A DNA stretch of 64,000 nt from positions 1 to 64,000 of the forward strand of contig VCMS01000172.1 in the NCBI GenBank assembly GCA_022539475.1, in the 5' to 3' direction. This document shows positions 1-64,000 of this stretch, piece by piece. A program made the position numbers and the translations under genes. The notes beneath the pieces were generated by a model. That model did not search any database and was not told the DNA's origin. It was given only the letters and a program-made list of their open reading frames with translations. Positions within the stretch are counted from its first letter, which is position 1; each line of letters opens with the position of its first letter. The DNA comes from Gracilaria domingensis (lineage: Eukaryota; Rhodophyta; Florideophyceae; Gracilariales; Gracilariaceae).

Positions 1-1944
1 ACGTTCCAAGTCGCTCCTAGATCCGCCCCACGTAGTAACAACCAAACCGTGTCATCCGAGAACGTTGGAAGGCCTTCGAACCTTGCGAGACCCAGAGGAA
101 TAGTGGGACCTTTTGAATGAAAAGACGCACGCTATTCCGCGCGGAAAAATGTGGACCGCCATGCGCGTCTGGGGGGGGATCCTACCTATGGTGCCAAAAA
201 TTTCTTCCTTAACCCGCCAAAAACGGGAAAGTTAGTACCTCCCAAAGTCCTCCCGAAAGAGTTGCGTCCCAGTAGCAACAGCGCGCGACGCAGAACGAAA
301 TATGCGAAGAGCCCTGTAAGAGCCAATAGGTCGCGTCAGGCACGCGCGACAAGTCGAACAAAGTCTAAAGAATGTTGTCGAGGGGTTCCAGAAGTGCCTC
401 GAATGGATAGTGTCGGTAACCGTACCATCGGACTTTGACAACTAGCAGACCCAGTTCAGCCGCGGGTCCCACACCCTCGTCCAGGACTTTTCTACGACCA
501 TCGCGGTTAAATCGTCGCGTCTCCTCTTCGAGGATTCCAGCGGAGTTCCACTTGGAATAAGAAAGAGAGAAGTCCAAAGCGGTTCAATGCAAGGTGCAGC
601 GAAATGAATAGGAGCTAACCCGAACCCAGAGATGGCCCATCAGGCTGTCAAGCTGCAGGGTCGGCGATGCCTAGAGAACCTGTGCTTCCCAGACGAGAGG
701 CGCGGCGCCCAGCCGAGCGGGTCGGTCCAGACACGCGCGGAACCGCCAACCATCAGTACCGGGACTACTTTCTCCCTTGTGGGCCATCTGTACACATATG
801 CCAGGACAGAGAATCATGACCGGCCACTTTCCGGTGACCTTTGAGTTCAACTTCAGATTCTGAGTTCCTACGCAGGATCGCTTCTGGCAGGTCCGTCGAG
901 GACCCGTGGGCTCTAGTGACACGCGGTCGAGGGAGACCGTGTCATGCAGGTCGCCGATCCGTATTCAATGATAGGAAGTCTCGGTAGATGTGAAACTTTG
1001 CATAAGTTATTGACGCTAATTGACAAGACCCCCCACCCGAAAACCTAGGTACCCAGTTGGTTCGCCTTAGAGGAAGACTTATCGCTTTGCGGAGCAGCTT
1101 CTTTCCTCCGCGGACGGTCTTCCGTGGCTTTTCCGCCAGTCCTGTGTCGAGGGAACGCGGGTTTCCCTTACAAGCCAAAACGTTATATATTCCTCCCAGG
1201 GGGAAACAGTGAGAAGCATTGAGGGGCTCCCGGTTACACATTGGTGGGAATTCAAATCAGTTGCGGCCTGTGGGTAACGCTCGCTGGACCCACTAGTGCC
1301 ATTGTCGCCTTGTTGGCTCTTTCCCGAAAGACGAGATACCGAAACCGGGCGAATAATGCATGGCCGCGGCGTGCTGACCTGCTTTTAACTATATGGGGCA
1401 TTACCCTGACCCATTATACCCGAGGCATTTCAATGGATGCTATAGTGCTTCATCCGTAAGCGATGTCCAGACCCCAGGATGAGGATACCCCGGTCGGTCT
1501 AGAACCTGGCTGTTCTTCCCTACGGCTGTGTTCGTTCTTGGCGTCAACCGACCATCCCAGGGAGGGTGGCGGTGCAACGCAACCAAGTATCCATAGGGAC
1601 CGCGGTTTTGTTCCCGTAGGTGGTCAATACACGTTCATATGAGCACCCTGAACCAGGAAGGGTGTTTAATCTGGCACCATTGCAAGAGCAATGTTGCGGG
1701 GGAGACAGAATGAAATCATTCGCGTCAGTCTGCTGTGCTTCGTTTACACGTATATGCCAATGAAAAGGGGCGTCCACCTATATGACGGGCTTCGCGATTT
1801 AAGTGCACCCGGGGCCATTGCAGTCTGCGGGGAGAGGCCGCCGTACAGTTAATATGAACCGTCCAACCCCTAGGCATGCCTCCTGCGGGCCCAAAAAAGA
1901 TCCCAACCCATGCTTAAATGAATGTCGCTGGCTCTGGCGACGAA
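1..1944. other. Unassigned sequence downstream of Gypsy-1 integrase
   Basis: The Gypsy-1 integrase frame loses its family resemblance at about 1945, after a WDDFV motif, and nothing convincing follows to the window edge. On the minus strand, 365-577 has a WYGY...EPLDNI pattern that faintly recalls a chromodomain, as expected near the 3' end of such an element, but it is too weak to call. I see no 3' LTR matching the 5' LTR at 7762-8213, so the element is either truncated here or continues left of the window. Confidence 0.4.
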
Positions 1945-4900
1945 ATCATCCCAGTCTTGCTGGTGCTCGGACACGTAATGCCTAAGGCGTCCCATAAGGG
2001 TTCGATTAAAGCACTCCGCCTGTCCGTTAGTCTGCGGGTGGTAGGCCGCCGTCAGTAAATGACGCAAACCTAGATCCTCGCAAAGGGCTTCGAAGAATTT
2101 CGCGACGAACTGCGGTCCGTTATCGATCAGCAAGTACTGGGGTGCCCCATATGGGAATACACAGTGCTCCAAGAAGGCAAGCGCGACATTGCTAGCTTCT
2201 GTAGCCCGTAAGGGAATAGCGCGAGCCAGCTTGAAGAAGCGGTCAGTAATGACCAAGATAAAGCGATTCCCATGTGTGGTCTTCGTGAGTGGCCCCAGTA
2301 TGTCCATAGCGACAAATTCGAGAGGACCCGCTGGGGGAAATAGCTTCAGATACTTTTGATGCTTGTGCTGCGTACCTCGCGTCGCAGCGCATGACCGGCA
2401 ATCCTTGACAGTCTGATAAACGTCATTCGCCATGAATGGCCAATAAAAGTCCCGTCTGAGGGTCGCGTACATTTTCCTCCCTCCAGGGTGACCAGCCAAT
2501 CTTGGATAATGCGATAGATAGAGTACGCGGTCCCGTAGGGTTGGAGGGACCAGGCGCTGAATTGCACCGTCCAGGGGTGAGGTCCTTGAAAGGAAACCAT
2601 GATGGTCGTACCCGAAGCGGGACTGGGGCTCTCCAACGGATTCAGCGATACCCTTACATCACGGGTCTTTCGCTTGCTCCGCCAGAAGTTCACCCCTTGG
2701 GATAGGCAGTACTTCCGTTTGCTCCGTGTCCATGGCCAGTACATCATCATCCCCTGAGGGTTCGTTCGCGCTGTCAGAGTCCTCCCAATCAATGAGGACG
2801 TTCTCGTAAAGAGTCTCCCCTTCTTAGACTGTAGCCACGAGGCAATCACAGTCCCAGTCGGGTTCCATTGCGAAGCAGGGGAGTCGTCCTCAAGAGGTCC
2901 TTCACCGAGACCCTCGGTCTCCAAACGGGACAGTGCGTCCGCAGCTTGGTGCTTGACACCCGCACGATGCACTACGTCAAAGTCCAACTCTGACAAGCGT
3001 AGGCGCCAGCATGCGAGTCGTCCGGTACAGTCGGCCAAATTGAGGATCCACCTGAGCGAGTGGTGGTCAGTCCTGACGATGAATCTTTCACCTTCCAGGT
3101 ATGGCCTTAAAAGGAGCATCGACCACACAACCGCGAGGCATTCCTTCTCGGTGGTCGTGTACTTCCGCTCCGCCCGCGAGAGGAAACGGCTCCAATACCC
3201 AATAGGTTTGTACTCCTTCCCGCCAGGTTGTTGTTGGAGTAAGGTATAGCCAACCGGGACATCGCACGCGTCGGTGTCCAATAGGTACGGACGTCCCGGT
3301 ACGGGTGAAGCCAAAACTGGTGGAGAGATCAGTCTATCTCGCAACTCCTGAAAGGCCTCGTACTCTTCATCGTTCAATATCCCAAAATTATCGGGTTGTC
3401 CCTTTTCAAGTTTCCTGTTCAAAGGTGCAGCAATGCGAGCGAAGTTAAGGACAAATCTTCGAAACACATTGCACAGTCCTACAAAGGAGCGGATTCCCGT
3501 CTGGGTCGTGGGCGGTTTAGCCTGCCTAATGGCATCGCACGTCCTCTTGGAAACCTGTAGTTTTCCGGGCCGGACTACGTGTCCCAGGTAGTCCACAGAG
3601 GCCTGGAAGAAGAAGCATTTCTTCAGCTTCAGAGTGACTCCAGCATCCCGTAAAAGGGTCAGCACGTGGCGAATGTGCCGGAAGTGCTCCGCCAAAGAGC
3701 GGGAGTAGATGATGACGTCATCCAAGTACACCAGGCGTACTGCCACTTGACCTTACTCAGGATGATATCCAGCGCCCTCTGAAAGGCAGCGGGCGCATTC
3801 TTCAACCCGAAGGGTATTCTTGTGAAGCGGTACAAACCCATATGGGATGTAAATGTCGCCTTGTCGCGATCTTCTTCCGCAATCTCAACCTGCCAATACC
3901 CACTATTGGCGTCGAGGGTTGAGAAGATGGTGGTTTTCCCAAGGGAATCAATACACTCATCCATACGTGGGATGGGGTATGCGTCCCGAGGGGTCACCGC
4001 GTTGAGCCGGCGGTAGTCAATACAGAACCGCCAGCTACCGTCCTTCTTTTGGACAAACACCACAGGGCTTGCCCATTCGGCCTTTGAAGGTTCAAATACG
4101 CCCGAGTCCAACATGCGTTGAACCTCGAGGCCTTCCATTGCTCTGGCCTTGTGCCCAGCCCTGTAGGGGACTTGACACACCGGTTTTGAACCCGGTTCGA
4201 GTGCAATCCTGTGTAAGGCCGCGTCTATGTGACCGAGGCGGTCCGACTACATATCTTCAAAGTCCTGTAGAAGGTCGATAATTTGGCCCTTGTGGGAAGA
4301 GAATTTTTCACCAATCTGGACCAACTCGCGCCAGTCTTTCGCTCCCTGTGGGTCATTCTTCTCAATCGAGTCGTCGCGTTCGAGTCCCTCGCTGGGTGCA
4401 CCCTCCTCTTTTTTAAGACGAGACCCACTGGGACCGTCTTCAAGTATTGTTAGCAAGCGAGGGGCTGGTAACGCGAGTCCAATGACCATATTCTTGGGCA
4501 TGCCAACTTCCCGATGGGAGAAGTTGCTGACGAGTACCCTAAATGGACGGTTCGGAATGATATTCATGACACCGTTGGCCATGGGCGAAAGATCTCGTGA
4601 GACCCTTTTCGGATGGTTCTGTAGGAAAACCAAACCTGGTGTCTCACAAGTGACTAGCACTTCCCGTTGGGTCATAGGGGGTATGGAAAGCGGTTGGGCG
4701 AGGCGGGCCTTGTTGGATACAGTGTTCCGAGGTAATTGGTCAATGACGTTCTTATCCCCAAGGGGTCCTCGAGAAGCACTGACAATGGCCACCGGTGGTG
4801 CACCATATAAAGAAACCTTGCGCTCGCGCGGATATATCGCACGGACGTGGCAGTCGATGAATGAAGTTCCCAGAAGGGCATCGGCTGCCAGGTTCGTGGC

Positions 4901-5130
4901 GGCCAGGAACGGTATGCGCTGCCGCAAATTTCCCAATCGGGTCGGAAGCACGATGGTTCCCAGTATATTCATGGGTTCCTTCGACGCGTTGAAAACCCGA
5001 GGGGTCCGTTTACGGTTGAGAAACCGTTCTTACCCACGTGGGAGATTCTTCGCATGTATGATGTTCGGGCCGGCGCCAGTGTCCAGAATTACCAGGAGGG
5101 TTTTGGTCGTGCGCTTCGTAAGTCCCGCTT
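1945..5130 (-). pseudogene. pol: Gypsy-1 Pol (PR-RT-RNase H-IN), broken
   Basis: The protease motif DTGAG is at about 5069-5083 and is soon followed by an in-frame TAA at 5030-5032. The RT fingers/palm (VFVQKKDGSWRFCIDYRRLN) lie in 4180-3659. An in-frame TAG at 4247-4249 stands where Gypsy-2 has Trp (SMWSG). A frame change near 3745 precedes the catalytic VYLDD. RNase H (LDTDACDVPVGYTLL) is within 3746-2346, and a second frame change precedes integrase (2499-1945). Integrase keeps VAMDILG, LIDNGPQF and GQAECFNR as its D, D and E, but its C-terminus is lost. Confidence 0.9.
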
Positions 5131-5361
5131 CCATATGGATTTTATAGTTCTCTCGGGTCATAATATAAACTGCACCCATATCGGGGCCGTCCTCGTCTTC
5201 AGACCCAAGGAGACTATTACTGTGGGCATCCTCAGAGTCCCATAGTGGGTTGGATTCTGCGTCAGCCTGAGGGGTGAGGCTCGTACCTCGAGAGGAAAGC
5301 GTGGCCCCTACGCTTCCTCCGTCTCGTTTCCCTTCGGGTGCGCGCTGTCCTCGATAGGACT

Positions 5362-7578
5362 CTACTCAAAGAAGAGGATTTGATTGACCTGTTGAGGGCT
5401 CCGCGAAGGTGCAGGAGCACGTCCCACGGGGTTCAGTCTCGCTTGCGGGTAACGGTCTTGCGCTGCAGCCTGACCTGAGGGCAATTGCACACTTGGGCTT
5501 TGACGTAACGCCTTTCCCTGGCGGGGCTTATAGTACCCTTCGGCGACACGTCGGTGATAATTCGCCTCGCGAACTTGCACCAACGTGTTCCGGTATTTGG
5601 GCGGGAGCCATTCGCAGCAAGGCCAAGAGGTGGACAGACAGATACGACAGGGAGTCGTTCTGTTGTCCGAATTCGGTGCCGCGCGATACAGTGGTGGTGC
5701 TTGAGTGGGCGTCACCGGATTAACCCTGGGGGGCGTGTCGTTGAAGTCCCGACGGGGTTGTATCGCAGACGGAGTCGAAGTACCCGTAGAAGGAGAAGAG
5801 GGGATACAAGGGGGCGCCGCTGGTTGAACAGCAAGGGCCAGGGCGTCCTCGTCTTCAAAATGCACGCCCCAGTCGGGTTCATCTGTGTCAGTTGAGACAC
5901 TCGGCGAAGCCTTCGATGAGACCAGTCGGGTTTGTGTGCTCTTCGCCGCCTCCAGTGTTTTAAAGTACTTCCTGCCTCCCCGACGGGTATCACCCAGCCC
6001 TCCAGCATAGCTGACGAGCTGGCGGAAAACCACTTTGGGATGCGTTGACGAGTGCATGCGTACACCGGCCCTGATTGCGGGAAGCAATCCCTCGACGAAA
6101 AGGGCCCTGAGGTGACCCTCTGGGAAGATGTTTCCACATCGGAGGTTCTTTGTCCACAATTGGTCAGCGAAATTGCGTTCCGACACCGCTGAGCTCTGGC
6201 GGTGTGTGATGACGTCGTGGTAGACCTCCGATAGGACATCATCCGTCGCGTAAACCTCAAGAAGGTAGTTGACCACCTCGGGGCAGGAAGAGAGGAGCTC
6301 AGAACTCTTCTCGACCACGGCCCCGGATTCGCCAGTGATCTTGGCGGTTACTGTGTCCTTAGCAGGCTGCTCCAGAAAGAAGCGAAACAGCCAGAGGGCT
6401 GCTCCTTCGTGTACACCATTCTGGTCACACGCATTCCGGAACGCGGCTAAGAACCGTAAGACCAAAATTGGATCTTTGCCCGAGAGCTTCAAGGGCATTT
6501 GCAGTTGCATGCGTTTCGCATGCTTTGCAACTGCGCGAGCGACCGAAGCGTTGTAACGCCCACTCTGGTCGTCCAAACGATAGTGCTTGAAGCTAAGCAC
6601 TTTAGAAAAGTCCCCATTGTTGTGTCGAATGCGCCGCAAATGCGAAACGTCCACTTCGGGGTCGGAATCGTCCGAGTCGACCGCGTCTGACCGGTCTGAG
6701 TCAGACGGCGAGTAGTCCGAGTCGGAAAAGCCATGACCCTTGCGGGATGACTTCCTCTTGTTCCGACGTCGGTTTGGGGACTTCCGGTTCCTCCCTTTGT
6801 CACGGCCCACGTGGGAATCGCGACCGGTACTCTTCTGCTTCCCTGGGAGGGGACTGCCCAAGTCGGATCTATCAATGTTGGGGTCCCTGCCAGGTCTGGA
6901 ATCTGCTTCATGTTCGGCAGGGATAGTGGTCGGTTGCCATACCGAAACGGCCGGCTGACGGTTGACGGTTTGCTCATACCCAATGGGAGAGAGCTGGAGA
7001 CGGCGCTGTACCTCAGTGTGCACACTGGTGGCAATAGTGCCGTCCAGAATTCCGGTGACGGTCATCTTAGAAGCGACCCGCTGGACAAGGGTATCCAGCA
7101 AGCCCTCCACTTCAGCATTAACCCTTTGAGGAATACGGCGCTCGACCTCGAGTGTCACCATGGACTCCACGAGTGGCCTCAGGGCAATGAGTAGTTCTCC
7201 CGTAACGGGTTGAACCTCACTCCGTGCGGGTCGTTGCGGGGTCCCAACGAAGGTCTCAGACGCTGTTAACCTGGGGGCCTGCGGCTGCGTAGTCGCTTCT
7301 CGAGAGGCATGCTGGCGCATGGCCTCGAGACGGTTCCGAAAGTCGGTCGGGGAGGACTGACGGAGTATGCGCTCCGGGTCCTCCACACGTGGTAGAATCC
7401 CTCCATGGGTACTTCGGGTGCTCGGAGCCCCTGAACCGGGAGCAGGCGGCCCTTCGTCAGTGTCGTTATCCCGATGGGGTGGAGCAGGACCGGCATGTCC
7501 ATGGGAAGATCCCGGTGGGGTGGCCATAACGGTAGGCGGAGGGGAATTTTCGTCCGGCTTGCGACAAAATGAACCCAA
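5362..7578 (-). CDS. gag: Gypsy-1 Gag polyprotein, 738 aa
   Basis: This is an uninterrupted 738-codon frame. The N-terminal third is Pro/Ser-rich, followed by a basic stretch (around residues 265-285) and an acidic Asp/Ser run (around 288-312). The conserved retrotransposon gag core follows (roughly 345-540, with LRFLAAFRNACDQNGVHEGA), which matches Gypsy-2 Gag. A Cys-rich segment CRICLSTSWPCCEWL near the C-terminus may be a degenerate nucleic-acid-binding knuckle. The frame ends in TAG. The DTGAG protease lies further on in the -1 frame, but stops in between hide the original gag-pol junction. Confidence 0.85.
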   Translation of the reverse strand: MGSFCRKPDENSPPPTVMATPPGSSHGHAGPAPPHRDNDTDEGPPAPGSGAPSTRSTHGGILPRVEDPERILRQSSPTDFRNRLEAMRQHASREATTQPQAPRLTASETFVGTPQRPARSEVQPVTGELLIALRPLVESMVTLEVERRIPQRVNAEVEGLLDTLVQRVASKMTVTGILDGTIATSVHTEVQRRLQLSPIGYEQTVNRQPAVSVWQPTTIPAEHEADSRPGRDPNIDRSDLGSPLPGKQKSTGRDSHVGRDKGRNRKSPNRRRNKRKSSRKGHGFSDSDYSPSDSDRSDAVDSDDSDPEVDVSHLRRIRHNNGDFSKVLSFKHYRLDDQSGRYNASVARAVAKHAKRMQLQMPLKLSGKDPILVLRFLAAFRNACDQNGVHEGAALWLFRFFLEQPAKDTVTAKITGESGAVVEKSSELLSSCPEVVNYLLEVYATDDVLSEVYHDVITHRQSSAVSERNFADQLWTKNLRCGNIFPEGHLRALFVEGLLPAIRAGVRMHSSTHPKVVFRQLVSYAGGLGDTRRGGRKYFKTLEAAKSTQTRLVSSKASPSVSTDTDEPDWGVHFEDEDALALAVQPAAPPCIPSSPSTGTSTPSAIQPRRDFNDTPPRVNPVTPTQAPPLYRAAPNSDNRTTPCRICLSTSWPCCEWLPPKYRNTLVQVREANYHRRVAEGYYKPRQGKALRQSPSVQLPSGQAAAQDRYPQARLNPVGRAPAPSRSPQQVNQILFFE

Positions 7579-7745
7579 ATGCGGGAAAGTTAGAGAAAAC
7601 CCTAGAGGGAAAAAGCGACGGAGCGGCGAAACTAAATGATCCGCGACGAGTCGGAAAGGCTTGAAAGGGAAGAAATGATTTGAAAGCGACGAGGCGAATC
7701 CCGTGAGGGTCGGATTAACCAGAAAAGACCCGAGAGGGTAATTCT

Positions 7746-7759
7746 AGGTCGGGAGACCA
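7746..7759 (-). promoter_or_regulatory. Primer-binding site of Gypsy-1
   Basis: On the minus strand, TGGTCTCCCGACCT lies two bases inside the 5' LTR. It starts with TGG, the complement of a tRNA CCA end. Gypsy-2 has the same motif with one change at 52292-52305. I did not identify the priming tRNA. Confidence 0.65.
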
Positions 7760-7761
7760 GT

Positions 7762-8213
7762 TGTAGTACAGCCACAGGCCGTGACAACGTACTATGCTCT
7801 GATAAAGGAACAAATTCCGCAGCACCCAAGCGGGGACGAAGGAGAACTCAACAGATGCTAACAACGGGCCACGAGATAGGCGTGGAGCACCGGTAGTGAC
7901 GGTAGGATGACCCTGTTGGGAAACTAGACAATGGAAGAATCGGCTAGGGGGTGCTTGAGGTTTACCACGGTGAGCTCTGCCCGGCGGGAGATGCTTAAGT
8001 GCACCTCTCACGGGCAGCAGCCACGTGTTGAAAAATAATAAACTATCTACCTACAAGGGGGCTCCCGAAGGGCGACACGACAACTGTCACAACCCTACAC
8101 GTGTGGGACCCAAGGTGCACCCTGTGCACACTACTACTACAAACTACTATTATGCACCCATCGGGAGGTGCATTCCATTGCACTACAAGCGCCTACAACC
8201 CGAGGCCTAAACA
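7762..8213 (-). repeat. 5' LTR of Gypsy-1
   Basis: The segment starts TGTAGTAC and ends CCTAAACA, giving the TG...CA ends typical of LTRs. It lies directly next to a primer-binding-site sequence shared with Gypsy-2. The Gypsy-2 LTR also begins TGTAGTA, is of similar length (466 versus 452 bp) and has the same arrangement, so the two families are related although the LTR bodies have diverged. The last bases plus the flank (8201-8217) recur as a 17-bp match at 25593-25609. Confidence 0.7.
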
Positions 8214-9944
8214 ATGAGCTCCAACACCTCCAAAGACGAATGAATTAACACGAACACGTACGGCCACTCTCTCGACCACATACGCGGTGCCAATCCAATT
8301 AATGACGAAACACAAGCTCACTCTGAGGGCACTGTTACATAAACACTGAAGCGAAGATGATGTTCAGAAGCAGAAGAACGACCTGGAAGGCACTGCGGAT
8401 CTCCCAGGTAGACATAAGCCAGCAACAAGACAAGTAACAAAAGCAAACCAAATACGATGGCAGACCAATAAGCAGATCAGCAAAACAAACGAGCAGAATA
8501 GGCGAACAAGGATGTAATCATCTACAACGAAACTGGAGGGTAACAACGACAACTCTCGAAACAGTGCAGCACAAGCCTCATCTTAGGGCAGCACCGTGCG
8601 AGGTGAAAGTGTCGGTGTGGGAGACCAAGCCACCCGACGAGAAAGAACGGAAACGAGAAGAAACGGTGAGCGGCAGGGAGGCACGGACTGTGCTGAAGGA
8701 AGATGGGGATGCCAATGGGGAAGAGATGAGATTCAAGAAGAACGGGAGTCTGGGGAAGAATAATGTAGGTGGTCTGACTGGGTTGAGTTGGCGGCAAGAA
8801 CGAGAACATGAGGCTCTATATAGACAGCCGCAGGCTGTCGCAGCTTCCAGCATTCAAGCTAACATGTTATCATTTGTTCAGTGATACACGAATATTGGAC
8901 GGGACGTTCCATTCCAAATAGTGATGGCAGACAAACTATCTAGTTGCGAAAGCCCTAAGCCAAGAAGAAAATAGTACACACCCTTCTCATTGGGCGGTCA
9001 CATGTTGATCGAGACCCGAGATGTGGGAGGTGTTTGCGGTGGAATGTTCCGTCTCGAAGTGGACGCATTTGCGTCCCAGGGACATGGACTTGTGTCAAAT
9101 GCTTCAATAATTCACATAACTGCTGTCACACGACGGTGGTATCGTGTACGCGACGAGGAAGCTGATGGTCAACACCATGATGGTGGTAATTGTCGAGGGA
9201 TCATGGTTGAAACAGGGAGTAATGCCTGATGGTGATGTTCTCGAAATGAGGGCGTGGCATGGCACGCCAGGAAGTGAAGTTACGGAAGAGATCTCGTGTA
9301 TAGAGGCAAAGATGCAGTGATACAATGTCTGGGATGATGCGGTTGTGTGCAGGGCTAGATTCATAGAGGATGGCAGTACCAGGTTAAAGGTGTCGACGGT
9401 GGCGGCATAAAACCGCGACGGCGTTAGCAGCGTTGATGCTTCGGCGCTCGGCAGCCTTGGCAGCGGCTGCATACCAGTTGCAGACAGCAACAGTGCCAAA
9501 AATACACATTTGCCACAAACCCTAATTCCATTAATACAAACGCACGATTCGTGCTCCGCCTTTATCACCACACGTTGGTGAGCGTCCAATCCGCCTCCAT
9601 ATGTTCAATACGTGTCGTACACATTGGCAAAGTGGCGATTCCTGAAAACACAAATCGCATTTTTAGAATACGTATTTTTACACGTGGGTGCACAATAGTT
9701 TGGTTTTGTGTGCACGCAAATGATTAAATTTTTCGGAGCCTGTGGCACGGAGGAGGTTAAATGTGTACTGTACACAAATGTTGGCGTTCGAAAAAATACT
9801 AAGAAAGCAGGATAGTTGGTCTTCCGGTCCACCATGAACTGTGTCATCCTGCACAATTTGCGAGTCGTCGCGCACTGTGTCCTAGTTTGTCACGATCGGT
9901 CATGTTTACTTCCTGTACCATATTTTGTTTTCAGGAATCGTCCA
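8214..9944. other. No gene seen
   Basis: I find no convincing coding frame, RNA gene or repeat. The short ORFs on both strands show no recognisable motif and overlap each other. This may be host spacer between Gypsy-1 and the AT-rich outer locus. Confidence 0.4.
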
Positions 9945-11603
9945 GGAGCTTGCGGGAGACCCCGGAAGTTGATATTGAAACAGCAAAACCTTGCAGTTGT
10001 TTCAGAAAGTACAACAATGTTCGTCCAAAGGATTGGTCTTAATTTTTATTAAAAATGTGAACCTTTGTAACTTGACAGGTTGTTCCTGGAGCCTGCGGGA
10101 AACGAATTAAGTTATAATTCTTGCAATTACTCTTGCGACTTGGCAATACTTGCCACAAGCCTCTCAACAGTTTTCAACCATTTTAATTAAGTTTTTGAAC
10201 ACTTGTAAGATGACATGTTGTTCGGCAGCCATGGTCACACAGCCAAGATACGTCCAAAAGTTTTTGCTAAATGCCTGATAGCTTGACCGCATCTTCACTC
10301 TTCACATTTTCTTCCAACGAACATTCAAATGTTCGCGAACATATCGACTAAGAAGTAGCATTTTTTACCAAAACAAGCATTCAGTTTAGAAGATAGTATT
10401 GTTATTCTAATGTACTTTAGGTCTTCTCTGTACCCCTAGTTTGATTTGCCATGAAAACCACTACGAATAGAGTATTCGCACTTCTTATTTCATAAAAAAA
10501 CCCTAAATTCGCGAATATTCGCAACTTCTGCCCCGCAAATTTACCTATCTGCGCAACCGGATTGGCAAACTTTAGTTTTCTTTGAAAGGTTATTAAAAGG
10601 CCTATATGTACACAAGAGATTACATCTTATGTCTAAAAGCATATATTAATATTCGGCCTTGGAAATTTGTTTGTCTCCGAACATTCGCGCGATGTTCGAA
10701 GCAAATAGAAATAATTTTTACTAAATTTTAAAGTAGCGTGACGCGAATGACAGTCACTGCAGCGCAAGGCCTACACTTAAATTGCAGTCTGACACCAGCA
10801 TACGACAGCTGTTTATCTCGTTTCTGAAATCCGAAAATCTAACTCCGTACGGACATCACTGCAGGCTCCTGTCACACTCTGGTATTCACGCAAACTTTTT
10901 GCTAAAGAAGCCTGGAACTTGACCGTATGTTCAAATTACTGTTTTCTTCCAACGAACATTTTTTTGTTCGCGAAAATTTTGACATAGAACAAGCCTTATT
11001 AGACATAATTTGTCTTCATAGACATAAAGCATATATTTTGAAAGCATGATCAGTACTGTCGACGCCTAGAACTCAGATACGGTTTTCTGACTTCTACGGG
11101 AGCCTGCGGGAATGGCAGAAAGTTTCTTAAATAACTATGCATACGTATTTGACCATTTTGACATATATAAGTATACATACTAAAATTCAAGTTGTTCATA
11201 AAACACTATGTCAAGTTTGACTGGAATCAGTTCTGCGAGACAAGTAGTATTCCCAATAAACGTAAAACCTTTCCAAAGAAACCTATGTTTTCACTATTAT
11301 AATAGAACTTTTTATTGAATGGCAAACTTTAAGAACATCTTTGTTTAACATAAACGTTTTCGAGCTAAACGAAAAATATTAAGTTTAAAACCCCTTCCTT
11401 ATATCTGTTTGTTATCTCCCACACAAAAACCTAATATTGCTAGATGTCCTCACCACTAAGTACGAAGTTGAAAGTAGTGTTCCATACTATTTCGTTTAGT
11501 GGTAAACCAACAAAAAATTATCAGTACAGTCGACGCCAAAATCTGTATATACTCAATCGTCTCCAGCAAGCAAAGTTTTTGCCGAAGTTTAGGACGAAGA
11601 TTA
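9945..11603. repeat. AT-rich left arm of outer locus with recurring GGAGCYTGCGGGA motif
   Basis: No gene is visible. Copies of GGAGC(C/T)TGCGGGA(A/G) occur at 9945-9958, 10088-10101 and 11099-11112. The same motif occurs reverse-complemented on the far side of the nest at 53361-53374 and 53815-53828, and a one-base-shorter version at about 55799-55811. Palindromic TTCGCGAATATTCGC-type motifs are scattered here too (10508-10522). Opposite orientation on the two sides is what terminal or subterminal inverted repeats of an outer element would give, but I could not fix the tips or a target duplication. Confidence 0.5.
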
Positions 11604-12345
11604 TCAAACGGCCATCAAAGTTTCATCAGTCATGAACGCAATTTGTATAACGTTTGCTACTGCAAACAAAACGTTACAATGTTTTCCAAGATTGTGCCGA
11701 AAACGATGATCCAAGACAGAAAATTGCTTAAACCGGGAATACAACTTTTCCTGTCGAGCGCGAAATTCCAGATGCATTTCTTTAGCATTCTGTAACACAG
11801 AATCAGGAGTGATACATTGCACTTCATCGTATCTGTTATCGGTCACTATACACTCATTTGGTAATAACCAGTTGCCTAAGGTTGAACTGAATATTTTGTT
11901 GTCAGGATTTTAACCACAGCTAAACGGTCCATTGATCCATAATATTTCATCTTTGAAAAAACTTATTCCTACTTCGTACCGTACACCAGCAGAATTAAGC
12001 TTGTGAGAAAACCACTTTTCGCTAAAAGGCTTTGGCTCACAAATAGCAAAATCGACTCCATCGATACTCATGTAGCAATTATGAAATGTAGTAGAGCAAA
12101 ATCGGTTTTTGAAATTCATCTTCGGTATGTTAGATATGATTCCTATAAGTATCTCATGCGAACAACGTACCAAATTTAAATTTGCGAGGGATTTAACAAT
12201 AGCAAACGACCATTTCCTGAAGCTCTTTTCATCTACTCCACAAACTATTGCATTTGCATGCTCAGTATTATACTTTTTCAGGAACATAAGGCCCCACAAA
12301 AGATGCTTAATTTCTCCTTCACAATGAGGATAGTTGTGAATAAGA
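11604..12345 (-). pseudogene. PIF/Harbinger-type transposase remnant (DDE_Tnp_4)
   Basis: On the minus strand the frame reads KHLLWGLMFLKKYNTE, then FRKWSF, then the first catalytic block SIDGVDFAICEPKPF and the KWFSHKLNSAGVRYEVG and ILWINGPFSCG motifs, all hallmarks of PIF/Harbinger DDE nucleases. The frame then hits an in-frame TAA (just below 11913) and continues with IVTDNRYDE, the second Asp block, and a C-terminal ARQEKLYSRFKQF...FRHNLGKH segment that ends at 11604. The N-terminus is not recognisable. A single nonsense codon interrupts an otherwise continuous core, so this is a fairly young relic. Confidence 0.75.
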
Positions 12346-14077
12346 ATCTAGAGATGTACCACCGCTTTGCAAGAAACTCCGAAAATGCTCCTAAATCGTC
12401 TACAAGATGTTTTATTCATGGCCATTTCTGAACGTCCCAGAATGGTTGATGCGTCTCGGAGAACCTGTCTTCTTAGCACTTGAAAATGTATGTCGGACAT
12501 GAAGAAGTTAGTTTAGGGGATGTTTTGACATCAGGCAGAGCGAGACGAGATATAAATGGCATTCCTTTCTGCAATGGTCATAAAACATTTCTCACGAAAC
12601 TTTCACCAATCTACGTCTGTGCGTTCAGCGCTTTGTTGGCGCGTCCTCGTTGTAATCAGAAGAGAAGCATTTATTGTACTCGTCAATGTACAGATCTTCT
12701 TTTCTTGCCACATTGATTATAGCTTCTATGTACTCTGCAACTTCAAAAACGTTTTTGACTGCCATGGTTTTGAGATTTTCTGTTGATGGAATGTCTGATA
12801 GATTTTTAACATGCGTTTATAAGACGTAAATAAACAAATATTTTAATATATGGAAATTTAGGTGGAAGAAAGAGTACAAGGAGTCGTCGCGCTTTTGAAA
12901 AGCTTCAGTATGTTCGCGAATATTCGCGAATATTCGCGTATGTTCGACGTAAACTTGTGCATATTGTAATAAAAGCACTAGTCACATTTGACTTTCTAGA
13001 AGGACAAATGCAAGTACAAGGAGAAGGGTTTCAGATTAATCTCAATTATCATCTTCATACATGGAACTGTATTTGCAGATATGTTCTACGTCTTCGACTC
13101 TCCCATCACATCGAAAGATTCAGGATATAACAAGTAGAAGTTTCACTTTACCTTTCTCTAAGATTCGCTCATCTCCTGTTTTGGAAAGAAGAAATGTTTT
13201 TCACATTTCTAAAGGAAACTAACCCACAATCTTCGTCAAATGCCGTGCTAAATGGCCTTGTTTCTTTAAAGAATCATGAAATGTGAAGAGTTTCATTTCT
13301 TCATGTTCGCGAAAATGACGAATCTTTGCTTTTTGAGCTTGTAATTTATTTCCAAAGTGAAGAGCCAATTATGAAGACCTTCGGAGAACCTATAGATAAG
13401 AAACCTTTTGATGTAAAGGATTTAAAATCCTTCAGAGAAAACGGCCAACAAAAATTCGCGTGAAGAAGAACCGAATGTTCGTCGCTACACAAAGTTGTCA
13501 GTATGTTCGCGAATATTCGCGGAATGTCCTATGTTGCAATGACACACATGTTCTTGATTATATCACATGTGCTTTTATATATCTTTCTTGCACTTGACAA
13601 AGTCCTTTAACTTTAAAAAAGCAGGTCTCTAAAAGGAAGATTACTTAAACCTGGATTGCAGTGCATTATGAATTTGCACGTTTCATCACTTTTCATTCAT
13701 AGGCCGGCAACGTACAGACGTACGACAAAGAACGCTTCTCATTGAGCATCAAAATAATACAGTTTACGCAAGGGTTAGCAAATACCCTTTCCTCAAATTC
13801 AGCATGAATTTGTGTTAGGGTTACTACGCAAAATGTATTGAGATACAATCTTGAAAGGCAGATTATACTGTGATATGATCCTCAAAGAACATGGTACCGT
13901 GCCACTTGCCCAAGACGAAGTAATAGTGAAAGTATCGGCACTTCAAAGCCCAATTTGCATATATTCTGTCCATTCCTCCTTTAACCAGTTCTCCGAGCGA
14001 AAACACTGGGACAGTCATTGCCCGTTTCTTTGCCTTTCCTTCACCCTTCTCCCGTTTACACCCTGTTTCGGACTCTT
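12346..14077. other. AT-rich spacer with TTCGCGAATATTCGCG palindromes
   Basis: No supported gene. Near-perfect palindromes built from TTCGCGAATATTCGCGAA occur at about 12912-12945 (two overlapping copies) and 13504-13523. Shorter TTCGCGAA pieces occur nearby. The same motif is found at about 53607-53645 on the other side of the nest, which supports this being one locus split apart. Confidence 0.5.
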
Positions 14078-14937
14078 ATGAAGCCCAAAAGAAAGCGCCT
14101 AACAGCAAATTCGCACGCTGTTAAACTTCTACGAATGAAACTACAAAATAGGGAGCTGGATGGTACGGAAAAAGCGGAGAAAGTTTGGCGTTCTGAAGCG
14201 TTGTTCCCAGAACACAAATTGGACACATTTCGTGCTTGTTACAATCGAATCCGAAAAGATTTAGGCTTGCTACTGAAAGGTATGTTACTATTCCGAAAGA
14301 TCTGCGTACGAAACAACTTGAAGTCACTGACTTATTGTCTAAAGATCCCTCGATACACCTTTTTCCTCGATCTAGCATGGATCCCATACGGGACAATGAA
14401 CCTATCCTTGTAGATTCCGATCCATCCAATAGTCATGATAAGTCATACGGAGGAGAACATTCTGTAGATGCCAATCGTAATAAGTGGGATTTATTTGAAC
14501 AACTTGATTGGCGTCCATTTTACCTGATATCGGAATGGAAGGAGCCGGAAACTACAACAAAACGACTTAGCGTTGGAGTAGTCATGCCATCTGGATTCCA
14601 ACGTGATGACTTTTATGTTCAGATTGTTGATGAGAATAAATCTTTGCAGATCAAAGTGAATTGGCCCCGTCCGATGATTCACCCCAAAATACTGCACGCA
14701 AAGTGGTTTAATCAAAGTGGAGAAAACTATACCGATCATCATCCCGAACTGACTGGTTTCGAGTCTGCTTTGAACGACCTGAGAGAACATAGCAAGGACC
14801 GTGTGATGTCAACGACGAAAATTGTTTTACCATTCGCAGTCGAATCTCAATTGGTTTCTGACAAAATCAGGTTTTCTTGCGGCACAATAATTTACTATGT
14901 TCGATTGAAGGCTTTTAACGAGTCTTATGCGTATGGT
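14078..14937 (+). CDS. Accessory ORF of outer locus, interrupted by Gypsy-2 (5' part)
   Basis: I do not recognise the family. From ATG 14078 the protein starts basic (KPKRKRLT) and helical (WRSEALFPEHKLDTFRACYNRIRKDLGLL). It changes frame at about 14280 and continues as a longer frame with DLFEQLDWRPFYLISEWKE and VGVVMPSGF...DDFYVQIVDENKSLQIKVNWP, which alternates like a beta-sandwich. Removing a 20-base GT...AG segment at about 14279-14298 would join the frames, but a small indel is as likely. The ORF stops resembling itself exactly where Gypsy-2 begins and resumes at 52781. It is divergent to the Harbinger transposase, so it may be that element's second protein. Confidence 0.45.
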
Positions 14938-15403
14938 TGTAGTATAGTGGCACGGGTCACTAACCACGGGAGGAACGGTCCAAAGGATGAGAGGCCAACG
15001 GAGAGACCACTGGTAAAAAGGTGCAACGGGCGGGCGCTATCGGTCGTGCCTACAGGAAACGGCGAGCGACGTAGCGATGGCTTGAAAACCTTAAGGTCTT
15101 TGGTACTTGCTAACCTATGGGGTCAGATAGTTGCCAAGGGGTCTCTTGCTTTACCACAGGGGGGAGGCGCAGCTCGAGCAGCCTAAGTATCGGCCGCGAG
15201 GCGCCTCTACCTCGGGAGTGGTGCACTGTAACGCGGTGCACCACGTGTACTATCTATACTACCTATGGTACAAATATTACAAGTTAGAAATAAATAGACC
15301 TATGGGGGCTGACAAAACCCCACGTATACAACCTGCAGAAGACCATCCACACACCAGCAATGACCAATCATCAGGAACCAAGCCTAAGGCTCATAATACC
15401 ACA
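14938..15403 (-). repeat. 3' LTR of Gypsy-2
   Basis: This 466-bp block starts TGTAGTATAG and ends ATACCACA. It matches 52310-52775 along its whole length with scattered substitutions, including the GGTGCACTGTAACGCGGT and CGGCCGCGAGGCGCC segments. A pyrimidine run lies immediately to its right, the complement of a polypurine tract, which marks it as the 3' LTR of a minus-strand element and not a solo LTR. The left flank ATGGT resembles ATGTT at 52776-52780, a probable 5-bp target duplication with one change. Confidence 0.85.
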
Positions 15404-15415
15404 TACCTCCCCCCT
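15404..15415 (-). promoter_or_regulatory. Polypurine tract of Gypsy-2
   Basis: On the minus strand AAGGGGGGAGGTA abuts the 3' LTR. This is the expected place and composition for the primer of plus-strand DNA synthesis in an LTR retrotransposon. Confidence 0.65.
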
Positions 15416-17392
15416 TAGACTTTGCCGTCTCGGGAAAGCCGCCATAAATCCAGTTCTTTCTGCATTCATAATCCAACGGAACAAGAACACCATACCCTGT
15501 TTGATATCCTGCACCTCCTCTGGATACCTCACCATTGGGTGCTCTTCCGCCCAAAGACATCCAGACCTATGGTCACCATAACATCCAAAACGTCACATAG
15601 TGTGGTCTCCATGACCGGAGTTTAAACCTATCAACTGCAAATGGGGCACAGAAGATAACCGATGGAACATACCAAGCCGCTGGAGCAATGTTCGCAGACG
15701 TAAGCCCTCAGAGCAGCCGGAGGCTTTGCCGAAACTTCCGGGAATGGCTGAGCCCTAGTGGAGTGAGTGAGAGGCAACCGGTTTCTTACGATGGCAACGG
15801 AGAGACCGCTCAAATCTCGAAGACGAATTGAGGCACATCAGCGCACCACAAACCATTGGGAATCCCAGAGAGAACTGTCGTCTAGCATGGGTAGCCAGAG
15901 GATCTGCACGCTTTCCGAGAGGCTGAATATCCAGTGCCAAAGCATTCGGCTTCATCCTGTATGTTGCAGGGGAACAATTGCTTTCCCAGTGGTTGCTGAT
16001 GCCTGTACTTCCCGATTAGTAGGCTCACATGAGACGCCACTGGTTCCGAAACACCATTTGAGTACCATCCATTTACTGCGGGATCGAGATCGCCCGACGG
16101 AGTTACCGTACTGTGCAGTATCCTTATGAGCCGGATAATTAACCATTCGCCCATCGCGTTCTCCTTTTTGGTTTCAACCAGCGGCCAAAAGAGCGCAGTG
16201 TTCCCGTACATCCCAATTGACCATTGGTAGCGCTACAGTTCCCCAGTACGTGAGCCGAATCCAGCCGGTTTCTTGCCGGTGAAAGACCAAAGGATACTGT
16301 TCCGTATGAGCCCACGGTACCAAAGGTTCCAAACTAGACAGGGTGACCACAGGGATGCTTATGGCCAAGTCCCATGAGGTGTTCATATCTCTTGTAAAGT
16401 CTCAGTTCCGGAGAAAGGCTAGCCTCCTAAGACTTCGCACTATTATCCATTGGTTCGCATAACTACCAACACTGCGTCGTCAAGGACACTGCATTGCCTG
16501 ATGTCCAAAGGAATACTGCCCAACAGGAGGAAATAGTTTTTTTCATTGTGTTCTTGCACTTCTGTTCCCGGGGTCTAGTCTATGAGATCGCCAATGGTTC
16601 ACAATCTCTTCTTAACCAGCGCATCGTCTGATTGCCACTCGTTTCCATTGGCAATACATTGAGTTTCGTCATCCAGATATCCTGTAACAGCAGGACCAAT
16701 ATCAGGTTCGACGACATGCTCCAATGGTTTCAAATGACTCTAACTTCGGCAATGCTGCGAGATTGTTACCCTTTGCCCCCTCCTTAGGACACGTGCTCTG
16801 CACGGGGTGTCGTGCAGAGTTGCCCGGCCTTGAGGTCCACGCCTTGCCAGTTTTGTCAGGTGGGTCTCAACTGCCACTGGTTTGATCAAATGAATTAAAT
16901 TCCAGATTTTTTGAGTGCCAGAGGTGTCGCGGCCGGCCAAGGCGTCGGATATGTCAGCGGTCTGATCAAGAAAAGTAAATACCAAATTTTTTGAACAGTG
17001 CCACTGGTTGCCGTGCGCCGCAGCGCGCTGGGGCGGCGCCCTGCCGACAAAATCGGCCAAATGAAGCTAGAATGGACGCATTCGTGAGGTTCCGAATCCG
17101 GTGTCGGCCTGTCTCTGCGCGATCCAAAAGCCGAGATACGAGCAAGTCTTTGTTTTGGCCCCAAAACCCGAGTGGCAGGCCGTTTCGAAAAATTGAAGCA
17201 ATTTCCATTGGATTTTTTGGCGCGCCGCGCTCCATTGCAAGCGGCACTAGCGCAGCCAGCAGGCCAATGGTTTAGCGTGTTAGCGTAGTTAGCCAGTTAG
17301 GTTGGTAGTTAGGAATGCAGATATCGAAAACATCCGCTGGACATGTTAACCGTTAGCGTTCATGTTCCTCATAGACAGTGTGCCGCAATGTT
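15416..17392. other. Gypsy-2 3' untranslated region, about 2 kb
   Basis: No supported coding frame lies between the chromodomain stop and the polypurine tract. The segment is dense in the heptamer CCATTGG or its complement: I count nine, at 15532, 15853, 16221, 16447, 16591, 16645, 16721, 17215 and 17264. The same heptamer is dense in the other half of Gypsy-2. Two related stretches (about 16866-16915 and 16963-17005), both with TTTGATC/TCTGATC and a T-run, look like a diverged duplication. Confidence 0.5.
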
Positions 17393-17834
17393 TCACGAGT
17401 CGTACGCGCCAGCCTTCAAGGCACGCTCCGTTTGGCCACGGCGTTTCCAAAACCTTCGGATAAAGTTTTCCGGGATGTGCTTTCGTGGCTCCCACTGATC
17501 AAACTTCGGTGGATAACAGTACCAACAGACCTTGTAGATGACACTACCGTCATCAACGAGACCAGCGGAAACAATGGGGTCTACCACATACTCCTTCGGT
17601 AAGACCTCTTCTGCAAGTCCATTTTATCTAATGGACCAAAGTTTGAAGGGGAAGATGTTTCAACCTGCGCAGGGCGCTTATCCTGGGTAGCGGGGCCATT
17701 AACTAAAGGTTCGAATTTCTGCTCAGGAAGGTCCATCTCGTCGAAAGGAGCAAATCCGTTGGTCTCACCGCCCTCAGTGGAAGCTTCCGTACCACTTGTT
17801 GGATCAGCAGTGACAACCTTTGGCGTAGCCGTAG
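17393..17834 (-). pseudogene. pol: Gypsy-2 integrase C-terminal tail and chromodomain
   Basis: The minus strand encodes a Thr/Pro/Glu-rich linker (VVTADPTSGTEASTEG) followed, after a one-base frame change near 17620, by a chromodomain: EYVVDPIVSAG, IYKVCWYCYPPKFDQWEP, then ENFIRRFWKRR. The aromatic WY...W and EP positions fit the chromodomain fold used by chromoviruses to read histone marks. The frame is the exact continuation of the integrase frame that ends at 46031, once the 28-kb insertion and one TAG are removed. This is therefore the missing 3' end of Gypsy-2. Confidence 0.8.
17832..17834. other. Left target-site duplication TAG
   Basis: TAG precedes the CCC tip here and follows the GGG tip at 46031-46033. 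A three-base match alone is weak. The restored Gypsy-2 frame on removal makes it convincing. Confidence 0.75.
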
Positions 17835-18045
17835 CCCTTTAAAGTAAAGTGATTTGTAATGGATATACTTCAGATGTCCTTGAATTAAATGAAATCGGGA
17901 CTGAATTAGATACCTAAGTGATATGCATAGGATGCTCACTGGATATTCGGAAGATATACTCTAAAGATGTACATTGAATGTACTAAGTATGCTCCTTGAA
18001 TACCCACTAGATGTTCAATAAAGTGTCCTTTGGATGTCCCGGACA
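17835..18045 (+). repeat. Left terminal inverted repeat with degenerate 11-bp array
   Basis: The tip reads CCCTTTAAAG, then GTGATTTG at 17849-17856. From about 17930 to 18040, units of about 11 bp follow one another: GGATGCTCACT, GGATATTCGGA, AGATATACT, AGATGTACATT, GAATGTACTAA, GTATGCTCCTT, GAATACCCACT, AGATGTTCAAT, GGATGTCCCGG. The loose consensus is RGATGTYCAYT. The right end has the same motif on the opposite strand. En/Spm elements carry arrays of 12-bp TnpA-binding sites near their ends, and these may be analogous (inference). Confidence 0.72.
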
Positions 18046-18192
18046 GAGCGTGACGCGTTACATATTGATAAACAATGGATCTACGCTGGATGCGTATTTG
18101 ATTCTTAATTGTAACCAATTAGAAGCGTTCAAAATGACATGTTGTAGATGCCCAAAAGATGAGCTGCGAATGAACGCAGATTTAATTCAAAT

Positions 18193-18302
18193 GGAGCGTT
18201 TTCAACGGATGAACAGAAGAAGATCATTTGCACATCTCGTGCGCATCGATGATGCGCACGAGATGTGCAAATGATCTTTTATTCGTCCATTGAAAATGCT
18301 CC
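18193..18302. repeat. Long hairpin: 26-bp perfect arms with a 3-base loop, extended imperfectly
   Basis: Bases 18222-18247 and 18251-18276 are perfect reverse complements around a GAT loop. The similarity extends outward with a few mismatches to about 18193 and 18302 (GGAGCGTTTTCAACGG against GGAGCATTTTCAATGG). It lies between the left array and the 3' end of the TNP2 gene. It could be a structural end of the transposon, a transcript terminator, or a source of double-stranded RNA; the sequence does not say which. Confidence 0.85.
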
Positions 18303-18661
18303 AGTAGCCTTCATTTCCGCCAATGAAATTGGTAAACTTGTCTCGCTGAGGTGACTTTTTTCATGCTCACATTTAGACCATTTAAAGAGATTACCATGCC
18401 ATTCTGCTTTTCGCTCCCTAGGTTTACCATAATCCACTAGATTGTTCCCTCCAACTTGAGATTTCTGCCACTTCGCAGTTCGAATCTTCGCGGGTCCAGG
18501 AAGTGCCTACGGCCATCATGATCAAGGAATCCTTTGAGGCGGTTGACACATCCAATGTCTTCTACAGATCTTCTTCTGTCTCTTTGTGATCCCCTGCGAA
18601 CACCGCTGTGGAGATGTACTGATGGGATGCCAGTTGTACGGTTGATGACTAATCCGTATTG
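18303..18661. other. No gene seen
   Basis: This stretch lies between the hairpin and the TNP2 stop codon and presumably holds the transposase 3' UTR. I see no motif. Confidence 0.4.
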
Positions 18662-21579
18662 CTAATCGACTCGTACGGCAGACATAGTTGTAGAATGTGT
18701 AATCTGTTCGCCAGGACGTTTGTTATGCACCGAAATCTGCCAGATTTCATTCACACAACCATAGTACACTGTGTACGGATTTTCTATATCGCTTGCGTCA
18801 TTCTCCAGCAAAAAATGTGCTGCCACCCAGCATCTCTGCCTTGCTCTGTAGCCATCATGATCTTCACGTTTTCTCACCTCGCTTAGAGTCTCAATCTTGA
18901 AGGAATCACTTTCTGTAACTACTTCGGCATTGCGAAACGTTTTGAGACTTTTGCGTTCAACGTCAAATGCTGTAATGGGAAGAACTCCATGTGCGAAAGC
19001 GATTGCTTGCTTTTTCCGTCCTTGCCCACCCACTACTACTCCACCTCTGCCACGCAAGCTCACTTCCGACCGCTCGCCGAACAATTCTTCTTCCTCATAA
19101 CCGAATTCGGATTCTTCTTCATTGCGCCGTTCTTCCCCGGCCTGGCCTATTTTCAGATGTCCCTGGGGTTCGCTGTAGCGTGATATACCCATCCCGCTGT
19201 TTAGAAGTCTGAGTGAAAACAGCCTCATGCTTTTGTGGTAAAGGTTTGATTCCGGATGAACCTTAGATTGTATCATTTCTGACACTTCTCCTGCCACTCT
19301 CTCTGTAATGAACTGTGTGACGTTGAAGAGAGGACCCCATTCAAGAATCATCGATGGGAAATGTAGCATTGCGTGGGTGGTGGGAGTGAAGCATGATGGA
19401 TGTCCTCCTCGTCCATTGAATACTCTGTCAAACAACTCATACAACTGCTGCATCATATTACGGAGTGTTTCAACCTCTGATCGTGCCACGGCCGTTGAAA
19501 AGAGTATTTGAGTTATATCGGATGTCAAAGCCCAAAGCTTTGTTATTCTTGGGTCAATTTGTGTTCCGCTGAATACCACTGGACCATAGAAAAGCGCTAG
19601 ACCCTTGAAGTTTACGGCTTTGTAGGCTCCTATATGATGAAAGGATTGCGGTGGCCTGCACCAATCCGAGGGAATACCAATCGACCCATTTGCCAAAGAT
19701 CTGTTGATTTGATTGAAGACAGCTCTAGCGACAGAAATTTCTGGACATTGATTGATAAACGTTTGGTGTGCGCCAATGCACAACGCGTTGAGGTGTTTCA
19801 CCCAGCCAAGAAGTCACTGATGCATTGCATCGTACGGCGAACCTTGCACAACATCGAGTGATAGTTTGGAAATGTACGGCTTTCTCTTGACCCCATTCTT
19901 CTTCTTCAAGTTCTCTAACAGAGATTGGTTTCCAGCGTGACAGGCATCGCGTAGCTGCCTCCATACTCGAACCATTCCCTGCTGAGATCTACTTCCACGA
20001 CACTCTCGTTCGATAAGTTGGCTCATACCATTGACAATGATTCCCCTCTGCGCAAGCTTTCGTTCGCTTTCCCCAAACGCTGGTGTCATGTACAATTTTC
20101 CTACTGAACCTTCTCTGCTCGATCGCTTATGATACTTTCGACAGCCATAAAGGGCGTTATGACCTTTGAAGCCGAGCAGTTTGCTTGCAGCTGGCCAATC
20201 AGCAGTGACAAACACCACGAATGCGTATAGTGTCCTAATAACGCCGTCGGCACAGCGAACTGTAACACCGCTCTCGAGCAGAAGCAGATAGTCTATTATG
20301 GGTTTCAGAAAGATGTCAAAGGCTTCACTGTCGTGTGAGCCAGGAACAAAGGCTGTCAGTAAAACGTTACATGCCTTGAAACGTTGTTGTGGATGTATAT
20401 TAAGAATGACAAATATCAATGGCCACACGGACTTGTTGTTCAGACCACTTCTAAAAAGCTCAAGTCCATCAGAAGAGAAGTTAAGAAATACAACAAGGTC
20501 AGATTCAGGTCTCAGGGTTTCTATCTTGGGTCCGAAAGTACTACGAAAGTATGAGCCATCGTAAAAATCGCGGAGAGTGCCTGGTTCGGGTCCCTTCATA
20601 CTGTTGTGGACGGTCTGGAAGCCCTCAAGAAGACATTCGAAACTCTCCGGCTCCCTACAAAGCGACATTAGCAGTTCGGAGACATAACTGTACCAGAAAC
20701 GGTTTCCCTGCATGACGGTTTCTGAACAACCTGGACTAGGGCACACCACTGACGCATTCGTCACTCCATTTCTTTGAACAGTTGCGTGGCCATGACGACA
20801 CATCAATCCATATCTCTTGGTGATTCCAGACCTATTCTACGCGTCTTGCATTATGGACTCATAGCTGTAGATTGAAGAAACTACTTTCGTTCGAAGAAGC
20901 GCAGTCACATTTCTTTGCGATAGTCCTCCCAACTCGGAGATTTGGAGCACTTCCAGAATTCTCTTCGCCTCAAGCTGCTTTGAATTCTGCTCTTCATGAA
21001 CCTGTATTTTGCAATCGAATATGCTACTCTGTGAGGTCGTACCTGTATATAGGTCTGGCATTCCTATCATGTCTGGGAGTATTGTAGCCTCTTCATTCGG
21101 CAAGTTCTCTTCTCGGTCTGGTGAATATGGAGATTGTGTGACCTCCGTGCCCTGACGAACAGCTACATCCACAGAATCCTCATCTTTTTCAGGCTGTAAT
21201 TCGTTTTGATGCATATTGTTCTCCCCCTGCTGTACAGAATGTTCTCCATCACTCGCACCAGTGGCTTGGGGTTGAAACTCTCCCTCCTCAACTTCTTTCT
21301 GTATTTCCCCGGCATTTTGCTGAAGAAGATTTGTCCCTGCCCGAGGACCACGCGTCTTCTCTTCGTGTGAGGGTGTTGCAGTACGTCGATGTCATTGCTA
21401 CTCTGGAAGAGCATTGAATTGCACAGAGATGCGTTGCAGTCGAAAGACGGAGTTGAGGGTGGTGATTGGTGAGGCCCGATTTGTTCTTCATTCGCCTCGT
21501 GGCGCTGAGCGGTACGCGCTAGTGCCCTCGTCAGAATTCGATTCCTTCGACGCATGTTGAATAACTTACCGTCAAGCAC
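18662..21579 (-). pseudogene. TNP2-type (CACTA/En-Spm, Transposase_21) transposase
   Basis: Core frame 20806-19814 carries the Transposase_21 signature: LVVFLNFSSDGLELF, SVWPLIFVILNIHPQQRFK, NVLLTAFVPGSHD, then FVVFVTADWPAASKLLGFKGHNALYGCRKY. It runs into an in-frame TGA at 19814-19816 within the conserved PYDAMHQ...LLGWVKHL motif and continues in the same frame from 19801 through LHFPSMILEWGPLFNVTQFITERVAG to a TAG at 18662. The acidic N-terminal part lies in 20837-21579 and is split over two overlapping frames (join near 21200), so it has an intron or frameshift. It is the most likely mobiliser of the 28-kb element, but this copy looks inactive unless the TGA is read through. Confidence 0.85.
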
Positions 21580-21950
21580 GCAGAGTTTGGCGCGAATTGT
21601 TGCTGACGGACTTAGAGCATAATTTTACGACCTGAACCCCAGTCGATAGGGAGAGTTTAGTGAGACGGAGAAAAATGGTTGGCATGGAAGAGAGAGAATC
21701 ATGCGCGGATGACTTATCTTTATTCCTTCGCTCGCTTCGCAACGTCTGCCGCCTTTTTCACGCCAAACGAAACTGTAATCATTGATGTCCGTTGCCTTAT
21801 TTAACGACCGTCTGAACCCCCAAGTTCTTCCCAATCCTCTCTTCCCAGTCTGTGGGTTCACACAGTTCAGTACTAGCCATTCACAATTCTTCGTTTCTTT
21901 TCTACCATCACTCAGAGGGTTACGATTAAGTACTCACAACCAGCGCCAAA
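21580..21950. promoter_or_regulatory. Divergent promoter region between TNP2 gene and ORF2
   Basis: The 370-bp gap separates the minus-strand transposase from the plus-strand ORF2. An AT-rich TTATTTAA at about 21795-21802 is a possible TATA element for ORF2. The divergent arrangement is seen; promoter function is inferred. Confidence 0.35.
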
Positions 21951-22801
21951 GTGATGTCGAATTCTCCAGTTGTGCATGAACCACAGTCTGTGGATGAGCT
22001 TCCTGCCGAACGCGTACTAAGCATCCCTACCAGGGCCGAGTCAAGACGTAAAGATAAGCACGGAGTGGAAGGAAGAGGTTCGCAGTACCGAATGCGTCAC
22101 ATTTTTAACTCTAAGATGGCTGTCTTGGAAGGTCGGCCGTTTGAAAAAAACAACCCTATTACTGCTGAATTCGTCTTCTCTGTTCTACGCAGTATCAGAG
22201 ATCATGTGTGCGACGTACGAAAGATCCAAGATGACGGAAGTGTGACCTATCGTTCCCTCCAGAAGGAGCATCCACTTGTGGTGATGGAGCTTCGTTCCAA
22301 GATAGAAAAACACTATACGATCTTGAAGCTTGTGGAAGGACAGTGGGCTGTCAACCTTTTAATCCAAGAAGCGTTTAGGCCCGACCGAAATTATAAGAGT
22401 TCTGCTTCTAGTTCTAATCTTGAAGCTAATTTTGAACAGCGCAATTTGGACATTTCAAGGGCATCACATTTCGAAGAGGGCACAGCAGCCGGAAACGAGT
22501 GTAATCAAGGTACTGGAAGGAACTCTGATCCATCTCGAGGCAGGTCTGACAATATAGGAGAGGATGATGATTTGCAAATCCATCTGAACATGGGAATGTC
22601 AATGAAAATGATTCTGGTACTGCTGTTAACATTGGTCATGACGCAGTTGAAGAGAGTGCCCCAATAGTGTCTGCTGCTCAAAATGGTACTCAGAGAAGTT
22701 CTGTTTCCATAGCCGAGATTGTGAGAAACCGCGTTGGAAGAAAGAGGAGTCAGGGATCTCGTCGCAGTAGAAACGTACCTTCGAAGCGATTCAGAGTCTA
22801 G
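21951..22801 (+). pseudogene. ORF2 of giant transposon, unrecognised, one frameshift
   Basis: The frame opens at ATG 21951 and has a helical, charged core (HIFNSKMAVLEGRPF...TAEFVFSVLRSIRDHVCDV, then MELRSKIEKHYTILKLVEGQWAVNLLIQEAF). In an acidic stretch near 22565 (GATGATGAT) the downstream sense shifts by one base. The other frame then runs FANPSEHGNVNEND... to a strongly basic tail, RKRSQGSRRSRN, ending in TAG at 22801. The basic tail looks like a nuclear localisation or DNA-binding segment. By position it matches the second protein of CACTA elements (TnpA-like), but I recognise no domain. The one-base slip may be an assembly error. Confidence 0.55.
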
Positions 22802-25800
22802 AACAAACCTACTTACTCTTTTTGAGTTGTAGCCACTACAAGGTTACGTTTGACTCCACACTCTGTGGTTCGCTCTCGGTTTCTGTTGTATTCTTGTGTC
22901 TCTCTAGTATCCTTTTTAATGCTTATGATACTCTATGTCCTAATGTCTGTGTTAAATAAAGGGGTGCAAGGCTACATGGGGTAGCTTTGTATCTTGCTGG
23001 GTTTTGTTGTAATTCGAACCTGAAGCATTGATCTATAACTTGTATACTACACGAAATGCAGCGCGTCCACCGACCAGCTGTCCGCGATACAGTACGTGAA
23101 ATGAGATGATTGTGTTTCTCACGGCCTTTGCAGAACTGGAGGTCAGAGGTAAGGGCACAGAAATAGGACCGTCACGTCCAGGTCGTCCAGAATGGCGAAC
23201 TCTGTACCTATCTCCGTCTGATCGGGCATATAATAGAGATTTGCTTTGCATCAGAATTGTGCTTAAGATGTTAGGATTCGATGAAGGCAGAACCTTTTAA
23301 ACTTTCGTCTTTCTGCCTCTCCCGTGAATGGGGAACAAACGTGTGTAACGATGCGATCCGGAGAAGTTTTAGACAGTTCTTTGTTGTAGACCGTCACTAC
23401 AGCACTTCTAATCGACGCGTTAGTCCGTCAAGGAGCGTCAGCTGTTCGGGTAGCTCACCCTATCTCATTTACCAGGCGTGTGAGAGCCGCGGTATGTCCG
23501 TGTAGGACGTACTGCTGTGAAAAAGTACGTGTGCAAAATTGCATATGTGAATTTTATTCAGCCATTGACGACGAATGGAATTATTGGAATCCGTGGAGGA
23601 TTCTTTGCGACTATTCTGCGCCGAGCGGGAGTCGCGGGCAAAACCATAATAAAAGCTCTAGGCCGAACGCCAAGAGCTACCGACGGAGAAGAAGATTAAG
23701 CTCCGGAGGTGTGCCCTATTCTTCGCCTTGCACTCTACCGCTACAAACCAGCATACCCCTTCCTTTTACTTTTGATCCTTTCCTTCTCTACCAGACCCGT
23801 CAACATTCTTGCAAGGATGTTTTTGCATTTGTTGCCTACCCTACATTAAAGCTTGTATATCTCGGAATCATCCTGGGCTGTATTGCTATTTTCTCGATTA
23901 GAGTGACCTCTGTTTGCGAGCATTTACCGTATGACCAGAAATTTTTGGCGTCTCGTTATTGGGTGGGGAACTGATTGCCAGTGGTGTTGAGTCTGTCAAA
24001 GGATTTGACGTGGACCTCAAGTTTGAACTTAAGAGCCCAGTTTGTGTACGTTTCGCACTGAGTCGGCCTTGGAGATGAGCTTGAAAGAAGAGCGCTTCAT
24101 CTGGAGGGGATGGAATACGAGGTTGAAAAAAAACGCTGTGTACACGAAGTGCGGGACGCCGCAATGGCAGCGCATGCAACGAAAGACAGTGGTGCAGAAA
24201 AAGGCGGATGAGCGAGGATGGACGAGTCTCTAAAACGCGGCATGGCGGGAGTAGGGTGAAAAGCAGTGGAGCGGGCGGTGCGTGTGCGGAGAGAAAAGAT
24301 GAAAGCTTTCGGACGTGGGTTATGATGATGCACGCATGGTTGGAACCCGTTCAGAACGGCCCATGGGACATCTATGCCGCGCACTGCGCAAGATCGCGTC
24401 TCGAGGCCTGGCCCAGAAGCTCCCGTATTTTCGCATTTTGAGCTCTGGATCAGGCACGAAGGCGTTCTGCAAACGAGTAGTGAGGGCGCCTACGTTTACA
24501 GTTGACGTGTACCGTTGGCAGTGCCAACTTGGCACTGCGACATTCGCTAATGGCCTTTGCAGCCGAGGCGGCCGTGTATCTGCATGTTGACCGGAGCTCC
24601 CGTGTGCTGCGCGAGGAGCGAAGAGCGAGACGGACGAGGCCAGGTGTGATTCGCCGCCGCTGAAAACGGCGGCTGAAAGTTCCAGGCTGGAACTAGTCGC
24701 CGGATCTGGACTGGACGGCGTCGCTTCATCTAGTGCATATTTCGAGCCCCGGCGACGCGCGCAGTATAGTCCGGGCAACGATGGCGCGGGAAAAGTGGTA
24801 ATTTCAAACTCTGCCTCAGCGTTGAGCATTTGCGGTTGTCATTGCTCGCTCTGCATCTTCCTGCTTCGTGCACAACTCCGTGCTATTTCGGCGGAGCCGC
24901 AAATCTCCACTTCACCTGCAATGGAAGACGTCAGCGGGTCGTAAGCTTTGTGCTCGTGGCAGCATCCACTCCAACTACCCACCGCTTTGCAAGACACATA
25001 CACCTCGGAAAGTGGTGGAAAACCGGTCATGGAGGGCGCCACTTCCTTGCTGGGTACGGTTACACTGCCCCGGAGCAGTGTAAGAACTTAAATTACCCCG
25101 CAGCACTGTAAATAGACGCAGGGGCCATATAAGGGTTATGTTACCCCTCAAATAGAGAAAGAAGTTGATTAACCGTATCTCAAGAAGCTTTACTGAAAGC
25201 AAGACAAAACGCGCACTCTTTATCTCTTTTATGCTTTTTTCTACCTATACTGCTTATCTGCCCTCTATCGAAAAGTTAAGGCAACATATAATGCTAAAAC
25301 AATTTACAGAATCCAACACATGTATCAAGTTCACGAGCTTTAGTGGTAGAGACCTAACAACAATGCTGTTAAAGAATAATAAGAGTGTTTTGGCTTCATC
25401 CGTGTTCTTTCTTCTCAAAACACTTTTTTTCTAAACTTCTGCTTGTGGCGCAAGAATTTTAGAGTTGAATAGGATAGTTAAGATAGAAAATCGTCAAGAT
25501 CGTAATGATTTGTCAGTCTTTAGGAGGTACAATGTACCCCGGATGGGTTCGATGTTGAGATTATAGCAGGCAGGCTCTAATGCAAAGCAATACGAGGCCT
25601 AAACAATGATAGAAGACGAGCAATTCTGGGGCATAGTGCTCCCCAAATGTTATTGACATTCAGTGTCGTGCTCGACGACATGCGCTGGTTCACTGGCGGA
25701 GCCATTGAGAACGACATCCGCCACAGCCACAACCGAGACAGGATTATCTAAGACACAGGAGTATCTAGGATTCAGCAACGGTACACCTGTCTAGTTTCCA

Positions 25801-26650
25801 GCGGTGCACTCTCCAGCGAGAGATATGCTGAAATCCCCTCACACTCTGCGCCGTGTTCCAGGACGACGGCTGGTGAGCTCCCTGCTCTCCTGCCGCCATC
25901 GTCCAACACGGCCGTCAACTGCGCCTCCAGTGTATGCGCCGTTGACGAAGGCATCATCCACGACCGCCGCTGACGCAGAAGGCCTCAGCATTCGTGGTAG
26001 ATAGGTGCACTTTGGTGGATGGTGCCGTCCAACGTCGTGGGGATCTATGTCTTACACCGTAATAGATACGCGCGGGGGGACGCCAAAAGATCAACTAACT
26101 TTGCACTGTGACAGAATGTATCTAGGTATCTGTAGACACGTGCATCGATTCGCAGACTCACCTGGTATCTGCGCTGGTGAAAGATTACTTGTAGCCATAC
26201 ACGGGCACACTACAGTGGCGCTGGAACCTCTCAGGTTCTTTTCAGCCCCCACGGCACTTAGTTAGGGCATTAATTGATACTACACTGCTGGTCTTGATGG
26301 CCCGATTTTCACGCATTCTGGACGATGATTAATCCCTTGCCCTAAGAAGCGGCTTCAGTCAGAAGCACGTGAACAGCACGCACAAGTGCTTGGGATGGCG
26401 CCGTGGCACGCTTGTCGAACTGTTATGCTCGAGGAGCGAAGTCTTTTGTGTTCCTTCAGGCTAGGACCACGCCGGCAACCAACTGAGAGTGGGAAATCTT
26501 CTTCGACCTTAATAATTCTCAAGCTTTTACTTGCTTTAAGGAGAACTCCCCCCTTCAGCGTTCCCTACCTTGATCGAAAACTTCGATAATCCTAATCGTT
26601 TCACTATTAGAAAGAGAAAACAGCTCAAGGAAGTTTGGTACAGTAGGAAA
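22802..26650. other. 3.8 kb without a recognisable gene
   Basis: Many short overlapping ORFs occur on both strands, none with a motif I know. A plus-strand frame at 23517-23699 ends in a basic then acidic tail (IKALGRTPRATDGEED) but is only 60 codons. The stretch around 25139-25605 may be a solo LTR remnant (see separate entry). Confidence 0.4.
25593..25609. repeat. 17-bp match to the outer end of the Gypsy-1 5' LTR
   Basis: CGAGGCCTAAACAATGA occurs here and at 8201-8217, spanning the end of the Gypsy-1 5' LTR. It suggests the end of a related LTR inside the giant element, possibly 25139-25605 (TGTTACCCCTC...CCTAAACA). I see no target duplication and no wider similarity. Confidence 0.3.
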
Positions 26651-27658
26651 TCAGATCTGAGTTGCAGCCAAACGACCACCTATAAGTTTTCTAGCCGTTT
26701 GGATATATCTCTCAAAGCCCTTGTGGTCTTTGTCCTTCACATTTGTCGATTTGAAAGCCTTGCCGACCAAAAGAGTCCACGCATACATGCAAACAAGAAC
26801 TCCACAATCAGTTCCGTTTGTAACAGGTTGCTCAACAAGTTGGAACATAATTGCGACATCCCTAGGAGCCAGTTCCTTCCAAGTAAATATCTTCCCGTAG
26901 AGCTTGCTGTATTTGGCCGACATATGGTTCAAAGTGTCTTTGATCTGTTTCGATACCTTTTTGTTCCCCATAAATCGTGATCGAACATGAAACGGATCTA
27001 ATATCCTGTACGTCTGCGTTTGGATCTCCACGATACATAAAACCCAATGCGACTCATTAACATGCACTGGCCAAAGAATGTAGTCAATGTCATGAAATTG
27101 GAAGCCATTTAACCACTTTTCGCCCCCTCCTATGCCGTACGGTCTGTCCACCAAGGGAACAGCGAATGTAGAAACATAAAGAAACCTTTTTCCTTCCGTA
27201 TGAACCGTGGTCCTCATCATATGTAGAACAAAATCCTCAATGATTTTATCCGTCAGCCACAGTCCATCCTTCAAGGAACGAAAATCAAGTCGAGAGATAT
27301 TTCTTTCTCCTCTAACGACAAATATATCTCTCGGATTTGTTCTCTTTTCTTCAGCATTGACAACATCCATAGCGCCGTTGTACGCTTCCAGAAGATCTTG
27401 AGGAATGTCTAATGACGGCATTGAACTTCTTTCGTTGTTGTCAATAACCCTCCAACGCTTCTTGAGAATATTGGTGACATGCTCTTTGTCACCATCTTCG
27501 TAGAGCACTCCAAATTCCAATTCCCCATTAGAGTTATCAATATACATGATCTCTCCTGGATACCATTCCAAATCAAGTGCCCAAAATAGCTCGACCCTAG
27601 CACCAACTTGCAGTCTGTCCGTAATACCGTCTTCAAAGGTGTTTGGCGTTGCCATCAT
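26651..27658 (-). CDS. Tudor-like plus Ulp1-type cysteine protease, 335 aa
   Basis: Residues about 15-75 (VELFWALDLEWYPGEI, VLYEDGDKEHV, KRWRVI) form a Tudor-like barrel pattern. Residues about 130-330 are a C48 (Ulp1/SENP) protease: LTDKIIEDFVLHMM, then VNESHWVLCIVEI with the catalytic His, RILDPF with Asp, and QPVTNGTDCGVLVCMYAW with Gln and Cys. All catalytic positions are present, so it could remove SUMO-like modifiers. Its ATG overlaps the stop of the upstream Mutator-like gene (ATGA at 27658-27655). Ulp1 domains accompany Mutator-like transposases in plant KIUL/Kaonashi elements, usually in the same gene or nearby. Confidence 0.85.
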   Translation of the reverse strand: MMATPNTFEDGITDRLQVGARVELFWALDLEWYPGEIMYIDNSNGELEFGVLYEDGDKEHVTNILKKRWRVIDNNERSSMPSLDIPQDLLEAYNGAMDVVNAEEKRTNPRDIFVVRGERNISRLDFRSLKDGLWLTDKIIEDFVLHMMRTTVHTEGKRFLYVSTFAVPLVDRPYGIGGGEKWLNGFQFHDIDYILWPVHVNESHWVLCIVEIQTQTYRILDPFHVRSRFMGNKKVSKQIKDTLNHMSAKYSKLYGKIFTWKELAPRDVAIMFQLVEQPVTNGTDCGVLVCMYAWTLLVGKAFKSTNVKDKDHKGFERYIQTARKLIGGRLAATQI

Positions 27659-30600
27659 GTGCCTTCGTGACTCACTTTACAGCGCAAAGGAATGTTATTT
27701 CTGGCCTTCATGCAAGCCTTTGACAAGTTCAATTGCTGAGCTGTGGTTGAAGGGCAATCTTTGACAGAAAATCTGACACCATGTCTTTCATCTCGATGCT
27801 TCCGTGCCTGCTTGAGTTCCATAATTGTAGGTAAGCAGCTTTCATAACTCCAATGTGCTTCTCTAAAGTGATCGAACACCACTTTTGATTCTTTTTGAAC
27901 ACCAATATCGTCACACAAAGGGCACGCGTAGCCTTCAGCAATAATTTTCGCTTCAAACAGAGTAAGGTTTGTTTTGTTATTTCGTAGAGCTAACCGAAGC
28001 TTCCGAGATTGCCTTTTTCTTCTCCGTCGAGCTGCTCTCGTCTTTTGTGACAGAGTAGTATTGCAATCTCGCTTTCTCCAGTCATGTCGTCTTTGTGGGT
28101 TACGGACGTTAGCAACAGAGCTTCCAGTAGGACTGAGTTCGTAAGAGCTCTCTTCGCTACTCTTCTGTGATTGCTTTAGAGTATCATTTCCATTCATCTC
28201 CATCAACGGCGTGGTGTTCTGGAGGGAAGTTCTCGTTGTAGAGCCAGAGTACCCACAGGAATCCTCACTACTATGAATTTCTTCAAGCAATGCCGACAAT
28301 CGGCGAAGTAGAGGCGTTTTTCCGAATTCCTGCCCAGAATCATAGTGCTGCAAATTCTTCGTTTCGTTTTCCAGCATGACTCCTAGCTTGTAAACAATAG
28401 CACCCGCGGGAAGCGCACTCTCGGAAAATGTAATATGTTCAGATACTCGTGTGAACACAGCTCGGATAAGGGAGAACGCTTTCTGACTTCCACCGTCGGC
28501 TAGTGAAATGGGAAAGTGGGTCTGTCGAGGCAGAGCAAAACGTTGACGAATTCCGCATTGCAAAAGCCAAATATCCAGCTGTTCGAGTTTCCTTGCATCC
28601 CAGTCGTCAAAGTTGTACTTCCGTCTGTGAGCAATGAGAAATTCTGTCTCGTTCGCTGGAAGCCCAAAGGGTGAAATCCATCGCGGAGACACAGATGTAA
28701 GAAACAATATGTCAATGAACGAGTGATAACCTTTTTTCTTCATTGTTTCCATAAGTGTCTTTGATTTGTCTAGAAAGAGACAGACTGCGAGTAGATGATG
28801 GCACGGAAGTCCCATGCGAACCGTGTACAGACACTCACAGGTTGCAGTGACGTCAGGAGTCTTTCCTTCAGATGGTGTTCGAGGGAGAATAACCCTCAAG
28901 TATACGTCCGTTCGTGACAATGTTCTTTCATTCCCTTCATTTTGGTCAAACGAATATGTTTGAGTTGTTGTACCAGCTATGGAGATAAGTTTGTGCTCAT
29001 CTTTTTCGCGGCCTTCTGAACCGCTCGTCGACGGTACATCTGAGTCACTGGTAAACGTCAAACGCAAAGCTTCATTCAACAATCTGGCAATTTCAGTACA
29101 TGCGTATCGTGATACTCCTAGCTTTCCAAGAAATGACGCACAATGCTCTCTCAAATGTCCTGGTGCCTCACGTAAAGGCAATACTCTCCATTTAGGGCAC
29201 GAACTTCTGGATTCCTTTCGTGATTGCCGTTCGATTAGTTTCTCGATAGACGATGCATAGTTCTGAAGACTTGTACTGTCCGCAAAGCATCGAACTAGAC
29301 TGTTCCAACTTTCCGATCTTTGTGTTGATGATGCCCCGAGTGTAAGACAATCCTTGAAAAATACAGATGCCCAATGATTTCGACGATCCCAGACATAAAG
29401 GTCAAGGTACTTCCTGAGTTTCTCTGTTTTCGAACTAGGTGGGAACCACTTGCTCAGCAACTGCTTCCAGAGACGGTTAAGATGATCTTCAGATATACAT
29501 TCTCGACAAAGGGAAAGATCTGCTATGAAGCTTTGCCATAACGTAGCTCCCCCTTTGCTTCTCAAGATTGGGTTCACGCGCTTCTTCACTTGCATATCAA
29601 ATAGGTGATAAATGCACAGCAGATGACGAACGTCTTCATCGTACGGTATAGATCTGAGTGAGAGTGCGATTGCTTCGTCACCGTCGGTAAAGATCACTTC
29701 AGGTAGTGGCTTTTCGAACGCAATGTGCCAGTATCCCAATAGTCTTCTGCAGAATAGACCATTCTCATGAAGAGTAAGACCGAGAAGAACAGCTCTTGAT
29801 ACACCCTCAGAGTCCACTGCTGTCATTGTCGCAAGCCTGTAGTTGTATCTGGTGGTATTGTGGGTGCTGTCCCAGAAAATGACATCACCACACCGATGGA
29901 CCAATTCTTTCGAACCTTTCACAGACCACACGATCGATGAAAGCTCACCTGTTTCTTCATCTTGGTGATGATCTAGAAACTCAACTTTTCCCTCTCGCTT
30001 GCGCTGCTGAAGGTACTTTACAAGATTGTTTGCATCTTCCTCGCCTTCGGAGATCTTCTTGACAACATTACGTAGTGTTTCGTACTCAATCTCACATCGA
30101 GGAAACTGATCACCTAAGAACCGTTCGAGCTTCATAACAGAACCCTTTCCACCAGGACATGCTCTACGAAATGCTAACAGTGCCGACATGATCTCTTCAT
30201 TTTCCAGAACATCACGCAAGCGAGAAATTAATTTCTTTCCGGAAGAAATCTTTTTCGGAACGTGGTTTGTATGACTCATATTGATATTACGAATGACGCA
30301 AAAGCTATTCAAATGAAATTGGTCGAGATCAAGACCTGCTTTAGTTCTGTATGATTCACAGTCCTTTTTGATTGAACTGATCACATAGTCGCAAACATTC
30401 TGCTGGTAAGACATATGGATCGATGTCGTTGTGACTTTGGCCTCACATCCAACTTTCTTCGAACCTCTTTCCCTTATGCCTTTGCTGGATGACTTTCGAG
30501 GACCTCCTGAATGAGAGCAAGTGGAAAGAAATCTACCCAAATCCTTTCGTTGGCATATCCATGAAGTTCCCAATTCTCGTGCATTGTCTCGAAGTTCACA

Positions 30601-31056
30601 AAGGGATTTCAGCAGTGAAGATTGAGCAAGAACCACCGTGCCAGGTTGGAGAATTACTAGTTCAGGAACAGGTGGCGTTCGAACATAATACAGAGTTTCG
30701 ACAGTCGTCCCATTTTCCTCAATAGAGAGAAAACCACCACATTCTCCTTTACGGAGCTGGGAACCAATGTTGCAGAGATCCACTTCCTGGGGCACATCAT
30801 CTAACTGTTCATCAGAATCATTAACCGAAAGGGTAGTATCCAGTGAGTCACCAGACTCAAAATTCTCTTCAATTGTATTTTCTGTGTTCGTAAGGTTGTA
30901 AATGCAGCTCCCTGCCATTATACACGTGAACAGATTGCTGATCGTCTTCCTCCGCCTGCCTTTTCGAGAGGCGACTCCTTCTTCGTCTTTTCGGCGCAAC
31001 TGGTGTGAGAGAGATCCTGCGGGTTGCACTAAAGGTTCGCAGAAGCATGCGTTCAA
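27655..31056 (-). CDS. Mutator-like (MULE) transposase, 1133 aa
   Basis: This is an uninterrupted 1133-codon frame. The MULE DDE domain is at about residues 385-520: DVIFWDSTHNTTRYNYRLATMTAVD with the first Asp, PEVIFTDGDEAIALSL with the second, and HLLCIYHLFDMQVKKRV. A SWIM zinc finger follows near 760 (CECLYTVRMGLPCHHLLAV). A basic segment (RAARRRRKRQSRKLR) and a C2H2 finger (CPLCDDIG...FDHFREAHW) are near the C-terminus. The intact frame suggests recent activity. It is either a separate element nested in the giant transposon or part of it; I could not find its terminal repeats. Confidence 0.9.
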   Translation of the reverse strand: MNACFCEPLVQPAGSLSHQLRRKDEEGVASRKGRRRKTISNLFTCIMAGSCIYNLTNTENTIEENFESGDSLDTTLSVNDSDEQLDDVPQEVDLCNIGSQLRKGECGGFLSIEENGTTVETLYYVRTPPVPELVILQPGTVVLAQSSLLKSLCELRDNARELGTSWICQRKDLGRFLSTCSHSGGPRKSSSKGIRERGSKKVGCEAKVTTTSIHMSYQQNVCDYVISSIKKDCESYRTKAGLDLDQFHLNSFCVIRNINMSHTNHVPKKISSGKKLISRLRDVLENEEIMSALLAFRRACPGGKGSVMKLERFLGDQFPRCEIEYETLRNVVKKISEGEEDANNLVKYLQQRKREGKVEFLDHHQDEETGELSSIVWSVKGSKELVHRCGDVIFWDSTHNTTRYNYRLATMTAVDSEGVSRAVLLGLTLHENGLFCRRLLGYWHIAFEKPLPEVIFTDGDEAIALSLRSIPYDEDVRHLLCIYHLFDMQVKKRVNPILRSKGGATLWQSFIADLSLCRECISEDHLNRLWKQLLSKWFPPSSKTEKLRKYLDLYVWDRRNHWASVFFKDCLTLGASSTQRSESWNSLVRCFADSTSLQNYASSIEKLIERQSRKESRSSCPKWRVLPLREAPGHLREHCASFLGKLGVSRYACTEIARLLNEALRLTFTSDSDVPSTSGSEGREKDEHKLISIAGTTTQTYSFDQNEGNERTLSRTDVYLRVILPRTPSEGKTPDVTATCECLYTVRMGLPCHHLLAVCLFLDKSKTLMETMKKKGYHSFIDILFLTSVSPRWISPFGLPANETEFLIAHRRKYNFDDWDARKLEQLDIWLLQCGIRQRFALPRQTHFPISLADGGSQKAFSLIRAVFTRVSEHITFSESALPAGAIVYKLGVMLENETKNLQHYDSGQEFGKTPLLRRLSALLEEIHSSEDSCGYSGSTTRTSLQNTTPLMEMNGNDTLKQSQKSSEESSYELSPTGSSVANVRNPQRRHDWRKRDCNTTLSQKTRAARRRRKRQSRKLRLALRNNKTNLTLFEAKIIAEGYACPLCDDIGVQKESKVVFDHFREAHWSYESCLPTIMELKQARKHRDERHGVRFSVKDCPSTTAQQLNLSKACMKARNNIPLRCKVSHEGT

Positions 31057-33434
31057 ATTTGAATTGCACCAGTACGACGAACAGTGTTCCTTTGAATCGT
31101 TCTAGCACTGACTCTGTTGACTAATAGCACATGGAGCACTGTGGAACATATCGAAGAGCTAGAGCTTTTACCTAAAACATGAGAACACCTATCACTACAC
31201 CTGTTGTGGTCCCGCCGGTGTATTCATTGTGAAGCGATGTTCCAGCCTCATAGGAGATCAGCATCAAATATCACTAATGATTGACATATAGTGTAGGGTG
31301 TTTGTACATAGAATAGTTGGAACGAGCGGTGGTTTGGTCGCAGAATGTCACCACAAACGTACTTCGTCAAGCTGAATTACTGCAGCGGCGGCACGATGGC
31401 CGATGGATAGAAACGCAACGCCGGCCCACACTGACCATGTGGGATCCAGATCGTCATTAGTAGTCGGCGTAAACAGCGCTTTGATGGGGTAAAGAAAATC
31501 ATTATTTCTCTTTTTTCTTCTGCAAGAGTATAGGTGACGGCCGTGGGCGGTCGATACCTACCAGAAAGAGTGATTTACTGCAGTACGGACAGTGAAAAGT
31601 GAACGTGGCGCAGAAGGAACATTGCGATTGCTGGTACTGACACAGGTTTTGTCAAAAGAGTATAAAACGCCTATTTGATGCTCTGGCATGCGCTGTTTAT
31701 TATGGCGGCCGCTGGTGAAGCATCGTTGGTCGTCATGTCAAACAGTGCATGCTTTAGCCTCAGGCAGTCTTCTGGAACACTGAAGATCTAATAGAAAAAC
31801 GTTGGGCCAGAGAAAGGCAACAGTAGGTGACAAGCCAATCGAGCACTTAAAACGAGATGGCATTTCACCTACATGCAGTCGTAAACGGAGGGGATGATAG
31901 CTTGGGGTTGTCTGGCACCGTGAGGGAAAATTAAGGGAGGTGGGATGAGAGAATAAGAGGAGTGTGTGAGAAGCGGACTTACAATCCCTGAAACTATTGT
32001 CGTACGGTTTGAAATTGTACCGTTGTCAAATGACTGTTCGTGGCTGTGGTTGACATGCTGAATTTGTAGCCACCGACATGATTCAGCTTGGCTGTTGGGA
32101 ACCTAATCATCTGCTGCCATCCCCACGGCGCAGTTTTGCTGCTGGATCTCCACGGCGCAGTTTTGCTGCTGCCATCCCCACGGCGCAGTTTTGCCGCTGC
32201 CATCACCACGGCGCAGTTTTGCTGCTGCCATCCCCACGGCGCAGGTTTGATGCTGCCATTCCTGCGCCACAGTTTTGCTGCTGCTGCGCAGCAAACCTAG
32301 CGCAATGCGCCGTTAAAAGGCTACACCAGAAACTGCGCCGTTGGAGATCTCGCTTCCAACTGCGAAATGGAGAACTGATACCGCAAATATGAGCTGCAAA
32401 GAACGTCCTACTTTTCAGGTTCTCCTGCCTAATTAACAGCAAATGCTGGACCTGTAGCACGTTTTGGAGGGTTTGTGTCTAATGCGTTGCTCCTTTCTTC
32501 TTTTTTGACTGCCCTCGTGGCGCAGGTTTACGGTGCATGGCGCCACGCTGACGGTAACACCGGTGGCGCAATGCATGCGAGCCACGCGTGCACTCAACAA
32601 AGGCTGCGGGCAGTATGTTGTACAACTGCACCAAAAGAGCATTTTCAATGTACGAATTGAAAACGCACATCCATTAATCGATTGTTCCGTTTGCCACAAA
32701 AGATATCGAACAACAGCGGTGAGTGACGCTGTTGAAATCTTTGTAGATGAGAGCGACGGCGACAGGTTAGACTTGAAACTCGTGCAGTAGGGCAGGGCCC
32801 CACTCCGTTGTAAAGATCAAACCGGAATCAGATCTAGTAACACAGTGTAGCGCGACACTGTTGTTATATGATCTCTTCCGAATAGTTTCAAAACACTGTG
32901 GGCCAGTGCATTTTGCTGCACTAAGGAAGAGCTAAATACAGCGGTTTCAAATCCAGTTCGTGGAAGAACTGGTGAATTCGATAATTACTGTTCCCAGAGC
33001 TCCTTCGGATCCACACAATGTGTCATGGGTTTGTGCGTCGAATTGTTGTTAGTGTTTGGTGAACAGCACTGCTAGGAGCGTTAGATCTTCGAAAAAATGA
33101 TCCGTAGATCAACGGCGCATTTTGTGTGGTTGTGCCTTAACTATTGTCATCACGACGCATGTGCAACGTACAGAATACAGAGCCCTAACTCTGCGCTTTC
33201 TGTTTTGTGCATGCAATTGAAAACGCTTTCTTTTTCTAGGTTGGGCTCGTTTAATAACGGCACACTTTCTAACAAGTACTGCTCGTAAATTACAAAATTG
33301 TGAAACGGCTACATTATCGCCATTTCCGGAGTAGCTGTATGCGGCCTTATGATCTACCCCACAAACTACCTACAAACTACCTCTCGGAGGGGTTACGTAA
33401 GGCTTATACAGCCCCGCTGTACTGTAGCCACTTG
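31057..33434. other. 2.4 kb without a recognisable gene, holding a 28-bp minisatellite
   Basis: Apart from the tandem repeat at 32110-32276 and further GGCGCAGG/GCGCC-rich pieces around 32516-32590, I see no gene or RNA. The first part is the 5' flank of the Mutator-like gene and the last part the 5' flank of the TatB-like ORF. Confidence 0.4.
32110..32276. repeat. 28-bp tandem repeat, six units
   Basis: Units of the form GCTGCTGCCATCCCCACGGC followed by GCAGTTTT repeat six times (one unit is 27 bp). Units 1, 3 and 5 are nearly identical, and the last is the most diverged. Frames through it exist on both strands but look incidental. Confidence 0.9.
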
Positions 33435-34067
33435 ATGGGGTCATTTAGGTTGTATACAACCCCGGGCTATCGTACCCGTACCCCTTCCTTGCTTCCTTTT
33501 GTGGGCACTGGTGCCCTTATCCTCCGACCGCGTGACATCCCAGTCATCTCTCGTGCCATCGGGCTGGCTGTGGGTTCTACCGTTCGGTCACTCAGACTCG
33601 CGAAGAACGCCGAGGAGGAAGTGGTTGCGGAAAACGCCAAAAGCGCAAACGAACCCAACTCAGAGCTGAGTGTCGTGAGACGTGGCCTTCGAGATTCCTT
33701 ATCTAAGTTTCATTCAGTCACGGCTGCCGTGCAGAAGGATATGGCCGACGTCCCTCTCAGTCCTAGAATGTGGATTCAAAGGGGCGTAAGGTCGCTTGAT
33801 CAAGCAGATCAGCGCGAACGCAAACACAAGCGTGAGCAGAGCGATTCGAACGCAGCTCGCTCCCGCGCAGAGCCTGCCAAACACGGGCGTGACTTCCAGG
33901 TTCCTGTTTCTCGCAAGTCTGTCCATGGTGTCGCAAGAACCAACAGCTCCAGTGGCGTAGATTTCATTGCAAGAGCGAAAGAGGAAGCATCCCTCGCAGC
34001 ACAACAAAAAAGAGTATTTGCTGCTCCTTTTCCGAGAACGAGCCAATCTGCCGAAGAGAAGACGTGA
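33435..34067 (+). CDS. TatB-like small membrane protein candidate, 210 aa
   Basis: The N-terminal part has a hydrophobic segment followed by an amphipathic one: LLPFVGTGALIL then RPRDIPVISRAIGLAVGSTVRSLRLA. That order, with a Pro-Arg-Asp-Ile/Leu-Pro hinge, resembles TatB/TatA-like proteins (compare GPKDLP in mitochondrial TatB-like proteins of plants). The rest is charged and helical, then low complexity. I chose ATG 33435 (MGSFRLYTT) because upstream residues add nothing recognisable; 33339 is possible and would give 242 aa. It converges with the BRWD pseudogene. The frame is intact and ends in TGA. Identification rests on one short motif. Confidence 0.4.
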   Translation: MGSFRLYTTPGYRTRTPSLLPFVGTGALILRPRDIPVISRAIGLAVGSTVRSLRLAKNAEEEVVAENAKSANEPNSELSVVRRGLRDSLSKFHSVTAAVQKDMADVPLSPRMWIQRGVRSLDQADQRERKHKREQSDSNAARSRAEPAKHGRDFQVPVSRKSVHGVARTNSSSGVDFIARAKEEASLAAQQKRVFAAPFPRTSQSAEEKT

Positions 34068-34298
34068 GCAAGTTCGTTCTGTACGATTAGTTAGTATCTT
34101 GTCAAATGTGAATGAAAATCTTTACAAGTTGAATCGCGCCATTAGTTAAGAACAAAGTTAAGAAGTCGTTCGTCTTGGCCTAGAGACCAGAGTGATTTCA
34201 GCCGATTCACCCATATCTGCATGCTGCGCAACCTCTGTCCCGCCGCAGCTCATCGTAGATTCGGCCGCAGCCATTGAAAACGTGCAGTATCCCTGATA

Positions 34299-35580
34299 TC
34301 ACGCTCCTGTGTTTGCCGTAGCAAACTGATTTTGTTTACCACGGGTTTGATGTGATGCGTCTGTTCCAATTGGCATGAGAGATATAAGGCTCTGAGATCT
34401 TCCGTGCGTCGGGACAGGCAGATGAGTATCAGATGTTGATGCTTGATGATGAAACATACCGCCAGCACGTTCTATGCTTCTGGCCCAGCTATTCGCACCA
34501 CCTTCGCCAGCCGTACTACGTGCTCTGGTCGTTCGAGATTGTAACGCCAAAGATGAACCCAGGTTTCCATGGGATGTACCTGTGCGAACTCTACCGCCGT
34601 GGTGAACAAGGTGCTCTGGTAGCGATAGTCTTGCGTTTCCACCGGTCTTTGATGCGGTTTCCCACAAACCGTCCAAAGACCGAGGCATTAGAAACGAGTT
34701 AGAGGCTCCTGGGCGTGTTACAGTGGGACTTGGCAGAGGTCCATTTGGCATCGGTAAACGCATCTGATGGCGTTGCGTGAGATTCGATTGGTTTGAACTT
34801 GTTACCATACGAGCATTAGCTGGTCGTACCCGTAGACTCCCTTCAGGAGTAATGAGAGCAACGCTGGTTGGAGGTGTTCCACCGACGACGGGCAGCGTAC
34901 CTGCAGTGGCAACAACGATCGCTGATGAGCCCTGTCTTCCTCCCATATGAACACTTCCAACTGTCCTGCGACCACTTGTAGCTCCCTGCCTTACTCCTTG
35001 ACCTCGAGTAGTAGCTTTTGGCCACCTTCCAGATGTTCGTATTGATGCTCCTTGAAGACGCATACCTGGCAGTGGTGGTGGAAGGCCTGCTCCTGACATT
35101 GGATGACTTTGGTGAAAAGGATTTGGTACTTGTGAGGCGCCAAAGCGCAACATGGTGTTCCAAGCTCGTTGAATAGGTTGACCTAACATAGTTGGACTTG
35201 CGTTCTCCGGATGATGAAGAACTGGGGTTGTGACGCCACTCACAGATTCTCGCTGAGAAACAGGAACTGGCCCATCGCGAGTCGTGGGTACTGCAGGCGT
35301 ATGTGCCGAGGGAATCCCGTTGATGGCACTCAATTCTATATGCGAAGGGCGTGGATAAACAAACCGGTATGTAGACTGCCCTCCGACGGTTGTTCCCATT
35401 TGAGCTCCATGGCCTGCTTGAAACGGTATCCAAGAAAATGAGAACTGTGCGCGGACCTTATCTGCCAAGTCTATGATTCGCGTGAACGCGGTATCGGCGA
35501 GTCTACCGGCTTCGGACTTAGACCCATGATATCGAACCGCATTATTCTTCAGCAACATCAAGTCAAAACAAAATGCTGAA
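34299..35580 (-). pseudogene. BRWD/PHIP-like: bromodomain C-terminal half and tail
   Basis: This part starts FCFDLMLLKNNAVRYHGSKSEAGRLA, containing the conserved Asn-Ala that binds acetyl-lysine. It runs through the last helix to about 35455, then into a roughly 380-residue low-complexity tail rich in Ser, Thr, Gly, Pro and Arg that ends at 34299. The apparent start within the LTR is an artefact of the insertion. Confidence 0.75.
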
Positions 35581-35844
35581 TGTAACAGGATCGAGAGATC
35601 TGTCTGTAGAAGTGCCAAATGGGCCAGGGACTGTTGAAAGTCGCTGGTGACTGCTTCCCTCCTTCCTCAGAAGGTCAAAGCAAGTCTGGCTCCTTTATTT
35701 ATAGTCTTGCTTGTCGGTTCTCTACAAACGACAAACGTCCCACCAGTGACATTCATCAGAGCAAGATGCTCTGTGACGAGCACTGTGAAGGACGAAGGTG
35801 ACGATAAAGGAGACAGTAGCTCCTTGTGTTACTATTGCGTTACA
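35581..35844 (-). repeat. 3' LTR of Gypsy-3
   Basis: 264 bp, TGTAAC...GTTACA, identical by eye to 40729-40992. It contains on the minus strand CTATAAATAAAGG (around 35693-35703), a TATA box overlapping a possible AATAAA polyadenylation signal. Confidence 0.97.
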
Positions 35845-35872
35845 CTCGCCCCTTCTTTCGCTGAAGATGTCC

Positions 35873-38800
35873 TCATCGAAGCGTGTGTTTTAGAAAGGCT
35901 GCGACTGCTTCTTTGCAGTTTGACAAAGCCGTTCTCGGCAACCATACTGCATCATCGCGGGACTCACCTGCAAACTGCACCAGGTAGAAAACACGGCGGT
36001 TAAACGTCTTGCGGGCAATTACTTCTGCCACTTCTTGTTCCACGGAGCCGTCATTGTCAATCACAACGTCCAACGGGCCCTTGTTGTCGTTGTGATAATG
36101 ACGGAGCTTCGAAACGTGAAAGACGTTATGCGCACGGCGCATGTTGGGAGGCAGCTCAATGCGGTAGGTGACTGGTCCGAGCCTTTCACGAATGGTAAAG
36201 GGGCCAATAAAGCGTGGCTGCCACTTCTTTGGCAATGTGGAGCGGCGAGTCAGTGATAGGTTATCTGCGCGGAGGAGAACCAGAGACCCCGGTTCGAAAG
36301 AAACATCTCGACGAGATCGGTCGGCGTGGTACTTCTGCGTCGCAATTGCGTTTGCGAGGTGTTCGCGAGCTAGAGTAGCCATAGCGTTTCGGTGTTCTAT
36401 ATAATCGATGGCAGCTTGTGATCGATCAGAACAGTGTTCCAAGGAGCGAGTCATAGCCGTATGCGGAATGTACCCGAGTGCGACCTCAAAAGGGGACAGA
36501 CGGGTGCTCGCGTGTCGTGCTGAATTGTACTCGAACTCCAAAGTTGGAAGTATTCTATCCCATGACTTGGGAGATGCTTGCACACAGGAACGGAGCATGG
36601 CCGAGAGTGTTCGAATCATATTCTCTGACTGGCCGTCGGTCTGCGGGTGATCGGTAGAGGATGTGTTATTGCGCACGTTCAGGATCTGAGTGAGGGATTG
36701 CCAGAAGCGGGATGCGACCTTTGGATCGCGGTCTGAGACAAGGGTGTGTGGAACTCCGTGCTTGGAGTAGAGATGGGAGTCGAATAGACGAGCGGTGTCC
36801 TGTGCGGTGGCCGTTTTTCTCGTCGGAATAAATATCGCCATCTTCGAGAGCTTGTCAACCATGACCAAAATGGTATCGAACGCATTGTCGGAAGTTGGTA
36901 GCTCGGTGAGAAAGTCGAACGTAACCACCTCCCAGCAACGGTTAGGTATCGGTAGCGGTTGGAGAAGCCCTTGTGGGGGATGATTTGATGCCTTGTTGCT
37001 CTGGCATTCGCGACAGTTGCGCACATATTTTAGAATATCTCGATACATACGTGGCCAATATACACTTCGCGATGCCGAAAAGTATGTCTTGTCGGCGCCA
37101 ATGTGACCAACTCCGTGGAAGTATTGCGTGAGGTCGTCACGAATATCGCCGGCGGGGATGTAGAGGCGCAGTGAGCCCGTGCCTCTCCAGAAGATAAGAC
37201 CGTTGACAAGTGATAAATTCGTGACGATGCGATGTGCGTACGCGGAGGACGGGCCAGATGTTGTAGAGGAGTCAGACAAGACCTCACGAGCCAAGCGATC
37301 TTCATCGTAGACTGCCCTGACGCGCTGGTGTAGATTAGGAAATGTCGCAGTCAGCGAGTGCAGCTGCGGAGGAACATGATCAGGGCGGCGGCTGAGGGCG
37401 TCGGGGACTATGTTGCGTCTGCCAGGGACGTGGATGACGTCGAAACTATGTTCTTGGATTTCATCAAGCCACCGACACTGTCGCCCTGTAAGCTTCGGTT
37501 TGGACTGAAGGTAACGGATGGGGTCGTGATCGGTCTGGAGCAGGAAGCGACGACCACGGAGATATGGGCCCCACACGCGCAGGGCGATCATGACAGCAAG
37601 GAGCTCCTGATCGCCGGTATCCCAATTGTTTTCGGCGGGTGACAATCGGTGTGACAGATACGCGACGGGATGTCCGTCTTGCGACAGCGTGGCGCCAACA
37701 GCGTGCTTGGAAGCGTCTGTGGCAAGCACGAACTGTTTCGACGGATCAGGATGGGCCAAGACGGGTGCGGAAGTTAGGGCTGCCTTGATTCGGTCGAAGG
37801 CCGACTGCTGCGTAGGCTTCCACTCGAAATGATGTGAGCGGAGCAAGTCGGTCAACGGCTGTATGATTGCAGCGTATCCCTGCACGAAGCGGCGATAAAA
37901 GTTCGTAAGACGAACAAATTGTTGGATGTGCTTCAGCGTAGACGGAATAGGCCATTCGCGGACAGAACGGACGAGTCGATCCTGAGCGGAGACTCCTTTG
38001 TCCGATACTGTAAAGCCCAGAAATTCCACTTCGCGAACGCCGAACACACATTTGCTGAGCTTCGCGTAGAGACGGTGTTTTCGTAAGGCGAAAAGCATCT
38101 CACGTAGATGACGTTTGTGCTCCTCGACGGACTTGCTGTAGATTAGAACGTCGTCGATGTAGAGCACGAGACATTCTCCATTCAGATGACGGAGGGCTGA
38201 TGCAATGAGGCGAGAGAAGGCAGCCGGGGCGTTGCAGAGCCCGAAGCAGAGCACACGCCATTCGAAGGAACCGAAGCGCGTTCTGATGGCGGTCTTGTGG
38301 CAGTCCTCCTCCTTGATTCGCATTTGGTGATATGCGCCTACAAGGTCAATCTGAGAGAAGATGGTAGAGCCTGCGACCTGATCCAGAGCCTCATCGATTA
38401 GCGGTAGAGGCGTGGCGTCTGGAATCGTTATGCGATTGAGTGCACGGTAGTCGCATACGAGGCGCAGCTGTCCAGACTTCTTTCGAACGAAAAAGACTGG
38501 AGCTCCGAACGGTGACGATGACGGTCGAATGAGTCCTTTCCGAAGGAGCTCTTCCAAGGTGTTGCGGAGCATGTTGAGCTCTTCATGTGAGAGCCTGATC
38601 ACAGGACGCACAGGTGGTGGTTGTCCTGGAAGTAGGTTGATTTCGAAATCGTGTTCTCGCTGAGGAGGGAGTTCCGCCGGTAGTTCTTCTTTAAATACGT
38701 CCGCGAATTCGTCGACGATTGGTGCCAGCTCGGTGTGGCATTCGACGGACGAGGAAGGAGCAGAGGGAGGCTGCAAACGGAGTGCGTACAGTTCGCAGCT

Positions 38801-39424
38801 CTGCTGTTTCACAAGGCGACGGAGACGTTTGTACGTAATGGTGGGCACCGTTGGCTTCATTGCAGTCTTCGCGGATGCAGTCTGGGAGCGAGGTAGCACT
38901 TTCATGAGACAACCATCAGCGCGCCTGATGGTTAGGCTATACGCCTTCCAGTCGACATTCGGGCAAACTGTGCGAAGCCATTGGCGACCGACAGTGATGA
39001 GGGGCAGTCCGTTGTCTGAATCGTTCATGTCGATGACGTATACGGAGACGGGGACTGACTCATCCAGTAGAGAAATTGATGTTCGTGCCTGGTAGAGGAT
39101 GGGCACGAAAGAGTTGTTGCCAAGTTCGGTATGAGAGAATTCGGGGGGCTCGAGAAGGAGATTGCACTTTCGTGCAGTGTTCGGAGAGACAAAGGCATGA
39201 GACGCTCCGGGATCCAAATGGAATGCCACTGTGTGTCCATTGAGCGAGCCTGAGTAGATCATCTCGCCGACCGGTTCAGTGTCGATGGCAGAGAGACGAA
39301 TGGGCCATCGAGCACTGCGTGAGACCGCACAGGTGTGCGGCAGGCTTAGTTTTTTGCACGATTGCGCTGGTGAGCCGAGGCGCCAGCCACCGTCGTGCGA
39401 CAGGGGTGACCTGGGTCGCTCCAC
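35873..39424 (-). CDS. pol: Gypsy-3 Pol, up to 1183 aa
   Basis: The true Pol begins by -1 frameshifting at about 39350. Domains in order: protease with DPGAS in place of the usual DTG/DSG; RT (PFGAPVFFVRKKSGQLRLVCDYR shortened: key FVRKKSG, CDYRALNRIT, catalytic VLYIDDVLIYSKS); RNase H (VLATDASKHAVGATLS, TGDQELLAVMIAL); integrase with HHCC zinc finger (HGVGHIGADKT...CRECQ) and DDE residues in VTFDFLTEL, LVSDRDPKV and TDGQSENMIRTL; and a C-terminal chromodomain (EVAEVIARKTFNRRVFYLVQ). It ends in TGA. No lesion is visible, so it may be active. Confidence 0.95.
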   Translation of the reverse strand: MERPRSPLSHDGGWRLGSPAQSCKKLSLPHTCAVSRSARWPIRLSAIDTEPVGEMIYSGSLNGHTVAFHLDPGASHAFVSPNTARKCNLLLEPPEFSHTELGNNSFVPILYQARTSISLLDESVPVSVYVIDMNDSDNGLPLITVGRQWLRTVCPNVDWKAYSLTIRRADGCLMKVLPRSQTASAKTAMKPTVPTITYKRLRRLVKQQSCELYALRLQPPSAPSSSVECHTELAPIVDEFADVFKEELPAELPPQREHDFEINLLPGQPPPVRPVIRLSHEELNMLRNTLEELLRKGLIRPSSSPFGAPVFFVRKKSGQLRLVCDYRALNRITIPDATPLPLIDEALDQVAGSTIFSQIDLVGAYHQMRIKEEDCHKTAIRTRFGSFEWRVLCFGLCNAPAAFSRLIASALRHLNGECLVLYIDDVLIYSKSVEEHKRHLREMLFALRKHRLYAKLSKCVFGVREVEFLGFTVSDKGVSAQDRLVRSVREWPIPSTLKHIQQFVRLTNFYRRFVQGYAAIIQPLTDLLRSHHFEWKPTQQSAFDRIKAALTSAPVLAHPDPSKQFVLATDASKHAVGATLSQDGHPVAYLSHRLSPAENNWDTGDQELLAVMIALRVWGPYLRGRRFLLQTDHDPIRYLQSKPKLTGRQCRWLDEIQEHSFDVIHVPGRRNIVPDALSRRPDHVPPQLHSLTATFPNLHQRVRAVYDEDRLAREVLSDSSTTSGPSSAYAHRIVTNLSLVNGLIFWRGTGSLRLYIPAGDIRDDLTQYFHGVGHIGADKTYFSASRSVYWPRMYRDILKYVRNCRECQSNKASNHPPQGLLQPLPIPNRCWEVVTFDFLTELPTSDNAFDTILVMVDKLSKMAIFIPTRKTATAQDTARLFDSHLYSKHGVPHTLVSDRDPKVASRFWQSLTQILNVRNNTSSTDHPQTDGQSENMIRTLSAMLRSCVQASPKSWDRILPTLEFEYNSARHASTRLSPFEVALGYIPHTAMTRSLEHCSDRSQAAIDYIEHRNAMATLAREHLANAIATQKYHADRSRRDVSFEPGSLVLLRADNLSLTRRSTLPKKWQPRFIGPFTIRERLGPVTYRIELPPNMRRAHNVFHVSKLRHYHNDNKGPLDVVIDNDGSVEQEVAEVIARKTFNRRVFYLVQFAGESRDDAVWLPRTALSNCKEAVAAFLKHTLR

Positions 39425-40656
39425 GGACCCTTACCACATTTCATGCAGCGGTCGTGTGCCCTGTAGATGGTGTTCTCCAGCGAGTTGCGGGGGTCAGCGG
39501 GACCCCAACACTCAACAGAAAGATCCTTCCCAATGATAGAGGGGTCCGTCTGCCTGGAGGACTTCGACGAGCGGTCTTTCCCCTTTCCATGCCGATTCTT
39601 CGAGGAAGAGCCCTCGGAGTTGTCGCTCCACTTCTCGGAGATGTATAGAGTTCGCACAAAATTGTATACATCGGACATGTGAGCGGGGTTTCCATCCGGG
39701 AAACGGACAGAGAGCTTCTTCTTGAACAGAAGTGGAAGGCTGAGCTGGAAGAATGTGAATGCCTCAGTGACAGGGGTGTCACATATGTCTACCAACTCAC
39801 GGAATTTGGTGATATGCTTCTCAAGAGGACCATCCTTATACTTCAGGCGGATCAGGTTGACACGAGCCGAAGCTTTCTCGTTTGCAGGGACGAATTCGCT
39901 CAGCATGGCTTCCTGTAACTCGTCGAGATTATCGAAGAAATGTCCCTCACGAGTCAATCTGCTGAACCAACTGTCTGCATTGTCTTTAAGTAGACACGTT
40001 GCCACATGGACCTCCTGAGCTGCGCTGACCGTAGGGCAGAGACCGGTCACTTTGCGAATCCCAGAAATGAAGGAACGGACCTTGATTGAAGTTCGCTCAC
40101 TGTCTTGACCGTGATATGACGAGAAGTTTGCAGACTTCAGTACCTGCAGCATTGACGTAGTAGTATCTGAGGAAACCGGGGCTGGGGCTGGAAATTGCTG
40201 CGGAAGATTAGCAGGGGCAGAAGGGGCGATACGGTCGCTCGGTTGTTGTAGAGGCTCTGAAGTAGGCTGCGGAGGATGCGGTGGCGAAAGTTCAAGTCGA
40301 GACTGAAGGGCTTGGATCTGGGAGACAACCATCGACATAGTCTGCTGCTGCTCTTGTATCATTGCCAAGAGAACTTCGGCGTGCGGAACTACAGTGCCTT
40401 GGTTGGGATTCGAGTCGACTTGAGCGGTATTTCCAGAGGTAAGTGCTGGGGACGTGTTCTGGAAGGGCGCGGGCGGGACAGAAGGCTGAGTGCCGGCTGG
40501 GCCGGAATGCGGCGGAGAAGTCGGACCTGGGGAGGCGTGGACGGGGTGCGGCGATGGCTGTGCATTAGACTGAACCGAATGAACACCGGAACTTCGAGAA
40601 GACGGGGCGGGTGTAGTAACGCGCTTCCCCAACTTTGATTGACAAGCCAAGGGCAT
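39346..40656 (-). CDS. gag: Gypsy-3 Gag, 436 aa
   Basis: The N-terminal third is Pro/Ser/Gln-rich. The retrotransposon gag domain is at about residues 195-330 (VATCLLKDNADSWFSRLTREG, then EKHITKFRELVDIC). A single zinc knuckle CMKCGKGPWSDPGHPC is at about 405-420. The frame ends in TAA (39346-39348) directly after a slippery heptamer. Start ATG 40656 lies 73 bases inside the 5' LTR. Confidence 0.93.
   Translation of the reverse strand: MPLACQSKLGKRVTTPAPSSRSSGVHSVQSNAQPSPHPVHASPGPTSPPHSGPAGTQPSVPPAPFQNTSPALTSGNTAQVDSNPNQGTVVPHAEVLLAMIQEQQQTMSMVVSQIQALQSRLELSPPHPPQPTSEPLQQPSDRIAPSAPANLPQQFPAPAPVSSDTTTSMLQVLKSANFSSYHGQDSERTSIKVRSFISGIRKVTGLCPTVSAAQEVHVATCLLKDNADSWFSRLTREGHFFDNLDELQEAMLSEFVPANEKASARVNLIRLKYKDGPLEKHITKFRELVDICDTPVTEAFTFFQLSLPLLFKKKLSVRFPDGNPAHMSDVYNFVRTLYISEKWSDNSEGSSSKNRHGKGKDRSSKSSRQTDPSIIGKDLSVECWGPADPRNSLENTIYRAHDRCMKCGKGPWSDPGHPCRTTVAGASAHQRNRAKN
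39349..39355 (-). promoter_or_regulatory. Programmed -1 frameshift site between gag and pol
   Basis: On the minus strand the gag frame ends GC-A-AAA-AAC-TAA. A AAA AAC is the canonical X XXY YYZ slippery heptamer in the correct register, immediately before the gag stop. Pol is open in the -1 frame through this site (CKKLSLPHT). Slippage would produce Gag-Pol. The downstream stimulatory structure was not worked out. Confidence 0.8.
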
Positions 40657-40713
40657 CCTGGATGAAGCAGTGGGACGGACCCAACGAGTTGTTCCAGCGG
40701 TGAGGAACGTAGA

Positions 40714-40726
40714 GTAGATGCTACCA
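40714..40726 (-). promoter_or_regulatory. Primer-binding site of Gypsy-3
   Basis: On the minus strand TGGTAGCATCTAC starts two bases after the 5' LTR. The TGGTAGC start resembles the site used with initiator tRNA-Met by yeast Ty elements, but later bases differ, so the tRNA is uncertain. Confidence 0.6.
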
Positions 40727-40728
40727 AT

Positions 40729-40992
40729 TGTAACAGGATCGAGAGATCTGTCTGTAGAAGTGCCAAATGGGCCAGGGACTGTTGAAAGTCGCTGGTGACT
40801 GCTTCCCTCCTTCCTCAGAAGGTCAAAGCAAGTCTGGCTCCTTTATTTATAGTCTTGCTTGTCGGTTCTCTACAAACGACAAACGTCCCACCAGTGACAT
40901 TCATCAGAGCAAGATGCTCTGTGACGAGCACTGTGAAGGACGAAGGTGACGATAAAGGAGACAGTAGCTCCTTGTGTTACTATTGCGTTACA
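40729..40992 (-). repeat. 5' LTR and promoter of Gypsy-3
   Basis: 264 bp, partner of 35581-35844. On the minus strand TATAAATAAAG at 40841-40851 is the probable core promoter for the genomic transcript. Confidence 0.97.
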
Positions 40993-41275
40993 CTGAATAA
41001 TGCCGATAATACCCGGTGCACAGACGAACAAGGACAGTGTTGAGATCCATTGGGCATGGAATCGTCACACAATAATCAGGGGCAAACGCAAGAGATATGG
41101 TTGTTTCTAACCACAACCGCTGAGCTCTCAAGTCTGATTCACTCTGCTTCATCCCTTCCAGTTCTCTTGCAATGGCAGGGAACAAACAAGGCTCCACTGT
41201 GGACGCTTTGAATGCGCTTCCATAGTGGTGGTGCACACTCTTTGACCCTTCTAGCAAATCAAGTGGTTCCAACTC
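40993..41275 (-). pseudogene. BRWD/PHIP-like: bromodomain, N-terminal half
   Basis: The frame reads DYCVTIPCPMDLNTVLVRLCTGYYRHYS, the ZA-loop PMDL and helix A of a bromodomain (acetyl-lysine reader). It is broken by Gypsy-3 after Ser. Joining 40993 to 35575 and keeping one CTGAA gives an in-frame continuation, AFCFDLMLLKNNA. Confidence 0.85.
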
Positions 41276-41905
41276 TCATGGAGACACAAGATCCAAATTT
41301 TCTTTCTCCCGACCACTTTCATTATCGTATTCAACTTCGATCGAATTCCACATAGTGGTACGAAGAGTTGACTTCACAGATATCACCTTGCCCGTATAAT
41401 ACTGCCATGCCTTGTCCTCGTGTAAGAAAAGAATCCGAAAAGGGTCCAAAGGTTTCCATGTACGGCTCAGAGCAGCAATAACTCGGTTAGTCAAAACAAG
41501 GTATTCAGGAACATCAACAGGAAAATATGAAAGAACAAAGGCAGCTGATTGCCCAGAGCGCCGCCGTGGAGGAGATAACAGTTGCAGCGTGAGGATCACT
41601 TTTGTCTTCGGCTTCACAACACTTCCATCTGGTTGTCTTTTCCCACCTCTTCTAGAACCTACACTTCTCCCTTTGGGCGCAAGAAGTGTCGGAAAGTCAA
41701 ACTGCAGGTCCACAACATGGAAATGAAGAAGCACTTCGTCCTTCGCCAACAAATTTCCGTCGAGAACTTCTAATCCCTTCTTTTTGTAGTCCGCTCTTTC
41801 CAACTGCGGATCTTAACCGGAAGACCTTGACACCTCCATCGCTTTTAAATGGCCTCCAGGGAAATACATTACATCATCTCCAAGCGGTGGAACGTATGTA
41901 TATGG
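41276..41905 (-). pseudogene. BRWD/PHIP-like: cryptic Tudor segment
   Basis: The frame reads YVPPLGDDVMYFPGGHLKAMEV, matching the start of the PHIP cryptic Tudor domain. After an in-frame TAA it continues with VILTLQLLSP, DVPEYLVL and AWQYYTGKVISV...VEYDNESG. It stops at a TGA (41276-41278) standing exactly where the family has Trp in SPW-x-x-EP (here LVSP, stop, ELEPLD). A TGG-to-TGA change is the simplest cause. The frame then runs on into the bromodomain. Confidence 0.75.
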
Positions 41906-42218
41906 CGTTTAAGTTGACCTTAGCCATGTCGAAGCTTCCAAAGACTTGATGCCATTTTCTGGTGCCCCAGCTACCCGCTCTTTACACAACATAAGGTCCT
42001 CGCTCTTTGACTTTCTTCTGGTGGGTCTCATTCGCAGACCAGAAGCTCTCCTGGGGTCCATTGTTAGAGTTGGGTGAGCTCTGGTTTGCGAGAGGTGTCG
42101 GCCTCTTGTAACTCGTACATCTGTATTGTACTTGTGTGGACGCGTTGTACGCTCTGCGCATATGCGTATCATGACAGTACAGCGATGAACTGTGCTCACC
42201 TCCTTAGGACTCGGGCGC

Positions 42219-43423
42219 TCACCATCGCTTTCGCCCGCGTCCGCAATTGGACTCAGCGACAATATGACGTTCTACAAATGTGCATAAATACCCCCCCGGT
42301 TTGGCTCGGACGGTGACCAAGAGGAGGAAAAACACACAGACGTCAGCCGAAGCACTACCGCCGCGTAGTAAATCAATTCTGTTTACATTGTTCTGTCCCC
42401 TGTCGTCCCCATTTTCCATTTCCATCCTCTTGTTATAACGTTTGTCAGGGTCGCCGCTGGAATAACATTCATTGCTATTTTCCGATGATTGCCTCCGTCT
42501 CCTGTTCTTGTGATATCGCTCATTGCGTTGTGCCTCCAAAATCTTATGTTCTCGCTGCGCAACTTCGTCTATGTCAACCACATGATCAAATTTCTCTATC
42601 GGATCGCCATTACTGACACCATTTCTTGTTCTTTCACGCCGTTGTCGCCGTGTAAGGCGAGCTGGGAAGTCTGATAGTACGCTCTTGTCATTCCTTTCAG
42701 TTTTGTTGGCATTCCGTACCTCCGAGTCTTTGATATCACAGTGGGGAGAACCTTCCACAAAAGAACGATTTTGCATTTGCTCTTGAGGGAAAGTTCGGCT
42801 CCGTGAATCCGGATGTGGAATTGAAGGCCGTGGCCGGAAACAGCTAGCACTATCTCCTTGATGGTCTTCAATAGGTTTAAACACAGCCTCATTGGCTCCC
42901 GTCTTGTCGACTCTTTCGCTCGTAAAAGAAGGATTATGTGGAACTTTGGACACCACGTTACCACCAGCTTCTGTTTGATTGACGCGTCAGTAGCATGATC
43001 CAACGCTTTGAGACCCTCTCAAATGGGTTCGTTCTTGACGTAACGCCCCTGTGTGTGACTCTGCTGCGTAATCTATGGCTCGAAGACGGTGGCTATCTCC
43101 TGACCCTCCTAATCGCGTTTGAGAAGGGGCGATTCCAGTGCATGTACGCATTCTTCTTTTTCAATTTTGAGCAGATGCACCGATGAGCACTGGTGCAGAA
43201 CTCAAATTCCACAGGGCTCCTCGAAGTGAATGGGAATCTCCATTCTGTGGAGAGCTCTGCAACTCCTCATCACCTTCAGGCCGTTTACGAAACGCAGGAC
43301 GTCCTTCCGGTTTTTCTGTCTCTCCAGTAACGTGAAATACTGGTCCTTGCTCATCATTGAGGTTAGAATCACCAGTATGACCCACATTACTGAAAACTTC
43401 AGACCCACATCTTTTGCTACCCA
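42219..43423 (-). pseudogene. BRWD/PHIP-like: charged linker, domain not recognised
   Basis: Frames 43427-43161 and 42956-42219 are Arg/Glu/Asn-rich (RRQRRERTRNG, KILEAQRNERYHKNRRRRQ) with no fold I can name. They lie between the acidic tract and the Tudor segment, so they are probably linker. The junctions between the frames are not clean. Confidence 0.4.
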
Positions 43424-44182
43424 TCAAATCCCCTCATTTGGAGAATGCAAAACGTCCTTTCTACCGCCCTGAGAAGACGCACGTCGCTTTCGCATTGTTC
43501 TTCGTGATTGAGGTCTAACGCATTCTGAGGACTCGTTTCTGCTCTCATTCGTAGAAGTTCTTCGCCTTTTCCTACGCACTGGTCGCATCTCAAATTCTTC
43601 TTCATTCTCTTCATCGTCATGCATTCATTCATCAGCATCATCGTCATCATCATCGTCGTCAGAAGAGGAAGACGAGTCAGAGTCATCAGACAGGTAGGCA
43701 TCGCCGTCAAAATCTTCATCCGAGTCCTCGTACTCCGAATCAGGGGCTTCAAAATCGCGGAGCGGGACGCCCACAACACCATCCGCTCTCTCAAGGGCAA
43801 CTCGTTCTCGCTTCATAATCATTCGTCTTCGCGTATTCCTCGCTTCTCTCAGCAACCTCTTCTCTTCTTTCCCCTGGTTCTCTCGAAACTCCTTTGCGCG
43901 CTTCAATAACGCATCGCAGTTAGGATCCCGGGCATAGTTCGTTGACTTAAACGTGACAGACGGTTGCTGAGCAGTATTCTCCGCCTTGTCTCGAACATTA
44001 CCCAGCTGCAACCAAATCTGAGGTGCGTTAGGCTGTAGCTCTGGAGGATGTGGTCGCAGCTCTTTGTGTTGAGATCTATCGCTAGATCGGCACTGATCCC
44101 GCAGTGGGACTAGGCAGAAACAGCACAGTCCGGTGTCGCGGCCTGCGGGTGGGCTGTTCGGACGGACGTAGCTGAGACGCAC
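43424..44182 (-). pseudogene. BRWD/PHIP-like: acidic and basic middle region
   Basis: One frame runs through charged helices (LLKRAKEFRENQGKEEKRLLREARNT shortened here: the segment is Arg/Glu-rich), then a long Asp/Ser/Glu tract around 43740-43630. It meets an in-frame TGA at 43625-43627 and continues in the same frame with HDDEENEEEFEMRPVRRKRRR to 43424. Such acidic and then basic stretches lie between WD40 and bromodomains in this family. Upstream at 44150-44290 are imperfect duplications of ACTTACGGCCCTGCG. Confidence 0.6.
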
Positions 44183-44499
44183 AGTGGCGGCCCGCCGGTG
44201 GGCTGCATGTGCAACGCAACTTACGGCCCTGCGGGGAGCTGCGTCGCGTTTGCGGACTTACGGCCCTGCGTAGGGCTGCGTCGCGCTCGGTCAAAGACCG
44301 TCGTAAAGCTGTCGTTTACTGAGTAGGTAGATTGAATACGATAGCATAGTGACCACTAGACTAAACAGGACTTCTACCGATTCAGATCTAAGTACTACTG
44401 CGCCGGCGGCGGCGGCGGCGGCTAGCGCGACCGTCGACAACGGCGCATACAGCGCTTTAGCCGCCGTCGTCGAACACGGCGCAGGATGTCTGGAGTCCC

Positions 44500-45512
44500 C
44501 TCCATCCTTGACAATCGACACTTTGTCACATAATCTCCCCCTCGGCGCTAAGTGAAGCAGAACATCTGTGTTTTCATCTAATGCGCACTGCTGTGCATCC
44601 CTTCGAAACGGTGTACAATCATTAGCAAAGAATTGCTCCTCCGGGGCGAGTGCTGTTGCTTCACCTGAGTCGATGCCAAACAAGTTGATTGCTCCTGAAG
44701 TGTCCGCAGTCACAAAGCTCAAACCATCCGCTGAGAACTGGCCATCGATGATTTTCGGCGCTTTCACGGGCACAGGTAGACCAACGTTAGATGGCTCCGG
44801 TACGATCTGCTCCGCAATCGAGAACGAGCGCAGCTTGGCGCCCGTCTCAACATCCCACAAACTGTCTTGGCCGTCGTACCCACGAGAAAGCAGTATGCGC
44901 CCATTCAGCGGGTGGCAATCCATGAACGTAGATTTCTTCCTCATGGGCATGCAACACACGTGCAAGCTCAGCCGTATCGGCATACCATACGCGAATCTTG
45001 GTATCCGACGTAGCGGTGAAGACATAGCGGTCGTCATGTGACCAAAGCACGGCACACACGAACACTGGAAACACAGGACGGCGCATTCTCGGTACAATAC
45101 TCCCGCACGCTGAACCCGACGCTGCACCACTGAGCATGCTTGGAGCATCCGCCTGTATTTGAGAGCGAAAGTCAATAACCTTATAGCTCCAAGAACCCAT
45201 ACCTTCGACAGATGCAGCTCTGCCGCGCGCAGGAGGGAGTCTAGCTTCCGTGCGGTTCCATATTCTGGCAGTGCCGTCTCGACAAGCGGTGATTCTAGTG
45301 CTCCCATTTCGGGAGAACAGCACTTGGCTAATGAGCTCTAAATGTACCCGCAACGATGTGAGCAGGCGCACGCGCGGGGGCACAGAGTCTTCGGTTTGTG
45401 GCTTGTCAATTGCATAAACTTGCGCAGTGCAATCCATACCGCTGACAGCTAAGCGCGTTGCACCCGCATTAAAGCATACTCTGAGCACTTGGTAGGTGGT
45501 AGGGCTGCTCAC
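44500..45512 (-). pseudogene. BRWD/PHIP-like: WD40 repeats
   Basis: Repeats read CFNAGATRLAVSGMDCTAQVYAI, then SQVLFSRNGSTRITACRDGTARIW, then LWSHDDRYVFTATSDTKIRVWYADTAEL, and after a one-base frame change near 44930, HPLNGRILLSRGYDGQDSLWDV and GQFSADGLSFVTADTSGAINLFG. The following EEQFFANDCTPFRRDAQQCALDENT matches the post-WD40 signature of PHIP proteins. The beta-propeller is incomplete: only about the last five blades are present, and the DNA upstream (45513-45829) is low complexity. Confidence 0.85.
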
Positions 45513-45829
45513 CTTGCTTTATGCCGCGCCCTTTCGAAGAAGTTCAGCAGATTCTGCGAGAAGCGGCGAAAACGCGCCAGCAGCAGAAGGCTGTGAAAGG
45601 GCAGCACCGTGCACCAACACAGCAGCGGCGGGGACGGCGGCAGAAGGAGATGAGGCAGAAACCAGCAGCGGAGAGGGTGGGGCGGCGGCGGATGTAGCAA
45701 CAGCGTGCGCATTCCACGGCGTGTCGGGCGCGGAACGAGACTGAAAACAGGTGGCCTAGCCAACCAGAAGCGGAAGCTTCCGCTTTCATTTTCTGAGCTT
45801 TCAGAATCAAGGCGTTATTGGGACATCAA
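45513..45829. other. GC-rich low-complexity DNA upstream of BRWD fragment
   Basis: GCAGC/GGCGG-rich sequence with no WD40 signal on the minus strand. It may encode a loop between blades or mark the capture breakpoint before the right array. Confidence 0.35.
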
Positions 45830-46030
45830 TGTAGCCGTGACCGTAGATGTGCTGTTCTGGGAAGGTCATGAAACATCAATCACGTGTCCTAAGGACATCT
45901 GGACATCATCTAAATTTTTAGCATAATTTTTGGTGCGTCTATCGAGCATCAGCGGCATATTCAGTTGCACTTCCACTCATCCGGTGCATATCCGTAGGAC
46001 ATCCACCGCAAATCACCTCATCTCACTGGG
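45830..46030 (-). repeat. Right terminal inverted repeat with degenerate 11-bp array
   Basis: On the minus strand the tip reads CCCAGTGAGA, then GTGATTTG, then contiguous 11-bp units: GGATGTCCTAC (46004-45994), GGATATGCACC (45993-45983), GGATGAGTGGA (45982-45972). Looser units follow down to about 45932 and again around 45870-45915 (GATGTCCTTAG, GATGTTTCATG). About two-thirds of the first 44 bases match the left tip, with most differences being transitions. Confidence 0.72.
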
Positions 46031-46033
46031 TAG
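46031..46033. other. Right target-site duplication TAG
   Basis: This is the partner of 17832-17834; both are part of one CTA in the minus-strand Gypsy-2 integrase frame. Confidence 0.75.
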
Positions 46034-47107
46034 GAGGTGCAGTCGCACTCGATCGTTCGGAAGAAGGCGTTCCTATGGAACGACCGTTAGTAGGCTCCTG
46101 GTTCGCGTCAATTCCACTGAATGTCTGCAGTGTACCCGACGTAGGAGGGACAGCTACCATTGGGGCGGAAGAGAGGCGATCGATAGCGAATGTGTCTTGA
46201 AGGCCGCCACGCTCGATAGTAACCGTATGGAAAGTAAATCGCAGAACCTTGTATGGTCCAGTGGAGCGTGGCAAAAGCTTTTGAAAAGTCAGCTCCATGT
46301 CATCCAATGGTTTCTCTGACGATTCCCTGTCCAGGTATACCATCTCTCTAGCCTTGAAATAAGGCGTATAGCGGACAGACTTATCGAAGTCCGCCTCGTA
46401 CCTGAGCTGAACTTGCGTCAAGGCAGCTTTAGCCGTGTGGATTATATCATCGATTCCCCGACGTGCGTACCGCTTAGCCTGCGTAGGATTCATACCTTCA
46501 GTAATATCCTGGGGAGACCAAGATGTCTTATCATCCATTGCCAATGGTGACGGCTGTCGAGTCAGGATGAGATCAAAGGGGGTGGTACCAGTAGACTTAT
46601 GCACCTGAGTGTTGTAGGCATAGACCAATGGTTCCACGTAGTCATCCAACTCCAATTGGTGCTCAGCCGTGTAGTGTACCAAGCGGTTAACGAGCGTCTT
46701 GATAAACAGTTCGGCTTGACCATTGGTTTGCGGATGGTAAGCCGTCGTAGTGACATGCTTTATACCCAGCGTGGCACAGAAGTGCGAGAAGAACTTGGAT
46801 ACAAACTGACTACCATTATCTGTCAGGAGAAACAAGGGCAAACCATAAGGACAAACCCAATGCGTAAGGAACTCCATCGCCACATCCGTTGCGGTGGTGT
46901 TCTTGCGCGGGATAGCCCTTGTGGTTTTGGTAAACCTGTCGGTGATAACCAGGATAAACTGCCGTGTACCGACTTTGGAAGTGTCCCAAGGATATCTATT
47001 GCAATTAATTCCCATGTTCCGGCCGCTGGAAACAACTTGAGCTTAGCCTGATGGCGTACTCGAGTTCCACGAACCTTCGCGCAGGAAGCACAGGTTTTTG
47101 CCGTGTT
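46031..47107 (-). pseudogene. pol: Gypsy-2 integrase core
   Basis: After the TGA, the frame carries the second half of the HHCC zinc module (CASC) and IAIDILGTL with the first catalytic Asp. It then changes frame near 46990 and continues as FILVITDRFTKTTRAIP, LLTDNGSQFVSKFF and TTAYHPQTNGQAELF (Asp and Glu of DDE). A GPF-like beta-barrel (TGPYKVLRFTFHTVTIERGG) and a Thr/Pro-rich tail follow. The tail stops where the giant insertion begins. The TGA that ends the frame (46023-46025) lies inside the inserted DNA. Confidence 0.9.
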
Positions 47108-49760
47108 TCAAAGGTCGTTGGCCATAAACGAGTAGTAGAAGTGCTTCCTAAGGGTCTGGTACATACGAGTCTCTCCTGTATGACCAGCAAACCGTGGGTA
47201 GTGAGCGAGGTAGGGAAACCGTGCCCGTAGGGATTTGGGAATGACCTTCTGGATAGAACCATCTAGCGGGGACCTTCGGCAGAGTAATCTGAAGCGGTCA
47301 AAGTCGAACAGGCATCCCTTGGTCCCTACCATGTGTGCCCTCCCTCGGCAGAATTCATCTGCTTTCTGAGCCTGTAGGAGATCTTCTAAGGTGATGGGAA
47401 GTAGCTCTCTTTCCTCCGGCATAATGGCGTTAACCTCCAGGTCCAGTTTCTCATGCTGGCAATCCTGTGGCCAGTCCACCAAGTAAACCTCTTCATGGTC
47501 AAGCTCACCATCTGGCAACTGTACCATGGCGACCAAGAAGTCATCCTCGGGATCTGTTTCGTACCCATCGAGGTTCGGCGTTGGTATTTCGTCATCCAGG
47601 GGGGTATCGTCATCTCCATCGCTAAGTATTCGACTGAGGGCATCAGCCGATTGGTGCTTCACTCCTGGCCTGTAGGTTAGATCATATTCGAACTTAGACA
47701 GCCGTAGTCGCCACCTTGCTAGCCTGCTGGACGCATCAGTCATGTTCAAGAGCCAGCGGAGGGAGTGATGGGTCCTGATGGTAAATCGAACTCCCTCGAG
47801 GTAGGGCCTCAAGGTCAGTACTGCCCAAACAATGGCAAGACATTCCTTTTCGGTCGTGCTGTAGTTCCGTTCGGCGCTGTTTAGAGTCCTACTCCAGTAA
47901 CTAATAGGTCGGTAGTCCTTTGGAGATTCCTGTTTCTGTAGGAGAACACATCCAATCTGTCCATCGGAAGCGTCAGTGTCCAAAATGTATGGTTTATCCG
48001 GCTTCGGTAATGCCAGTACGGGAAGGTTCAGTAGTTTATCCTTCAAGGTTTGAAGTGATTCGTACTGTTCGTCCGTCAGGCAGTCAAATTCCGATGGCGT
48101 ACCGTTTTTCAGCATTTCGTTGAGGGGTGCCGCAATCTTCGAGAACCCTTGGACAAACCTACAGTAGACGTTACAAAGCCCAAGGAAAGAGCGCAGCTCT
48201 GTGTGGGTTCGAGGTGGCTTTGCCAGTCGGATTGCGTCCGAAGTTCTTTTGGCAACCTGAAGCTTCCCAGGGTAAACCACATGGCCAAGGTAATCCACAG
48301 AGGCCTGGAAAAAGAGGCATTTTGGTAGCTTCAGAGTTATTCCAGCCTCACGGAGAATCCTCAGAATTGATCTCACATGGGTGAAATGTTCCCGAACGGT
48401 CTTCGAAAATATGATTACGTCATCCAGATAAACCAAGGCAAACTTCCACTTGACCCTGGATAGGATTATATCCATTGCCCGTCGGAAAGTCGCCGGTGCG
48501 TTCATCAGACCAAATGGCATCCGTGTAAAACGGAATAGTCCTTCATGGGTTGTGAACGTCGTCAGGGGCTTTGCGTCGTCGTCCAATAATATCTGCCAAT
48601 AGCCCCAATTGGCATCCAGCGTGGTGAATACCGTTGCTTTGCCTAAGGAATCGAGACAATCGTCCATTCTGGGAATCGGATAGCTGTCCCGTTTAGTCAT
48701 TGCGTTCAGCCTTCGGTAGTCAATGCAAAACCTTACGGACCCGTCCTTTTTCGCCGCGAGAACGAAAGGACTTGCCCATTGGGATTCATGCGGTGGTGCT
48801 GGCTCGATCACGCTAGCGTTGCGCATCTTCGCCAGTTGCTCCGCTACGATCTCGCGTCCCTTAAGGCCTGTACGGTACGGATGTTGGTACACCGGTATAG
48901 CGTCATCCTTAAGGTCTATTCGATGTTTCGTAGCCTGAATCTCTCCCAATTGGCCAGACCACATGGATTTGAATTCTCGGCGAAGTTCGATAACTTGTGG
49001 GCGGTACGATTCGAATTCCTCTCCTAGGTTTACCTTCCCCTCCCAAGTCTCGACGTCCTCGTCGTCATTGGGGGTGAGTTCATCCCATGAGGTTGCCATG
49101 ATAGCCATTGGAGCTGGTAGTGCAATACCAATGACAGTACCCTTTGGTAAGCGTACCGGGCGGTCCCGGAAGTTACTCATATTAACCAGAAAGGGAACCT
49201 TCGGTCTGCACTCCATGATTCCATTGGCCATTAAGGAAAGGTGACGGTGAATCGTCTTCGGATGATTCTGAAGCGTCACCAGACCAGCGGTTTTGCAGTG
49301 AGCCAGAGCAGCAATCCGCGTCATGGGCGGTATCGTTATCGCCCGTGATAACCGAACATTATTGGAAACGGTATTCTTCGCCAACAGAGAGCGACGTGGG
49401 TTGGCGTCGGGACCAGATTTGGAACAGATAATCGCCTATGGACGGGTGCGGTAGAAGGAAACCTTCCGGAGCCCGGGGTAGATTGCCTTCACGTATCGGT
49501 CAATGAAAGACGTCCCAAGGAGACATTCGGCACCTAAGGTAGGACAAACAAGGACCCAAGTGCGGACCCGAAGGTCGCCAATCTGTAAGCAGAGTGGAAT
49601 GATTCCTTTAATATCCATTGGTCGTTTCGATGCATCAGTTACCCTTGGGATCTTTCTAACCCTCACCTCGTCCTCCCAGCCAGCCGGTAGAACCTTCGGA
49701 TGGACCAAGCTCGGCCCTGCTCCAGTGTCCAGGACGCTGGTAACGACCCGCGACCTTGAG
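47108..49760 (-). pseudogene. pol: Gypsy-2 Pol: protease, reverse transcriptase, RNase H
   Basis: Protease DTGAG is at about 49715-49729, followed by LGTSFIDRYVKAIYP. An in-frame TAG at 49436-49438 precedes a 758-codon open stretch (49384-47108). That stretch holds the RT motifs FCIDYRRLN, FTTLDANWGYWQI, MPFGLMNAPATF and catalytic VYLDDVIIFSKT, then RNase H (ILDTDASDGQIG, YSTTEKECLAIVWA) and the start of the integrase zinc domain (HYPRFAGHTGETRMYQTL). It ends at an in-frame TGA (47108-47110), and the frame simply continues beyond with CASCAKVRGTRVRHQ. Confidence 0.92.
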
Positions 49761-49979
49761 GCAGTTAAACAAATGGTGTGTCTTACTTTGTAATTCTCCT
49801 TCCGCAGGATACATAATGGAGAATCCGCTTCGCTGTCCAGTTCGTCACACTATTGTCACAAACTTCTGTCCTCCTGTGTTGGCATCGACGGTTGATGATC
49901 CGAAAGCTTCTGAAATTCCCTTGAACAAATTTCTTCACCTTCGGCGATGAGGCTAGAATCTTGAGAGAGACGGCGCACC

Positions 49980-52184
49980 TCAAGCCGCTCCTCTACGCGT
50001 TTTCCGACTGAGTTTTTCCTCCGGTGGTGTACGCGTGACCACTGGCCTGCACGTCTTCTGGAACATCCGTCTGGTGTTCAGAGCTAACATTATCGACTGG
50101 ATTCGAAACTGCATTAACCGTTGGAGCCTTGAACGGCGTTTCCAATGGTGTGGCGTGCCTCGACGTGCCAGGGGACGACGTATACCGGGGAGCCTGACGG
50201 GTGAACATTCCTTCGGATCGTCGTGCCTGGTAGTTCTCGTTCCTTTGGCCATGAGTTTGTCTTTCGTTTCCTTCGGTAAGAACTTCATGCAATCGCATGG
50301 AGTAATCGTTGACAGGTAAGTGTAGCATGCCTGACGGGAGCGTTGGAAGACATCCCTTCGAGGTTGGATCGGAGAATACTTCGGTGTAGACTGTTCAGAA
50401 CGAGTTTTTATTCCAGTCGACAGTATGGAGGGCGCATCTGAGGGAGCTGAACCAAAGGAAGCCGCAAGAACGTTTCCGTCGTTCTCGTAGAAACCTGTGG
50501 CACTGCTTTCCGAACTCTCAACCATATGGGCCTGGGAGATTTTCCGGACAGGTGTCGCTCTTCCTCTGGCGTCATTATCATTTGACCAGCGGGAAGTTCT
50601 ATAAGTTTTCCCGTAACCTTCGGCATAATTCACCAACTGTCTATAGGAGAGATTAGGGTGGTCCATATGGTGATTTCGAACATGCGTCCTAATGGCCGGT
50701 AGCAATCCAGCGATGAAATGCTGCTTCAACCGGTTCTCGGAGAACACATTCCCACACCTATAGGCCTTTCTACAAAGCTGGTCTGCGAAGTCCTTCTCGG
50801 TTACGTTCGAACCTTGCCTGTAGGATATAACTTCCTGATGGGCGTCCATAATGACGTCATCCGTCGCGTAGGTTTCCAAAAGGTAATGCACGACCTCTGG
50901 ATAGGATCTGAGGAGCTCCCGATCGGTCGCGTCAACGGGGTCGGCAGTTCCAGAGATCTTGGGAACGACATGGTCGTGCGCTTGCCCATGGAGGAAAAAC
51001 TGAAAAAGATACAGAGCGGCACCTTCGTGAACGCCGTTCTGATCACAGGCCGTGCGGAACAGACTGAGAAACCTAAGGATAGAAATGGGGTCGGATCCCG
51101 AAAACCTTTGGTTAGCTGCATCCGTTTGGCCCATCTGGCGACCTTTTTGGCCACCGAGCTGGAGTATCGCGCTGACCGGTCGGCCAGGTGATACGTGCGG
51201 TAGTCCAATACCTTTTTGAAGAGTTCATTGGTTGTTACCAACGGCTTGAGACGTCGAACGGCCCCCTCATCCGTTTCTGAGCGACTGGAACTCGACGAAT
51301 CCGAATCGGACTCGCTACCGCTGGAGGTTCTCTGGCTTTTCCTCTGGTTCTTCGACTTCTTCCTTCTGCTACTTCTCTTCTTCCTACGATCAGAGCTTCT
51401 ATCTTCCAATGGCGGCTCTTCATCTTCAGCCTCTAAACCAATGGCTGCTCGGGGGCTCTGGGCCCCGGTGTACCTCACGGGTGGCACGGCCATTAGGCCT
51501 TCTTGCCTAGGGACGTCTCTGTTGTCCGCTGGACGTGCGCCCGATTGGTCTGCCTGTGGTTGAACCCGGCGAGGGGCTGTCAAAGCAGCTGCTCTCGGTG
51601 ATTCGGAACGGGGTTGCCATACAGATACCAATGGATTACTTTGAATTCCACCCACGGAGGGCGGCGGGCCGACCTGCCGAGTCACCTCACGGCGGATACC
51701 TAAGGCAAGCGAGTCTGCGAAAACGTCGGACTCGAGAACCTTTGGTAGGACACGTTCAGCCAGTTGGTCGGCGTGCTCAGCGAGAGCGACAGAGACTCGG
51801 AGATCCACAAGCGTTGCGAATCGAACGTCGAGCATCTCTCGAACCCTAGGCCATCTCTCGAACCCTAGGCCATAAGACATCGGCAAGTCCGTCGGTAGTT
51901 ACGGAACCAACAATTTCCTGCGGTGCTGCCTGTGGTGTGTTGAGTTGCGAGCGGTACTCGTCGAGCCGTTCTCGGATTCTTCTGGCCAAAGAGGCGTCAC
52001 TACTAATCCTCTCGGGATTATCCACTGGTGTGTGGAGATTAACCAGTGGCTGCGAGCGAGTACTCCGACGGTCACTCAGGTTGTCGCCGGAAAGTCCAGC
52101 GAAATCAGCTAGCGGTGGAGGAGTTCCGATGGCTTGAGCCACGGGTGTACGAGGGTCTTCTTGAATTGGTTGATTGTTATTCAT
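49980..52184 (-). pseudogene. gag: Gypsy-2 Gag, frameshifted
   Basis: The frame starts MNNNQPIQEDPRTP at 52184. A perfect 19-bp tandem duplication (51834-51871) shifts the frame; removing one copy joins DVLWPRVREM to LDVRFATLVD. A second frame change at about 51100 separates AKRMQLTK from FSGSDPISILRFLSLF. The core then reads DQNGVHEGAAL and YATDDV as in Gypsy-1 Gag. A basic, Ser-rich stretch (KKRSSRRKKSKNQRKS) precedes the core. The last part is read in two overlapping frames, ending at 49980 or 49993. Confidence 0.82.
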
Positions 52185-52291
52185 GATTGCGGTTGCTTGA
52201 TATACTAGTTCGTCATTAGTCCAGATCCAAAGGTAGAAATCCGGTAGTTCGTCTTTCCTAGAGGTCGTTGTTCACTTCCGTGAGGATTTCT

Positions 52292-52305
52292 AAGTCGGGA
52301 GACCA
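52292..52305 (-). promoter_or_regulatory. Primer-binding site of Gypsy-2
   Basis: On the minus strand, TGGTCTCCCGACTT lies four bases after the 5' LTR. It differs by one base from the Gypsy-1 site, so both elements probably use the same tRNA primer. I did not identify that tRNA. Confidence 0.65.
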
Positions 52306-52309
52306 GAAA

Positions 52310-52775
52310 TGTAGTATAGTGGCTCGGGTCACTAATTATGGAAGGAAAGTTCCAAAAGAAGACGATTCAACGAAGAGATCACTGGTAAAAAGGTGCAAGG
52401 GGCGGGCGCTATCGGCTGTGCCTACGGGAAACGACGAGCGACATAGCGATGGCTTTAGAACCTTAAGGTCTTTGGTACTTGCTAACCTAGGGGGTCAGAT
52501 AGTTACCAAGGTGTCTTTTGCTTTACCACAGGAGGGAGGCCCAGCTCGAGCAGCCTAAATATCGGCCGCGAGGCGCCCCTACCTCGGGAATGGTGCACTG
52601 TAACGCGGTACACCACGTGTACTATCTATACTACCTATAATACAAATATTACAAGTTAGAAATAAATAGATCTATGGAGGCTGACAAAGCTCCACTTATG
52701 CAACCTGTGGAACACCATCCACCCACCAGTCATGACCGATCATCAGGAACCAAGCCTAAGGCTCATAATACTACT
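52310..52775 (-). repeat. 5' LTR of Gypsy-2
   Basis: It is 466 bp, the same length as the copy at 14938-15403 and alignable with it throughout. It starts TGTAGTATAG on the plus strand. The outer end reads ATACTACT where the partner has ATACCACA, so the terminal CA has mutated. A primer-binding site lies immediately inside. Confidence 0.85.
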
Positions 52776-52780
52776 ATGTT

Positions 52781-52816
52781 GGGCAGAATACAGATGAATT
52801 TAAATTGGCAGAATAG
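52781..52816 (+). CDS. Accessory ORF of outer locus (3' end beyond the nest)
   Basis: Joining 14937 directly to 52781 (dropping Gypsy-2 and one copy of its near-duplication ATGGT/ATGTT) extends the 14236-14937 frame by 11 residues, GQNTDEFKLAE, to a TAG. This is a plausible natural C-terminus and supports the reading that the two AT-rich blocks were once continuous. Confidence 0.4.
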   Translation, partial: GQNTDEFKLAE

Positions 52817-53828
52817 ATTGCAGCTGTATGAGTATGTGTTTTACAAAGGTACACTGTTCTGATGTTTGCATATTTAAAGTCATCGTTTGTCACAACTCAT
52901 TTTTAGCCTACTAATACAATGTACAGTTTATCCAACACATGGGAATTAGATTTTCTCAGAAACATATATATGGTACTTCTTGAGATGACTTTTTAATGTT
53001 TCATATGCAGAACTAAGGATTTTGTTACTTTTTTCTTCTACAACTGGTACCTACTATTTTGACTTCTTGACCCAACAACCTTATAAACTCGAAGAGAACT
53101 CATGAACCTCATGGATGGTTAGAAATTTCTGATAAGATTGGCAATTTTAGAATGCTACCATGCTTGGGATTTCAACTACAAAACAATTTTTACTGCTTCA
53201 CAGTTCTTGTCAATGAAAAACCTATTTCGCAATGCATTATTATAGTCGTAAGCTTCCACCTGTATTTCACATGTATGTTTATTCCGTTTCAAAGCTCATC
53301 AAAAAAAACAGAACAAATAAGGAAACGAATTATGTAAATTATAATTCATACTTTCGTTTATTCCCGCAAGCTTCAGAAGAAGTATTCGCCACTTCAAATT
53401 CTTAAAAACCGCCCATGTTTGCGAATATTCTCCATGTTCGGCACGCGAACATTACGTTTTTTGTAAACTACCTTACTCTTCACTACATCTCAATATATCT
53501 ATAGCTGGCCGTTACATAGAACGAAAATTGTAGGTTATACTGCAGGGCTTCTAGTAAAATTCGGGAGCTCTATTTTGTTCGTTTTTAAACTTCTGCTTTT
53601 TGGAACCTTCGCGAATATTTGCATTGTTCGCGAATATTCGCGAAGATTTCCAAGATCTTCTTGCCGAATAGCAATCATTTTTGGAAACCTACAATATTTA
53701 ATGTGACACCGATCACGTGATTGTATCTTTATGTGACATTCGTCCAAATAAATTGACAATGTCTTACATGCTGACGCCTGTAATTACTTGTTAGTTTGTG
53801 TCAACAAACGGCGATTCCCGCAAGCTCC
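52817..53828. repeat. AT-rich right arm of outer locus
   Basis: No gene beyond the short ORF end at 52781-52816. Composition and motifs match 9.9-14.9 kb: TTCGCGAATATTCGCGAA-type palindromes at 53607-53645, and TTCCCGCAAGCTTC (53361-53374) and TTCCCGCAAGCTCC (53815-53828), the reverse complement of the motif on the left. The sequence around 53361 aligned to 10088 shows further similarity over about 40 bases in inverted orientation. Confidence 0.55.
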
Positions 53829-53979
53829 ATGTGGTGGCGTTTCTTAGGGGGTGTCCTGCCGTCTCAGGGACACCCCCGAAGAATTTTTTTTTCCTATATC
53901 TCCGCGGGGAGACAGGCGAAGTGCAGCGTGGAAGCTGCACTTCACATCTCCCCCGCCCGCTGCGGCGCCAGCCGCAAGA
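53829..53979. other. GC-rich transition, no gene
   Basis: Composition changes abruptly from AT-rich to GC-rich around 53830-53900, consistent with leaving the outer element. Confidence 0.35.
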
Positions 53980-54102
53980 CAGGAGCGTGCTGCCCGTCGC
54001 GCCGCCGTGGCGCGACTGCACAGGAGCGTGCCGCCTGTCGCGCCGCAGTGGCGCGACAGCGCGGAGGAAAAGGAACGCGTCGCGCTGCCTTGGCGCGACG
54101 GC
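53980..54102. repeat. 41-bp GC-rich tandem repeat, three units, each with an internal palindrome
   Basis: Units 53980-54020, 54021-54061 and 54062-54102. Units 1 and 2 are about 90% alike and unit 3 is more diverged. Each carries GTCGCGCCGCCGTGGCGCGA or a close variant, which folds back on itself. Confidence 0.85.
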
Positions 54103-56415
54103 GAGGACGAGGATGGTGCCGCGCGCCAGCTGTCGCTTGCTGTCGCTAATACTGCTTGCTGGGGCGCGCTACATGACACGGCCATATTGGGTAAGCAGAG
54201 AAGCAATGTTTATCGGTGTGTAACAGCAGAAGTGCGCATGAAGATTCTAGGCATAGAGAGGAGAGCGAGACTCGTCATTCATCCGTCAATTATTGCATCA
54301 AGATCTGCCAGTAGCAGACGAACCGGGTCTAAGTTGTCACGATGACGGGCGATGAGAACGAAGGAGATGCCGTCATGAAGGCCTCGCTGGTAAGGGAGTG
54401 GCGCATCCCTCACGTACTCGCGTACTTCTTGAGCAACGGCCGCCTCAGTGTTGCGTGTAGTTGTTGACATGATTCCAACAAAGGTCAACCAGCCTTGAAG
54501 GATGAGGACGGCCATCACCAGGACAACACGACCTTGAATGATAACGAGAACCAAGGAGAACTACCCCAAGACAACTGAGGAAGGGTTCCACCCCCCAGTT
54601 CCGGGACAGCATCCTTCAATACAAACAGAAATGATGGAAGAGCATGGAACGCGAACGATACCTGGAAATTCCCTAGAGCGACCTAACACCATCTCACCAC
54701 TGGCCAATCGCCAGCCAACATAGCGGAGAACCGTATGTCGACATCACTACCTACTATGGATATGGTGAGCAGACTAGGGTATTTGGTGGAAGCCGATGTT
54801 CAGCATGCAACTTAAGATACACAAAGCATTGAGATTGTAGATATAAACCCCCGAACCCGAGCGCTCGAAAAGCAACTCGGTTCGGGCAGACCACTCCCCC
54901 CCTCGACGACCCCCCCATCCTTTCCTCTCTCGCCTTTCTCCCTTCCTTTCCGTCGTCACCAACCTTCTTTCCTTTGGCAATCCCACCTTCCCTCAGCGCA
55001 GTCTGCGCCTCCCTGCCACCAACCTTTCCCCCTACATTTCCTTATTCCCGGCGGCCCGGTCTCACGCCGCTCTCTACACAGTCGCCTTGTGCTGCCCTTC
55101 ATTGGGTTCGTCCGCACATTGCGATGATATCTAGATTCTCGTTCCCCCGGACGGACGTGAGCAGTGGTACGCATTGCACGGGTTCCCTTCTTGTCGTCAC
55201 CTCGCCTGGTTACTAGGTTTATGGTGGTATCAACGACAGGATCGAACGCCTTAGCCCTGCCTATTCTACTGTTCCGCCGACAGTCTTGGTGTGTTGGTCT
55301 GTTACCGCTGCATTCTACCGTTGTGTTGGCATTCGGCATTGAACGCCAAACCACACTCTCGTTTAATTACTCTCTTCGCTTCCTGTTAGCGGAAAGTTTC
55401 TTCTATTTGGGGGTTATCTTGTCTGCTCCTGCAGGCATCTGAGCTACGTTAACTTGTCGCCCATTCTGGGCTGGTACTCTCGAGCATTTATTGTGTCGCT
55501 CTCCTTGGGTTTGTCACCACCCGCGTCGTTTCCCCCAAAAATGGCGTCCACACTCCAGTAGCATAGTTTCAGGCTACTTAGCCGAAGTTTTTGATGCACA
55601 TCTCTCGATAAACGATGTCACGTGGTAACGCGAGAAAAGAAAAGCGCGATGGGAGCATTAGGGTTTTTTGAGCACCGCCTTTTTATGAAGTTCTCCAGAC
55701 AGTTAAGGCTAGAATGTAAAGCACAAGCTAATCTATCATACTGTAAATCTGGAATGTCTTTAATTCTCTTTTTTTCTTGAGAGTCCAATATTGGCAACTT
55801 CCCGCAGCTCCCAGAGTTATGACACGACATGACGAACTATTGAATAGTATCAGGAAGGTATGTTCAGCGCTTTAAGATTTCAATATTGCTTGTACATCCG
55901 AGAGAGGGCGGTTGTGAAGGTGGGAACGGACTCCTTACTCATTCCAAGCTCATCAAACAGCTGGCAGGATTCCCGGGTCACAACATGCAGAAAACTGGAT
56001 TGTAGTCGCCCCTCTCAACCGCGACAATCTCGAAACAGCGCGTTCGGCGAAGGAGCCTGTCGCTGCGCCGTTCTCGTTCTCTTCCATGCCCCATGAGATT
56101 GCCAACCCCAAGGACACCCCGCTCAAGCTAAATGCAGCCTTTCTCAGCGGCTTCCGAAGCGAGAGCATTCGGTAGCAGCCGTATACCGCCGATGGCCGTC
56201 ACCTCCAGCTCTCAGTATCAAGGTAAAGCCACATATCAGCACCATGCACATGCTGCATGTGATCATGAAACCATATCATCCTCCGACGCTGTTCCAACAC
56301 CCCGTCGCCAACCACGTGACACAATGTGCAGCAGCCACGACAAAGCAAGGGGTAGAGATTCGCGATCAAGACGTACACCAACGTTTCATTTGCAGTCCAT
56401 AGCGAAGTTTCCAGT
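54103..56415. other. 2.3 kb without a recognisable gene
   Basis: No convincing frame. A small hairpin at 54850-54886 (CCCGAACCCGAG against CTCGGTTCGGG) lies after TATAAA at 54842-54847, followed by a long pyrimidine-rich stretch (54890-55050). TTCCCGCAGCTCC at about 55799 is a further, shorter copy of the outer-locus motif. Confidence 0.4.
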
Positions 56416-57378
56416 CTAGTGGTCAAATTTCTTTCTCAGAAGTGCAGTGAAAACCAAGGACACAAGGAATTGCAACACTGAAAGCACAGAGTCGTAAATT
56501 GCGGTGGCCTTGTGAAACGGATCTGGTTGTCTTGTAGCGTTTACGATGCCACAGATGTGTTCGACGATGTCGAACAGCGTACCCACCACAGGAACATGGC
56601 CAATGATCAATCCCACGATGAAAGCGCAATCTGTGAATCTTGTCAATGGAGTTTGTTGCCGCCATGCCTGCGGGCCCGAGCACGCTTCGTTGTTCAATGA
56701 ATCCTCAGTTCCGCGATAAATGCTGTAGATACCACTTGTAAACACGTACCAGGTAGATATTCCATTCGTCACGATCGTTAAAACCAGTCCTGCAATCACA
56801 CGAATCATACGAAGCTTATCTTCACGAAAACCATCTTCTTCGATTTCGAGTGGCACCAGCGTTGCCAACGTTAACGAAACCAGCAACGAATAACAATGGA
56901 GGATGCTGGCTAATACCAACTGAAACGTATTGCCCGAGATGCCTCTTGTGTACAAAGCGCCAGGACCGACGATCTCCCACAGTTTCGACCCTTGGTATGC
57001 CGAATGAACTAGGATAGGTACAAGCCCAACGAATACAAACGGAGCCATGTATGAGAAGAAAGGCGCAAGTATCAGAGAGAAACATGCGATAATTTCATCA
57101 AAAGATACCCATAGGAGTACAAAACCTGCGCAATGGAGCAGAACAGAAGCCAGAGAGGCATCCGTCTTCCCATATGTACATTCGACTGAGCCAGGACTAG
57201 TACCGTTTCCCGTGTCAGTAAAGTTTTCCTTCCTAATCTGCTCAGATAATCGATATGGAGAGGCCAACTTTCTTGTTAGGGGAAAGGCATGAACAAGAAG
57301 GAGGGGAATGGGTAGAAGAGAAAGACGGAGAAGTAGACGACGTTTTGCAGTCTCTCTCTCTCTCTCCTTTATAGTCAT
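56416..57378 (-). CDS. Multi-pass membrane protein, 320 aa, unknown function
   Basis: I do not recognise the family. After a charged start, a hydrophobic LLLRLSLLPIPLLLVHAF could be a signal or first membrane segment. At least five more hydrophobic segments follow: LLHCAGFVLLWVSF, IIACFSLILAPFFSYMAPFVFVGLVPILV, LVLASILHCYSLLVSLTLATLV, VIAGLVLTIVTNGISTWYVF, CAFIVGLIIGHVPVVGTLF and VLQFLVSLVFTALLRKKF. N-glycosylation sites (NFT, NGT) lie in the first loop. The assigned ATG overlaps ACTATAAAGG, which looks like the gene's own TATA box, so the true start is uncertain; the next in-frame Met is about residue 111. A LINE sits immediately upstream. Confidence 0.7.
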   Translation of the reverse strand: MTIKERERETAKRRLLLRLSLLPIPLLLVHAFPLTRKLASPYRLSEQIRKENFTDTGNGTSPGSVECTYGKTDASLASVLLHCAGFVLLWVSFDEIIACFSLILAPFFSYMAPFVFVGLVPILVHSAYQGSKLWEIVGPGALYTRGISGNTFQLVLASILHCYSLLVSLTLATLVPLEIEEDGFREDKLRMIRVIAGLVLTIVTNGISTWYVFTSGIYSIYRGTEDSLNNEACSGPQAWRQQTPLTRFTDCAFIVGLIIGHVPVVGTLFDIVEHICGIVNATRQPDPFHKATAIYDSVLSVLQFLVSLVFTALLRKKFDH

Positions 57379-57419
57379 CTGCCCCCAACTACGAGGCAGA
57401 AGTAAAGCTATTTCTATGT

Positions 57420-58720
57420 CTAGAAGTAACCTTCTCTCCTAAAGAATGCCAAAAACTTTGACGGCCATTGCTTAATCATATCTATCATGCGCTTGTCTTT
57501 TCTTTCTCTGGGGGTTGGTAATTCATTCCTACTTGACGCGTTAATTAGTGGGCATCGAAACAACACGTGATCAGCATCCTTCTTGGCGTTGGTGCCGCAG
57601 CTGCATCGTACCATTTTCTTTTCCATGTAAGATGCCACTGGGTGCAAGGAACTAACATGTCCTGTCGCAAACTGTGCCAAAAGAACCTCGGCATTTCTTG
57701 CCTCGTTTCAATCTTTGATATCGCACAATTGTGCAATAGATTTGCTTCGCTGCTTTGTTCTGATTACTGACATGGCATCCGCGTAGTCGATCGGAACTTT
57801 AAGCTGAATCTGCAGCGGGTAGCTAAGGCCAGACTTTGCAAGATTGTCGACGAGGTCGTTCGGCGCAAACCCACAGTGACTAGGAATCCATGAAATGTAC
57901 ACGATGCAGGTTTCACAGAGATCTTTGAGTTCCAGCGCAAGCAGTTGAAGAGTGCGGCATTGCTTGCGCAGATTTCCCTGTAGGGCTTGTATAAAGGCCC
58001 ACGAGTCTGTGAAGATCCGGACAACGCCTTTCGCCCGTCCTCGTAACGCTTTGATCGCTGTTGTCATGGCGCGAATCTCGGCCGTATAAGAGCATACATG
58101 CACTCCAGCTGGGATAACATCCTGCTCTGGAGTCGGCTGATGATTCCAATATATCACGTATGCTCCGGCGCCGACCGGACAGGGATGAAGAAATCGGATC
58201 GGGAGGGTATCTCCATCTTTGTCTGTGACAGTGCGCTCGATATCATTGAGAGTGTAGGCTATATGGTATCCATCATCGTATTGTATCCACATTGTAGGTC
58301 GTCTTTTCTTGCATTGTACAAATTTTTGAACGCAGTTTTGGTCGTCAAATGATGCGCTCTCGTACATTGGTGTCCCACAGAACCATCCGTTGGTCCATTC
58401 GACAGCTGCTCCACTCTTCCAATCTTCTTGGTTGCCAGCATACTGCCCAACCGAGCCATCACACCACACGTCACATTCTCCTGCTGGGAGTCTGTTGAGC
58501 AATGCGATGATCGCTGCTCTCTGGGCTTCTATACTGTCTTCTTTAGAGCACTGTGCTTCGTCAAAGTGAACCCCTGTGAGTTGCAGAGTACCCATCTCCT
58601 CCGGGAGGGTTTCCCGGTCTTGGAGCTGGAGCAGTCCTTTTTCGGCCAGGAAAGCTTCAGTAGTCTTTTTAAGGAGGGTCGTTTCTTTCTGACGCGGGCC
58701 GTTCTCATCTCTTTCAATGT
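57420..58720 (-). pseudogene. LINE RNase H and C-terminal zinc knuckle
   Basis: RNase H residues are present: CDVWCDGSVGQ (Asp), SYTAEIRAMTTAI (Glu), VRIFTDSWAFIQAL (Asp) and WIPSHCG...NDLVDNLA (His, Asp). An in-frame TGA at 57708-57710 interrupts DIKD and NEARNAEVLLAQ. The same frame then runs through AQFATGHVSSLH and CSCGTNAKKDADHVLFRCP, the usual LINE C-terminal knuckle, and stops at 57420. Confidence 0.85.
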
Positions 58721-60253
58721 GCGTTTGAGAGGTGTTGCGGCCTTGTGTCTCATAGCTCGCTCGTACAGTGAGGCGGCTTGTTGCTTGGCTACAGTTTCCA
58801 TTGGAGCTAGATTTGCTAGCTCGCGAAGCGCTTGTATTGATGTTGACGAAACGCATCCTGTTTGTATGCGCAGCGCTTCATTTCGAGCTGTTTCAACTGT
58901 GGCAACAAGTGAAACGGATGCATTTGGGACGGTTATGCCCGCTCCATAAGAGGCAATCGGCTCGGCGAAGCCCTTTCGAACGGTTTCATTCGTGTTCCAG
59001 TTGCACTTCCAAGATCTGCGTGTGAGGCATCGCATGAGGCTATTCCTTTGCTTGTATTTCGCTCGAACTAGCTCCAGGTGCGACCGAAAGGTTAGCGGGT
59101 TATCGAGCATTACATCAAGAAATCTCCCGCATTCGCTAGGGAGGATTTCTTGTTCGCCGATTTTGACTGTGTAGAGCTCTTTTTGGGTTTTCCAGTTTGA
59201 GTTTGTGAACAGGAGGATTACAGTTTTGAACGGGTTCAAGAGTATATCATTTTCTTTGCAATACAGCTCCAGGGCGTTGATCGCCTTCTGCAGATCTTGT
59301 TGTTCTTTCAAAGGTTCGGCTTCCGTTGTCCAGATCGCAGTGTCGTCTGCAAATAGATTAGTGTTAGCCGTGTTCACGGCCTTTCTTATTGCAGACGGCA
59401 GGTCCGCAAGGAACGCCGTCCAGAGCCCTGGAGAGAGTGTACCTCCTTGTGGGAGGCCTTGGAGTACAAGTCTCTCCGAGGTGAGGGTAGAGTTCCAGCG
59501 GCATTTCCATCTACGGTCCATTCCAAATGACCTTAAACATTGCCAGAGGTACGGGGGGCACCCCATATCCCTCAATTTGGAGAACAGCATATGGTGCGGA
59601 ACTCGCTCATAGGCCTTCGAGAAGTCACACAGCGTGGCGAGAGTGTTCTGTGAATTATTCCAGCCGTTCCTGATATTTTGGGTAAAAGCCGCGACTTGTT
59701 CCTCTGTGTTCCTTCCAATTCTGAAGCCTGCCTGTTCGGGTGGGAGATTTAGTTCCAGCCACTGCATTAGCAGCTTGTGGACGAGTCTCTCCGCTGTTCT
59801 CGAGATGACCGAAGTCAGGGATATTGGTCGGAACTTTCCGGGTGTTCCGGGCTTTGGGATTGGAACGAGTGTGACAGCCCTCCATTTTGTGGGTGTGACA
59901 CCTTCGCGGTAGAATCTGTTTATGAGGTTGAGAAGACGATATACTCCTGATTCGGACAGTCTGCGAAGGAAGGCAATTTCAACCCCATCTGGCCCTATTG
60001 TACATTCTTCATCCATGTCGTTAAGCACAGAGTTTATATTTTCAAGCGTGAACTGGGTTGGGGTGCTACACTGTACGGTTTTCTTGTAGTGATCTAAGGC
60101 CGCACAATATCGGTTTCTTCGGGCCACAAACTTTCCACGCGTTCGGGCTGCTGAGAGCTCTGTGCGCAAAAACCAGTCGCCGCGTTTTCGGTCGGACCAG
60201 TTCTCTCCGTTCGGAGGGCACATTGAAGAAGGTGATCTTCGGTTGTGGTCCAT
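58529..60253 (-). pseudogene. LINE reverse transcriptase
   Basis: RT motifs in order are VTLVPIPKPGTPGKFRPISL, LPPEQAGFRIGRNTEEQ, LCDFSKAYERVPHHMLF with the first catalytic Asp, LQGLPQGGTLSPGLW, and NLFADDTAIW with FADD at the active site. The frame stays open to 58529, but its last part (from about 58720) is out of register with RNase H. The adjacent frame carries ETLPEEMGTLQLTG, so there is one frameshift before the RNase H domain. Confidence 0.9.
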
Positions 60254-60382
60254 GGCTTTGAGAATATTCCATAGTTTGTGTCCTTCGGTCTGCGGTTCCA
60301 GACCTGATACCAGTTGTTGCCATTTTTCTCGCTTCAGGCGATCGATACAGCGGGATGTTTGACTCTTGGTTTGCAGTCATCT

Positions 60383-61021
60383 TTGGCCAACATATGATGG
60401 TCGGAGAGCCATTGACAAGACCCTATTCACCACTATATCAAGATCCAGATGGGTATGACGTGAACGCAATATTCTTGCGAAGTGAAACGAGAGAAAACGC
60501 GGGAAAACGCGTACACAGCAGGTGATTGTACGATAGTAGCAAGTGGGCCTTAACAAAAAGATGCAAGCTTTATGCACTCTGTTGTTGTACAAGGCTAAAA
60601 AATATGGACTTTCTGTGTCAGTGACAGGTTGTATTGTGCGTATCATTTGGGAGCTGGAAGTGAACTTGGGGAGGAGGAGGTACTGACTAATGGTCAAATG
60701 AGGAGGTTGGAAAAGCTTCAAACTGTGTCGTGCAGCCAAGAGGAGATCATAAGGTATGTACCTTTCGGGGTTATATACCTAAGTTTAGGAAGTTTTTGCG
60801 AACGATGAAGACGTCTTTGTTGGATTTTTCTGATCTAGGTTTGTTTCTCTTTGGAGCTTTCGTCAGGGACAAGAACCCTTGAGTGCTGTAATTCTCCACA
60901 GAGAAAGGATTTTCGGCTCATGCCGTCATTTGTTTCTTCACGTCTCTCTTTTCGTCAACAGAACGGCAAGTATTAGTTAAAAAAGCTATCTTGTTCGTAC
61001 GTAGCCATCGCCGAATACCAG
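60383..61021. other. Former upstream region of the membrane-protein gene; no gene seen
   Basis: Before the LINE inserted, this DNA directly preceded 57372 and so was probably the promoter-side flank of the membrane-protein gene. A minus-strand frame (60739-60377) ends just before the insertion but has no recognisable motif. Confidence 0.4.
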
Positions 61022-62287
61022 CTAAGCAGAACATGTATTAGCAGATCTATACCATTCACGAACGAGCTGACATCCAAAGGCTTCACACGGGAAAAGAATC
61101 ACACCATACAAAGCAACCTTTGTGCTCCTGCCTCCAACTTGAACCTCATATGTTTCACCCGCTTGCAACTGAACTGTGAACACATGAGGATCAAAATCGG
61201 AAGTAAACACAATCTTTCCACGCCCATTCTTGTTGTGATAAGCCTTGTTGAAGTTCTGCTTCCCGTCCATAATAGTTCCCGTTTTGCTAACAAGCGTGAA
61301 GGGCACAGACACAATTTGCAGCCAGACATCGTTGTGGTCGAGCTTATCGCTGGTGAACATGTCGAGCGTCAGCGCGTAGCGCGCGGTGTAAAGCGGGGTG
61401 AAAGAGTAACGCAACGTTGCTCGTCCAGCGGGGTCTGTCCTCGTGCGGTCATCATCAAACTTGTACTGCATGGAATCTTCTGCTTCTTCCCAATCTCTAC
61501 GTTCGTCTTCATCTCTGGTTTTATTGTACGTCAAGGCTGGGATATAGATGCAATAATCTGTTGGTGGCACAATGGCAGTGGTGGTGGGTGGAAGAGTGGT
61601 GGCCATCGTGGTGGCAGGTGGAAGCGTCGTAGCAGTAGTTGTAGTAGTGGTGCTGATGCTGGTCGTAGTGGCCGGTGGGAGAGTGGTAGTAGTAGTTGTA
61701 GTAGCTGGCAGAGTTGTAGTCGGTGGCAGAGTGGTACTCGTAGTTGCGGTAGTGGTGGTCGGTGGCAGAGTGGTACTCGTAGTTGCGGTAGTGGTGGTCG
61801 GTGGCAGAGTGGTGCTCGTAGTTGCGGTAGTGGTAGTCGGTGGCAGAGTGGTAGTCGAAGTAGTCGTCGGCGGCACCGTAATCGTATCATCGTCACTGCA
61901 CGAAAAGGTAATGGTAGAAGAAACCACGTCGCCAGTACTGAGTCTGCACTTGACATGATACACATCCAAGTCGGGGATCCAAGCAGCTGCACCCGCATTG
62001 AATGTATCGCCGGTCATGACATACGGCAAGACACGTTCATTTCGGAAAAAGTTGCCGTTGACAAAAAACTTTGCCCAGACGGGCGACTGGTCCTCGGGGG
62101 GGATGCACACGACGGTGAACGGGGACGGCAGATCGTCGCGACAGAGAGTGACTTTGGCTGGCAGAATCGGGCCGGGTTCCCAACCAGACATGGATCCTGG
62201 GACGGCTGCTTCGAATATTTGCAGCGTTTGAGCATTCGACAAGGCCAGGTACAGAGAAAACGAAAGAGCTAAAAGTTGAAACGACAT
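61022..62287 (-). CDS. Secreted Thr/Pro-rich protein with carbohydrate-binding-like C-terminus, 421 aa
   Basis: Residues 1-19 (FQLLALSFSLYLALSNAQ) form a clear signal peptide. An N-terminal domain with six Cys and WxP/WAKF motifs reaches about residue 135. A mucin-like linker of TTTxPP repeats follows (about 137-245), with a 13-residue unit (39 bp) repeated three times at DNA level (61723-61839). The C-terminal domain (about 250-421) has RYALTLDMFTSDKLDHNDVWLQI and VFTVQLQAGETYEVQVGGRSTKVALYGVILF, resembling beta-sandwich carbohydrate-binding modules. It is probably a cell-wall or extracellular-matrix protein. TATAAAG at 62451-62457 lies 165 bp upstream. Intact, no introns. Confidence 0.75.
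   Translation of the reverse strand: MSFQLLALSFSLYLALSNAQTLQIFEAAVPGSMSGWEPGPILPAKVTLCRDDLPSPFTVVCIPPEDQSPVWAKFFVNGNFFRNERVLPYVMTGDTFNAGAAAWIPDLDVYHVKCRLSTGDVVSSTITFSCSDDDTITVPPTTTSTTTLPPTTTTATTSTTLPPTTTTATTSTTLPPTTTTATTSTTLPPTTTLPATTTTTTTLPPATTTSISTTTTTTATTLPPATTMATTLPPTTTAIVPPTDYCIYIPALTYNKTRDEDERRDWEEAEDSMQYKFDDDRTRTDPAGRATLRYSFTPLYTARYALTLDMFTSDKLDHNDVWLQIVSVPFTLVSKTGTIMDGKQNFNKAYHNKNGRGKIVFTSDFDPHVFTVQLQAGETYEVQVGGRSTKVALYGVILFPCEAFGCQLVREWYRSANTCSA
61723..61839. repeat. 39-bp in-frame tandem repeat within the Thr/Pro linker
   Basis: Three nearly identical 39-bp units encode TTTTATTSTTLPP on the minus strand. Looser copies continue on both sides (about 61630-61870). A 39-bp unit keeps the frame, so length can vary without breaking the protein. 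Confidence 0.85.
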
Positions 62288-63596
62288 AGCGGGATAGCAA
62301 ATCGAAAGTGGTTGTGGACCTCTGAACGATATGTGGCCGTTGCTGGTGGGCGGTTGGCTTCTGTATGGAATGAATGGGGGCAGGGGTGCGGAGGAGGGTG
62401 TGAGGAGTGAGGACGAGAAGGTTAGAGAGGGCAGTAAGATGGTGCTGCCCCTTTATAGGGAAATGAGAAGAGGGCTGTTACGTTCGGGCAGGTGAAGGCG
62501 TAGTCATGTTGGAGTGAAGCTGAATCAGAAAGCCCGTGAATGTAGCACTGTTGTGGCTTCATACAAGGGGATGAGTTGAAGCGAATTGTTTATCTGAAGA
62601 GGATTCTGTTCGGGATGACAAGTCAACTCAATCGGGATGATCTGAGCAGCGGGAGACAGGCGCTCCGGGAATTGAAACGCATTGGAGCATGGTCATTCCG
62701 CGGAGTGTATGGAGAATGTCAGGATACTAGCGTGGTATGACGCACGTGCCGTACGCACTGGCGCCTGCATCGAGTCATGCGAGTGGAGGCCTTCCTGCGT
62801 GGCGGATCTTCGTGGGGTGTTCCAGCGAAAGACCGGCTAATCCAGCGGAAGGCGTGGGTGGACGATTGCGTCCGTTAAACCTTTAGGATGAGAAGGACGC
62901 GGATTGTAGATTGATTGGATTTTGCGGTCGTCTCGTGTGGCGTGTGTGCAGGCAGGGCTGTAAATGAATCACGAACGAACCGCCGTTGCTCATGAGCAAC
63001 GCGCTGTCAGCCCGTGCGTCATGCGAGTGGAATCGCCACCGCGCTGTCCACGTCGCCAGTCAAACACGCTGTGCTACGAGCAATGCGTGGCGCACGCTGT
63101 GCACGACCATTACAACCTTCACGTCATCCGACGTGTACACGTCTGCGAACAGGTCCACGTAGTACACGTCGCTTACGTCTCCACGCCGAAAAACAATCGC
63201 CAAAAGTTGAAAACTTTTGCGCGGTGCGCCAGTGAAGCTGTGTTTGGCACCAACAACGCACGCGTGAGCGGCGCGCGTGTGCGGCGCGCGTGCGCGGCGC
63301 GCGCGACGGCGCGCCACGGCGAGCGCAGCGCGTCGCGCAACGCTCGCGAGATGCGCGCGCGCTGCGCCGCCGCCATTCCCTGCGCGCGTCGCGCGTCAGC
63401 TCATCTTGCGCCGCGCCTCCAGCGCCCGTTAAAAGCGCCGCCACCGTCGCGACCATCATCCTGATCCTCCACGCCCTTCCCACGCACGGCTTTCCCGACA
63501 TCTCTCGGAGTTCCACCCCGCCACCACCACCGCCCCCCACGCCCAGCCCCGTCCCCGCTCCCGCCGTCCGTTGCCCGCTGGGAGCTCGTGTGTGCC
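62288..63596. promoter_or_regulatory. Divergent intergenic region between two secreted-protein genes
   Basis: 1.3 kb separates the minus-strand Thr/Pro-rich protein gene from the plus-strand LPMO-like gene. Around 63255-63420 it becomes extremely GC-rich with many GCGCGC and GGCGCGC runs, and ORFs there are compositional artefacts. Apart from the TATA box at 62451 I see no defined site. Confidence 0.45.
62451..62457 (-). promoter_or_regulatory. TATA box of the Thr/Pro-rich secreted protein gene
   Basis: On the minus strand CCCTATAAAGGGG lies 165 bp upstream of the ATG at 62287. The same CTATAAAGG-type core is seen at the membrane-protein gene and, as CTATAAATAAAGG, in the Gypsy-3 LTR. Confidence 0.5.
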
Positions 63597-64000
63597 ATGG
63601 CGGTGTCGCGCGAGGCCGTGCTTGCGCTGCTCGTGCTCGCCGCGCTTGCGCGGCGGCTTGCGGCCCATCAGGCGATTGCGTATCCGTGGCCTATCTCGCA
63701 TGACGGCGCGTGTCGCGTCGGCTCGTTCAAGGACTGTCCGGGGCCCTGTCCGACCGACGACCTTCGCCAAGACCAGACGCCCGACTCGCCCTCCATCTCG
63801 CTTCGACGCGGGCAGCAGTTCGAGGTGCACGTCAAGCGCAACAACCACGGCGGCGGCTTCACGCGCTGGACCATCGTCAACGTGCGCGACATGTACGACC
63901 ACGACAAACACGACCAGATGGCGTTTTATTACACCTGCGGCGACCAGCAGATCACGTTCTGCACCGCCAGCAATCGTATGAGAGATTGTGATTATGACCA
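63597..64000 (+). CDS. LPMO-like secreted protein (N-terminal part, runs off the window)
   Basis: From ATG 63597 a signal peptide (AVLALLVLAALARRLAA) is followed by HQAIAYPWPISHDGACRVG, so cleavage would leave an N-terminal His. Copper lytic polysaccharide monooxygenases need exactly this His for their histidine brace. Further on are CPGPCP, LRRGQQFEVHV, and NNHGGGFTRWTIVNV with a candidate second His, then YYTCGD. The family could be AA10/AA11/AA15-like or a chitin-binding-type relative. Codons are strongly GC-biased, in line with the local DNA. Only 134 codons are in the window, so catalytic completeness cannot be judged. Confidence 0.6.
   Translation, partial: MAVSREAVLALLVLAALARRLAAHQAIAYPWPISHDGACRVGSFKDCPGPCPTDDLRQDQTPDSPSISLRRGQQFEVHVKRNNHGGGFTRWTIVNVRDMYDHDKHDQMAFYYTCGDQQITFCTASNRMRDCDYD

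Follow-up and report, generated by a model that had tools for sequence, protein, structure and literature searches.

Background

Transposons of the CACTA/EnSpm type are described as ending in CACTA...TAGTG or CAC...GTG (PMC4158355, PMC12730594) and as carrying subterminal arrays of short units of 10-20 bp (PMC8978399). CACTA elements that hold captured fragments of host genes are on record (PMC8978399), as are the Pack-CACTA (PMC8903248, PMC13317346), which are marked by host coding DNA and the lack of a transposase gene. The nearest printed lead for the present element is the description of enlarged En/Spm families, 16-20 kb long with 4-5 ORFs, in the red alga Chondrus crispus (PMC6431247). 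A literature search for Gracilaria domingensis together with transposable element or CACTA found no paper in the collection searched.

The element considered here lies in a window (the whole stretch of DNA analysed, 64,000 nucleotides, C172:1-64000) of the 77.9-Mb G. domingensis assembly; it spans positions 17835-46030 (~28.2 kb) and sits inside a Gypsy-2 integrase gene. It shares with CACTA/EnSpm a TNP2 domain (PF02992), a second ORF, a 3-bp target duplication and subterminal arrays of short units, here with a period of 11, and it is unlike the printed CACTA/EnSpm forms in its tips, which read CCC...GGG (PMC4158355, PMC12730594). An earlier note on this DNA had already remarked that CCC tips are foreign to standard CACTA elements; they recur in every relative whose tip was compared (window, C362, C118, C85, C57, C246). 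The element would work in the manner of a CACTA transposon; because its tips depart from the CAC rule, we call it CACTA-like, a variant, and do not file it as a member. In common with the Chondrus families, which are known here by description only, it is EnSpm-type, red-algal and above the usual size (PMC6431247); the excess in the present element is made up of nested inserts and a captured block. It resembles the gene-capturing CACTA elements and Pack-CACTA in having host genic DNA between CACTA-type ends (PMC8978399, PMC8903248, PMC13317346), the host coding DNA in this case being a block from contig C89. Unlike those elements, it retains its transposase gene, as a TNP2 remnant; the captured block is ~7.6 kb long and includes three adjacent genes in part; and the middle of that block has apparently been overwritten from the donor.

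Taken as a whole, the locus is very probably a TNP2-bearing, CACTA-like, CCC-tipped element that captured the C89 block, had the middle of that block converted and was later invaded by nested inserts. What recommends it for attention is a red-algal CACTA-like lineage with unusual tips, exact ends and a sequence of events that can be put in order.

An insertion with exact ends

The features at the two junctions are:
17832..17834, no strand: left target-site duplication, TAG (sequence and flank searches)
17835..17856, + strand: left terminal inverted repeat with CCC tip (tip sequence comparison)
17857..18080, + strand: left subterminal array of degenerate ~11-bp units (lag-11 self-similarity)
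45840..46008, - strand: right subterminal array of degenerate ~11-bp units (lag-11 self-similarity)
46009..46030, - strand: right terminal inverted repeat with CCC tip (tip sequence comparison)
46031..46033, no strand: right target-site duplication, TAG (sequence and flank searches)

The TAG triplets that had been reported on either side are in place. Their standing as a duplication comes from empty sites: two 800-base flanks were searched separately in the assembly (40 of 43 candidates scored for one flank, giving 40 matches; 36 of 36 candidates scored for the other), and 14 of the 40 right-flank matches are abutted by a left-flank match, with exactly 3 bases shared in each case (C130, C202, C17, C21, C259, C211, C16, C9, C27, C66, C398, C69, C43 and C187). 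A further eight Gypsy-2 copies (one each on C41, C112, C390, C312, C205 and C217, and a pair on C208) would agree with the 3-base overlap once unaligned flank bases are extrapolated, and were left uncounted; C179, with a 1-base overlap, was also left out, and one of the 40 right-flank matches is the window itself. The empty sites are unoccupied paralogous copies of Gypsy-2 in the same genome, the uninterrupted Gypsy-2 that the earlier note had named as a sign of mobility. They fix the boundaries to the base and confirm the insertion as a real mobile element with exact ends.

The restored integrase frame reported earlier carries less weight. Removal of 17835-46033 does leave a 420-aa frame that runs from 47042 until it meets a stop at 17581, but joins shifted by 1 or 2 bases still give 379/380 or 345/346 aa; since shifted joins also leave long frames, the restoration stands as a fact and, taken alone, is weak evidence for the ends.

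Tips, subterminal arrays and other copies

The window tips read CCCTTTAAAGTAAAGTGATTTG from 17835 and CCCAGTGAGATGAGGTGATTTG from 46030 on the reverse strand, mirror images of each other as had been described. Behind them, lag 11 is the top lag at both ends (self-similarity 0.408 and 0.380, p 0.0005 each, 2000 shuffles) and survives correction for the best lag between 5 and 39 (p 0.002 and 0.010, 500 shuffles), while two control stretches lack the periodicity (p 0.61 and 0.56). Other ends of the same type show it too: p is 0.0005 at C362, 0.0010 at C118, 0.0010 at C85 and C57, and 0.0005 at a short element on C255; the signal is weaker at C246 (p 0.0115), and with best-lag correction the values become 0.050 for C118 and 0.138 for C246.

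Both ends recur elsewhere in the genome, a search for further copies with the same tips being a check that the earlier note had proposed. The left end is found at C362:34814-50916 (94-97% identical, tip CCCAGTAAAGTAAAG), where alignment to the window reaches window position 43452 and then runs into an assembly gap; the right end is found at C118:146142-149563 (95-96% identical, tip CCCAGTGAGATGAAATGG), which holds the right part of the element only. No complete second copy was found among the sequences read. Since ~1.3 kb of the captured block shows no difference between C118 and C362, and a Gypsy insertion sits at one and the same site in both, these contigs may hold two pieces of a single copy. 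The shared insertion occupies C362:44621-49612 and C118 from 149564 and belongs to a stretch of 5,666 bases with 99.97% identity; that stretch would represent either a single locus that was assembled twice or a pair of recent daughters.

More distant relatives at C85:96343, C57:159648 and C246:24387 show the same succession of left tip, TNP2 and ORF2, with flanks that are all different. C85 and C57 stop aligning beyond ORF2, and right ends of the three relatives were not found in the stretches examined. (A side observation on C85: past ORF2, at C85:102687-104075, there is an ORF for an N6/N4 DNA methylase, PF01555, E 1.4e-14, which may or may not lie inside that relative.)

Tips of the element's type, the CCCWGTGARRTRAARTGAT-type class, are common in the genome: a 19-base tip pattern with at most 1 mismatch finds 83 sites, as against 1 for the reversed pattern, and a 22-base pattern with at most 3 mismatches finds 107, as against 0 for the control (100 listed); the patterns were derived from tips already seen, and both counts include those tips. 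The CCCTGTGAGATAAAGTGATGCG subtype accounts for most of the matches among those listed. The literal motif of the earlier note, CCC-N11-GTGATTTG, was dropped as a genome-wide tip signature (51 matches against 9 for the reversed control); its count lends the tips no support because many of the 30 matches read sit inside other repeats and have the same flanks.

Matching triplets were sought and not found at the outer flanks of the C362/C118 pair (TCG vs CTT) or beside the paired tips on C255, C50 and C202; these mismatches confine the demonstration of a 3-bp duplication to the window copy. The tip pairs on C255 (454 bp), C50 and C202 had been candidates for complete short copies and were ruled out by their differing flanking triplets.

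The left subterminal region also holds a near-palindrome of ~112 bases (window 18192-18303 and C362:35171-35279). At its edge, C362 has ~156 extra bases that are 75% like window 53666-53829.

The element's own genes

Two genes belong to the element proper:
18662..21391, - strand: TNP2-type transposase gene (Pfam PF02992, E 4.4e-15)
21930..22667, + strand: ORF2, second element gene (matches found alongside the transposase in C85, C57 and C246)

The TNP2-type transposase that had been placed inside the element is there, at 55.9 bits against a cut-off of 28.6. The window gene is apparently broken, consisting of three open pieces in one frame with stops between them, and the nearest five transposases (window, C362, C85, C57, C246) all look broken at least in part, introns being possible. 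A candidate C(2)C motif, read by eye, is CRKC in C85 and C246, CRKY in the window and CRKW in C362. ORF2 measures 328 aa in C362, where a Pfam search gave no match. A genome search with TNP2, in which 92 of 296 candidates were scored, yielded 94 matches; 17 of these are stop-free and lie in open frames of at least 1,000 aa. On the window's own contig and outside the window, a second and distant TNP2 match (33%) without internal stops lies at C172:96644-97909.

Nested insertions account for most of the size

Five inserts interrupt the element:
23382..23805, no strand: solo LTR, target duplication TTCTT (absent site; matches paired repeats ~5.1 kb apart on C96 and C155)
25052..33483, - strand: MULE encoding a MULE transposase and an Ulp1 protease, with tips GGGTACGG and 10-bp target duplication CTTCCTTGCT (Pfam, absent site)
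35581..40992, - strand: Gypsy retrotransposon with identical LTRs, target duplication CTGAA (Pfam, LTR comparison, absent site)
42062..42420, no strand: LTR-like repeat, target duplication TCCAT (missing from C362, C118 and C89)
44067..44520, no strand: solo LTR, target duplication CTTTG (missing from C118 and C89)

Is this, then, a giant transposon? The earlier note had read it as one of ~28 kb, with MULE transposase, Ulp1 protease and host genes all moving together as cargo, and in the window copy all of these parts do lie between the tips. As an account of the original state the reading is scarcely credible any longer, and sites without the inserts refute it: each of the five is absent at its exact site in at least one of C362, C118 and C89, each has its own target duplication, and the LTRs of the nested Gypsy are identical. 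Together they amount to ~15.1 of the 28.2 kb, so that the size is mostly nesting; by coordinate arithmetic the element without them is ~13.1 kb.

The supposed Mutator-like transposase and Tudor-Ulp1 protease cargo turns out to be one nested MULE of 8.4 kb, in which both PF10551 and PF02902 are matched. That it is a separate element and not cargo follows from its own 10-bp duplication, its presence with the same two edges at five other sites (C17, C137, C21, C191 and C326, 97-99%), and a closest database relative of its protein, P0001 (1,376 aa), that carries both the MULE and the Ulp1 domains. (Two details of this MULE: the copies on C21 and C191 are in two abutting pieces, and the one on C326 is split by ~4.7 kb; the SWIM match in the protein falls just below the Pfam cut-off, 19.0 vs 19.6 bits, and a Tudor-like stretch between the two domains is a reading from the sequence.) MULEs with Ulp1-like proteases are known as the KI-MULE type. 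The nested part, which combines a MULE transposase and an Ulp1 peptidase and has its own terminal inverted repeats, a long target duplication and other copies, is of that kind; the CACTA-like element that hosts it is not. The general caution is that a "giant" element read from a single copy may be nesting.

A captured block of host chromosome

What the element does carry is, by sequence comparison, a copied stretch of host chromosome with parts of three genes:
23111..45740, no strand: captured chromosomal block, donor C89:46875-54521 (collinearity; interrupted by nested inserts)
23111..23925, - strand, edges approximate: 5' part of the NT-C2 (PF10358) gene, diverged, with stops in the host frame, split by the solo LTR at 23382-23805
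33494..34064, + strand: the greater part of a small host ORF without a Pfam match; the nested MULE lies within its first eight codons
34161..45740, - strand: BRWD/PHIP-like fragment that reaches from the WD40 repeats through the bromodomain to the C-terminus and lacks the N-terminal part; an interrupted pseudogene

The donor stretch (7.6 kb) is uninterrupted on C89 and collinear with the part of the element between ORF2 and the last 290 bases. Its genes are, in order, the NT-C2 gene, a 222-aa ORF on the opposite strand (C89:48420-49085; no match in a Pfam search) and a BRWD/PHIP-like gene, in which a single frame, open over 2,073 aa or more, encodes both WD40 repeats and a bromodomain, and whose protein is 100% identical to the G. 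domingensis bromodomain protein P0005. The name BRWD/PHIP-like is given on the strength of domain order and of a Gracilariopsis chorda relative annotated "Bromodomain and WD repeat-containing". Searching with window 41000-46030 gave 49 matches (40 of 102 candidates scored); among these the BRWD part occurs only at C89, C118, C362 and the window itself, the remainder being LTR-like repeats.

The captured chromatin-reader gene of the earlier note is therefore captured, with C89 as its donor, and is broken in all three element sequences: stops at host-frame codons number 8 in the window, 5 in C362 and 7 in C118 (1,769, 1,156 and 1,033 stop-free codons compared). Copy-to-copy dN/dS for BRWD is 0.99 between window and C362 and 1.68 between window and C118. 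These stops and ratios rule out a functional BRWD cargo. The small ORF, which the element has in its entirety, is open in C362 and split by the MULE in the window, its frame being open in both copies that cover it; over 203 codons the window and C362 differ by 3 synonymous and 5 nonsynonymous changes, too few to judge selection. If the "TatB-like ORF" once listed among the element's genes is the 222-aa ORF, it belongs to the captured chromosomal block instead.

Divergence from the donor proceeds in steps

Why should the middle of the block be so much closer to its donor than the edges are? At sites where both element copies agree and C89 differs (shared differences), four blocks can be distinguished, with breaks at C89 48097, 49924 and 54168: 237/1044, 132/1818, 66/4231 and 48/354, or 22.7, 7.3, 1.6 and 13.6%. 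The blocks differ in this rate (chi-square p 3e-141), and the largest log-likelihood gain is 186, where 200 shuffles gave no more than 7.8. Copy-specific differences in the same blocks number 31, 48, 164 and 8 (2.3-3.9%), a rate that varies only slightly among them (p 0.043).

The best account of this pattern is an old capture that was later overwritten in its middle part, probably by gene conversion templated by the host gene. Because both copies share the pattern, the overwriting would predate their separation. A host-to-element direction is suggested by the intact host frame and by the host's ordinary distance to its relatives: in the BRWD centre, identity of the host to P0007 about equals that of P0006 to P0007 (66.4 and 66.7%).

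Differing selective constraint along the block, acting alone, would be another account, and second codon positions are indeed most conserved in the centre. It is nevertheless very improbable. Synonymous sites step too, which makes selection on proteins an unlikely cause: differences at fourfold-degenerate sites fall from 12/34 in NT-C2 through 6/93 in the small ORF and 11/128 at the BRWD 3' end to 23/638 in the centre, rising to 9/61 at the right edge of BRWD, and the window-C89 synonymous divergence is 0.54 for NT-C2, 0.12 for the small ORF and 0.09 -> 0.06 -> 0.04 along BRWD from its 3' end. The window-C362 dN/dS for BRWD, near unity, likewise speaks against constraint. The least certain step is the one between the 7.3% and 1.6% blocks, where second codon positions change ~fivefold (6.1 and 4.9% vs 1.0%) and fourfold sites ~twofold; it is partly a matter of protein constraint.

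A comparison of host and element alone gives no direction, and the host locus might itself be the mosaic, through introgression or through an element that converted the host gene. An open BRWD frame of at least 2,073 aa, a centre as near to P0007 as P0006 is, and the host-frame stops in all three element sequences make this distinctly improbable, if somewhat less so than constraint alone. Serial capture has more to be said for it: the block would have come first from an older or sister-lineage allele, and later gap-repair or template-switching would have re-copied the middle from the host. The three breaks, with near-constant copy-specific rates across them, would suit such a history. It is hard to tell from gene conversion, both being host-templated copying into the element, and no donor besides C89 appears among the matches (40 of 102 candidates scored); we consider it unlikely, though the least so of these alternatives. 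Gene conversion after an old capture is the reading carried forward here.

Literature on conversion between transposon cargo and a parental gene was not found among papers judged by titles and the starts of abstracts, and the term "gene conversion" does not occur in PMC13317346 and PMC8903248.

A proposed history

The 7.6-kb host block would have been captured long ago and placed between the two genes of the element on one side and its right end on the other. Ectopic gene conversion, in a single round or in two, would then have replaced the centre of the block (the small ORF and the greater part of BRWD) with host-gene sequence before the present copies separated, with older sequence left at both edges. 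By analogy with CACTA biology, the 11-bp subterminal arrays would be bound by the transposase, perhaps together with ORF2, and the cuts would fall at the CCC tips; insertion would generate a 3-bp duplication, and one copy would in this way have entered the Gypsy-2 integrase gene. Since the transposase copies seen look broken, transposase would have to be supplied in trans by intact relatives; the 17 long-frame TNP2 proteins are candidate suppliers, their recognition of these ends being putative. The MULE, the Gypsy element and the three LTR-like repeats would have inserted later, expanding the element from ~13.1 to 28.2 kb.

A transposon has, in short, picked up pieces of three neighbouring genes in one block, and the steps in divergence seem to preserve a natural trace of cargo being re-copied from a host template. 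One can go further, and at long odds, and imagine that the element re-copies the chromatin-reader block time and again, with the living host gene as template, and that the cargo thereby stays donor-like without a working BRWD; by virtue of its sequence identity such a cargo might influence the host BRWD, perhaps by way of small RNAs or as a silencing decoy that protects the element.

The surroundings of the insertion hold further retroelement remnants: window 1870-5029 has pieces of a Gypsy-type integrase and reverse transcriptase, and window 57708-60376 holds pieces of reverse transcriptase and RNase H that look LINE-like.
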